From: Moniliella sp. 'wahieum'
Taxonomy: Eukaryota > Basidiomycota > Moniliellomycetes > Moniliellales > Moniliellaceae
Assembly: GCA_003971905.1 (NCBI GenBank)
Contig: RSEE01000171.1
Span: 1-55,478, forward strand
Length of the DNA: 55,478 bases
Direction: 5' to 3'
Shown here: positions 1 to 55,478 of the stretch, in pieces
How the letters are laid out: each line of letters begins with the position of its first letter
How positions within the stretch are numbered: position 1 is the first letter of the stretch
The notes under the pieces: model-generated
Database searches by the model: none
What the model saw: only the letters and a program-made list of their open reading frames with translations
Told to the model about the DNA's origin: nothing
Translations under genes and position numbers: made by a program

Positions 1-2487
1 TAAGCGACCCAACCAAGGAAGCATTGGCAAGCGGGGAGAGGGGAGGAAAGCAAGGAAGGAATGTGACCGGCCGGTCTTGCCTTTGTCGAGACAAGAACGG
101 AACACGTTTTGCTTGCGTTCATCTGGTGGGATGGAACCAGGAGCTGGTCTCTTTGGTCTCTTTGGTACTTTGTGGTTCAACGGCGGCTTTTGCTTTTTGG
201 CAGGGCCGTTGGGTTTGTGAAAAATGCTTTCATTGTCTTTTTTTTCTGTTGCTTCCCCTCCCCTCTTTTTTATGCAATGCCCACGTCTCTCTGCCTCCCA
301 TCGCCACATTGAGTAGATTCGGAGAACAAGAGGGAAGAAACACGGTGGAGAGAGTGTCTGCGCTTAAGCAGATCTGACAAATCATATCCCTCCGACGTCC
401 CAACTGTTTAATTCTTTTCGACTCTCCTTTTTATGATCTGCCCCTGACATGCTCCTCTTTTGGAATGCTGCCACCATCATTACCTCTGTCAGGAGACGGA
501 GATGGGGGAAAGGGTGCAGATGGATTGCATACATCTATGGACGCAGAGGAGGTATATGACCTCCTCAGGAAGGGGGCACAGTCGAGAGGTGGACACAGGA
601 TCTCCCAACTGATAGGAATCACGCCATAGTGCCCATACGGGCCTAGTGGGCAAGGGCCCCCTAGCACGGTGTGATTCTGACAACCTCTCCTTCCATAGAG
701 AGGTGTTTGGCTCGGATCCACAATGTATTACTGACCACACAGCAATGTACAATGTCTTCTTTTGGCGGAGGCACAAAAATAGAGATCTCCTAAGTTGGTA
801 TATTCACCCACATTCATATGAGTACCATTTCATAGTATTCTACTAGAACCGCGGATTGCACTTCTCCCTTGCCCTTCTCCGCGGCTGACCAGTACATTCT
901 CGTACAGGACGTCTACGCGAGGGAATCCTGTGTCGATTCAGAAACAGAGAGGGGAGAAGAACACATGCTAATGATCATTTTATCATGTGGTTGCTGGGGG
1001 AAACACGGACCGTAGGACGGGGACCAAAAGCACAAGGGAAATGGAAGGGCGTCGAGATTCGCTGATATTGCCACTGAATGCGGAACATTTGAGGGAGGGG
1101 AGAGCTCCGGTCCGTTCGGTCCCGTATTAACCATCGTATTTGACACCACATATTGTCGGACCCGTCCCATCAACGTCATCAACAGAAGATATCGGGGATG
1201 ATCTCAACAGTCTTACCGTCGTCAGGGCGCGGCAGCCCCCCCTTGTTGGAGAGCAAAGCGGTTGCCTTTTTACGTACGTACGGTTGCCCATGGGAGGTGA
1301 ATGGACTGATGGAAAAAGTGTTCTGCGACGCGACCGGGCACTGAGGGACGATTACTGATTACGAGGATATATGGTGGCGAGGGATGAGACGAAGATACCA
1401 AAGAAGTCAGGTCGTCCGAGACGATGTGCCAATAAGCCTCTTCGCTGTGCCTCAGCGTTCAGCTCGGCCGAAATGGGCCAAGTGTGGGCGGAGTGTGGTC
1501 AAGGCGAGGGCGAGGGAGGCGGGGATGGAAGGGAAGGGGGAGATGGGAGAGGCAGAGAGGTGCACATGTCACCCGCTTTGCTGGCCCTCAGCGCCGCCAG
1601 CAGGAAGCCTGTGATGGGATGCTTTAGGAACCGGGACCAGTGCCTGTCGCCCGGCCCTCTCTTCTTGGCGGCTACGCAATGGAGTCAACCACCCGGGGAG
1701 CGTGGGAGGAGGGGAGGGGGCGGAAGGCTGACGCAGTGCTGGTGCCTGAGCCATGGAGAAGGCACAGGCGAGCACGGGCACACGGGCGCTGTGCCTACGG
1801 GGGCGTGTGCCTGGACCAGGGTGCACAGGGTGCATCGTGTGCACCGCTGCCCAGCGCTCGCACCGCGGCAGTGGGTGAGTGTGTGGCGCAGCGGGGGGGC
1901 AGCGCCCGGCTTGGCGCGGGGGCCGGGGCTATCGACCATCGACTATCTCCCGGGCGCATGCAGCATCACATGCACAGCGCTTACACTGGGCCAGGGCGGC
2001 GCGTGGCGGTGAGGAGGTGGGTTGGGCGGCACGCGAGTGTTGATCTATGTATATATGATCGTTGATTAGTTGCCAAGTCGCGCAGAGTAGGCAGATATAC
2101 AGCAAAGCTAGCAACCCCCATCCGTATCATCAATCGCCCCGCGCCTCAGCTGGCATTTCCTCGCTTGCCCCCCCCGCATGCGCTGCGGAGCACCCGCCCC
2201 CTGCGCAGTCCCTGGGGCAGGCACCCCTTCGTCAGTCACTCGTCACTCGCCACTGCCATCAGCCGCGGCTATTATACTCGCTCTCTACAGCCCCTACTAG
2301 CTCCTACTCTCCACCCGTCTCCCACCCACGAGTCACGCCACACACACCCATCCCACAGCGGGGGCATCACGCTGCATATATATATCTTGTGCATTGGCCC
2401 CCTAGCACTACTTGGGACTTGGTCAACGTTATTGGTTGCTGTTTTGGGTAACACGAGCGCTTGCCACCACCACCCCTCGTCGCCACC
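1..2487. other. gene-free left flank / upstream region of the permease
   Basis: I see no convincing gene here. The open frames on both strands are short, mutually overlapping and lack domain-like sequence. The stretch 1480-2060 is G-rich with short GTGCA-type repeats near 1820-1850. The last few hundred bases become pyrimidine-rich, as is usual upstream of fungal start codons. Confidence 0.5.
2377..2386 (+). promoter_or_regulatory. TATA-like element upstream of permease
   Basis: An alternating TATATATATA tract lies about 100 bp before the permease ATG at 2488. The position suits a core promoter element, but the assignment rests on sequence and position only. Confidence 0.35.
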
Positions 2488-4996
2488 ATGTCCCATCTCT
2501 TCCACAGCTTCATCGATGGCTTCAAGCCCATGGAAACTGCCCCTGGTATGCCTGGCACCGGCCATGGCGGCAACGACAGCCCCAGCAGCGACGCCGAAAA
2601 GACGTCGTTGCACAAGTACGATCTGGAGGGCGATGCCGTCCAAGGCATTGCCTCTGTCGACTCCCCGCCCCGTGGCGATGCTGACGGCGCTCCCGAAGCG
2701 CCCAAGCTGCAGCGCCACCTCAATCAGCGCCACATGCAGATGATTGCCTTTGGCGGCAGGTGCGTAGTCTCCTTTTCTGTTTTATTCCCTTGTTTTGCCA
2801 CCGCGCTCGTTCGAGGGTGTTTTGCTGTTGTGTGCCCCGAGAGCCCTGTACTAACCCTCTTTTTTATCGGATTGGGCATGCAGTATCGGTACGGGTCTGT
2901 TCATCGGGTCCGGCGGAGTGTACCAGACGGGTGGACCTGGGTTCCTGATGCTAGACTACCTGTTGATCGCTAGCATGTTGCTCTGCGTGGTGCTTGACCT
3001 AGGCGAAATGGGAACGCTCTTTCCCATCTCTGGCTCTTTTGCTGCTTACTCCACTCGGTTCATCTCCCCTGCATGGGGCTTTGCTATGGGGTGGAACTAC
3101 TGGATGCAATGGTTCATTGTCCTTCCTCTTGAACTGACCGCCGCCACGATCGTCATTCGTTTTTGGGATCCCAACGAGAACATCAGCCCAGGTGTGTGGC
3201 TCGTGATTTTCATCGTCGTCATTGGGTTCATCAATTTCTTTGGTGTTCGGGGCTACGGCGAGTTTGAGAGCTTTGCGTCCATCATCAAGATCATGTATGT
3301 CTCCTTCCTCCCTTCTTTCCTCTTGCATCCCTTGGCTTTTGGGCGTAACACGCCTTACTTGACTCATCGCCTTCGGACACTGACTCTTTCTTCTTTCTTC
3401 CCACAGTGCCGTGCTGGGCTTCATTAGTACGAATCTCTTTTCGTTAGGGTGGGTTAAAGATGTTCGGAGATGGATGGGCTAACTTTTTTCTGTGTCTGTT
3501 TGTTATTAGTTTGTGGCAGTGTCATCTCGGCCGGTGGAGCTCCGTCGCACGAAAACATTGGCAACCGATACTGGTCGCCACCCTCGGCTGCCTTCAAAAA
3601 TGGCTTCCAGGGGTTCTGCTCAGTATTTACGTCGGCCGCGTTTGCCTTTGCCGGTATGTGCATCCAGCCCCCCGCCCACTACCTCACCTCCTCGAATCCT
3701 TGGCACGTATGCAACACTAACTAGAAACCCATCTGGCACATACAGGGACCGAACTGATCGGTCTTGCCGCTGCCGAGTCGCAGAACCCACGGAAGGACAT
3801 GCCCAAAGCGGCCAAACAAGTCTTCTTCCGTATCATGCTTTTTACGTGGCCTCGCTGTTGGTCGTCACGCTCATTGTCGATCCTGACAACCCACGGTTGA
3901 CGGGCACTTCGTCGTACGATGCGCGCGCTAGCCCCTTTGTGATTGCGATCCAGATTGGTAAGATTCATGCGTTGCCGTCGGTGTTCAACGCGGTGATTTT
4001 GGTTTCGGTCTTGTCGGTGGGCAATTCGGCTGTGTACGGAGGGTCGCGTACATTGACGGCGCTGGCTCAGATGGGCCAGGCGCCACCGCTGTTCAAGTAC
4101 ATTGACCGTAAAGGTCGTCCGTTGCCAGCGGTCATCCTCAGTTTGGCCATGGGCTTCCTCTCGTTCTTGATTTACTCGGCATCGCAAAGTGATGTGTTTA
4201 CGTGGCTGCTGGCTCTCAGTGGACTGTCGACCATCTTTTCTTGTTAGTTCCTTCCTCCTCTTCCTTGCTTCTTGAGTGTTTGCGCACGGTCATTGTGCAG
4301 GCCAGAGTTGCAGCTAACTGGCGTTTTTTTGCGTCTCTGTCTCGTTCCACAGGGGGATCCGTCACGTTTTGCCATTTCCGTTTCCGTCAAGCGTGGGCGT
4401 ATCATGGACACACGTTAGAGGAACTTCCATGGAAGGCACCTACCGGCATGTTTGGATCCATTTGGGGCACATCCTTCTGTACTTTGGTGGTACGTTGATA
4501 ATTGTTCAGTGATTGTGCTTCGGCCCAACAATCGCTCCCTGTATAATATGCGAGTCTAGGAAAAGTGACGACAGTCGTGCTGACTCCCTCATCTCTATCT
4601 TTCCTCTTCGGGTCGTTGCTCTTCCTGCTCCAGGTCATTTTTGAGATCATCATTGGCGCCTGGCCGATCGCGTCGGACTCGACCGCCACTCCTTCGGACC
4701 GTGCGATTGTGTTTTTCCAAGATTGCCTCGCTATCCCGGTCGTCATGCTCTTCTTCTTTGTTGGTTTGCTGGACTGGGACAGCGTGTTCCGCACCGCTTG
4801 GAACGTGACGTATGTTGGCCCCGTGCCCGTGTGGGCATGGCCGACCAAGGTGTGGGCCGACTCCAAGTTCCGCCGGATCGAAGACATTGACATTACCACC
4901 GGCCGACGTCTCATCCCTCTTGACGTTCTCCGACAAGAGCGCGAGGAGGCACGGCACCAACCGTTCGTAAAGAAAGTCTGGAGCTTCTTCTTCTAA
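2488..4996 (+). CDS. amino-acid permease, GAP1/YAT type (APC superfamily), seven exons, one frame break
   Basis: Plasma-membrane amino-acid/proton symporter of the fungal GAP1-type APC family. Exons: 2488-2759, 2884-3294, 3407-3426, 3510-3653, 3746-4242, 4353-4489, 4634-4996; all junctions GT-AG. The ATG sits in CGCCACCATG. The protein starts with a hydrophilic cytosolic tail of about 85 residues. It then shows the family signature FGGSIGTGLFIGSG, the GEMGTLFPISGSF and WNYWMQW segments, SHENIGNRYW, FAGTELIGLAAAE and STIFSWGS, followed by the hydrophobic end and a cytosolic tail ending VKKVWSFFF. The frame breaks inside exon 5 at a T5 run (3839-3843): before it reads VFFRIMLF, after it YVASLLVV. 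Adding one base makes the exon total exactly 615 codons (614 aa), a normal size. I read this as a sequence error rather than a pseudogene. Substrate range cannot be told from the sequence. Confidence 0.9.
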
Positions 4997-5390
4997 CAGG
5001 GTGTCCTGCCTTTCGTCTCTCTCCCTACTAGCTCTCTCCTGTTGGTCCCTCACCGAGCACTAACACCATTATATACCGTCTATACTTCTCTATATCCCCC
5101 CCCCATTCTCTGTACATTCTGCTGTACGCTTCTCAGAGACGTGCTTTCGTGACCCCCCTCTCCTCTCACGTTTTGGCTCTCCGGGATATCTTACCCTACT
5201 ACTACTTGTACCTGGAGGTGGCATGTGCCTCCTGATGTCTCCCCTCGCATTGCCCCTACGGTCCAAGCCAGGATGTGCACACGGCGCTCTTTTCGTTCCC
5301 ACATGGGGACGAGCTTTTTGACGACTGTTACGATGAAATGACTTTGCTTTATTCTTGCTCTTGTTCCGTTGCATGATGATAATCGCGGCA

Positions 5391-7080
5391 AGGTCATAAC
5401 GCTCTCATCCAAAGGGTCCCTATCTAGTTACATATACTGCCTTTGACCACCTTGGCTTCCCACTCCCACTGATGCCTGATGGTTGTGGATTCAGGCGGGT
5501 CCCGTCGATAGGTATGAACGAACTCTGATTGATAGGTCTGGCAGCTGTGCAGTGGGCGTATTGATTGTCGTACAATTGCAAAACTATATACGCCCTCCGC
5601 CTCCACGGAAGCACTTGGTACCGCGGCTCAGCTTTCCTGATCACCTCTCTTGTCGCGTGATTGCAGTCCAGTCCTGGCGTCTTGATCATCTCGCATTCGA
5701 TGCGTCTCGCTTCTCAACAGAGCACAATCGTTACAACGTGTCGGAGGGAGAGAAGCAGGTGTGCATTAACCCCAACACGCAGGATGCGTCTGGCCTTTGC
5801 ACAGCGTTGGTCAGGTGGACGAGATGGCCAGGGCGCAAGTGCGCGTGTGTGACCACAGTGATATACGATGGTGGATGCATGGCACCTGGGCACACTGCCA
5901 CCCGCAGGTGCACCCTGGTGCACTGCGCCCGCCGGGCGGAATGGCTGGCAGCGGAAGGCGTGCAAAGCAAGGGGCACAATCGACACTCTACCACCGCCGA
6001 TCATCGATCATCGATCGCCGATCACCGGTCCCGTAACCCGTGTTGAGTGGCAATCCATCCCGTCGGGCAGTTGCCGGGGTCCGTTTCGGCCCATCCTCCT
6101 CCGCCTCCTACCCCCCCACCCCACACCATCTCCACCACTGTCCATGACGCCCACGCCTCTCCGCGAGACATCCAATCCGCCACAGACGACGACTGCACGC
6201 AGCGCGATGGACGATCCACTCCACCTCCCGGCGCTCAAGAGTGTCGGGCCTCGTCCCCGGCCTGCGCGCCGCACGCTGCCCCAGCCCCCGCTCGCTACGC
6301 CCCCTGTTCCCCCTGTCGCCTCGCCCACCATGCCACCCTCGCCTCCCTCGGTTGCCTCTCCTCCGCTGCCCAACATGCCTTCCTGGCCCACTTCTCGCTC
6401 GGTCTTTGCGTCTCGCCTGGCCTCGCGCCACCCCCTCCCCGCCACATCACCCACCCCGCCCCTGCCGCCTCCATCCACACGCCCAACAGCGCACGATCTA
6501 CCCACCCCTCCTACCCACGACTCGCCACTTTCTCCTCTTGCGCGGCAGATGGGTCCGCGGCACCGTCGGACCGACAGCGGACGTCGACCGCTCCCTTCCC
6601 TTCCTGTCCCAGCTACTGGCCCCGATCCCTTTTCCCCGCCCCCGAACTCGGCCACTCCTACTTTTTCTTCGCCCATCGTCACCAGCAGTGCACAGGAAGA
6701 TACTAGGGCGGTACCTGCGTCCCCTCCTGACGACGTTGCGTCGGACGATGTGGCCCAGACCAAGACGGATGCGGTGAGCAGGGCGCCCATGGCCGTACCA
6801 ACCTTCTCCTTTGCGGGTCCCGACGAGGAAGGGGAAGAGGAAAAGGACGAGGAAGAGGAGGAACCCAGTTCGATAGTCGTCCATACCATCTCGGTGGGTT
6901 CCGACGAAAATGAACCCACGGGACGCGCACCGGTCGTGCCTTCGTTTTCGTTCGATGCACCTGAGGAGGAGGATACGGACGTCCCTCGCCCTGTTGTGCC
7001 TACTATCTCGTTTGGTGACGAGGAGGAGGAGGAGGAGGAGGAGGAGGAAAATGTCCCGTCCATTCCCAGGATCTCCTTCA
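5391..7080. repeat. 1.69-kb tandem duplication, left unit
   Basis: This unit starts at AGGTCATAACGCTCTC (5391) and is repeated immediately at 7081, offset 1690 bp. It includes about 750 bp of upstream DNA and most of the acidic-protein gene. It ends inside the coding region, where GGATCTCCTTC is joined abruptly to the unit start. The two units differ at only a few sites, mostly single-base indels. Confidence 0.93.
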
Positions 7081-7136
7081 AGGTCATAACGCTCTCATCC
7101 AAAGGGTCCCTATCTAGTTACATATACTGCCTTTGA
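6144..7136 (+). pseudogene. acidic Pro/Ser-rich protein, left copy, 3'-truncated by the duplication
   Basis: An open frame of 330 codons starting ATG ACG CCC ACG, preceded by a pyrimidine/CCAC leader. The N-terminal half is Pro/Ser/Thr-rich. The C-terminal half repeats a pattern of a short hydrophobic block (PTFSF, HTISV, PSFSF, PTISF, PRISF), each followed by a run of Glu/Asp. The tandem-duplication junction at about 7080 replaces the natural end (present in the right copy) with about 18 unrelated residues read from the upstream DNA of the next unit. I do not recognise the family. The repeated P-x-I-S-F plus acid pattern looks like a set of short linear interaction motifs, which is inference. 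No signal peptide or membrane segment is seen. Confidence 0.6.
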
Positions 7137-8768
7137 CCACCTTGGCTTCCCACTCCCACTGATGCCTGATGGTTGTGGATTCAGGCGGGTCCCGTCGATA
7201 GGTATGAACGAACTCTGATTGATAGGTCTGGCAGCTGTGCAGTGGGCGTATTGATTGTCGTACAATTGCAAAACTATATACGCCCTCCGCCTCCACGGAA
7301 GCACTTGGTACCGCGGCTCAGCTTTCCTGATCACCTCTCTTGTCGCGTGATTGCAGTCCAGTCCTGGCGTCTTGATCATCTCGCATTCGATGCGTCTCGC
7401 TTCTCAACAGAGCACAATCGTTACAACGTGTCGGAGGGAGAGAAGCAGGTGTGCATTAACCCCAACACGCAGGATGCGTCTGGCCTTTGCACAGCGTTGG
7501 TCAGGTGGACGAGATGGCCAGGGCGCAAGTGCGCGTGTGTGACCACAGTGATATACGATGGTGGATGCATGGCACCTGGGCACACTGCCACCCGCAGGTG
7601 CACCCTGGTGCACTGCGCCCGCCGGGCGGAATGGCTGGCAGCGGAAGGCGTGCAAAGCAAGGGGCACAATCGACACTCTACCACCGCCGATCATCGATCA
7701 TCGATCGCCGATCACCGGTCCCGTAACCCGTGTTGAGTGGCAATCCATCCCGTCGGGCAGTTGCCGGGGTCCGTTTCGGCCATCCTCCTCCGCCTCCTAC
7801 CCCCACCACCCCACACCATCTCCACCACTGTCCATGACGCCCACGCCTCTCCGCGAGACATCCAATCCGCCACAGACGACGACTGCACGCAGCGCGATGG
7901 ACGATCCACTCCACCTCCCGGCGCTCAAGAGTGTCGGGCCTCGTCCCCGGCCTGCGCGCCGCACGCTGCCCCAGCCCCCGCTCGCTACGCCCCCTGTTCC
8001 CCCTGTCGCCTCGCCCACCATGCCACCCTCGCCTCCCTCGGTTGCCTCTCCTCCGCTGCCCAACATGCCTTCCTGGCCCACTTCTCGCTCGGTCTTTGCG
8101 TCTCGCCTGGCCTCGCGCCACCCCCTCCCCGCCACATCACCCACCCCGCCCCTGCCGCCTCCATCCACACGCCCAACGCGCACGATCTACCCACCCCTCC
8201 TACCCACGACTCGCCACTTTCTCCTCTTGCGCGGCAGATGGGTCCGCGGCACCGTCGGACCGACAGCGGACGTCGACCGCTCCCTTCCCTTCCTGTCCCA
8301 GCTACTGGCCCCGATCCCTTTTCCCCGCCCCCGAACTCGGCCACTCCTACTTTTTCTTCGCCCATCGTCACCAGCAGTGCACAGGAAGATACTAGGGCGG
8401 TACCTGCGTCCCCTCCTGACGACGTTGCGTCGGACGATGTGGCCCAGACCAAGACGGATGCGGTGAGCAGGGCGCCCATGGCCGTACCAACCTTCTCCTT
8501 TGCGGGTCCCGACGAGGAAGGGGAAGAGGAAAAGGACGAGGAAGAGGAGGAACCCAGTTCGATAGTCGTCCATACCATCTCGGTGGGTTCCGACGAAAAT
8601 GAACCCACGGGACGCGCACCGGTCGTGCCTTCGTTTTCGTTCGATGCACCTGAGGAGGAGGATACGGACGTCCCTCGCCCTGTTGTGCCTACTATCTCGT
8701 TTGGTGACGAGGAGGAGGAGGAGGAGGAGGAGGAGGAAAATGTCCCGTCCATTCCCAGGATCTCCTTC
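7081..8768. repeat. 1.69-kb tandem duplication, right unit
   Basis: Second copy of the 5391-7080 unit, continuing into unique sequence after TCTCCTTC at 8768. Differences from the left unit include CGGCC versus CGGCCC near 7778, the C/A pattern near 7800, and AACGCG versus AACAGCG at 8177. All are small indels or slippage-type changes, so the duplication is either very recent or an assembly artefact. Confidence 0.93.
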
Positions 8769-8921
8769 GGGGACGACGATGAGGAGGAACAAGATAACCA
8801 TAAACGCCAAATGAAACTACTGTTCACTTACGATGAGGCGGACCGTCCTCCCCGCTTTGCCCAAAAGGGTCGCGTGGGACGCCGACAAAAGAATTTTTAC
8901 GGCCCATGCTTGACGGGTTAA
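7834..8921 (+). CDS. acidic Pro/Ser-rich protein, right copy with natural 3' end, one frame break
   Basis: Same gene as the left copy but with its own C-terminus. After PRISF it continues through an acidic GDDDEEE block, then a basic tail with DEADRPPRF and GRVGRRQKNFYG, ending at 8921. Compared with the left copy one A is missing after 8177, which shifts the frame in the middle of the Pro-rich region. With that base the protein would be about 363 residues. The left copy is intact across this site, so the likeliest truth is one functional gene whose assembly has a base error and possibly a false duplication. Family unknown. I looked for a LIM or zinc-binding domain downstream of the P-I-S-F blocks and did not find one. 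Confidence 0.6.
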
Positions 8922-10363
8922 GCCGTATGGTGGTGGATTGTACCCACAGTCACTAGTCAGGAGAAAGTCGACACAAAGTGTGGTCACGAAATGATCATCT
9001 CTACTAGTCTTTAGCAAAGCACGCAGGTAGAGTTGGGCTGCGCCAGTCTACTCGGCATGTTCAATGCGCTGGAAAGAATGGAGGGTGCAGCCCCATGTTT
9101 ACTTCACTGCATCAACCAGAGAGTGCAGTAGAACTAGTAGTCTTTCGCTCGTATCTTAATGGCTCTGAGATCGGACGCGGGATAGACCCGATGTGAAGGG
9201 TGAAGATCTGTGTGGGTGTATCTCGTCACGATAGCAAATCGAGCGAAAGGTTGGCCTGATGGGAGGTTACTGCACCTTCAACACCTTCAATTATGGTGAG
9301 GAGAACAACGCACAGGTGTGATCGATGCGAGTTTTCTTCTCGGACAAGAGGGCCATTGAGGGTCATGTATCGAATTTATCCTTGATCCTCCCGGCGTTGA
9401 TCCATTCAAATGCCTTTTTTCAGATGTGAGGACAAACACGGTCTACATTGGAGTTGGGCTGCAGGCGGGGAACGCGAGTAGCGTACCAGGGCAAAGCGGA
9501 GGCGGCGGATATCCAGATACTTTGAGGGAACTGACATGCATGACAGGATGACATGATGACAGGTGACGACATGGCGTCAGCGCCATGTCCCTCTCGTCCA
9601 GGGGAAGGAGAAATGAGCAGCAGCGGAATAGCGTGGCTGTGGGAGGGAAGAAGAAGACAGATTTTACCCGTTAAGCTTCTATTACAAACAATTGGTTTCA
9701 TCAGTTTGTTTCTTCACAGTTTGTGGTTCGTCTGGGTAGTGGGTGGCGTCCGGACGGAGTGGTTGGCTCTTGTGCGGGGGTGGGACGAGGGATGGGACGT
9801 GCGACCTTGTGGGATGGGGGTGTGGACGGGGTGGCGAAAAGAAAGGACACGTCGCCACAGTGAGTAGCTAGCGAGCGCAGGCGAGTGCCGTTTCGTATGA
9901 AATGCCCATCGCATGCATGATGCATGATGTCATGGGGGATGGAGTGGGAAATCAGATGCATCTGATGGAGGCTTGGCGGGTGGGCTTGGCCGAAGCGTGA
10001 TCAACTCAGCTGAGCAGCGCCCACCCGTGACGCAGTGCAGTCAGTACATAGTCATCGATCATCCTGACGGCTGTCACCGATGTGGTCGCATCTGATAACC
10101 AGTAAGAGATGCACGCAGCCCAGCTGATAATTAATTTGCCCACCCATTCTTCGCGTCGGGAATCATTTCTCGCTGCTGATCCGCCGGGTGTGGTCCTCTG
10201 GCTGCGCAGATGCCATCGGCTTTGGCGTTACTCCGGTAGTCTTCCCGCCTACGGCCTGCGTCCTGTTGGTCTTCTTTTCCTGCCACCACCTTTCCCTCTC
10301 CTCCTCCTCCCCATCCCCATCTCCATCTCCATCCCCATCCCATCCCCATCTCCATCCCCCACC
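8922..10363. other. intergenic region with ATGCATGA-type repeats
   Basis: No gene is supported. Contents: a short GTCAC heptad pair at 8949-8960, ATGACA/ACATGA-rich DNA around 9535-9570, and the exact 18-mer CATGCATGATGCATGATG at 9912-9929, which recurs at 41664-41681. The last 100 bp before 10364 are rich in CCATCTCCATCCC hexamers, probably the leader of the next gene. Confidence 0.5.
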
Positions 10364-12100
10364 ATGGCTGCTGCTGGACGCGTGTCTGCCTCGGAGCTCG
10401 ACGCTGTCCTCTCCCCTCCCGCGGGGGTACGGACGATTGCCGTGCTGGGCGCCTCGTACGCCGGCCACCGGGCCGTGCAGGTGCTTGCGCCCTCGCTCCC
10501 ACCGCACTGGCGCCTCGTTGTGCTGGAGCGCAACACCCATGCCCCACACCTCTACGCCCTGCCGCGCATGACCGTCGTCACTGGCCACGAGCGCAAAGTC
10601 TTCATCCCGTACGACCGGCTGTTTGCCTCTGCCTCCACCTTGATCCCGCCGTCGCAGGGCGGCCACGCTTTGGTCCAAGCTTGCATCAGCTCGGTCGATG
10701 TGGCCCAGAACCGGGTCGGGTTCCGTCCGCTCGATGCCACCGGTGCCACGGGCCAGGAACGATGGTTGCAAGCGGACTACATTGTGTATGCGCTGGCTCG
10801 GACTTGCCCAGCCCGATCAAACCTCTGGTCTCCGTCTCGGTCTCCGTCTCGGTCTCCGTCTCGGTCCCGTCTCGGTCTGACTCGGACGGAGCGGCGTACA
10901 ATGGCAGCAAACGCAGTGGCATTGCGTTTCTTGAGCAAGCGCAACGCCATCCAGGACGCTGGTTCGGTCTTGGTCATTGGCGGGGGCGCATTGGCGTCCA
11001 ACTGGCCGGGGACATCGCCGAGCGCTTCCCGAAAAACAGGTCACCCTGACCCACAGCCGTACCCTACTGCCTCGCTTCCATTCGTGGATGCACACCCAGG
11101 CCAGCCAAACGCTCGAAGCGTTGGGCGTCAAGCTCGTCCTTGGATCTAGGGTCGACCTCCGCTCGCTCACGCCTACCTCCAAGTCCATTCGGTTGGAGAA
11201 CGGACAAGAACTGCAGGCTGATCTGATTGTACGTCCACCTCCGCTTGCCTTGCCTTGCCTTGCCTTGCCTCCCCTCCTCTTCGCTTTGCGGTGGGTCGGT
11301 GCGTGTGCGTGTGCACGGTAGAGCGTGTTCTGTCGTCCTGACATCTACCTTTTTCTTTGTAGCTCTCCTGTCTTGGGCAGAAAGCCAACACGCACTTCCT
11401 CCCGGCCGACACGATCAGTTCTTCGGGCATGGCAGGGTGCAGCCCACGATGCAGCTGCAAGGCTACCCACATGTATTTGTCATTGGCGATGTAGCCGATG
11501 CGTTTGGCGCGATCAACGCCGGCCACACGGCCTGGGACCAAGCAACCGTCGCAGGAGAGAACCTCCTCAGCTTGATCGCCAACCAAACTGACGACCAGAA
11601 ACCGTCGGGCTCGGCTAGCACACCTCTCCCTCTTGATCGTGCTACCAGACAACCAAGCTGGGACTGCCACGCCCACTCCCACTCCCACTGCCACGACTGC
11701 TACCACCACGACTGCTACCACCACGACTACAGCCCCGCCTCGGCCACCGCTGCACCGCCTACACAGAGTCAAAAGATACATGCACATGTAGCGGATGCGA
11801 CTGCGTGCTAGCGCCCGAAGAACACGAATAGTCCTATCTCCGTTCGCGCCAGCCAGCACTGCACCCACCTTGCCCGACCGCGAACGCGAACGCGAAGGTG
11901 AACGCGAAGGTGGACGTGCGCGGGAACTCAAGCAGTACCAGCCCACGCCGCCGGCCATCAAGGTATCTCTTGGTCTGAGCCGGTCCATTCGCCAAACCCA
12001 GGCGGGACAGTTGATCGCAGGCGAGGGCGGCGCCGAGGACCTCAATGCCTTGAGCATGTGGACCCGCAGGGGAATCCCCACGGACAACTTGGATCTCTGA
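10364..12100 (+). pseudogene. AIFM2/FSP1-like FAD-NAD(P)H oxidoreductase, frame broken at several points
   Basis: Resembles the AMID/AIFM2 branch of pyridine-nucleotide-disulfide oxidoreductases (FAD-dependent, NAD(P)H-oxidising, usually membrane- or mitochondria-associated). Visible features: ATG at 10364 in ACCATGG; N-terminal FAD dinucleotide fold IAVLGASYAGHRAV; VLERNTHAPHLYALPRM; NAD-binding motif VLVIGGGALGVQLAGDIAE; the late FAD motif VFVIGDVADAFGAINAGHTA; and C-terminal PPAIKVSLGL followed by MWTRRGIP. These pieces lie in three frames. Breaks are inferred near 10795 (GG for GGG), 10945, 10993, 11030 and about 11420, mostly one base short in a run. An intron is likely from 11229 (GTACGT) to about 11362. 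A TCTCGG/TCTCCG repeat (about 10830-10865) and CACGACTGCTAC-type repeats (about 11670-11730) interrupt the conserved core. Either a poorly polished gene or a decaying one. Confidence 0.7.
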
Positions 12101-12190
12101 TGGGATGCAGCGTACGCTTACCCCCCCCTGTTCCTCGGGGTAGGTATGGGCAAGGAGACGAGCACGGGCACGGGGACGCACGCGGGTCAC

Positions 12191-12246
12191 GGTACAGGGT
12201 ACGGGGTACGCGGTACGCGGTACGAGGTACACGTTACGAGGTACGG
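12191..12246. repeat. GGTAC heptad array (7-bp period, 8 units)
   Basis: Cores start at 12191, 12198, 12205, 12212, 12219, 12226, 12233 and 12240, exactly seven bases apart. Seven are GGTAC and one is GTTAC. The two spacer bases vary (AG, GG, GC, GC, GA, AC, GA, GG). The array lies about 90 bp downstream of the AIFM2-like stop. Confidence 0.9.
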
Positions 12247-13435
12247 AGGGGTACGGCTTCTCTGTCCTGTCCTCCTCCTACCCTACCCCTATTCGATTGT
12301 TTTTTTCGCATTGAACCATTATCTGTCTTCTCGCATGGACTGCAGTGGGCGGCACATGTCCTGTTCTCGTCCTGTTCTCTGGTCCACAAAGAATCCGCTT
12401 CCTCCCTCCCCTTTCCCCCGCCTCATTTCCCTTCAATCCACACGCTTTCCTTCATGTCCTCGTAGCATTGTCCGACCTGGTTCGGCCTGTTGGGAAAGGT
12501 GGGCGGCGCGACACAGGTACCACAGGGTAGTCCCACTGACACGAGCTGGGGCTCGCATGGCGCGGGTCCTTTGGTTCCTTTCCTTCCCTCGTCTCAGCAT
12601 GTGACATGTGAGTGAAGCCAAGACCGGAACGGTGGGCGTACACCGTTGTCCATGTGAGGTCACGCCCAGCGCCCATTCTTCCTTCTCCTTGGGCAACCAG
12701 GATCGCTTGGGGTTGCCGTCGCATCCGCAGCTTCCGTAGCGGCAACAGCAACCGATTCTCACCACGTACACTGGCTCCTCCCACCCGCGCAGCTGGGTGA
12801 GAGCTGGGTGAGAGCAGGGCGGTCGATGGCGATCATCTACCTGGTCGTCAATATGGTGTCTGCACGACCCCGCCTTCCTACCATCGCTGATCGCAGGCAC
12901 ACGTACTATGGCCTGATATGGGCCAAGAGCGGCAGCTGCGGGGTCGGGGTCTACGGTGAAATGAATGTGGAACAGAACACCCTGCGTTACAACGACGTTG
13001 ACGGTACCAGCACCTTTCCTGACCAAGACTCGACGCTCAGCAGACAACAATGCACAAGGAACCCAAGAAACCGAGAGAAGAGGCCAATTAAGATACGTAT
13101 ACCCGTAGTATGAGAAGCGAGATGCGCGATATACAAAGCCCAACAGTTCCAGTTCAATGGGAAACCAAAAAAAACACAAGAGACAGAGACACCAACAAGA
13201 AATGACATGGCATAGTGTACAAGAAAGAATGCAGAGACGGGGACGTGGAAAGCACAGCCAAAGCCAAAGCCAAAGCCAAATTCGAACGCCGGTGCGAACA
13301 GGCGTGCAAAAGCAAAAGGAGTGCGGTTGGGGGAGGCGCGAAAAGTCCCGTGGGTGTATATTAGGGAGAGACGGGGCCAATGCGCATCCGGGAAAGGGGT
13401 GCTAGATAAGCAATAGCGCAAGGGGAAGAACCCAG

Positions 13436-13468
13436 TTCAGAGGTCAGGGTTCAGAGTTCAGAGTTCAG
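13436..13468. repeat. TTCAG heptad array (7-bp period, 5 units)
   Basis: Cores TTCAG, GTCAG, TTCAG, TTCAG and TTCAG start at 13436, 13443, 13450, 13457 and 13464. Spacers are AG, GG, AG and AG. Confidence 0.88.
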
Positions 13469-13585
13469 TACCCCAACCGGCCGTCGGGGGCAAAGCCCAA
13501 TGCAGAGTAGGCCAGACGAGGTTTCGCTTCGCATGTCCATTCAGGTCCAGTGGCAAAGGAGGCAGTAGGTCCATGTACAGGACCA

Positions 13586-13720
13586 CGCAGTGCATAAACC
13601 AGGGTTTTTTCGGGCCAAGTCCATCTTGGCGCGCAGGATCACCCCTAACCTAACCAGCACTCGCAGTGCGTAAACGAAGGTTTTTTCGGGCCAAGTCCAT
13701 CTTGGCGCGCTGGATAACCC
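13586..13720. repeat. pair of 59-bp direct repeats, 76 bp apart
   Basis: The segments 13586-13644 and 13662-13720 share CGCAGTGC, then TAAAC, then GGTTTTTTCGGGCCAAGTCC and ATCTTGGCGCGC, with only a few substitutions. A CCTAACCTAACC tract lies in the spacer. On the minus strand both halves lie in one open frame and encode similar peptides, but I see no other sign of coding. Confidence 0.85.
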
Positions 13721-15046
13721 GCAACCGTTCAACAGGGGAGGGGGGTACAGTCGCATAGTACCCCGATTCGACAACTGGTTTTTTAACGCTTTTTTTCGTG
13801 ACCGGAAAAGGCCAGGGCAAACCCAGCAAACCCCCAAATTCAAATCATCGTCTTGACGATTCTTCACGACCACCCACCCAAACCACCACCACGCACGGCA
13901 ACCGCCTACTAGCCACCTTTCGTTTCGGTTCGGCAGTCGGACAAAACATATGCCGCACGTAGCGTAGCACCTGGGCACCCATCACCATTTCTTGCTCATG
14001 CTAAAGCGAGCCAGCACTCCCGCTGCTCCCCTTGCGCACGCCGTACGTTCCAAAGTTCATGTACCGAGACAAGTGTTGTCCCAGCCAATGTGTTCAAACC
14101 TTGCCCGTCTTGCTTAATCGTCCCAACCAAACGCAGGTTGTGGCCCCACGCGAGGGACGGGACGAGGGGTGAGTTGTCTTGCCCGTGGGAGCGCCGACAG
14201 GAGGGGCGGACAAAGTACCCAACTCCTCACCCCGTACCCGCGTGGAACCACCACCTGGCCCCGACCGCCTTGACAAGAGCCGGTGCCCGCTCTTGTCCTG
14301 GCCGTGGGAGGGGTGCATGTGCATCGACGGGTGTCGTGCTCCACGCATGCAGCCCCGTGGGCGCCACGGCCAGGAGACAAACGCGTGGAGAGGGGCGCCT
14401 GGGCTGGGCAGTGGGTGGGGGAAAGAGGGAGGAAGGCAAGTGCTGGACGGGTGTTTTATACCCCGTCCGCCCAGTGCCCACCGGCCACTGGCCAACCACC
14501 AGGCCACGCAAGCGGGTGGGCAGCAGGCACCCACTAATCAGCCCACACTGCCTGCACAGTGCCTGTACCCACAGCACTAGGGTTGTGGGCACGTCCACCC
14601 ACCTTATGTAATTGTGCACCCACCCCGCGGAGATTAACTCTACGTGCGAGACAAAATTCTAGTTGGTTCAGTCGGTCCGCAATGGCAGCAAGTGTCCTAC
14701 CGGTGGATCTTGCTTGACTGAGGCTCTTCCTCTCTGGTCTCGGCCTGCTCGCCCCATCCACCCCCACTTGCGCCACGGCCCCTGCTAACAGTGCCTCCCC
14801 ACCTCCTTTCCAACACATACATCCCGCGTGTGTGTGTTTGCACGCAAGAAGCCCCCCAACGATCAGTGCCAGGCCGGCTTTGCTATCCTCTGCCACACAC
14901 GTCTCTTTCTCCTCACTAGTCACTTGCTCTCCACAACCAACAAACGCCTGCGTGCGGTCCAGTGTGCCATTCATTGCATCCGCACCCTGAGCATCGGGCG
15001 GGGATTCCCATAGAATATGCCGCGTAGTACGAACAGCACCTTTACT

Positions 15047-16348
15047 TTACTTCTTGGCCTCGGCCGCAGCCGCCCGGGCCGCGCGCTTGTCCAACTTCTT
15101 AAACACATACTCGTACTCTGCCACGCCCGTCACACGCACCTTGTTCTGGGTCAAGGCGAGTGCGGCGTGCTCGAGCCAAGCAGGGTCCTTCATCATCCCG
15201 CGCCCAACAAAGATCAGTTGAGCTTGCTTCTTCTCCAACACTTGTTCTGCCACGTCGCCCGGGAACGCGCCGCCTTCCAACAAGCCCACGCTGCCCACGA
15301 CGAGTTTGTCCGCCTTGCCCGTTTCGGCGAGCTTCTTGCTTGCCGCCTCGGCCAAGTACGCCTGGTAGCCCGGGCCAGAAGCAAAGGAGTAAACGGGCAA
15401 CTTTTGGCGCGGGGTGTTACCGCCAGCTGACACGTCCATTACGTCTACCCCTGCATCCGCGAGGATCGGCGCGAGCGCCGCGGAATCTTCTGATGTCCAG
15501 GACGCTTCGTCCAGCTCCTCGGCATAGTCTGTACCGTTAACGCGGACCCAGACGCTCTTGGTCGGGTACTTGGTCCGGATCTCCGTGACAATCTCCAACA
15601 GGAGCCGAATACGGTTTTCGTAGCTGCCGCCGTACTGGTCGGTACGCTTGTTGCTCAAGGGAGAAAGGAAGGAGGAGAGAAGGTACCCATGAGCCGAGTG
15701 GACTTCAATAAAGTCGTATCCCGCTGCGAACGCGCGGTCAGCTGCGTCGAGCCAAGCTTGCTTCACCTCTGCCACACCTTGCAGCGACAGCGGCTTGGGC
15801 TGAATCCAGTCGGGTGCATAGGCCACATCGGAAGGGCCTACCACATTATCTTCCCACCCGCCTTCGGCGTTGGTAGGGTACACACTGTTGGACGTGGGCC
15901 CTGCCCAGGTAGGTGCCCAGCAGCTGGCTTTCCGACCGGCATGGGCCAACTGCACACCGACCGTGACAGAAGGCGAAAGTTGCTTGAGCGTGCGGACCAA
16001 ACTCGCATGACCCTCCACATGCTCGTCCTTCCACAGGCCTAGATCTTGCGGCGAAATGCGGCCGCGGGCCTCGACAGCAGTCGCCTCGACCACGATAGCG
16101 CCCACACCATGCACGGCAAAGGACCCGAGGTGGACCAGCTGCCACGGCGAGACAAAGCCGTCGGAACCAGAGTACATGCACAGCGGGGCGACGACGCTAC
16201 GGTTGCGCAGGGTCAAGCCCGAGTGCGGAAGCTGGATCGGACGCAGGAGCAACGGCGCTTGCTCCGGCTGCTCCTGCACCGTGCCGGGCACAGGATGGCC
16301 GGCGTACGACAGGCCAAAGTCAGAGTTCTTGATGGCGATCGAGGACAT
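15047..16348 (-). CDS. NADH:flavin oxidoreductase, OYE family, YqjM-like
   Basis: FMN-dependent ene-reductase of the Old Yellow Enzyme family, 433 residues, single exon. The start at 16348 (MSSIAIKNSDF) is preferred over an in-frame ATG 66 codons upstream because the extra stretch is Pro/His/Arg-rich low complexity. Motifs of the YqjM-type (thermophilic-like) subgroup: PLCMYSGSDG near residue 57, with the redox-tuning Cys and Tyr; GVQLAHAGRKAS near 140; the substrate-binding HSAHGYLLSSFLSPLSN with TDQYGGSYENR; a phosphate-binding VVGSVG region; and FVGRGMMKDPAW before the C-terminal helix. Probably reduces activated C=C bonds with NAD(P)H in the cytosol; the physiological substrate is unknown. 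The frame is intact. Two GTCAC heptad arrays lie 310-470 bp upstream. Confidence 0.93.
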   Translation of the reverse strand: MSSIAIKNSDFGLSYAGHPVPGTVQEQPEQAPLLLRPIQLPHSGLTLRNRSVVAPLCMYSGSDGFVSPWQLVHLGSFAVHGVGAIVVEATAVEARGRISPQDLGLWKDEHVEGHASLVRTLKQLSPSVTVGVQLAHAGRKASCWAPTWAGPTSNSVYPTNAEGGWEDNVVGPSDVAYAPDWIQPKPLSLQGVAEVKQAWLDAADRAFAAGYDFIEVHSAHGYLLSSFLSPLSNKRTDQYGGSYENRIRLLLEIVTEIRTKYPTKSVWVRVNGTDYAEELDEASWTSEDSAALAPILADAGVDVMDVSAGGNTPRQKLPVYSFASGPGYQAYLAEAASKKLAETGKADKLVVGSVGLLEGGAFPGDVAEQVLEKKQAQLIFVGRGMMKDPAWLEHAALALTQNKVRVTGVAEYEYVFKKLDKRAARAAAAEAKK

Positions 16349-16660
16349 GAGGTGGAGGTGCACTAGGGGCGGTAGTTGGAAGGGAGGAGGAGCGGGGAAG
16401 CAGGCAGGTGGGATGGGCGTATGAACGTTCGAATGCTGAGCAAAGAGGAACGTGGACCTTAAGTACCGCCGGGAGCGGTTGTGGCTGGCAGGGGGATGAG
16501 TTCGGCGGTTCGGCGGTTGGCGGATGTAAGCGCGGCCTACAATCAATCCTAGCGCACAATTCAGCCATTACGCCATTGCGAACGACGCCCCCTCCCGGCG
16601 GCTCACGCGCCCACGGGCGAAAGACGGGCGTTGGCGGGGTGTCGGTGAGGTCATCGACGA

Positions 16661-16682
16661 TGTCACCTGTCACATGTCACAC
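16661..16682. repeat. GTCAC heptad array
   Basis: GTCAC cores start at 16662, 16669 and 16676 with spacers CT and AT, exactly seven bases apart. Overlapping CACATG and CACCTG E-box-like hexamers are created. Lies about 320 bp upstream of the OYE-like start. Confidence 0.9.
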
Positions 16683-16795
16683 ACCATCATACATCACTTC
16701 GATTTCAAGCTTGACTTGAAGCTTCAGCTTCAGCCCAGCATGATGTCGGAGCCAGCTGTAGGCATGTCAGCAACCACCTCGTGTGCTGCGTACAC

Positions 16796-16816
16796 GTCAC
16801 ATGTCACATGTCACAC
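16796..16816. repeat. GTCAC heptad array
   Basis: GTCAC cores start at 16796, 16803 and 16810, spacers AT and AT. Second array upstream of the OYE-like gene. Confidence 0.9.
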
Positions 16817-17705
16817 CCAGTGTATTCGGTTTGAGGCCAACGGTGTTAGCAGTTTGCCCTGCACTCCACCCTCTGATCTCGAAGAGGCTGGTTGGCGAAC
16901 ACAATGGCTATATACTCCACGGAGTTTAGCAGCAGCAAATCCATTTCCCCTGCTATGACATGTGACTGCGCCGCCTGGGCCTATCGCCGCGCGGTTGTTA
17001 CATGGTACTAATACTCAGGACGGTGCGGAGGTGTTGAACTTGAAAGGGGAGAAATGAGATGTGAGCACGTTCAATTGAACGTCGAGGTCGCCTGCATGCC
17101 GTGCTTAGGGTGCTCTGAGGCCTCACAGTCTTCCTGTCACACTCGGGGCTAAGCCGGGGGGGCCAGAGTCGAAACGAGAGTCGAGACGGGCTAGTCCAAG
17201 GGATACAGCAATCGTCTTCTGCCTGCCTCGCCAAGGTGGGACGGTAGGTCCTGAACCTCAGGACGCAGACCTGAATCGAGCGGGCTGGAAGCAGGGGCAG
17301 GGGTGAGTATCTTAATGAGTGAAATGAGATGCGTGAAATGTCTCTGCGCCGAGGCCGTGGCGCGCATTCTACAGTTGAGAGTAAGTCAGCCTTGTGCTGC
17401 AAACCTGGACATCGCACACGAGTGGTGAGTATGTCCAAAATGTATCCTGAACCGCTATCTGGCTGGGTGCAGTGTTGCCTCTCGGGGTAGTGCGGCGGGC
17501 AAGGGGGGGGTGGCGAAAACGAGACGCATGGCGTGCAGCCGCCAAGCAATTCCAACGATGAACGATGAATGATCCACGATGGACGTTGAACGATAGGTCG
17601 AGTTGTGCGACAAGATCGGTGGGGGGGGGGCGATCGATTGGGGGTAAATTGGATCTCTGTTTGAGAGACCAAAGGAGAACTATGTACCTTGGCTATACAA
17701 GAACG

Positions 17706-18411
17706 TCAAGCTTCAAGTTCAGAGGGCAGGGCAGGGCGCAGCAGGACAGGGCAGGGGGGAGAAGAGATGTGCATGGTCATATTACTTTTTAGCCTTTTTG
17801 AGGAGAACAAAGCCTCCGTCCTAGCCTTTTGGATTTCCCTTGCCAAACGGGAAGCTTCACCAGTAGCTTCAGCAAAGATTTCCGCGTCGCGCTGTGCCTC
17901 GAGACGAGCACGTTGATGGTCCTGCTCGATCTTCTCGATCAAACTCGAAGCTTCCTTCAGACGGCCGGCCAACTTAAGTCGGTCCGCACGCAGCTGCGTC
18001 CGCTCATTCCGCACACGCATGGCTACTCGTAACTGTTCCTGCTCCAACGCCGTCATGTCCATCTTGAGTTGTCGCCGGTGCGCTTCCCGCTCCGCGGCGG
18101 TACCGACAAAGTCGTAGAACCGGAAATACTTGCGCGCCGATAACGGGCGGCACTGTACCGCCTGGATCCGGTCACCAATCTGCAGCTCGTTGAGCTCGTC
18201 GTGCACGAGAAACTTTTTGGTGACCGTGTGTTGCTGTGAGGGAAGGAGGGAGGGGTGAGCATGCCAGACGTGCAACGGAACCAAGGGGAGGAGGGAGGGG
18301 CAGACGGACCTTGGCGTAGAGGTGGTGGAGCATGGTGCGCTCGACGGTCAGGGTGACCGTCTTGTCCATGAAGCCTGCGCGGGTGACGAAGCCTTCGAGG
18401 ATCTGGGGCAT
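17706..18411 (-). CDS. mitochondrial small-subunit ribosomal protein uS17m, two exons
   Basis: Mitochondrial homologue of bacterial ribosomal protein S17, an OB-fold rRNA-binding protein of the mitoribosome small subunit. Exon 1 18411-18310 (34 codons), intron 18309-18234 (76 nt, GT-AG), exon 2 18233-17706. Family features: GFVTRAGFMDKTVTLTVER, then HHLYAK joined to QHTVTKKFLVHDE, and the conserved GDRIQAVQCRPLSARKYFRF (loop plus Pro-Leu-Ser). The C-terminal half is a long charged helix (about residues 90-175), common in fungal mitochondrial versions. The last 25 residues in this frame look unnatural. A second frame in the same place ends GGFVLLKKAKK with a stop near 17785, a more typical basic end, so a one-base error near 17810-17835 is possible. 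Divergently transcribed from the Rrn5-like gene. Confidence 0.85.
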
Positions 18412-18655
18412 GCTGGGCAGAGCGGCTGAGGCGGGCCGATGGTCGTCCCGCCCAGCCGGGCGGCTGCGGCGGCCGCCTGCAAGAAGGTGGGCGCCGCCGG
18501 GCGGAATGATCGACTAGTGTATCAGTCCCAGCCCACGCCCATTCCGCTGTAGGTTGTTTAATTATTAGACAGCGCAACCCAGTGCAAAGAAAGTACCAGT
18601 AGCAGCACAAAGTGTCTCCTCCTCCTCTTCCTCCTCCTTCTCCTCCTCGCCGGCG
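18412..18655. promoter_or_regulatory. divergent promoter between uS17m and Rrn5-like genes
   Basis: The two start codons are 244 bp apart on opposite strands, so both promoters must lie here or overlap the genes. The right end is a CTCCTC-rich pyrimidine tract (18614-18650), a likely leader of the Rrn5-like transcript. No clear TATA box is visible. Confidence 0.6.
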
Positions 18656-21600
18656 ATGTGCGCGGCGCAAAGGCGGCGCAGCGCGTCTCCCGTGGCATCG
18701 CCGCTCCCACCCTTACCACCACCACCACCACCACCACCACCACCACCACCACCACCACCACAACCACATCCTCCTCCTCCCCCCCCTTCGCTCCCTCCGG
18801 CCCGCGCCAGCGCCGTGCGGCACGCCGCGCTCCTCGCCGAGCACATCGAGCAGACGCGCTTGCGGCTACGTCCTGTCCCGCGCCGTGTCTCCCTGGGCAC
18901 AACCCCCGCGTCCTCTGATCGGCCACCGCCCGTGTCGGGACGCTGGACGCGGCTGGAAAAGGATCTGCTCTACCCGGCGCTCGCGCGGCACTCTAAGCAC
19001 CGCCCCGACCTCGTAGCCCAGGACATCAATGTCGCCCTCGCTGCGTACCGGCGGGACGGCCACCCGCCTGCCCTCCGGTCAGCAGGAAAGACCGAGGTCC
19101 AAGTGGTGATGTACGTTGCGCGTTTGGAGGCTGGCAAAACCGCTTGGTCCAATGACTTGCTCGCTACCGAGCCGGCCTACACCCACTTTCTTTCCCACTC
19201 CAGCACACAGCAACGTACTTCCACTTCCATCGCGCCTGATCAGGCTGAGGAGCTGCAACAGGCGTTTGGAAGGTTGCGCGCACGCGCACGTACTTCTCAA
19301 TGGGGCGGGTTCCGGTTCCATCTGGATGCCGAGGGCGCGTCGTCGCTCGTGCTTGGTCTGGATGCCCATCCGGCCGCGAGAGAGGTGAGTGACGAGTTGG
19401 TCAACTTGGAGGAACGAGCGGCCAGGTTGCTGAACCAGCTCGATACCACCTTGGCGGAAAAAGCTACGTTGCAAGCACTCTTGATGAGCACGCTTCAACA
19501 TGCTGCGTCTGAGGCCAATGTCGCTTCCTCCCCGGCCCCCTTTGGCGCACCCGAGATTGCTTCAGCGGCATTTGTGCCTTCGGTCCCGGTGGACGAGGCA
19601 TTAGATAACATGGCTGTCTTGGTCCACCGTCTGCTCTCGCCCTTGGCACAGGACTACCCCATCTACCCTGCCCAAGGCGGGTTTCCTGCCGTCGTCAAAT
19701 CCGTCCTGGTAAGTGGCGTGGACATGGTCCGCACCGTAGTGCAACTTTGTGTCCCTGCGCACATTGCTCCGGCCGAAGTCAATGCGTATCGCAACGCTCG
19801 TCCAGCCCTTCAGTGGCCCTCGCCGTACGAACAAGTGGACCAGGCTCATGCGATGGCCCGATGGGTCATCCTCGCCTTCCTCAGTAAAGGTTACCTCTTC
19901 CCGTTTGACTTGGACGAGCGGCAAATCCTCCCTTTTCTCACCGAGCTCGAAACGAATACGGCAGCAAGCGACGTGCCTTTATTTCAGAAGTTGGTCCCTG
20001 GGGTCTTGGTGCCCGATTGGACCCTTGTGACGCACAACGAGGCCACCAGCGCGGTTCAACGACAATTCCAAGGCGCTAGCTTACGTGCCGACCTGGCCCT
20101 GGTCGCAGGCGTAGTGACCTCCTCTGGCTTCCCAGAACTCTGGGCGGCCCAACGCGTCCAACAAGACTACGATGACAACCTCCCTCCGGAGCAAGTGGAG
20201 CCAAGGGCGGACGCAGAGGCGGACCAGAGGCCAGACTGGCAGGGTAGGTATCCCCTTCCTCTCCCGACCTTTCGTCCTCCCCCTGTTCCGCGGAGGAAAC
20301 TGGCTTATACATTCGCCCCGACGGCCATACGTTACGTTTCTCCCTTGCGGTACTTGAGGCGCAGGCCGATCCAGTCCGCCAACCAACCGGACGGGCGGAA
20401 CGGGACCAGATCTGAGGAAGAGAATCTCGAGGCCGAGGCCGAGGCCGAGGCATACCGACCTGCCTTCCCCAAGGAGAAACCGAGGTGGCTCTCATCTTCC
20501 GGCGGACTGGCCACGTTCCCCTGGGGCGATACGTACGCTGCGCTCTGTCGTACTCGTGAGCGATCCCACCTTCTGCAGCCGCAACAGGGTCCCTTTGCAC
20601 CCTGCCTCGGCACTGTAGTACCCTCCTCCCACGTCGCCCAGCGCCTGCTGCCCATACTGCACTTGCCCACTTTGGCCCGTCTCCTGCGCTCGCACGACGG
20701 CGCAAATCATCTGGGCTGGGACAGCCTGGTGGAAATCGGTTCGGCACTCGAGGCGTTCCTCCACACTGTCTTGCGCGAATGCGTGGCGCAGTACCGCCAC
20801 GTCAAGTCTCCCCCCGACGAACAGCTCGTTCCCGTCCCCCAGGCCGAGCAGCAGCCTGCAAACCGCGGTGCCAGTCCGGGTGGTTATGAGGTAGGTACGG
20901 TCCAGGCTCCTGCTTCGTCCCCCAACCGTTCAGCCAGTTCGCACGCCGACCTTGCGGACCAAGTGGACGATCAGGTGCCAGTGAGGGATCAGGATCGGGC
21001 GTCCCCGTCGTCCAACCTGGACGTTAGACCGGGGCGACACCATGAAGAACAAGAGCAAGAGCAAGAGCATCTACAAGAACAAAAGCAAGACCAACAACAA
21101 GAGCAAGAGCAAGAACAAGAGCAAGAGCAAGAACAAGGGCCAGACCAAGAAGGAGAAGAAGGGACCCAGTCTCCTGACCCATCGCACCCGCCACGAGAAG
21201 GACAAATCCCCTCCCCCCGTGGCGACGGTCCGTCCGACGAAGCCGCAGTGCCTGAACCTGGGCCAGGGGGGGACGCCCCCACGCCCCCACCCAAACCCAG
21301 CATGATGATCACGGAAGAACTGATGATTGGTGCGCTGGCGCGCTTGGCACCGGACCTTCTGGTACGTCCAACTGACCTGCCGCAAGCGCGAGGGGAACCC
21401 CCGTCCGCCGAACCAACCCAACCGTCAGCGCAACCGTCAGTCCACCTGCGAGTGCCACAACCACCGCGAGCGCGACAGCTCACCGCACGCACCCGCCTCG
21501 CCCAGATGAGGGGCGAGTACGATCCTCCCACCCTCTGGTGCGGCAAGGGCGAGCCAGCGGGCTTACTGGGCATAACTCCTGGTAGTCTTCGGTCCCGCCC

Positions 21601-22608
21601 AGCCGGGGTGGACGCGCAGCAGCGACAACTCTGGACTACGAGGCCGGACTGGGATGGGGAAAGTCACTTTGGCTCCCTGCTGATCGGAAGCGCAGACGGG
21701 AGCTTGAGCAGCGTACGGACGTGGTGGAGGTTGCTGTGGATGGAGGTGGTGGAGTGGATGGAGTGGACGGAGTGGACGAAGTGGGGGGAGTAGGTCCCAA
21801 TTCGAAACGTCGACGGGCTGCTCGTATGTCCGAGAGTAGGTTTCCTTCACTTTCCTTGTTCTATCCTTCTACGGCGGCAGGGGACGCGGCGATTCAGCAG
21901 ATGGGCCTGGCTGAGTGGTCTGCACCGGAGCAGGAGCAGGAGCAGGTGCAGGTGCATGAGAACGAGGAGGACCGTGGAGCATCTGCCACTTCCCCCCGCT
22001 TAGGCTTGTCCCCAGCGCCCAGTGAATCGAGCTTGTCGGATGCGGAGATCGAGACTGAGGGCGAGGAGGAGGAGGAGGAGGAGGAGCGTGACATGTTGGA
22101 GGATGCTTCGGGTGCGCAAGAGGACCAACTTTCCACGGATGGGGAGCTGACCGATGCGCCTCTGGACGATGTGGACGAGGACGTGGTGATGGCCGAAGCA
22201 GGAACGTCGGAGGAGGAAGTGCCAGTGCCAGTGCCTGGCTCGCAGTCCGAAGCGAGTGAGCCAGGTGCTGCGTCCGAGCCCGAGCCGGAGTGCGAGTCGG
22301 ACACCTCGATCTTCTCGGACGACGAGGCGATGCCGCACTCGCTCGCGCACCTCTTCAAGGCGCGGGGGAGGGACATTCCGCGCGTCCCGGGCGAGAAGGA
22401 CAAGCGGGTGGCGACCCTGTGCTTTGATTGGCCTGCGGCGCCGCCGGAGGGAGGCGAGGTGGGCGAGGGGCGGCGGGGATCGGTGCGGCTGTGGCCGCCG
22501 GTGCAGGAGTGGTACGACGACCCGATGGAGCATGCGCGCGTCGACGCGCACGACGGCGAGGTGGATGCGTCGTTCGAGAAGGAGCTCTGGGCGCTGTATC
22601 GCTCCTGA
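18656..22608 (+). CDS. SANT/Myb-domain protein, RRN5-like Pol I upstream activation factor (tentative)
   Basis: Large nuclear-type protein. ATG at 18656 is followed by a long polyproline run (encoded by CCACCA repeats). Near residues 93-160 comes a SANT-like block GRWTRLEKDLLYPALARHS, then KHRPDLVAQDI and KTEVQVVMYVARLEAG. This matches the pattern of fungal Rrn5-type proteins, the SANT subunit of the RNA polymerase I upstream activation factor. Then a possible coiled coil (LEERAARLLNQLDTTLAEK) and a central alpha-rich region. A Gln/Glu heptad-like tract encoded by GAGCAA repeats lies near 21040-21140, and an acidic Ser-rich C-terminus ends FEKELWALYRS. The frame changes between about 21583 and 21720: the new frame reads TLDYEAGLGWG, then KSLWLPADRKRRRELEQ, and runs to 22608. 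A very short intron starting near 21582 or a base error could explain this; I cannot decide. The Rrn5 name is family inference. Confidence 0.6.
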
Positions 22609-22914
22609 TTGCGTATTGTTTTCTTTATCTTCTGCTGGTCTGAGCTACATCATAGTACACCTGCCCCCACAACACGCGCGCATGTCAGCGCCATTATAAC
22701 CCATGCATCACACCTGGCGCTGTTCTGTCCGACCCTCTCTATGGTATCTTCTCTTGGGATCGATGCATCGCTTCTTCTCTCTTTCTCTTTCTCTTCCTCC
22801 TGTAGGCCTCGCGTCCTTTGTTACACCGAATGTGCTTGCCGAGCGAGCGAACGACCGCAGCTCTTCCACCCGGAGCGCCTGAGAGTGAGGTTGTCACACC
22901 TGTCACCTGGCCTG

Positions 22915-22942
22915 TGACATGTCACACGTCACGCGTCACATG
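22915..22942. repeat. GTCAC heptad array upstream of TPT transporter
   Basis: GTCAC cores start at 22921, 22928 and 22935 with spacers AC and GC, then AT. An inverted core (GTGAC) lies just before at 22914. Two further GTCAC words at 22893 and 22902 are out of phase. The array ends 233 bp before the transporter ATG. Confidence 0.88.
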
Positions 22943-23174
22943 CCACCCCGCTGTTGCACCGATGCTGACCCACGCCGGGGCAGGGCGCCAGTGCCGCGCC
23001 AGGCTCGCACCCCGCCGGTGTTCCACGTGCCCCACGCCCACACTGCCCCCCTGCGCCCGCCGACAATACGCGCGCGGTAGGGTTGGGTGCGCCGCCACGT
23101 CGATCCTCCCATCGACCAGCGCGCCAACCCACCACCACCGCCTGCTGCCCAACGCCCCCATCAGCATCGCTCCC

Positions 23175-24270
23175 ATGGCCTCCAAGGAGTACACCTCCGT
23201 CCCCATCCAGGACACCAAGCCCGATGCTGTCCCCGCGGCCCCCGCCCCCGCAGCCACCACCCTGCCCTCCTCCCTGCCCGGCGGCGCTCCCCGCCCGCCC
23301 GAGCGCAAGCTCCACCCCGTCATCCCCATCTCCTTCTGGATCGGCTCCTCGATGACCGTCATCATCTACAATGCGTGCGTCCCCGCCGCTTGCGCGTGCT
23401 CTTTGCGCCCCCCAACCCCGCTAACCCCTCCCCCCCCCCCTCTGCAGATACATCCTCAAGAAGGACGGCCTCAACTTTGGCTACCCCATCTTCCTCACCA
23501 CCTTCCACATGGCCTTTGCCGCCCTCGGCACCCGTGTCCTTGCCCGCTACACCCACCTCATGGACGGTCTCCACAACGTCGAGATGACCCGCGAGCGCTG
23601 GATCCGCAACATCCTCCCCATCGGCGCCCTCTTCGCCGCCTCGCTCATCTTTAGCAACTACGCCTACCTCTACCTCAGCGTGTCCTACATCCAGATGGTC
23701 AAGGCCTTCACCCCCGTTGCTGTCCTGCTCATGTCCATTGCATTTGGTCTCAAGGCAGCCAACGCGACCCAGCTTGGGATTGTGTTTGGCATCTCGTGCG
23801 GTGTGGCCATTGCGTCCTATGGCGAAGCCAAGTTCGACCTATTTGGCTTTGTGCTGCAGGCCGTCGCGATCCTATTCGAGTCGACGCGTCTGGTCATGAT
23901 CCAGGTACTGCTGCAAGGTCTCAAGATGGACCCGCTCGTGTCGGTGTACTACTTTGCCCCTGTGTGCGCGGCGATGCTGGCTGTCGTACTTCCCTTTGTC
24001 GAGGGCTGGGCTCCCTTTGCCCACCTGGGCGATGTAGGTCCCATGGTCCTGCTCAGCAACGCATCTTGCGCATTTGCCCTCAACTTGGCCCTCGTCTTCC
24101 TCATTGGCGCTGCGTCCTCCCTCGTGCTCACCCTGGCTGGCGTGGTGAAGGATATCTTGCTCATCGTCGGATCCATGGTCATCCTCAACTCGGTTGTCAC
24201 CGGCACCCAAATGTTCGGCTACAGCATTGCCCTCGCTGGCTTGGTCGCATTCAAGCTCTACAAGGCGTAA
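23175..24270 (+). CDS. triose-phosphate/nucleotide-sugar transporter family protein (TPT/DMT), two exons
   Basis: Drug/metabolite-transporter superfamily protein with a TPT domain; such fungal proteins usually sit in Golgi or ER membranes and exchange sugar phosphates or nucleotide sugars. Exon 1 23175-23374, intron 23375-23447 (73 nt, C-rich acceptor tract), exon 2 23448-24270; 340 aa, frame intact. The ATG at 23175 (ATGGCCTCC) begins a cytosolic Pro/Ala-rich tail of about 47 residues. About ten hydrophobic segments follow. Family-typical stretches are YILKKDGLNFGYPIFLTTFH spanning the splice site, SVSYIQMVKAFTPVAVLL, GVAIASYGEAKFDLFGF, ESTRLVMIQVLLQGLKMDPL, and near the end LTLAGVVKDILLI with GYSIALAGLVAFKLYK. 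Substrate cannot be assigned. It lies 566 bp downstream of the Rrn5-like gene on the same strand. Confidence 0.92.
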
Positions 24271-25918
24271 CGGGAACGGAATGCACTGCGTACAACTGAA
24301 CTGGCTTCCCACCTCTCCTCTCCTTCTTCTCCTTCTCCTTGTCCTTTTTCCTCCTAGCAACTTGGCCCTCCAGGCGCACGAAAATCGCTAAACGTAACCG
24401 TGGGTGGGCGATTTCGGTGTCACATGTCACTAGTCACTAGTCACTGGTCACTAATGACTGGCCTGGTTCCCGGTTACCGTTACGCGTTACCGATTACCGG
24501 TTAACAATGTGGGGGACAGGGTCCAGGACACCCACCACCCTACTACACACCGTACTCCCCCGTCCCTATTCTGTCGCTTTTCTTTGTGCTAGCTCCTTCC
24601 CCCACACCCGACTCTATACATCTCCGTCTCCCCCTCCCCCCACTCTATATTCTGGCGTTTTATTCCGGTCGCGAAAGGATTCGTTTTGGAGAGAAATCAT
24701 TACTCAGTGGGATTTCGGAGGTGGGCTTGGGAAATTTGGACGCCGCCAATATTCAATGCCGCCAGGAAATGCGCAACAAGTCTCATCGTGCTGGGCTCAA
24801 GCTTGGGCGCCCCTTGTCAACCAGTGGAAAGGGGCCTGGAGGGGCTAGTGGTTGAACTTGGGGCAACCATTGTCGGCAAGAGGCAAAGTGCGTCATACGT
24901 GTTTTACTTGGGATCGCGCGTAATTCTCTCACCTCCGGCCTCGCTTGCATTGATTGTGGATTGAAGCTTGAAGGGAGCACCCACCCACCTTCAGTGCTAA
25001 GGACTGCTTGAACCACAATTCTCGCATTCCAATTCCCCTCTTCAGTCTTTAGCGAGTAGTCAATGGACCGGTGGGTCTCGACGTATGGCTTGTTTGGGCC
25101 TTAGAACAAGGCACTCTCCGTCAGGCCCCGTCTACCGGACACCCAAGCAGCCATCGGCCATTTCATTCGTCATGCGTCACGGCGACCACAGGAAAATTCG
25201 ATTCCAAGTGAATCGAAGTGCGGAAAGAGGTGTGTTCAGGCCTAAGGTCTCCTCTTAGCTCGTCTCATGCAGTTCCAGTCTTCGACCCAATACCAGCTCC
25301 AACCGACGCCAGACGCTGTCATTTTCCTCCTCGACATAATCCTCTTCGTCTACGTCTACTTCGCATCTTAGTATGAAGGCAATAAATCACTGCCCAACCT
25401 GGTGGGTACGCACTTTTCCGCATCATCAGCTAGGGGCCCCTTCTGACCAACGCCAACAAACCTACTATCATCTGTCTTCTGCCCACTCTATTACGTCAAA
25501 TGTCGTACGAATTCAACGGCGTGCCGTCGAAAGAGAAAGAGGTTGGTACCGAAGACAGTGGCGTCATAACGCGTCATATGCACAGTCCCGAAGAAAACGG
25601 GGGTAGAGGGGATGATGTACTGATAGGTACAAACCCTTAATTCGGGGGTTCGTTTCTCTTTCATGGATCAATCAATGTCCGATTTTAGTCCCAAAAAGCA
25701 AAACGTGGTCGACACAAAGTAAAGTGTGACGAAGAGAAAAAAGGAAAAAGGAAAACAGGGCAGATAGGGGTGGGGGTGGGCAACTGTTGGTGCCGGGGCG
25801 TAATTTAATGGGCAGACGGAGGGAAAGAAAAAAAACAATCGAAAAAAGTGGGGGGGGGTTTCTCCACCGTTGCCCAGATCCGTCGGTTGCTTGTCCGGCT
25901 GGATTTGCAAGGGGACAA
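24271..25918. other. intergenic region with heptad arrays
   Basis: No complete gene. It begins with GTCAC and GTTAC heptads (24419-24504). From about 25100 base composition becomes less GC-rich. On the minus strand 25256-25370 can be read as an acidic peptide ending in a stop (see findings), too short to call a gene. A C/T-poor, A-rich patch lies near 25735-25860, just past the OPT stop. Confidence 0.5.
24419..24504. repeat. GTCAC and GTTAC heptad arrays, back to back
   Basis: Five perfect GTCAC cores start at 24419, 24426, 24433, 24440 and 24447 with spacers AT, TA, TA and TG, followed in phase by ATGAC. After a short gap, GTTAC-type cores start at 24473, 24479, 24486, 24493 (ATTAC) and 24500 (GTTAA); all but the first interval are seven bases. 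The block lies about 150 bp past the transporter stop. Confidence 0.9.
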
Positions 25919-28678
25919 CTAGGTCGAAGAGGTGGGAGGCGCGTTCCTGTGGGGAAACAACGTATCGTTCCAGACCAGAACTTTTTCCATGGTATCGCCG
26001 TAGTCGTTCAGGGGCCCAAGTTTGTCCAGGTGATGATGGAAGCGGGTAAAGCGGGATTTGGTGCCATCTGTACCATACTCCATAGCCGCTATGATGGCTG
26101 TACAAAGCGAACTTCCAACAGAAGCGGCGGCAGAGAGAATGTAATTCATCCTGTTGACAACCAATCCAGAGATTTTGTTAGTGAAGAGAGTTAGCCACAT
26201 TCATCCCTGGAACAATACAAAGGGAAGATAGAATAGTGGACGTACGCAATCCAATAATTCAACTGCCGACGACGGGAGAACAGTAGGTGAGTGAGAGCCC
26301 CCCAGAAAAACCAAGAGGTCCAGCTAATCGCTGCAAAAAGTGCGAATTGCGATATACCACCAAAGAAAAGCGGCCAATGGATCGAGCGGAGGTGAGCAAC
26401 ATGATTCAACTCCGGCGAAATCCGTACGGCAAGGTACAAGAGCAGGGGCGCGACTGCACCAATAAGGAAGAAGTACAGAGTCCATTGGTAGTGGTGCAGG
26501 AACCCGTTCTTCTGAGGCCCGACACCAGTCCAATACATGGGATCGTACAACCCTTCAATCCGCAGTTCGGCTTCTTTGCTGAATTTCAGCTTATCGGAAC
26601 TCCACCCAATCCAGATTCCACTTTGCAATACCGAGCAGACCAATTGTGTTCCCACCAGTACAAAAAAGCTGATCCGTGGCGGGATCTTAAAGTAGACAGC
26701 CAGTTTGGAGCAGCCACAGTAGAGCATGGCTTGTTGGATGGTGCCCGTGCAGCATAGCTGAAAGATCGGAAGGATGGTCGTGTGACCAGGCAGCGCAGCA
26801 CCAGCAATCAAAGTCGCCATGTGCTCGACACACTTCAATTCAACCGAAGTGCGGCCCGCCACAATGCCCACTGGCACAATGAAGATTGCAGCCAGCGCCA
26901 GGGCAAGCACAATCGCCCAAACCGGTACCGAGGTGTGGTACACGTGCACCATGGGGATGGCAAAGGCAAAGGCAACCAGAAGCAAACACAGGTACCACCA
27001 GATGGGAACAGCCGGGTAGCCAGCGAGTTGGCTGGCGTGGGGGTCAGGCGAATCAGCCACTTTGGATACTTTCCACCAGCGGCGGAGGTCACCGCCATGG
27101 AAAAGCGGAGTGTGCACGAGCAAGGCGGTACATGCGGCATAGGAGAACGCCCAAGTGATGACGATTGAGGCGGAAAAGTATCCCTGGGGTGGGTCGGGTG
27201 ACTCAAATTGGGGAGGATCTAGATACATGTCTTGGGGCAAGGGGTTGAAATACATGTTGGTGGTGTTGAGCGGTGGGTACCAAATCACGTCGATAAGGCC
27301 ATAAGGAATGCAGGCTGCTAGGTTCTTGTTGGTGAAAAAGATCGGAACGGCAATGACCCACATGGCAACGACGAAGCCACAAAATACGTTGACCAGCGCG
27401 CCCCGCGGTACAATCAAGGGTGAACTCAAAGCTGCGATCACTAAATTCCAGTCCAGGCACCAAAAAGACCCGCTCATGCCACCCTTTCCATCAAACAATA
27501 GATTGACCCCAAAGCTGGACGGAGAAATCCACGTCGGCCACTCGAATCTTGCCAGAGGCGGATAGAGGAATAGCGGGATCCAGTGCCACACGAAAATGAC
27601 CGTCGCCACAATCCAGAAAACGAGGCGACGGTTCCAGTTGCCACGCCGAACCCCGTGTAACGCCGTCAACATTGCACTGGTCTGAAGTTGCTGCGGGTAT
27701 ATGAGCTTACCAGGCCAAATGAGAAGACGTGTGGCAAGACCTGCCAAGGCAAATCCAAAGAATGGGGTCGAGAGGTAAATTAGAAAAAGGAAGCCGGGCG
27801 GGAATGTGTAAGGTCTTTCTGGGTCACCAGCATTTGTGGCTGCAAACATTCCAGCCAAGTATTGCAAGGTTAAGTTGGGGCCCATGGCGACAGCGACGAT
27901 GGTGCAGATCCTACGAGAGCGACAATCACACCTGTCAGAGGAACTCTCTTACACTGCAATATCAGCATCGGGGGAGGTTGAGACGCACGTATGCTCCTTG
28001 ATATTAAATGGACCTGGGTTATAATGACCAAGCCAGGGGCCATGCGATGGGTACGGGATTTTCGACATGGCGAAACCCACGCAGTAGGCAAACGGCTGCA
28101 CCAACACTGCACTCGTATAAGACCCGAACCTTTGGGTTGGTAGAATCTCCCATTGTGTTCAGTGCATAGACGGCGCTGGTAAGACCGCAAGCCAGCACCA
28201 TGAAAGCAGCCAGGTACGAATGGTGTTGTATGGCATGTTGGGGTCGTCCACGTTTGGAACAATCGCGCGCACGCGCGCATCGGCCAAATCCACCCTCTTC
28301 TCTGCATCGGAATCTTGATCGTCCGCATTATTCTTCTCGCTGTCACCGGAGTGGTCCGATCCCACGTTTTCTGTTGTGGCGCCTCGCGTCCCATGAGGCC
28401 CATCGTGTGCGCTGTGTAGTGGCAAGAGGGGCAAGGGTGTTTTCCAAGAGCGACTCTGTTTCCATCCAATTCTCGTTGTCGTCCTCGGCTGTGGTTGTCA
28501 ACGAAAACGCGGTAGTGTTTTTGTACGTCGCGTGGTTTGTTGATGTTATGCTATCAATTGTGAGAGGCCGAAGAGATTCGATGGGATCCAGCGTGAAGGG
28601 AAGGCCCGAGTCATCGGAATGTGGGTGGGTCTGTTCCTCATCCGCTTCGTTGGGCCCGCTCGAGCGAGGAGTCGACAT
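25919..28678 (-). CDS. OPT-family oligopeptide transporter, copy 1 (3'-complete, exon 1 frame broken)
   Basis: Proton-coupled oligopeptide transporter of the OPT family, plasma membrane. Exon 1 28678-27989, intron 27988-27911, exon 2 27910-26246, intron 26245-26151, exon 3 26150-25919. Exon 1 encodes a hydrophilic Asp/Glu-rich N-tail, then PYNTIRTWLLS (as in OPT proteins) and the conserved NPGPFNIKEHT. Exon 2 carries many membrane segments, YLSTPFFGFALAGL, QLQTSAMLTALHG, TPLFHGGDLRRWW, ELKCVEHMATLIAGAALPGH, the OPT element ISFFVLVGTQLVC, and LYDPMYWTGVGPQ. Exon 3 gives NYILSAAASVG and the cytosolic end. Compared with copy 3, exon 1 has net 5 nt missing through several 1-2 nt indels (for example near 28128, 28201 and 28435), so this copy is not translatable as written. 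Exons 2 and 3 are open. A full-length product would be about 863 aa. Confidence 0.85.
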
Positions 28679-31168
28679 GATGCCTAGCCTTTTGTTTTAC
28701 TTGTGTCGCGACGATGTTAGTGTTCAGTGTTATTGTTGTTGTTGTTGTTGTTGGTGGTGGGGGTGGTGGTGGGGGTGGTATAGTGAATCACAGTCATTGT
28801 GAGTTGAGCTTCCATTTATACTATCAGGGGTCGTCGTCCCAACTCCGTTCCGACTCGCAGGTCATGAAGTGCTCCCTTCCTCGCTCTCCCGCTCATATCA
28901 TGCTCTTTTGTGCGCTAGGGCCTGGAGACGATTAACACCAACGAATCCCGTCAGCTCCACCAAAGGAACGCGCTACCTATAGCCGAAGAAGCGCACAACC
29001 TCAGCAAAGCGTGTTGGTACGGTAGCTCCCTCCTCACCTTAGTAGTATACTATGTTATCGATTATCCCCACCTCTTCACCTAAGCGTTAGCTTTATATAG
29101 ACTACATAACCCCTGTTGCATTTGCTCCGACCGACGCGGATCTAAACCACCTCAAGTGAATACCGTATACATCCAAAGCGGATAGGGATAAATTGACACT
29201 GCGCTCTATATATAGATACGCTGCTTGTGAGATGAATCAGTTCCGAACTTTATAGCTTGTTACGAGTCACACGGGTCACTGCGGGATAGCTCGCCTAAAT
29301 ACCCCATCTACTGCGTTGCGCCTACACGGAGCTTAGCTTCATTCGATTTGGGCGATGTCCAAGCTCGAGTCTTTTCTGTACGGCTGAGGAGATCCGCGCG
29401 TGAAGCTCTGAGTCCCTCCTGGTTTTAAACTTTATTCCTATACACTGCACCATATCATTGACAGAGCTTAAGGCTGGGACAGGGAAACGCTACGCCTAAA
29501 CCGACCCGTTCATCATGCGTGTGTTGCTTGGTAGCGCCACACCTGTTAATGAACCAGGGGGATTGCCAGGATATGAGGTCCCTCTGGTGCCCGCCATCCG
29601 TTCCCATACCCTAGGAAGAGCGTGTGGACATGGATGAACGTGGTAGACTTCTGAGCGAGAAACCATTTCCATTGAGACACAGTAGCCAAATCCTTCCAGT
29701 GCGCGACGATCTTGCCCGCCGTCTTGGTGCCGTAGTATCCTCGCGTCTTCAAAACCAAGGGGAAAAACGGCTCTTGAGTGCGTCCCTGGTACTTGGCGTT
29801 GTTGTCGCATTCTTCTTGTTCCAGCAGCCGAAGCAGCTCCTTCCCCCAGCGTTTCAAGGGCGCACATAGTTCCGAGTCAGCACTCCTGGGGGCGAGCTAG
29901 CTTTTCCAAGAGACAGAGATTGGATTCAGAGTATGTCTGCTCCTAGATCCACATCTCATACTCTAGGCAGTTGCAACCGCGCGGTGCCAGTGTCCTGACG
30001 CTCCGGCGTGGCGTGGCCATGCATAAGGAGGGACCTGCGTTGGCCCCACCCCATCGAGACAACCGGGGCTGAGCGGGCGCCAAGTTGCGTCTCCAAGTTT
30101 ATTTGAATACGCAGCGCATCGTATATATTGGGTAGCGCACTACTGCGCTTGCCCAACAATACTTTATTCGCACATCAGAGGCCCCAGGAAGGCTATTAAG
30201 GACTGGAATGGAACTGTGGCGCGCCGGCTGCAATCAGAGTTCGGAGAATGCGGACCAGGGAGCGACAGTGAAGCTAGTGACCCGGGAGCGGGGGATGAAT
30301 CCCGTGTGCAATGGTCCAGCCGACGGCTCCAAGCGAGAAAAGAGTCGAGGCAGAGCGAAAACAGGAGTGTAACCAGTTGCGCCTCACACACGGGGTTGGT
30401 GCGGCAGACGCTTACAGCAGGGGGGCTGTGTCTAGGAAGCTTTTCTCCCACAGTACCCCGCCGTCTGCCCTAGTGCGGGATCCCGTGTGGGGTAGGGTTA
30501 CATGTGCGCAGCGACAAAAACGCCCACATGCATTATGAGGAAGCTTTTTACCCTACAAAAAGCAATCGTGAAGCCGTCAGGAATCGTATAACAGCGTGCG
30601 AATCATGAACATGTGTCAGACCTTCTCCTTTGGATTGTGGAGCATGTGAAGGTTAAGAGCTTCACCGGCTTCAAGCTTCAAGCTTCACCCAGCTTCACCG
30701 GGGTGAGAAGGGCCCGGCATGTGTATATGACCGGATGACCCCTTGTCATGCATGATGGCCCCTTCTCCACAGCTGACCTTGGCAGTGGGGTTCATATATA
30801 TCTCAAGTATGCCCCGAGCTGTTAGAAGCTTGTAACTAGAACCTTCTGAACACTCAACCAACACTCAACCAACACTCAACACTGAACTCAGTACTCAACG
30901 TTCAACCTTCAACAGCTTCAACCTTCAAGGTATACTCAACAACCACACCCCATTGGATTGTTTGGTGTTGGATGATTGATTTACTCGGATCTGCTGCCTC
31001 ATTCTTCCTGTAGCTTGCTCCTATATATGTGGATCCGCTCCCGCGACTGCGCCCACACCCTGTGGTCCGCTTTCACAAACTCATACTCCGAACGAGGTAG
31101 TGGATCAATGATATAGTGATCCATCAATCATAGTCTCAGCGCGGGTAAATATCTATACTGCATGCATA
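28679..31168. other. intergenic part of array unit 1
   Basis: Lower in GC than the flanks. It starts with the GTT/GGT repeat in the presumed OPT leader (28734-28780). The middle contains a LINE-like fragment (listed). At 30668-30688 are GCTTCAA/GCTTCAC heptads, and at 30851-30930 a series of ACTCAA and TTCAA words spaced 11 or 7 bp. No complete gene seen. The same content recurs at 33255-35744 and in part at 37833-39010. Confidence 0.6.
29546..29857 (-). pseudogene. LINE-like ORF2 C-terminal fragment (tentative), copy 1
   Basis: A 103-codon open frame containing LLRLLEQEECDNNAKYQGR, then FFPLVLKTRGYYGTKTAGK and HWKDLATVSQWKWF. The pattern (basic/acidic spacer ending in a Lys-Tyr, then F-x-P-L-V-L-x-T-x-G) recalls the region after reverse transcriptase in many LINE ORF2 proteins. 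No reverse transcriptase or endonuclease domain is present, so at best this is a 5'-truncated remnant. The name is inference. Confidence 0.35.
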
Positions 31169-33254
31169 TCATAGACAGAGATTACGCTGGGACGAAGAGG
31201 CACAGCGCCTATCAGTCGCTCGCCCATACGGCATGTGGGGGTCGCATTCCTGTTTGGTTCGAGCCCCGATTGTCCCATCACCTGAAAGACGAAAATGAGG
31301 CAACGCAATGGCAGGGGATTTGAGTACATGCCCTAACTGACCCCGGACGCCCGGCAAAAAGAAAAGAACGCATAGAGAAGCAAACAAGTGCTCCACACAC
31401 TTCAGCTCCACCGAAGTCCGGCCCACCACAATGCCCACTGGAACAATGAAGATTGCCGCGAGCAAGAGGGCAAGCACAATCGCCCAAACCGGTACCGAGG
31501 TGTGGTACACGTGCACCATGGGGATGGCAAATACAAACGCAACCAGTAGCAAGCAGAGGTACCACCAGGTGGGAACAGCCGGATAGCGGGCGAGTTGGCG
31601 AGTGTGTGGGTCAGGAGAATCAGCAACATTGGGCACTCTCCACCAGCGACGTAGGTCGCCGCCATGGAAAAGCGGAGTATGCACGACTAAGGCGGTGCAA
31701 GCAGCATAGGAAAACGCCCAGGTCATGACACTTGTGGCAGAAAAGTATCCCTGGGGTGGGTGGGGCGAATCAAATTGGGGGGGATCTAGATACGCGTCTT
31801 GGGGCAAGGGATTGAACTGTATGTTGGCGTAACTCATCTGTGGGTGCCAAACCACGTCGGTAAAGTGATAGGGAAGGCAGGCCGCTAGGCTTTTGTTGGT
31901 GAAAAAGATCGGGAGGGCAATGACCCACATGGCAACGGCGAAGCCACAAAACACATTGACCAGCGCGCCCCACGGTACGATCAAGGGTGAGCCCAACGCT
32001 ACCGTTACCAGCGTCCAGTCGAGGCACCAAAAGGACCAGCCCATGCCCTCATTTCCGTCAAACAATAGATTCACCACAAAGCTTGAGGGAGGAATCCACG
32101 TCGGCCACTCGAACTTTGCCAGAGGTGGATAGAAGAGCAGGCGGACCCAGTGCCAGACAAACACAATCATCGCCCCAATCCAGAAAACGCGGCGACGGGA
32201 CCAATTGCTACGCCGTACACCATGCAACGCAGTCAACATCGCACCGGTCTGAAGCTGCTGAGGGTTTAGGAGCTCGCCAGGCCAAATGAGAAGACGTCTG
32301 GCAAGACCGGCGAAGGCAAATCCAAAGAATGGGGTTGAGAGGTAAATGAGAAAGAGGAAGCCGGTTGGGTACTTATGTTTATTGTCTGCGCCCAACACAG
32401 GGTCGGAGTTCAACTCGGGGACCAAGTACTGCAGGGTTAGGTTGGGTCCCATGGCGACAGCAGCGACGATGGTGCAGATCCTACGAGAGCGACAATCACA
32501 CCTGTCAGAGGGAACTCTCTTACACTGCAAATATCAGCATCGGGGGGAGGTTGAGACGCACGTATGCTCCTTGATATTAAATGGACCTGGGTTAATGAAC
32601 CAAGCCAGGGGCCAATGCGATGGGTACGGGATTTTCGACATGGCGAAACCCACGCAGTAGGCAAACGGCTGCACCAACACTGCACTCGTATAAGACCCGA
32701 AAACCTTTGGGTTGGTAGAATCTCCCATTGTGTTCAGTGCATAGACGGCGCTGGTAAGACCGCAAGCCAGCACCAGTGAAAGCAGCCAGGTACGAATGGT
32801 GTTGTATGGCATGTTGGGGTCGTCCACGTTTGGAACAATCGCGCGCACGCGCGCATCGGCCAAATCCACCCTCTTCTCTGCATCGGAATCTTGATCGTCC
32901 GCATTATTCTTCTCGCTGTCACCGGAGTGGTCCGATCCCACGTTTTCTGTTGTGGCGCCTCGCGTCCCATGAGGCCCATCGTGTGCGCTGTGTAGTGGCA
33001 AGAGGGGATCAAGGGTGTTTTCCAAGAGCGACTCTGTTTCCATCCAATTCTCGTTGTCGTCCTCGGCTGTGGTTGTCAACGAAAACGCGGTAGTGTTTTT
33101 GTACGTCGCGGTTTGTTGATGTTATGCTATCAATTGTGAGAGGCCGAAGAGATTCGATGGGATCCAGCGTGAAGGGAAGGCCCGAGTCATCGGAATGTGG
33201 GTGGGTCTGTTCCTCATCCGCTTCGTTGGGCCCGCTCGAGCGAGGAGTCGACAT
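31169..33254 (-). pseudogene. OPT-family transporter, copy 2 (3'-truncated, exon 1 frame broken)
   Basis: Exon 1 33254-32562, intron 32561-32481, exon 2 from 32480. The protein follows OPT copy 1 through PNLTLQYL, YLSTPFFGFAFAGL and TPLFHGGDLRRWW to SVELKCVEH, then homology stops at about 31386. Seventy-odd unrelated residues follow to a stop at 31169. The last third of the transporter, including the later membrane segments, is missing. Exon 1 has a 2-nt deletion near 33110 relative to copies 1 and 3, so the frame does not reach exon 2 intact. Almost certainly non-functional if the sequence is right. Confidence 0.85.
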
Positions 33255-35744
33255 GATGCCTAGCCTTTTGTTTTACTTGTGTCGCGACGATGTTAGTGTT
33301 CAGTGTTATTGTTGTTGTTGTTGTTGTGGTGGTGGGGTGGTGGTGGGGGTGGTATAGTGAATCACAGTCATTGTGAGTTGAGCTTCCATTTATACTATCA
33401 GGGGTCGTCGTCCCAACTCCGTTCCGACTCGCAGGTCATGAAGTGCTCCCTTCCTCGCTCTCCCGCTCATATCATGCTCTTTTGTGCGCTAGGGCCTGGA
33501 GACGATTAACACCAACGAATCCCGTCAGCTCCACCAAAGGAACGCGCTACCTATAGCCGAAGAAGCGCACAACCTCAGCAAAGCGTGTTGGTACGGTAGC
33601 TCCCTCCTCACCTTAGTAGTATACTATGTTATCGATTATCCCCACCTCTTCACCTAAGCGTTAGCTTTATATAGACTACATAACCCCTGTTGCATTTGCT
33701 CCGACCGACGCGGATCTAAACCACCTCAAGTGAATACCGTATACATCCAAAGCGGATAGGGATAAATTGACACTGCGCTCTATATATAGATACGCTGCTT
33801 GTGAGATGAATCAGTTCCGAACTTTATAGCTTGTTACGAGTCACACGGGTCACTGCGGGATAGCTCGCCTAAATACCCCATCTACTGCGTTGCGCCTACA
33901 CGGAGCTTAGCTTCATTCGATTTGGGCGATGTCCAAGCTCGAGTCTTTTCTGTACGGCTGAGGAGATCCGCGCGTGAAGCTCTGAGTCCCTCCTGGTTTT
34001 AAACTTTATTCCTATACACTGCACCATATCATTGACAGAGCTTAAGGCTGGGACAGGGAAACGCTACGCCTAAACCGACCCGTTCATCATGCGTGTGTTG
34101 CTTGGTAGCGCCACACCTGTTAATGAACCAGGGGGATTGCCAGGATATGAGGTCCCTCTGGTGCCCGCCATCCGTTCCCATACCCTAGGAAGAGCGTGTG
34201 GACATGGATGAACGTGGTAGACTTCTGAGCGAGAAACCATTTCCATTGAGACACAGTAGCCAAATCCTTCCAGTGCGCGACGATCTTGCCCGCCGTCTTG
34301 GTGCCGTAGTATCCTCGCGTCTTCAAAACCAAGGGGAAAAACGGCTCTTGAGTGCGTCCCTGGTACTTGGCGTTGTTGTCGCATTCTTCTTGTTCCAGCA
34401 GCCGAAGCAGCTCCTTCCCCCAGCGTTTCAAGGGCGCACATAGTTCCGAGTCAGCACTCCTGGGGGCGAGCTAGCTTTTCCAAGAGACAGAGATTGGATT
34501 CAGAGTATGTCTGCTCCTAGATCCACATCTCATACTCTAGGCAGTTGCAACCGCGCGGTGCCAGTGTCCTGACGCTCCGGCGTGGCGTGGCCATGCATAA
34601 GGAGGGACCTGCGTTGGCCCCACCCCATCGAGACAACCGGGGCTGAGCGGGCGCCAAGTTGCGTCTCCAAGTTTATTTGAATACGCAGCGCATCGTATAT
34701 ATTGGGTAGCGCACTACTGCGCTTGCCCAACAATACTTTATTCGCACATCAGAGGCCCCAGGAAGGCTATTAAGGACTGGAATGGAACTGTGGCGCGCCG
34801 GCTGCAATCAGAGTTCGGAGAATGCGGACCAGGGAGCGACAGTGAAGCTAGTGACCCGGGAGCGGGGGATGAATCCCGTGTGCAATGGTCCAGCCGACGG
34901 CTCCAAGCGAGAAAAGAGTCGAGGCAGAGCGAAAACAGGAGTGTAACCAGTTGCGCCTCACACACGGGGTTGGTGCGGCAGACGCTTACAGCAGGGGGGC
35001 TGTGTCTAGGAAGCTTTTCTCCCACAGTACCCCGCCGTCTGCCCTAGTGCGGGATCCCGTGTGGGGTAGGGTTACATGTGCGCAGCGACAAAAACGCCCA
35101 CATGCATTATGAGGAAGCTTTTTACCCTACAAAAAGCAATCGTGAAGCCGTCAGGAATCGTATAACAGCGTGCGAATCATGAACATGTGTCAGACCTTCT
35201 CCTTTGGATTGTGGAGCATGTGAAGGTTAAGAGCTTCACCGGCTTCAAGCTTCAAGCTTCACCCAGCTTCACCGGGGTGAGAAGGGCCCGGCATGTGTAT
35301 ATGACCGGATGACCCCTTGTCATGCATGATGGCCCCTTCTCCACAGCTGACCTTGGCAGTGGGGTTCATATATATATCTCAAGTATGCCCCGAGCTGTTA
35401 GAAGCTTGTAACTAGAACCTTCTGAACACTCAACCAACACTCAACCAACACTCAACACTGAACTCAGTACTCAACGTTCAACCTTCAACAGCTTCAACCT
35501 TCAAGGTATACTCAACAACCACACCCCATTGGATTGTTTGGTGTTGGATGATTGATTTACTCGGATCTGCTGCCTCATTCTTCCTGTAGCTTGCTCCTAT
35601 ATATGTGGATCCGCTCCCGCGACTGCGCCCACACCCTGTGGTCCGCTTTCACAAACTCATACTCCGAACGAGGTAGTGGATCAATGATATAGTGATCCAT
35701 CAATCATAGTCTCAGCGCGGGTAAATATCTATACTGCATGCATA
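33255..35744. other. intergenic part of array unit 2
   Basis: Near-identical repeat of 28679-31168, shifted by about 4574-4576 bp. It contains the microsatellite leader (shortened by 2-3 bases), the LINE-like fragment copy 2, and the GCTTCAA and ACTCAA arrays. Confidence 0.85.
34120..34431 (-). pseudogene. LINE-like ORF2 C-terminal fragment (tentative), copy 2
   Basis: Identical in translation to the fragment at 29546-29857 and in the same relative position in the unit. Its upstream end abuts the point where units 1 and 2 differ from unit 3 (34434, corresponding to 39010). Confidence 0.35.
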
Positions 35745-37832
35745 TCATAGACAGAGATTACGCTGGGACGAAGAGGCACAGCGCCTATCAGTCGCTCGCC
35801 CATACGGCATGTGGGGGTCGCATTCCTGTTTGGTTCGAGCCCCGATTGTCCCATCACCTGAAAGACGAAAATGAGGCAACGCAATGGCAGGGGATTTGAG
35901 TACATGCCCTAACTGACCCCGGACGCCCGGCAAAAAGAAAAGAACGCATAGAGAAGCAAACAAGTGCTCCACACACTTCAGCTCCACCGAAGTCCGGCCC
36001 ACCACAATGCCCACTGGAACAATGAAGATTGCCGCGAGCAAGAGGGCAAGCACAATCGCCCAAACCGGTACCGAGGTGTGGTACACGTGCACCATGGGGA
36101 TGGCAAATACAAACGCAACCAGTAGCAAGCAGAGGTACCACCAGGTGGGAACAGCCGGATAGCGGGCGAGTTGGCGAGTGTGTGGGTCAGGAGAATCAGC
36201 AACATTGGGCACTCTCCACCAGCGACGTAGGTCGCCGCCATGGAAAAGCGGAGTATGCACGACTAAGGCGGTGCAAGCAGCATAGGAAAACGCCCAGGTC
36301 ATGACACTTGTGGCAGAAAAGTATCCCTGGGGTGGGTGGGGCGAATCAAATTGGGGGGGATCTAGATACGCGTCTTGGGGCAAGGGATTGAACTGTATGT
36401 TGGCGTAACTCATCTGTGGGTGCCAAACCACGTCGGTAAAGTGATAGGGAAGGCAGGCCGCTAGGCTTTTGTTGGTGAAAAAGATCGGGAGGGCAATGAC
36501 CCACATGGCAACGGCGAAGCCACAAAACACATTGACCAGCGCGCCCCACGGTACGATCAAGGGTGAGCCCAACGCTACCGTTACCAGCGTCCAGTCGAGG
36601 CACCAAAAGGACCAGCCCATGCCCTCATTTCCGTCAAACAATAGATTCACCACAAAGCTTGAGGGAGGAATCCACGTCGGCCACTCGAACTTTGCCAGAG
36701 GTGGATAGAAGAGCAGGCGGACCCAGTGCCAGACAAACACAATCATCGCCCCAATCCAGAAAACGCGGCGACGGGACCAATTGCTACGCCGTACACCATG
36801 CAACGCAGTCAACATCGCACCGGTCTGAAGCTGCTGAGGGTTTAGGAGCTCGCCAGGCCAAATGAGAAGACGTCTGGCAAGACCGGCGAAGGCAAATCCA
36901 AAGAATGGGGTTGAGAGGTAAATGAGAAAGAGGAAGCCGGTTGGGTACTTATGTTTATTGTCTGCGCCCAACACAGGGTCGGAGTTCAACTCGGGGACCA
37001 AGTACTGCAGGGTTAGGTTGGGTCCCATGGCGACAGCAGCGACGATGGTGCAGATCCTACGAGAGCGACAATCACACCTGTCAGAGGGAACTCTCTTACA
37101 CTGCAAATATCAGCATCGGGGGGAGGTTGAGACGCACGTATGCTCCTTGATATTAAATGGACCTGGGTTAATGAACCAAGCCAGGGGCCAATGCGATGGG
37201 TACGGGATTTTCGACATGGCGAAACCCACGCAGTAGGCAAACGGCTGCACCAACACTGCACTCGTATAAGACCCGAAAACCTTTGGGTTGGTAGAATCTC
37301 CCATTGTGTTCAGTGCATAGACGGCGCTGGTAAGACCGCAAGCCAGCACCAGTGAAAGCAGCCAGGTACGAATGGTGTTGTATGGCATGTTGGGGTCGTC
37401 CACGTTTGGAACAATCGCGCGCACGCGCGCATCGGCCAAATCCACCCTCTTCTCTGCATCGGAATCTTGATCGTCCGCATTATTCTTCTCGCTGTCACCG
37501 GAGTGGTCCGATCCCACGTTTTCTGTTGTGGCGCCTCGCGTCCCATGAGGCCCATCGTGTGCGCTGTGTAGTGGCAAGAGGGGATCAAGGGTGTTTTCCA
37601 AGAGCGACTCTGTTTCCATCCAATTCTCGTTGTCGTCCTCGGCTGTGGTTGTCAACGAAAACGCGGTAGTGTTTTTGTACGTCGCGTGGTTTGTTGATGT
37701 TATGCTATCAATTGTGAGAGGCCGAAGAGATTCGATGGGATCCAGCGTGAAGGGAAGGCCCGAGTCATCGGAATGTGGGTGGGTCTGTTCCTCATCCGCT
37801 TCGTTGGGCCCGCTCGAGCGAGGAGTCGACAT
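35745..37832 (-). pseudogene. OPT-family transporter, copy 3 (open frame but 3'-truncated)
   Basis: Exon 1 37832-37138 (695 nt), intron 37137-37057 (81 nt), exon 2 37056-35745. This is the only copy in which exon 1 is in frame and joins exon 2 cleanly, giving 668 codons. The reading frame stays open across the truncation point after SVELKCVEH and ends in about 70 residues unrelated to the family. A transporter without its last third is unlikely to work, but a stable chimeric membrane protein could be made. Exon 2 is essentially identical to copy 2 and clearly different from copy 1. Confidence 0.85.
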
Positions 37833-38699
37833 GATGCCTAGCCTTTTGTTTTACTTGTGTCGCGACGATGTTAGTGTTCAGTGTTATTGTTGTTGTTGTT
37901 GTTGTTGGTGGTGGGGGTGGTGGTGGGGGTGGTATAGTGAATCACAGTCATTGTGAGTTGAGCTTCCATTTATACTATCAGGGGTCGTCGTCCCAACTCC
38001 GTTCCGACTCGCAGGTCATGAAGTGCTCCCTTCCTCGCTCTCCCGCTCATATCATGCTCTTTTGTGCGCTAGGGCCTGGAGACGATTAACACCAACGAAT
38101 CCCGTCAGCTCCACCAAAGGAACGCGCTACCTATAGCCGAAGAAGCGCACAACCTCAGCAAAGCGTGTTGGTACGGTAGCTCCCTCCTCACCTTAGTAGT
38201 ATACTATGTTATCGATTATCCCCACCTCTTCACCTAAGCGTTAGCTTTATATAGACTACATAACCCCTGTTGCATTTGCTCCGACCGACGCGGATCTAAA
38301 CCACCTCAAGTGAATACCGTATACATCCAAAGCGGATAGGGATAAATTGACACTGCGCTCTATATATAGATACGCTGCTTGTGAGATGAATCAGTTCCGA
38401 ACTTTATAGCTTGTTACGAGTCACACGGGTCACTGCGGGATAGCTCGCCTAAATACCCCATCTACTGCGTTGCGCCTACACGGAGCTTAGCTTCATTCGA
38501 TTTGGGCGATGTCCAAGCTCGAGTCTTTTCTGTACGGCTGAGGAGATCCGCGCGTGAAGCTCTGAGTCCCTCCTGGTTTTAAACTTTATTCCTATACACT
38601 GCACCATATCATTGACAGAGCTTAAGGCTGGGACAGGGAAACGCTACGCCTAAACCGACCCGTTCATCATGCGTGTGTTGCTTGGTAGCGCCACACCTG

Positions 38700-39164
38700 T
38701 TAATGAACCAGGGGGATTGCCAGGATATGAGGTCCCTCTGGTGCCCGCCATCCGTTCCCATACCCTAGGAAGAGCGTGTGGACATGGATGAACGTGGTAG
38801 ACTTCTGAGCGAGAAACCATTTCCATTGAGACACAGTAGCCAAATCCTTCCAGTGCGCGACGATCTTGCCCGCCGTCTTGGTGCCGTAGTATCCTCGCGT
38901 CTTCAAAACCAAGGGGAAAAACGGCTCTTGAGTGCGTCCCTGGTACTTGGCGTTGTTGTCGCATTCTTCTTGTTCCAGCAGCCGAAGCAGCTCCTTCCCC
39001 CAGCGTTTCAAAGGCGTCGCGGTACTCTCATGCACCACCCTCCGGTTCGCGCCCTGCGCCTCCTGCGTTCCCGTGTCGCGCAGCGTGTGGTCCACCTCTA
39101 ATTCTGATCCTCCGATTGCCCCGGGCCCCATCACGCGGTAGTTAACCCTAACCCAGGATGCCAA
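38700..39164 (-). pseudogene. LINE-like ORF2 C-terminal fragment (tentative), copy 3, longer at its 5' end
   Basis: Same fragment as at 29546 and 34120, but the open frame extends about 50 codons further upstream into unique DNA, reading LEVDHTLRDTGTQEAQGAN and PLKRWGKELLRLL. The extension joins smoothly to the conserved part. This suggests copy 3 keeps the older junction and that copies 1 and 2 were cut at the array breakpoint. Still lacks any catalytic domain. Confidence 0.4.
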
Positions 39165-39400
39165 TCGGGTTGGGCATGTCCATCCAGATGGGGAGATAGA
39201 TCGTCATTCCCCTCGTCTGGGAGGTTGACTAGTGACCGTGTGGTTTTTGGTGTGGCCCTTTAGCCTCGCGTGCCGACGCGACGCGGTCGCGTAGCGTCGC
39301 GTCCCGCGATATCTGATACCCAGTAAACTAGCAGCAATTCCGCGCTGAGGCACGGGGCCGCACTAAGCCGCGTCGTCGCGTGGCAGCGCGGGCCACGCGG

Positions 39401-39440
39401 ACGCGTCTTTTTTAGTCCCGCGTCACTCGTCACGCGTCAC
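39401..39440. promoter_or_regulatory. two MCB-type elements (ACGCGT) upstream of RNR2
   Basis: Perfect ACGCGT hexamers lie at 39401-39406 and 39432-39437, about 275-310 bp before the RNR2 ATG. ACGCGT is the known MBF binding site that drives G1/S expression of DNA-synthesis genes in fungi, including ribonucleotide reductase. The second site lies inside a GTCAC heptad array (cores at 39422, 39429 and 39436, spacers TC and GC). Confidence 0.7.
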
Positions 39441-39710
39441 AGGGCGGATGCGGATGCGCGCTTGGCTCCTCCCACGCCGCAACGCGACGCGATCTGTGGC
39501 TTGTTACTGTTCGACGCAACTTGCACACTCGCGCGTCGCGCGCGCATCACGCTTCTCGGTCCAGTCTTGCGTTGGACAGTTCTCCTTCCGCGTTTCGCGT
39601 TTCGCGTTCGTTTCGTTTCGTTTCGGTTTGTTTTGTTTTGTTTCGTTTCCACACACCATCACCCCCCCCCGCCAACCAACTTCTCCTTCTGTGTCCCTCT
39701 GCCGCCAGAA

Positions 39711-40990
39711 ATGACGCCTGCTGCTTCCACGTACGATGCTGCTCATCCCGAGTTTGCCACGCTCAACATGACTGATGTCGAGAAGGCCAAAGCGGCGACC
39801 AAGGCCGTGAGCGTGCCCACTCACCCGCTCGATTCGATCGAACATCGATTTGTTGGCGAGCTGGATCTGGACGAGAAGGAGGAACCTTTGCTCAAGGAAA
39901 ATCCTCGCCGCTTTGTTCTTTTCCCCATCAAGTTCAATGAGGTACGTTGTGCGCCTGCCGGTTTCGTCGCGTCTGTGCGAGTGTGCCTTGTCGTGATGGC
40001 GTGGTGGCGTGGTGACTTGGTGACGTGGTGAGGCTCCTAACTAATCGCTCTCTGCAGATCTGGCAGTTTTACAAGAAAGCCGAGGCGTCCTTTTGGACGG
40101 CGGAAGAGATGGATCTGTCCAAGGATCTGCACGACTGGGACACCAAGCTCAACGACAACGAGCGTCACTTTATCTCCCACGTTCTCGCGTTTTTCGCTGC
40201 GTCGGATGGGATTGTGAATGAGAACTTGGTGGAGCGCTTTTCGCAAGAAGTGCAAGCGGCCGAAGCACGGTGCTTTTACGGATTCCAAATCATGATGGAA
40301 AACATCCATTCGGAAACGTACTCGTTACTGATTGATACCTACATTCGCGACCCGGCGCAACGCGAGTACCTGTTTGACGCGATGGAAACCATTCCGGTCG
40401 TCAAGCAAAAAGCTGAATGGGCTATGCGGTGGATCTCGGACGACCGATCGGCATTTTCGGAACGCCTAGTAGCGTTTGCAGCGGTCGAAGGTATTTTCTT
40501 TTCGGGGTCGTTTGCGTCCATCTTTTGGCTAAAGAAACGTGGGTTGATGCCCGGCTTGACTTTCTCCAACGAACTCATCACGCGTGACGAGGGACTGCAC
40601 ACCGACTTTGCTTGTCTCTTGTTTGCTCACCTGCACAAACGCGCCCACCCGGACACGGTGCAAAAGATCATCACTGAGGCAGTGGCTATTGAACAATCGT
40701 TCCTTACGGATGCGCTGCCCGTCGCGCTGATTGGAATGAACGCCAAGTTGATGTGCCAGTACATTGAATTTGTCGCGGACCGACTGCTGGTGGCGCTGGG
40801 CAACGATAAGGTGTACCACGCTGCGAACCCATTCGACTTTATGGAGAACATCTCGCTCCAGGGCAAGACGAACTTTTTCGAGAAGAAGGTGGCAGAGTAC
40901 GCGATTGCCGGGGTCAACCATAACGAAAACGACGATGGCGATGGCGTGGCCAAGGACGTGCATGCGTTTACGATGGACGAGGACTTTTAA
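39711..40990 (+). CDS. RNR2: ribonucleoside-diphosphate reductase small subunit (R2), two exons
   Basis: Class Ia ribonucleotide reductase small subunit; it houses the di-iron/tyrosyl radical cofactor and works with the R1 subunit to make dNTPs. Exon 1 39711-39941, intron 39942-40057 (116 nt; GTACGT donor, CTAAC branch site at 40036, CTGCAG acceptor), exon 2 40058-40990; 387 aa, frame intact. Metal ligands fit the family: Asp in WTAEEMDLS, Glu in QAAEARCF, Glu and His in MENIHSE, then the radical Tyr in TYSLLI. The second set is Glu in AAVEGIFF, and Glu and His in [11 protein letters not shown]. The C-terminus FTMDEDF matches the R1-binding tail. The N-terminal extension is about 60 residues, usual for fungi. 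Upstream MCB sites indicate S-phase control. Confidence 0.97.
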
Positions 40991-41843
40991 ACGACAAAAG
41001 TGCCGTGGGGTATCGTGTCGTGTGCGTGCACTGCGCTCTCTTCTGTCTCTGTCTGTCTGTCTGTCTCTCTGTCTGTGTATCTTGGGTTTTGCTATTAGTA
41101 TTTGGTACACTCTTGTGGCTGGGGTAGACATGGTGTCTGGTCGTGGTCGTAGGGGTAGGGTGTTCGCGGCAGCGACGGGGGTGGGTGGTGGTTCCACCCA
41201 GTAGCCACTGGGGCTGTGGAGGACGTGGCGAGGAAGACGGATGGAGCGATGGCCGGCTCCATCGGGCGGGGGAGATGTGGTTGAAGATAGAAGATTGAGG
41301 AGGATGAGGATGGAGGAGGAGAGGAGGGAGGGAGGATGGAGGAGGGGCGGGATGAGTAGGATGGTGTTGAGATAAGAGGATTGGAGATAGAGGTGACCGG
41401 TTGAAGATAGAGGCGAAGACAGAGGTGAAGCTTGCAGAGGGCCAGGTGGAAACGCAGATGTGAAATGTGCAATCTCTGAGACGATCTGCGATCTGGGCAA
41501 GAAGGACTGAGGCGAGGCGGTGAGTGGGACACTGGCCCTGTGCTGGATCGGCTGGCAATCGGCGCGAGGCGCTGTGGTGCGCCGGCCGTGGCGTGGCCGG
41601 TGACTGACGCATGACTAGTGACTAGTGGCTGCACTCGTGCCGGTGCCAAGCAATGCATTGCATCATGCATGATGCATGATGCCTGGTGATTAAAATCATC
41701 CGCCCTCAGATTCAGACGCAGCCCAGACGGGACGCTTCTTGGGGCGCAGCAGACAGCCGCTGGGGGGACACTTTGATCTTGTCCTTCCCGTGTTCCTCTC
41801 GTCCTCCATCTCTGCCTCTCTGCCTCCACCCCCCCCTCCCTCC
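40991..41843. other. intergenic region between RNR2 and Xpt1-like gene
   Basis: No gene supported. The long minus-strand frames here are His/Pro/Ser-rich shadows of GGAGGA/GATGGA repeats (41220-41420). A CTGTCTGT run is at 41044-41076. An inverted GTCAC array (GTGAC cores, 7-bp period) lies at 41600-41629, and the 18-mer CATGCATGATGCATGATG is at 41664-41681. Confidence 0.55.
41600..41629. repeat. inverted GTCAC heptad array (GTGAC on plus strand)
   Basis: GTGAC at 41600, ATGAC at 41611, GTGAC at 41618 and GTGGC at 41625, the last three exactly seven bases apart with TA spacers. Lies about 220 bp upstream of the putative Xpt1-like start. Confidence 0.75.
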
Positions 41844-44800
41844 ATGGCGCTCCGGCTGGATGCGCACCACTACCCCCTGCGCCCCCCACCCCACCCCCCT
41901 CCGCTGCCGACCAGGCCGAGCCGCTCCTCGCCCGCCCCACCCGCTCCGCCCGATGACGACCGCGCGCCCCCCCCCCCCGCTCCACACCCTCCAGCAGCAG
42001 ACCTCGTGGCTGCCCTGGCGCTCCTCCTCCCCGTCCTACTCCCTCCTCGGCTCGCCGTCCCGCCCGCGCGCTCGCCCTCGCGCTCGCCTGAGCCGGCGTC
42101 CAGTCGTTCTTCTTGCCGCGGCGGCCTCCCTGCTGGCTGCGCTGCCCCTTCTTTTTCTTCTCCATCGCCACCGCACCGCCCGCCCCCTCCTTCCTCCTGC
42201 CTGCCAGCAGCACTCCACCCCCTGCCTCCGCAGCTACAGGCACGCCTGCACCCGGCTCAGCATTCAGCAGCCCTCAGTATACCCCATCTGACCTTCTTGG
42301 CACCTACCTCACCTCGTCCAAGCTCGTGCTCACCGATCCCTATCGACTAGCCCACTCGTCCGTCGATCCCGACACGATCGATGCGCCCTCGCTCGACATG
42401 GACCTTGCACCCAGCCCTGCGACCGGGTGGCCACTTGCGCCCGGGTCTGATCCCGCCGCACGCATCAATCCCTCTGCCGTCTACACACCCAAGTGGGCCG
42501 TCGAACCGCTCCTGCGCCCCGTCGAAGCTTACCGGACCATCACGTCGGACGATACTTGTCTGGTAGAATGGGTGCGCGACGGCTCGATTTGTTCTAGCCT
42601 GCAAGCGCAGTATGGGGCCAATCCTACCCCCGCCCCAGCGCATTTGCCTCCGATCGACATGCTGTTTACCTGGGCCAACGGGTCCGACCCACTGCACGAA
42701 CAGGCCAAACAGTATTGGGCCTATTGCTTCACGGCGTATACTGCGTCGGCGCGCGAGGCCTACTGCCCGCACCCGTACGACCTCCATGCCAATGGTTCCC
42801 TCACCCTCGCCCCGACCGTCCAGGACGAGTACAACACTAAATTTGATGCTTTCCTTCGTGACATTTACCCGCTTTTGCGTAAAGCTGAAAAAGGTGTCCA
42901 CGACCAAGATTACTTTGCCCGACGTAATCGCGAGAAGAAAATCGGTTCCAGTACCTCCCGTTTCTTGTACGTCCCCTCCTCCATCCCCCCCCTCTCTCTG
43001 CCTTCACTTTCCTCCTCCTGCTGTTGAGGTGTTGCTTTCCACTACGTTGTGTTCGCTCCCATGAGACTGATACTGATCCGTTTGGTTACGCAGCGAGATG
43101 GACGAGTTGCGCTACGCCATTCGTACCGCCGTCCAATTCCTCGCCCACCTCGGTACGGTCCACATCATCTCGCCCGACTACCCGCGTTCAGCATTGGAGA
43201 GCATGGCGCGTGCCGAAGGGCTGCGTACAGGCCGGCCTGCGCACGAGGTGCTGGAGGAGCACAAGGCTACCCTCGACCTCTACACCGACCCGTTGGATGG
43301 TGCGGAACGAGCGGGCCAACGACCCGTCTGGCTCGATCCTCGTTCCCCCTCGGTTTTGGTGGGAGAAAAAGCAATCACGCAGGCTGCTGTGCCGGGTGGA
43401 CCGGGTAGCCCGACCCCCATGTTGCGGCTGCACCACGACTGGTCGCTGTTCCGCCCGCTGGACACGACGGCGCCACCCAAGGGAGGCAAAGAGGCGAAGG
43501 AGCGTGCGCAGCGGCGCAAGCTCGCTTTGTTACCTACGTTCAACTCGATGGCCGTCGAGTCGGCGCTAGACCCTGCGGTGCCTGTGGAAGCTGGTGGATT
43601 GCACACGAGCAGCGATACACTGTTACTGTCGAACGATGATTTTTTCCTCTTGCGCACAGTGGGGCACCACGACATCCACTCGCCGCTGTACGGGTTGGTC
43701 CTGCGCTTCCAGCACGATTTGGGCGTCGACGCAGCGTCGCAGATCGCATGGACCGATGCGGGGGAATGGCCCGGGCTCAAAATGGTGTCGCACGTACTGG
43801 ACCGACGGTTTGGCGAGCGACACCGACGGTACCCTTTGCACGTGCACCGTGGAGTGTCAGCAAGCTTGGTGCACGAAGCGCACCTGATGTTTCGGGAAGA
43901 AGTGCTTGCAGGCATGTACGCGCGATTTCGTGGTGCAGGCAAAAACGTGGTTATGCACCACTTGGTCTTCAACATGGTTATGGAACGGCACCGCGAAGCC
44001 GCACTGTGGTCGTACTGTCTCCTCGTACTGGATGCCAACCAAGATGGTCAGATTGACTGGTTCGAGTTCCAAGCGCTCCGACGCACGTTTGCCCGGCACC
44101 ACGTTGGCGCACACGATCTGGAGCCCGGTACGGACCAAGGGAAAGCTGAAGCGGCGTACCGCCACGCCCACCCGGCGTGGGCGAGCGAACCGCCCAGCGC
44201 GCACCGGTCCGCCGAACGCGTGCTCACCCCACGCAGAACAACCTTGGTGGAACATGAGGTCCATGCCCGCCATGCCGCGGTGGGATTGGCATCGACCACA
44301 GCGGCCAGCGTGTACCGGTTCAGTTCGTGGGACGGGTACGGCCTGGCTGACCTGTACGCCAATGCGGTCAATTTGTTTGGCAAGTCGACCTTGGGTAAAC
44401 CGATGGTCTGGCACGGTGCGGGATGGCCTTGGTTCATCCCGGACCCGGAGCGCGAAGCTCAGCGTCACAAGCTCCAGGCCGCCATGGAGGGCGAACGGTT
44501 AAAGCAGCTCGCTGCCGCTGCGGCTGTAGCAGCCGCCTCGGCTTTTGGGTCCACTGGTCCGCCTACTCTGCCTCTGACGGGCGATGCGGGGCACGCCTCA
44601 CCACCAGCCACTGGTGCAAGTCCCACTCCCAGTCCCGGTCGCAGTAGCAGTGCGTGGTCAGGCGCGGTGAACGCGACGCCTGGGTGGGACGAAGGGGCAG
44701 CGCGGACGCCCTATGAGGAAGATACGGATCCGCAAGGCGATGTAGCATGTACGATCGAGTGGAAAGCGTGTTTGGCTGATGCTGGGATGGAGTGGATGGG

Positions 44801-45504
44801 AACTGACGAAGCACATGCACGTACGGTCACCTGGCCCGCACACGAATTCTTTACTCACCTTGCCTTTACCGCTCCTCACTGCGGTGACTGTCTTTTGGTT
44901 CACCTCGTTCAGCGCTCGGGCGCACACGGATTACGCGCCCTCCTCCCCCCTGCCCATGTTCGCTTACCGGGTCCCTGGCGCGCCGACGCAGTACCGGAAC
45001 CGTACCTCCCCTCGCGGCCGAACGTGGGATGCACGTGCACACGAAAACGAAAACGGAAACGACAATGGCGTACGAGGGTGCAACTTTAGTGTCGCAGCTG
45101 TGACGCAGCACTTGGGCTGGGGCGCGCGCTCGGCCCAAGTACTGGTAGCAAGGCTGTTACAACGGTATGCGTATACCGTCGCGGCTACCCCGGCACGATT
45201 CACACGTTTGGGCGCCGGAGGCGTAAGTCAGACACGGACCATGTTGCAAGAAGTACTCGCCCATGCTCCCACCCATCGCTGGCCACCAAACCCAAACACA
45301 AACGCAAACGCAAACGGAAACGGAAACGCAAACTCAAAAGGAGACCAAGTGGCAGAAGAAGAGGACCATACCTCGCTCGCCATGTTGGCTGTCAATGACG
45401 ATATTGGCGACCACGTGAAATCGCATGCGATCGTCGCTACGTTTACGCGCTGGTTGGAAGCCACGTTTCCGACCGCGCAGTGGAAAACCCCGTTTGAACG
45501 GTAA
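41844..45504 (+). CDS. Stealth-family sugar-phosphate transferase, Xpt1-like xylosylphosphotransferase
   Basis: Type II Golgi membrane enzyme of the Stealth family, which includes human GNPTAB and the Cryptococcus xylosylphosphotransferase Xpt1. Features in order: short cytosolic Pro/Arg-rich tail; membrane anchor VVLLAAAASLLAALPLLFLL (about 42093-42152); CR1 DMLFTWANGSDP (42657); SRFF at the splice, then DELRYAIRTAV (CR2); LPTFNSMAVES and SNDDFFLL; HVHRGVSASLVHEAHLMFREE (CR3); an EF-hand-like loop DANQDGQIDWFEFQAL; and HEFFTHLAFTAPHCGDCLL (CR4-like). One clear intron, 42967-43093. The frame shifts at about 41967-41978 (a C12 run), about 42190-42215, and between about 44950 and 45085, after which LAVNDDIGDHVKSHAI ends the protein. 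The start at 41844 (CCATGGCG) is tentative. Probably transfers sugar-1-phosphate to glycans in the secretory pathway. Confidence 0.82.
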
Positions 45505-46195
45505 ACGCCCACACCCACACCCACGTCTACGCCCGCGGCAGCCTCGCCCCACCCAACCTAGGACGAGGGACCACACGCTCTCTTCTGTTCTGTTTTGTTC
45601 TATTCTGTTCTGTTTTGCCTCTGTCGCGTTGAGGTCGGATGGGGTCCGACCGGGTCCAAGCTGGGTAACCTTGGGCTCAAGCTACGTTAGCAACCTACAC
45701 TGCACTCCCTCCTTCCATCTGTTTTTACCTTGTGCGTTGCCTGTGTGTGCTCTGTGCGGAAGCTGTGCGCGTTCCGCCCATGGCTGGGGCCACGGCGTGT
45801 ACAAACAAACGCATTCGTTCGTCCTGCCTGCTTCACGTTCACGTTCATGTTTGCGTTCTTGTTCTTGTTCTGGTTTTGTTCTGGGTTTGTTCTTATTCTT
45901 GTCCATGATGGTATTGTTTGGATGGGAAGCAGGGGCGGTGGTTGGGTAGGAAGGGGTTGGTGGAGGGGGGGGAGGGTACGAGCCACACCTGGGTCGTCGT
46001 ATGTGCGACTCCTGGAGGGCGGAAGAGATACGTGCAGGATTATCGGTGAGAGGGCTGGGGTCGAGGGTCGAGGCTAGACCGGGTAGACAGAGACATGCTA
46101 CTGTGGGTCACGGTAGCTAGTAGGTAGCCACAGACGGTCGTTTTGCTTTTTTTTCGTCTATACTTGTGCCAGACCAACAGTGACCGGGACCACGT

Positions 46196-46300
46196 GGAGT
46201 AGTGACGCAGCGGTTAGCGTGTGAGATTGCAATTGTGCCCCACGCCTGTGTGGGCAGGTGCTTCATCTTGAAGTCGTTGGTTCAAGTCCGACCTACTCCT
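46196..46300 (+). tRNA. tRNA-Cys(GCA) with 32-nt intron
   Basis: The acceptor stem GGAGTAG (46196-46202) pairs perfectly with CTACTCC (46293-46299). The D-stem is ACGC/GCGT with loop AGCGGTTA. The anticodon stem TGAGA pairs with TCTTG (two G-T pairs). The anticodon loop TTGCAA gives GCA at 46229-46231. The T-arm is GTTGG, loop TTCAAGT, CCGAC. The discriminator base is T (46300), the U73 identity base of tRNA-Cys. The intron is at the usual position after base 37, 46233-46264. Confidence 0.93.
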
Positions 46301-46303
46301 GTC

Positions 46304-46310
46304 TTTTTTT
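46304..46310 (+). terminator. RNA polymerase III terminator
   Basis: A run of seven T begins four bases after the end of the tRNA-Cys coding sequence, the usual Pol III stop signal. Confidence 0.85.
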
Positions 46311-46520
46311 CTGTTTGACGGGCCGAGCGGGAGGGAATGTGGAGCAGGAGGGAATGTAGAGCAGGAGGTCACGTGGGTCGTGTGACGGTGAGATTGAGAT
46401 GTGAGATGGATGAGCAGATGCTGGCAGCTGCTGGATGCGGAATGGGTGGGGTGCTACTTCGGGTATATACGCAAGGGGGTGCGCGTGGCTGGCATGCCCA
46501 AGTGCAAGGGGGGCTGCGAG

Positions 46521-46570
46521 GAGCACAGGCCAGCACAGGCCAGCACAGGCCAGCACAGGCCAGCACAGGC
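46521..46570. repeat. 10-bp tandem repeat CAGCACAGGC, five units
   Basis: Five consecutive units; the first is GAGCACAGGC and the rest are CAGCACAGGC. No coding role is apparent. Confidence 0.9.
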
Positions 46571-46600
46571 TCGGATTGTGCGTCGGCAGGCGGAGTGTGT

Positions 46601-46626
46601 GTCGCATGTCACATGTCACATGTCAA
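46601..46626. repeat. GTCAC heptad array
   Basis: Cores GTCGC, GTCAC, GTCAC and GTCAA start at 46601, 46608, 46615 and 46622, all with AT spacers. Confidence 0.9.
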
Positions 46627-46705
46627 TCCCCGCCGCCGCCATGCCGTATGCAGAAACCATCATCGATCATGCGTCGTTTGTCGCCACGCACCCTGCCGCT
46701 GTGGT

Positions 46706-46752
46706 GTCACATGTCACATGTCACATGTCACATGCCCCACGTCACCTGTCAG
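46706..46752. repeat. GTCAC heptad array with a skipped unit
   Basis: GTCAC starts at 46706, 46713, 46720, 46727 and 46741, then GTCAG at 46748. The 14-bp step between 46727 and 46741 keeps the 7-bp phase, as if one unit had decayed. Lies about 515 bp upstream of the Msb2-like start. Confidence 0.9.
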
Positions 46753-47265
46753 ACGCATGTCAGGGCAGCCCGCAGCAGGCCCACTTCCTGCCCGCGCACC
46801 TGCGCTGTGCCCTGTGGTGCCATGCCCATGACCAGCAGCTCCACCCCGCCGCACGGCACGGCGCCAGCCGCCCCTGCCGGCGGGTGATCTGCAGCTGCCA
46901 TGTTCACACTGCCGACGTTCCGAGCTGCCGCATGCGTCATGCATGTCATGCTTCATGCTTCATGTCAAGCTTTTGCACTCCGCTCAGCACGCCCCCCCGC
47001 AGAACCATCCATGCACGGCGCCTGTCACGGCCTGTGCCCAGCAGGTGCTGTCTGCCCAGCCGGCACGCCCACACCCACACCCCCACCACCCACACCCGCA
47101 TCCCCACCACCACCACCACCCCACCACCCCTCCTCCTCCCCCTCATCCCCTCTCCCTGCCGCGCTCTTTCTCCTCCACTCCTTACGCCTCCACCCCCCCC
47201 CCCACCCGCGGCCGCCTCTCCCTGTCCCTGTCCTCCCCCTGGTGGTGTGCGCGCCCAACCGCACC

Positions 47266-50200
47266 ATGCGTCTCCACCGCCGCCTCCTCGCCCTCCCACT
47301 TGCCCTCACCCTCACCCTCACCCTCACCCCTCGCCCTCGCCCTCGCCCTCGCCCTTGCCCGCGACGCCCACGCCCACCAGCTCAGGCCACTCGCGCCCGA
47401 CCTCCCGTCCCGCCACCGCCACCTTGCCCGCCTCCCCGCCCACGCCCCCCCCGCCCTTGCCGCGCGACGCGTCGGACAAGTCGTCGGACGAGTGGTGGGA
47501 ACACCTCCTCAATAATGCAAGGGTAGCCACCCAATCTGCTGTCTCCTCCTCTTTTTCTTCTTCTTCCTCTTCTTCTCCTTCCCCCCCCTCTTCTTCTTCT
47601 CTTTCCCCCTCCCCCTCCGCCACGCGCCAGAGTTCTCCGCTCCCACACCCCTCTGTCGACCGTCCCAGCTCCAGCTCTAGCTTCAGCTCCAGCGCGAGCT
47701 CCATCTCTAGCTCCATCTCCAGCTCCAGCGACAGTTCCTCATCGAGCAAGGCACCTACGCAAAGTAAGCCGACGCATTCAAGCTCCGCAACCCGTCACCC
47801 CGGCCCCGTACCCCTCTGCTTCCTCCGCCTTGTCCTCAAGCGACCCGTCGAGCTCCTCTTCTCTCTCCTCCCTCCTCCTCCACGATCAGACTCGTCCGCG
47901 TCCGCGTCCACGTCCCCAGCTGGAGCCCCTCCAGCCCCCCTGTCCAGCACCGTTCTTCCTCTTCGTCTGACCTGGCAAGTAGTGATAGTTGGACCGTGAC
48001 CGTGACCGTGACTGCGTCTTCACCTGGATCGACCACGACCAGATGGGATCCGTCCAGTTCGACGGTGTTGCCTCTAGCCCCTCTCCGTACCACTCCCACC
48101 ACTCCCCGACGGATACCTGGACGGATACCTGGACGGACACCTCGACGGACACCTCGACGGATACCTGGACAGATACTTGGACGGATACCTGGACGGATAC
48201 TTGGACGGATACCTGGACGGATACTTGGACGTCTGCACCTGAGTCTGCTTCGCCCACTTGGTCCAGCCCAACCCCAGTTTCGGCTTCAGCGTCCGCCAGT
48301 GCATTTTCTCCTACGCCTTCGAGCACCCGGCACCACCGTCCGTGGTCCAGTTCGTCCTCAGCGTCAGACTCGGCGTCGGACTCGGACTCAGCCTCGTGGA
48401 GCTTGAGCAGTCCCTGGTGGTCTCCTTCACCCTCGTCTTGGCCAGCCAAGTTCGGTAGACAGCCCGACGGACGTCTCGTCTGATAGTTCGTGGTGGTCGC
48501 CAAGTTCGAGCTGGGAGTGGACGCCGAGTTCGAGCGCCGAGTGGACGCCCAGTTCCAGCTGGGAGTGGACGCCAAGTTCGACGGAGTGGATGCCAAGTTC
48601 AAGCGCCGAGTGGACACCAAGTTCGACGGAATGGATGCCCAGTTCGAGCTTGGAGTGGACACCGAGTTCGAGCTTGGAGTGGACACCAAGTTCGAGCTTG
48701 GAGTGGACGCCAAGTTCAAGCGCGGAAAGTTGGTCTCCCTCTTCCTCTCCTTACCCCCATCATTACAGTCCGACCACCTCAAGCGACGCGACACCGGTCT
48801 CACCCACTTCCTCGGCTGACGGTAGCTCCCCTGGTTCGTCTAGCTCCCTCGTCTGGGGAAGCAGCTCTAGCGTGGTGTCGGGGTCGGACAGCAGCTCGGT
48901 ACCGGCTTCTGGCACCAGCTCCGTGTTTGGATCTGGATCTGGATCTGGTTCCGGTTCGGGATGGAGCTCGATTTCTGGTTCCAGCTTTGCTTCGGACTCC
49001 ATCAGCCTAGCCTCGTCCGCCTACCCGCTTCGAGCGCGCAATGGTCGGGTGGCAGTGCATCCAGACGTGGGGCAATTACGGTACGTCGTCTACTTTGTCT
49101 TATACGGCAATCTCCTCGGACGCTACCGCGACCCTCTTACGTTTACGGATACGGATCCGACGGACTCGTTTTCTGTTGCCGCTTCGGTTCCATCTGCTTC
49201 GGGATCGAGTGGGTCCGGGTCCGGGCCCGGGTCCGCATCAAGTTTGTCAGAGCCGTCGGCGTCGAATAGCGAGTCGCAAGATTCTGGCAGCAGCTCGGCT
49301 ACGTCCTCTTTGTCTGCATTGGCCAGCTCCGAGTCCCAGGGCAGTTCCAGCTCCGAGTCCCAGGGCAGTTCCAGCTCCGAGTCTCAGGGCAGTTCCGGTA
49401 CCCGATCGAGTACACCACCTTATTACAACTATGCGCCAAGCGCGCGCTGCTGCTTCCTACCAGCTCTTCTTTCTCAGGCTCCATCAGCCCCGCCGAATCG
49501 AACAGTGGCTACTCGCCTGGCGCCACGGTATCCTACTCTTCCTCTGTGGCACCTGCGTCGTCCTCGGCGTTGCCAGCCCCTCTTCCCGCGACGATTGCGC
49601 CGATGAACGGTAGTCCGCAACAGCCGATCAACACGACCAGCATTTCTCTGCTGTTTAACCAGTCGGTCATGTGGTCCGATGTGGCGGGTCCGAGTGCGGG
49701 CGAACTTCCGGCGCAGTTGTTCAGTTTTATGCCTACGGTCGTTGCTACGGGTCTGGGCATTTCGCCAGCCCAAGTGATCACGTATGGACTGCAAGCGTAC
49801 CACGGTAACGGTCAAGTGGACTCGACCAACTGGCATTCACAAACGACGTACGAGGCGTACATACCTAAAGGTTTGGTGGCAGCATTGCAAGATGCAGTCA
49901 ACCATCCTGCCTCGGCCTTGTTCACCAATCAAACGCATGGGATCAATGCGCAACTAGCCTCGTTCATCACGCCGGGGTTCAACGTGCTCTCCGGCGCGGG
50001 GAACACCAAGTCAGCGCAGCTCAATGCGTCCGGTACAGGCAACGGGCACAAGAATACGGTACGGGACGCGTTGATTGGGGTATTTGTACCGCTTGTCGTC
50101 CTGCTCGCTGGGGCACTGGGGGCGTGCTACTATGGAAAAAGAAAAAGGACGTAAGGGACGCTGCGCTAGCACGGGAGAAACGCGAAACGGACGAACCGGT

Positions 50201-50892
50201 ATGGGGTACCAGCCCGTTACAGCGTCAAGCTACGATACGTTCCATCGGATTGCGCGAAACGTGGGACCCAACGGCTATGGAGGTGTCGACGTCTACGTCA
50301 ATGGCTATGTCTATGGACCAAGAACCAGGGTCCCCTGCTTCCTCCCCGTTTCCCCTCCCCCGCTTCCCATGTCGCTGCCGCGGGGGGATCGTAAGGACCA
50401 GTGCGTCGCACAGCGTACGAGACGGTTCCACTCCTACTCCCACGCGCACTTCCGTCTCCTCTCCGTCCTCCCCCTCCCCCCGCGGGAGCCGGACAAGCGC
50501 AAGCGCAAGCGCAAGGACAAAGGGACGTCCAAGTGCGGCAAGACAACCCGTTTGCCGAACACACAGCGATCGTGACCACGGGCCAATCTGTGCAATCGCA
50601 ACGTGCTTCAGTCGCGACGGGCGCAACGGTGTGACCTGGTCGCTCACTTCATCTTCTACGACTGAGCAACTTGTGTTCCCCGCGCGCTCCTGGCCTCGCA
50701 CCCATCCCTTCCTCCCCTCTGTCGGGCTTAACCTCCCGCGCAAGCCAAAGCCACTACTCGATCACTCATCACCCGGACGCAGCTAGTGTGCTTACTGAGT
50801 CGCAGCGGATCCAAGCTGCCTACCAAGCTCAGGACGAGTACCTTGCGAGTATACGAGACCGTGCACGAGACCGGGAACTAGAACGAGTATAG
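47266..50892 (+). CDS. Msb2-type signalling mucin, frame broken in repeats
   Basis: Cell-surface sensor mucin acting upstream of Cdc42/MAPK pathways in fungi. ATG at 47266 begins a signal-peptide-like MRLHRRLLALPLALTLTL. A long Ser/Thr/Pro-rich ectodomain follows with three tandem-repeat blocks (listed). The conserved juxtamembrane domain is at about 49630-50010: SISLLFNQSVMW, LPAQLFSFMPTVVATGLGIS, YEAYIPKGLVAALQDAVNHP and SALFTNQTHGINAQLASFI, matching the Msb2 extracellular domain pattern. The membrane segment is DALIGVFVPLVVLLAGALGA (about 50065-50128), followed by a basic stop-transfer run. The frame written stops at 50154 in an A-rich run (50134-50151). A neighbouring frame continues as a plausible cytosolic tail (KDVRDAALAREKRETDEPVWG), and the end SITHHPDAASVLTESQRIQA reaches a stop at 50892. 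Several other frame changes fall in the repeats (about 47340, 47830, 48060, 48480 and 49500). Confidence 0.75.
48109..48228 (+). repeat. 12-bp coding repeat (Thr-Asp-Thr-Trp), ten units
   Basis: Ten consecutive 12-mers of the type ACGGATACCTGG, with two ACGGACACCTCG variants that replace Trp by Ser. In the mucin frame they encode TDTW repeats. Part of the Msb2-like ectodomain. Confidence 0.92.
48515..48724 (+). repeat. 24/21-bp coding repeat (Glu-Trp-Thr-Pro-Ser), nine units
   Basis: Nine units encoding EWTPSSSx, EWTPSST or EWMPSSSx, seven of 24 bp and two of 21 bp. Part of the Msb2-like ectodomain; Ser/Thr/Pro for O-glycosylation with one Trp per unit. Confidence 0.92.
49331..49398 (+). repeat. 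24-bp coding repeat (SESQGSSS), about three units
   Basis: Three units GAGTCCCAGGGCAGTTCC plus AGCTCC, the last one partly changed. Encodes a Ser-rich segment of the mucin ectodomain shortly before the conserved domain. Confidence 0.9.
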
Positions 50893-51638
50893 AGCCGCAC
50901 GTGGGTACGACGGATCGCCGCGCGTCAGAACGGTCTAGTTCCGACCCATTTGCTGATCGTCACTCGCGTCGTTGTCCCTCTCCCACTCGTTGCCCGACGC
51001 GCTAGGCTGCCGAGGCCCCCGCCCTCCGTCGCCCATGGGTTGGCGGGTACAATGCTAACCCGTTTTACTCCACTGGGAGCGTACTAAAGCTTAAAAGGCG
51101 ACTAAGGCCGGGCTAAGACTTCACGTCGAATCCCCCACCCCCCCCATCCCAATTCCCAATTTTGGACTGTCTATCGTCACCCCACCCCGCCCCGAACCGC
51201 CCGTACACGTATGGTATGGTACAACGATCGGAACGTGCGCGTGCTGGTTTTGCTGGTCAGCCACACGCGGTACCTTGGTCTTTCTTGTTTCTTTCCTTTC
51301 CTTTCCTTTCTTTTCTTTTCCTTTCTTTTCTTCCTTTTTTTGGTTGTCGTTTGGTTCTGTTGGGTTTTAGCCGGCGCTGGGCGCTACACGCTGGGCGTTG
51401 TTTGACTGGAAACGGGCTTGCTTTCGCGTCACGGATCGGTCCCCCCCCCTCTCCTCCCAGCCCTCCTCCATTTTCCTTTCTCCTTCCCTTCCCTTCTCCT
51501 TCCCTTCCCCTTCTCCTTCCCCTTATCCTTATTCTTATTATTATCCTTCCTCTTTATGCCCGTGCTCGAACCCCTTAACCAACTCTCCCCACTGCATTTT
51601 ATTGTCCTTTCCCACCCCGCTCTGGCGCCTTGCACTTT

Positions 51639-51685
51639 GAGTCTTGAGTCTTGAGTCTTGAGTCTTGAGTTTTGAGCCTTGAGTC
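51639..51685. repeat. GAGTC heptad array, seven units
   Basis: GAGTC, GAGTC, GAGTC, GAGTC, GAGTT, GAGCC and GAGTC start at 51639, 51646, 51653, 51660, 51667, 51674 and 51681, each separated by TT. Exact 7-bp period. Confidence 0.92.
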
Positions 51686-52032
51686 TCTTATGCTGCCTGG
51701 CTGCACCGCGATGTTATCCTACTCTTTCTTCATTCTACATTCTTCGTTCTTGGTATTTGTTGCTTAGAGGTACCGGATGACGGGGTTGGGATATGGCTGA
51801 GGTACTGGTACCTGGTACCTCTGGTCCGCGGGGTGCTTCCTCCTTGCTTTTGCTCAGTCGTGGATCGATTCTACGTTCTACCTTACCCTCTCGTGAGACG
51901 ATGATCGTCCGGAACCTGTGCCTGTGCCAACTCCTCAGCCCACTCCTCAGCCAACTCCTGTGAGGAGTTGGGAAGGTGGGGGGGATAGCTTGCTTCGTCC
52001 CCAGCTTTGATTCGTAACTTAACTGTCCAAAC

Positions 52033-52080
52033 GCCTAATTGCCTAAATGCCTAAATGCCTAAATGCCTAAATGCAGAAAT
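52033..52080. repeat. 8-bp tandem repeat GCCTAAAT, six units
   Basis: GCCTAATT, then GCCTAAAT four times, then GCAGAAAT, starting at 52033 and stepping by eight. Confidence 0.92.
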
Positions 52081-52720
52081 GGTTTGCCTTCAATGTTACC
52101 TTCTAATATAATGTCTGTCTTTCATCGCTTTCCCAACCCCCCCGCGCTCCCTTTGCTCTTCCTTCCTCCCTTTCGTCCCTCGCTTTCCCTCCCTTGCCCT
52201 CATTGCCCGGGATTTTCACCCCTCCCCCCTACTCGTGATTCGGGAAGAACGAGCGGTACCGTCGTACACTTTATTTCGCACGTCACGCCCACCTTTTACG
52301 TTTTTTTAATTGTTTTCTGCCTCTTCTCGCCCCCCCCCTGGTCTTCCTGCATTTTGCCGTGTAGCCCCTCGCCCTACGCTTTCCTTTCTTTCTAGAGGCT
52401 GGAAATAAAGTGGAGAGGGGAAGGGGAGAAGGGGAAGGGGGGAAGGGCTCTGTTCATTGGATCCCTTTGTTTTGCTTGAATTTTGCTGCTCAGTTCAGCG
52501 TACTACTTACGTAGTGCATGGTAAGTGGGAAGTGGTGAATGGGGAGTTGGGAGTGGGGTGTACGTTGGAACGAAGGAGATGGTAGACGTCGCTCGGGTGA
52601 CTGGGGTACACAGCTAGTTGGGTGTACCTCTGTACTACTAGTAGCGTTGACAGTATTGGGCTTATATTAGCTTGGTGGTGCGGCAGAGTACTTCAGTCCC
52701 GTACGTGTCCCCCGTGTCCC

Positions 52721-52764
52721 ATGTCCCACCAATGTCCCACCAATGTCCCACCAATGTCCCACCC
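52721..52764. repeat. 11-bp tandem repeat ATGTCCCACCA, four units
   Basis: Units start at 52721, 52732, 52743 and 52754. The last ends CCC instead of CCA. Confidence 0.92.
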
Positions 52765-53075
52765 GCTTCTCCCAGGCCGTTCCACCACCCCACTATCATT
52801 ATAGGCTGCATACCCTCCTACCCTCCAGCCGCTCCACGTCTCCCTTGCCACACGACCCAACGGAGGCCGAAGCGAACCAACCAATCAAAATGCATCAACG
52901 CCAAAACGAGTGACGATGGTCGGGGGGGCAAAACAGGCAACAAAGGCAACAAGAAGGCAAAACAAGGCAAACGAGGCAAACCGAAACTCCAAGGCAACCG
53001 ACGGGACCAAGGGCGGGGAAAGGTATATATCGATGCCAGGGGGGTCACCACCACACAAGTGGACACAGCTTCCAC

Positions 53076-53107
53076 TCAGTACTCAAGCTTCAACCTTCAA
53101 GCTTCAA
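53076..53107. repeat. TCAA heptad array, five units
   Basis: TCAG, TCAA, TCAA, TCAA and TCAA start at 53076, 53083, 53090, 53097 and 53104. The other three bases are TAC, GCT, CCT and GCT. Exact 7-bp period. Confidence 0.9.
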
Positions 53108-53331
53108 CACCATCCCAACCCTACTCCCAGTCCTAATCCCAGTCCCAGTCTCAATCTGGATTCTACTCAAAGTCGCACTCCTGAGCACGCCCAACCCAAC
53201 GCAGGAGACAAACCCCAAAGGGGGATACCCAAAGGGGGATAAAAGCGCGCGGGGGTGAACAAGATGAGAGTCAAGCACCCGTCGGGAAAAGGGAGAGTTA
53301 TAGACGTAGGGGAAGGGGGGTGTAGACTGAT

Positions 53332-53366
53332 GAGTACCGAGTACTGAGTACTGAGTACTGAGCCTC
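53332..53366. repeat. GAGTACT heptad array, five units
   Basis: GAGTACC, GAGTACT three times, then GAGCCTC, starting at 53332 and stepping by seven. Confidence 0.92.
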
Positions 53367-53411
53367 GAAACTCAAGTAGACTGGCAAGTCGTCCCTCGAA
53401 AAACCAAACGC

Positions 53412-54243
53412 TTAATTCTTGCTGCGCAAAAAGTGGGAAAAGCGACTACCCTTGGGCGGCGGAGCATACGCCGGCGGAGGCGCCGCTTCCTCGCCCCCCG
53501 CGCCAGAGGGGGGCCGCAGCCGCACCCGCACCCGCACTCGCTTGACCCGCACCGGTACTGGTGCCAGACGAGCTGGGCGGGACAGGAGGTGCGGTAGGGG
53601 GAACAGGTAACGAGGGGTGAGCAGCAGGGGGCAAAGGGAGAGCCGGTGCACCCGTCCCCGTCCCTGCGACGGTTGTGGCAGTTGCTGCGGTTGCGGCCCC
53701 ACCAGGCGTAGGGGGGAGCGGGGTACTACTGCTTCTAGCCCCTGCCACAGGAGGTTGCGGGAGAGGCGCGACAGCAGGTTCAGGCCGGTCCGTAGGCGGA
53801 ACAAGGTGCGCGTCCGAAGGCTGGGTCAGCTGCGGTAGGTGGTCGTACAGTTGATCGTACCCTGGCACAGGGGGTGCCAGTGCATCTTCCGGCACGGAGG
53901 CAGGGTAGACCGAAGGAGCGTACCCAGCTGCACTTGGTGCGTAGCCTGTTCCGCCTGGCGCGTACCCCGAAGTAGGTGCAGACATGAGCGAAGGAGGGTA
54001 CGCTGTGCCCATGCCAGCGGAGCTGCCGGTGGTCGTGCGTGAGATAGGACCCGAGGCAGGGAACGTGCCTGGTGGAGGGGTGGGCAAGGACGCGTATGCA
54101 GCTACGTGCGCCAAGCTCGTTCGGCCCATAAGAGAAGGGTCAGGAGACGCAACGCGGTACATGCTCGGCGGGCCGGTGGACAGTGGCGTAGCACGCGACG
54201 CAGCGAGTAAAGATGCAGTGGCCGAATCGGGTGGGGAAAGCAT
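53412..54243 (-). CDS. Pro/Ala/Ser-rich protein with PPxY-like and GYAP repeats, incomplete model
   Basis: Not recognised. The open frame runs from about 54357, where the first in-frame ATG is at 54243 (MLSPPDSATASLL). The upstream codons may belong to an earlier exon. The translation is Pro/Ala/Ser/Thr-rich with a GYAPGGTGYAPSAAGYAPS repeat, PGYDQLYDHLP, and several PLPP/PPVPP stretches that could bind SH3 or profilin (inference). This frame ends in a low-complexity Gly/Ala tail at 53446. Another frame over the last 130 bp gives a more natural end, EEAAPPPAYAPPPKGSRFSH, stopping at 53412, so a base error near 53540 is likely. It could be a cytosolic tail of a larger protein; no membrane segment is visible here. 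It lies close behind the RRM gene stop on the same strand. Confidence 0.5.
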
Positions 54244-54407
54244 TCCTGCCCCCGCGCCCGTGGGTACAGCCACCACCGAGGACCCTGACACACTCGATTC
54301 GCATGGCACCCCCAAGTAATAAGACCTACTCGGTATATTGAGCTTATGGCCCTTCACATTTCATTGTCACTTCCTTGGGCCATGCGGGTTTTGAGCTCAG
54401 CTCAAGT

Positions 54408-55478
54408 TCAAGCTTCAGCCTCCCCCTCGGTCGGGTGGGTCCCAGCAAGAGGCGGGAAGTCATGAACGCGCGAGTCGAACTCGACGCGGATCGAACGGTC
54501 CCCTAGGGTGAACAGGTGGAACTTCTCTTGCGCCTTGATCGCGTCGTCGATCGTGCTGAACTGGACGAGTCCTTGGCCCTTGCTCCGCGTGCCCTTGTAC
54601 AGCACGGTGGCTCCCGTCAACGGTCCCGCCTTGCCAAACAGCTCGGCCAACTGCTCCGTCGTCGTCGACCAAGGAAGGTTAAACACCGCCAGTTGACGTG
54701 TCTTCTCCACATTGGCCTGGGCCTCAGAAGGCGACTCAAAGTCAACCTGGAGGGTCTGATCGTGGAACTGAATGCCGTTCAGGGCAGCCTGGACCGCCTT
54801 CGCCGCCGCTTCATCCTGCATTACCACATTCCCTTCGCGCGTGGCCCTGTTAACCTCCGCCCTGAGCGGGGGATACTCTTCTGGCGCACGAAATCCTTGA
54901 GATCTTGCCAGCGCACCCCAGCTGGAACCTGTACGGAGGAAAATGAGGGTCAACCCTTGCCCACGGTCTTCATGCAGCAGTACACAGCACAGAGGGACAA
55001 CGTACATTCCGCACCAGTAGCGTAACGCCTGCCGTATACTCACCATGGGGATCGCTCGGCACGCGATCTTCACGGACAAACGCCAAGCGGCCCTGAAGTT
55101 CGCAGTCATGCAACTCTTGGAGCGCTCTTTGGGCCTCCTCGGCCGTCGCATACTCCACTAGCGCGCATCCCGCACTGCGGCCGCTGCTCCGCACAAAGAT
55201 TTTGGCCGAACGCACCGTCCCTACCTGGGCCATGAATTCGACCAAGGCGGGGGTCTCAAGGGTGTAGGGCAGGTTGCCCACGTAGACACGTTTCTCTCCT
55301 GGCTACCCGGGCGCGCCACCATGGTGGGTTGTCCGTCAGAATCACCAGAGACGCTGGGCTGCGAGTCCTCCGCGACGCTGCCCCCTCTACAGACGAAGGG
55401 AAAACGAAGTGGTGAAGAGGAGACGGAAGCAGGGAGAACGACCGCTGCTTCATAGGCTCGGGAGACGGTAGGCCCGAC
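54408..55478 (-). CDS. multi-RRM RNA-binding protein, Gbp2/Hrb1-like (partial, N-terminus beyond or unclear)
   Basis: Nuclear RNA-binding protein with RRM domains of the Gbp2/Hrb1 (SR-like, mRNA export) type, by family resemblance. RRM1: VYVGNLPYTLETPALVEFM with SAGCALVEYATAEEAQRAL and GRLAFVREDR (about 55290-55065). A GTGAGT donor at about 55047 and a TACAG acceptor near 54930 bound an intron. RRM2 is split between frames: WQDLKDFVRQ in one, then REGNVVMQDEAAAKAVQAAL with LQVDFE in another, so a base is probably missing near 54885. RRM3: QLAVFNLPWSTTTEQLAELF, SKGQGLVQFSTIDDAIKAQE and SIRVEFDSR, then a short acidic end to the stop at 54408. Upstream of RRM1 the frame also breaks near 55295, so the start is not defined. 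The gene may extend past the window edge. Confidence 0.72.

What the first reader, a model, noticed from the sequence alone, without database searches (positions are those of the whole stretch)
16661..46752. GTCAC heptad arrays: a fixed 5-bp core repeated at an exact 7-bp step near several unrelated genes
At eight or more places GTCAC (or GTGAC) cores recur every 7 bp while the two spacer bases vary (AT, CT, AC, GC, TA, TC, TG): 8949, 16662, 16796, 22921, 24419, 39422, 41600 (inverted), 46601 and 46706. At 46727-46741 a decayed unit is skipped but the phase is kept. They lie a few hundred bp upstream of OYE, the TPT transporter, RNR2, the Xpt1-like gene and Msb2. Conserved core plus phase with free spacers is what selection on a binding array, or a copying mechanism with 7-bp steps, would leave. 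I know of no described element of this form.
Basis: seen in the sequence. Interest (0 to 1): 0.75.

Follow-up and report, generated by a model that had tools for sequence, protein, structure and literature searches.

The report
Self-mirrored 7-bp insertions at TNA
The repeated GTCAC stretches belong to a larger set of seven-letter repeats in this fungal genome, each made of T-any letter-A plus a four-letter palindrome that usually mirrors the neighbouring bases, which looks like the mark of a precise DNA-copying or breakage process rather than a protein-binding array.

Summary
The arrays are real: GTCACNNGTCACNNGTCAC occurs 2246 times in the 69.5-Mb genome, the reversed pattern 33 times. But GTCAC is only a slice. 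The unit is T-N-A plus a self-complementary tetramer, step 7 bp, N kept constant. In a 303-kb sample TNA-w-TNA occurs 265 times, against 10.3 in Markov resamples; ANT, GNC and CNG do not show it. The tetramer usually mirrors the dinucleotide beside TNA (yxTNA -> yxTNA.x'y'yx.TNA): in the 26 loci outside the window 246 of 334 step-7 5-mer repeats have the mirrored filler, against 14 of 454 in controls. Of 13 mixed arrays, 8 mirror the left flank in their first tetramer and the right flank in their last. Against a homologous contig, units are present or absent in 7-, 14- and 21-bp steps. Best reading: a recurrent, flank-templated 7-bp insertion at TNA, extended by repetition or slippage; not a binding array. 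The enzyme, the break or fork, and the direction of individual changes are not shown. The host is probably an Exobasidiomycetes-like fungus.

The parts
8949..8959 (+). GTCAC-TA-GTCA: one TCA-CTAG-TCA unit (second core decayed to GTCAG)
16541..16548 (+). site with a single TCA where C82 carries TCA-TTAA-TCA (7 bp), TT being the reverse complement of the flanking AA
16662..16680 (+). GTCAC x3 (spacers CT, AT); this stretch does not align with the homologous contig C82
16796..16814 (+). GTCAC x3, tetramer CATG; C82 is 14 bp shorter here, with one TCA
22921..22939 (+). GTCAC x3 (tetramers CACG, CGCG), preceded by an inverted pair TGA-CATG-TCA; 7 bp shorter in C82
24419..24451 (+). GTCAC x5: CATG, CTAG, CTAG, CTGG; the first tetramer reads CTAG in C82 (two positions differ, palindrome kept)
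24480..24503 (+). TTA array: CGCG, CCGA, CCGG; partly inside a 27-bp segment absent from C82
30671..30687 (+). TCA-AGCT-TCA-AGCT-TCA; same in the tandem copy at 35245
30888..30904 (+). mixed array ac-TCA-GTAC-TCA-ACGT-TCA-ac: first tetramer mirrors the left flank, last mirrors the right; same in the copy at 35464
39226..39235 (+). TGA-CTAG-TGA; C82 is 7 bp shorter here
39307..39320 (+). site lacking 14 bp (TAA-TCGA units) that C82 carries
39422..39440 (+). GTCAC x3 (spacers TC, GC); alignment with C82 is gapped here and C82 is shorter
41612..41621 (+).
41670..41679 (+). TGA-TGCA-TGA; the array is 7 bp longer in C82
46609..46625 (+). TCA-CATG-TCA-CATG-TCA, same in C82
46706..46745 (+). GTCAC x4 with CATG, a decayed unit at 46734, then GTCAC in phase; C82 is 21 bp shorter here
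53076..53106 (+). TCA array GTAC, AGCT, ACCT, AGCT

Best explanation
The GTCAC arrays are one subset of a genome-wide set of 7-bp units, T-N-A followed by a self-complementary tetramer. Units were made by a local, self-templated insertion at a TNA triplet: the two bases beside TNA are copied as their reverse complement and TNA is repeated, so yxTNA becomes yxTNA-x'y'yx-TNA, or the mirror event from the other side. I think the most likely step is hairpin or snap-back (P-nucleotide-like) synthesis at a break or stalled end centred on TNA, followed by joining. Repeated rounds at the edges would give mixed arrays; slippage between identical units would give uniform ones. Shown: the sequence rule, its restriction to TNA and period 7, the mirroring of the flank in most units, and whole-unit length differences between homologous contigs. 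Inferred: that insertion rather than loss made the differences, that a break or hairpin is involved, and that an enzyme chooses TNA.
For: TCA-w-TCA 211 against 12.6 expected and TAA-w-TAA 54 against 3.5; the next pairs are mixed forms of the same triplet (TGA-TCA 26 against 3.7, TCA-TGA 30 against 6.7, TCA-TCG 31 against 7.5; reads over both strands), and the best unrelated identical pair is CAT-CAT, 36 against 20.1. 265 pairs against 10.3 +- 2.9 in 20 Markov resamples. For TCA, palindromic spacers of 2 bases are 34 against 34.9 and of 6 bases 6 against 4.0. In the 26 non-window loci (248 kb) the filler of step-7 5-mer repeats is mirrored in 246 of 334 for TNA, 3 of 110 ANT, 2 of 180 GNC, 9 of 164 CNG; positions of one array count separately. 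Single units: 145 of 181 match a flank on at least one side (about 12% expected by chance); mixed arrays 12 of 13, 8 on both sides. The 100 rows listed, all on contig C1: 195 of 300 tetramers palindromic, 20 rows with two or more different ones. Homologous contig (93.2% identity over 10,710 aligned bases): 10 of 88 length differences of 2 bp or more span a TNA-w-TNA, 7 of these 10 having lengths 7, 14 or 21.
Against: Direction is unknown without an outgroup: a unit could be lost between its 5-bp repeats. 36 of 181 single units match neither flank. Plain 7-bp duplications are not enriched at TNA (46 reads against 56, 88, 58 for ANT, GNC, CNG), which sits badly with ordinary imprecise end joining. 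Snap-back needs only complementary bases, yet GNC, CNG and ANT show nothing, so pairing alone cannot be the whole story. Even where the tetramer is not palindromic, 10 of 252 TNA pairs are flanked symmetrically around each TNA (0 of 222, 6 of 664, 0 of 495 in controls), which the simple event does not predict. Four of nine 7-bp differences span an exact unit, two more look like decayed ones, three do not fit. One genome, 0.44% of it sampled, at fixed coordinates.
Confidence: 0.6

Rival explanations
1. Excision footprints of a cut-and-paste transposon with a TNA-centred target: hairpinned flanks are opened off-centre and rejoined with palindromic P nucleotides, leaving a 7-bp scar; repeated visits to the same TNA build arrays.
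For: [quoted passage not shown] Fixed length, a symmetric TNA centre and mirroring of one flank fit a recombinase geometry. Inverted-N pairs are also enriched; 22 of 58 both-strand reads of palindromic inverted pairs match a flank.
Against: No terminal-inverted-repeat element with TNA or 7-bp duplications stood out in 303 kb; TNA was the commonest flank only for inverted repeats up to 30 bp, which I ascribe, untested, to the arrays. PF05699 (hAT): no match, but the control genomes rang nowhere, so this shows nothing; no other transposase family was searched. Ac/Ds footprints vary; here plain and one-base-P forms are not enriched. About 60,000 scars by extrapolation would need very heavy activity.
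Confidence: 0.2
2. Ordinary heptanucleotide microsatellites: replication slippage expands chance seeds, and hairpin-prone units expand best.
For: 26 of 39 multi-unit arrays are uniform; length differs by whole units between homologous contigs.
Against: Does not explain the restriction to TNA, one-sided flank mirroring in single units, or mixed arrays whose ends each mirror their own flank. Prevotella heptad arrays mostly lack the rule.
Confidence: 0.12
3. Selected binding arrays for a protein that recognises phased GTCAC.
For: A weak, unnormalised lean to the upstream side of ORFs; GTCAC is the top step-7 core in the window; some arrays are the same in both homologous contigs.
Against: Tetramers of many letters are accepted if self-complementary; cores TTCAA, ATCAT, CTCAG behave alike. 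Other arrays differ between homologous contigs.
Confidence: 0.05
4. Selected nucleic-acid structure: tandem hairpins in DNA or RNA with TNA loops.
For: Units are quasi-palindromic about N and palindromic about the tetramer. For 5-base arms TCA is the commonest 3-base loop, 69 of 480, though I ascribe that, untested, to the arrays.
Against: In mixed arrays neighbouring tetramers differ and cannot pair with each other. For non-palindromic 4-base arms TCA is not among the 12 commonest loops.
Confidence: 0.03

Closest known systems
Quasipalindrome (template-switch) mutagenesis (recalled; abstracts in the listing)
   Same: Short inverted copies templated by neighbouring sequence
   Different: Here a strict form (2-base arms, 7-bp net insertion), a TNA centre is required and TNA is repeated in direct orientation
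hAT-type excision footprints with P nucleotides (Ac/Ds; PMC5873905, passages)
   Same: Short palindromic additions at a rejoined site
   Different: One main outcome instead of a spread; no transposon found; arrays of several units
Heptanucleotide microsatellites (bacterial examples in the listings; Prevotella arrays)
   Same: Tandem units of 7 bp with variable copy number
   Different: Unit is TNA plus a palindrome, and units within one array may differ in letters
Transposon targets with a T-N-A centre (Tn10 NGCTNAGCN; PIF/Harbinger TNA duplications; both recalled, from no call)
   Same: Symmetric odd-length target with T and A around a free base
   Different: No element seen at the sites
Palindromic microsatellite repeats of Fusarium mitochondria (PMC7218506; abstract and passages)
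   Same: Short palindromic units that are optional between close genomes
   Different: A-run/T-run palindromes in mitochondria; no 7-bp step or TNA rule in what I saw

Membership tests
Transcription-factor binding array | Fixed core letters, spacers free | tested here: not met
   Core is TNA with a self-complementary tetramer of many kinds; spacers are not free
Transcription-factor binding array | Sites conserved between homologous regions | tested here: inconclusive
   Many units differ in 7-, 14-, 21-bp steps or are absent from one contig; several arrays are the same in both, e.g. 46609 and 41612
Transcription-factor binding array | A protein binds the array | not testable with these tools
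   Needs DAP-seq or similar
Excision footprint of a DNA transposon | Repeated target with palindromic P nucleotides at the joint | tested here: met
   yxTNA-x'y'-yxTNA form
Excision footprint of a DNA transposon | A spread of outcomes, plain duplications included | tested here: not met
   Plain 7-bp duplications and one-base-P forms are not enriched at TNA
Excision footprint of a DNA transposon | A resident element with that target duplication | tested here: inconclusive
   None stood out in 303 kb; the PF05699 search was uninformative; other families not searched
Slippage microsatellite | Identical units, whole-unit length variation | tested here: inconclusive
   26 uniform and 13 mixed multi-unit arrays; whole-unit differences
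Quasipalindrome template switching | Insert is a reverse-complement copy of adjacent bases | tested here: met
   246 of 334 fillers mirrored
Quasipalindrome template switching | Independent of the letters at the centre | tested here: not met
   Restricted to TNA; GNC, CNG and ANT near background

The most novel reading that the evidence does not exclude
A dedicated enzyme (a domesticated or resident transposase- or recombinase-like nuclease) acts at TNA with a fixed geometry across the surrounding seven bases and its ends are closed by a precise hairpin step, so that tens of thousands of self-mirrored 7-bp scars now lie in the genome of this fungus: a new kind of programmed or selfish micro-insertion.
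Probability: 0.25. Interest if true: 0.88.

Novelty: new variant of a known kind. Interest (0 to 1): 0.72.

Why it matters
Short insertions are usually treated as noise of slippage or imprecise end joining. Here one insertion type follows a strict rule (where, how long, and largely which letters) and is common: about 0.9 per kb in the sample, and present at 10 of 88 length differences in the homologous stretches compared. That makes the mechanism testable, because the product itself says which bases were copied, from which side and at which triplet. If an enzyme is behind it, it would be a new source of tandem repeats; if it is a replication or repair habit, it is an unusually clean signature of snap-back synthesis in a fungus.

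Tried and rejected
GTCAC as the core: rejected, because TTCAA, ATCAT, CTCAG and other heptads follow the same rule.

Transposon remains in which the tetramer is the ends of an element's inverted repeats: rejected in that simple form, because the tetramer mirrors the flank. Search for inverted-repeat elements with TNA or 7-bp duplications: nothing stood out. PF05699 search: no match, uninformative. Two adjacent palindromic tetramers between TNAs, predicted if both hairpin overhangs were kept: 10 both-strand reads against 1.4 expected, but by eye the examples did not show the predicted flanks.

Hairpin with TCA loop and arbitrary 4-base arms: TCA not among the 12 commonest loops. Near-identical contigs C105 and C187: differences mostly of one or two bases and no unit differences at the arrays; between about 47068 and 47240 C187 differs more and by eye resembles C82 there. 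In-window 4.6-kb tandem copies: no unit differences; the third copy is truncated. Scans for two 24-mers: 20 stretches in genome contigs, 11 and 1 in viral contigs; some Streptomyces arrays are mixed and palindromic by eye. Six of those genomes were searched with the four-TCA pattern: forward + reverse against reversed control 4/0, 8/0, 50/24, 121/131, 42/12, 17/26, so some bacteria have an excess of TCA heptads too, at 0.5 to 35 per Mb against 93 per Mb here; in the two Prevotella genomes the rows that I counted lack the palindrome rule. Literature: eight searches listed nothing that I recognised as such arrays from titles and abstract beginnings; the library is open-access only; I read passages of two papers.

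Full report
What was checked. The window is contig C171 of a 69.5-Mb, 223-contig assembly. The OYE gene beside the first arrays (PF00724) has its nearest named relatives in Parajaminaea, Microstroma, Sympodiomycopsis and Tilletia, so the host is probably an Exobasidiomycetes-like fungus; I could not name it. Genome-wide the three-core pattern occurs 1200 + 1046 times, against 11 + 22 for the reversed pattern.

The rule. The sample is 303,478 bases: the window plus 26 stretches (L009-L034) taken at fixed coordinates from 26 contigs. Of 210 period-7 arrays, 51.9% have units that are quasi-palindromes with one central mismatch, against 10.4% of all possible units; period 5 shows no such excess (16.9% against 26.9%), and for period 9 (9.1%) the background was not computed. 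The 14 most frequent period-7 units all read T-N-A plus a self-complementary tetramer. Taking every trimer, TCA-N4-TCA has a palindromic tetramer 211 times against 12.6 expected from the non-palindromic pairs, TAA-N4-TAA 54 against 3.5. Next come mixed forms of the same triplet (TGA-TCA 26 against 3.7; TCA-TGA 30 against 6.7; TCA-TCG 31 against 7.5; reads over both strands); the best unrelated identical pair, CAT-CAT, has 36 against 20.1. Since TCA/TGA and TAA/TTA are strand partners, the rule is T-N-A with N usually kept the same. Twenty Markov-1 resamples of the sample give 10.3 +- 2.9, maximum 16, against 265. For TCA, palindromic spacers of 2 or 6 bases show no excess; of 8 bases there are 3 against 0.6.

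Genome-wide confirmation. TCA-N4 repeated to four TCAs occurs 3108 + 3340 times against 578 + 620 for the reversed (ACT) pattern; the TAA version 463 + 489 against 198 + 193. In the 100 rows listed, all on contig C1, 195 of 300 tetramers are palindromic, 10 rows have none, and 20 rows contain two or more different palindromic tetramers, such as CATG, CTAG and TGCA in one array. Extrapolating 265 per 303 kb gives about 60,000 units in the assembly; this is an estimate, and the sample includes the window's own tandem copies.

The tetramer mirrors its neighbours. Aligning the window with a homologous contig (C82) suggested that the tetramer is made from the dinucleotide beside TNA; I then tested this. 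In single units the flank matches the half-tetramer on at least one side in 145 of 181 (about 12% expected by chance), in uniform arrays 25 of 26, in mixed arrays 12 of 13 with 8 on both sides; 36, 1 and 1 match neither. Counted the other way, for 5-mer repeats yxTNA-N2-yxTNA or the mirror form in the 26 loci outside the window, the two-base filler is the reverse complement of yx in 246 of 334; for ANT 3 of 110, GNC 2 of 180, CNG 9 of 164 (positions within one array count separately). A unit can thus be written yxTNA -> yxTNA-x'y'yx-TNA. The rate per 5-mer differs by dinucleotide: CT, AG, TG, GA highest, TA and TT zero. Not predicted by the simple event: among 252 TNA pairs with a non-palindromic tetramer, 10 are flanked symmetrically around each TNA, against 0 of 222, 6 of 664 and 0 of 495 for ANT, GNC, CNG.

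Turnover. Over 10,710 aligned bases (93.2% identical in aligned columns) window and C82 show 88 length differences of two bases or more, of which 10 span a TNA-w-TNA in the longer sequence: at 16548 (TTAA, in C82), 16804 (two CATG units, in the window), 17086 (ACGT, C82, 8 bp), 39231 (CTAG, window), 39315 (two TCGA units, C82), 41658 (TGCA, C82), 24701 (GTAC, C82), and within 46726 (21 bp, window), 24467 (27 bp, window) and 39206 (13 bp, C82). Of the nine differences of exactly 7 bp, four span an exact unit, 16770 and 22921 look like decayed ones, and 45617, 46907 and 41794 do not fit. At 24420 the first tetramer is CATG in the window and CTAG in C82, a difference at two positions that keeps the palindrome. 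Some arrays are the same in both, such as 46609 and 41612. Which state is older cannot be told from two sequences.

Where they lie. Density is 0.26 per kb inside ORFs of 200 codons or more and 1.46 outside; but non-palindromic TNA-N4-TNA pairs also go from 0.40 to 1.24, so most of the contrast is base composition, with some extra depletion of the units. The upstream lean is weak and unnormalised (76 against 59, 49 against 27, 23 against 17 for three ORF cut-offs).

Controls elsewhere. In 50 kb of E. coli 7 of 49 TNA-N4-TNA pairs are palindromic against 265 of 517 here; 7 is above the roughly 3 expected. With the four-TCA pattern, six prokaryote genomes chosen because they contain a CATG array gave 4, 8, 50, 121, 42 and 17 matches against 0, 0, 24, 131, 12 and 26 for the reversed pattern, so an excess of TCA heptads is not unique to this fungus, though the density is (93 per Mb here, at most about 35 there). 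In two Prevotella genomes the first 20 listed rows of each have 2 palindromic tetramers of 120; later rows of both include the CATG arrays by which they were found. In two Streptomyces genomes all 12 rows have 12 of 36, and by eye two Streptomyces loci (L044, L051) have mixed CGCG/CATG arrays, so sporadic similar arrays exist in bacteria; whether they share a cause is open.

How it most likely works. The product is a direct repeat of TNA with a short inverted copy of one flank between. That is what hairpin or snap-back synthesis at a break or stalled end could leave, and it resembles the P nucleotides at Ac/Ds excision sites in Candida (PMC5873905, passages). Two features argue for more than ordinary repair: the use of TNA alone, although GNC or CNG would pair better, and the narrow outcome, since plain 7-bp duplications are not enriched at TNA (46 both-strand reads of 1034 pairs, against 56 of 458, 88 of 1380 and 58 of 1056 for ANT, GNC, CNG). 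A TNA-centred enzyme with fixed geometry would explain both, but no candidate element was found, and the one transposase family searched gave an uninformative answer. I therefore hold the flank-templated insertion as likely and its enzyme as unknown.

Verdict. Observation confirmed; binding-array reading not supported; copying in 7-bp steps supported and made precise. Eight searches of an open-access library listed no description that I recognised, which does not prove absence from print.

Noticed in passing
window 26818-39016: A unit of about 4.6 kb in two full and one truncated tandem copy (93-97% identical), carrying OPT-transporter ORFs. Beyond it, 38900-39143 matches dozens of places in the genome at about 86-91% identity (only the best 40 of 454 candidates were scored).
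   Followed up: partly
window 5389-8768: 1.69-kb tandem duplication, 99.8% identical.
   Followed up: no
C82, C105, C185, C187 against the window: Parts of the window recur as near-identical contigs (C185, C105, C187) and as a diverged homolog (C82); the first look like unmerged copies with sequencing noise, the second like another haplotype or a homeolog.
   Followed up: partly
window 46522-46570: Perfect 10-bp tandem repeat AGCACAGGCC, about five copies; 10 bp longer in C82.
   Followed up: no
L016:4484-4924: Nested terminal inverted repeats (16 of 16 bases match) with short direct repeats, a possible foldback or MITE.
   Followed up: no
L045, L047, L056, L058, L063 (Prevotella RUI067) and L044, L049, L051, L054, L061 (Streptomyces): CATG heptad arrays in several bacteria; in Prevotella RUI067 some share the same left flank, like a dispersed element.
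   Followed up: partly
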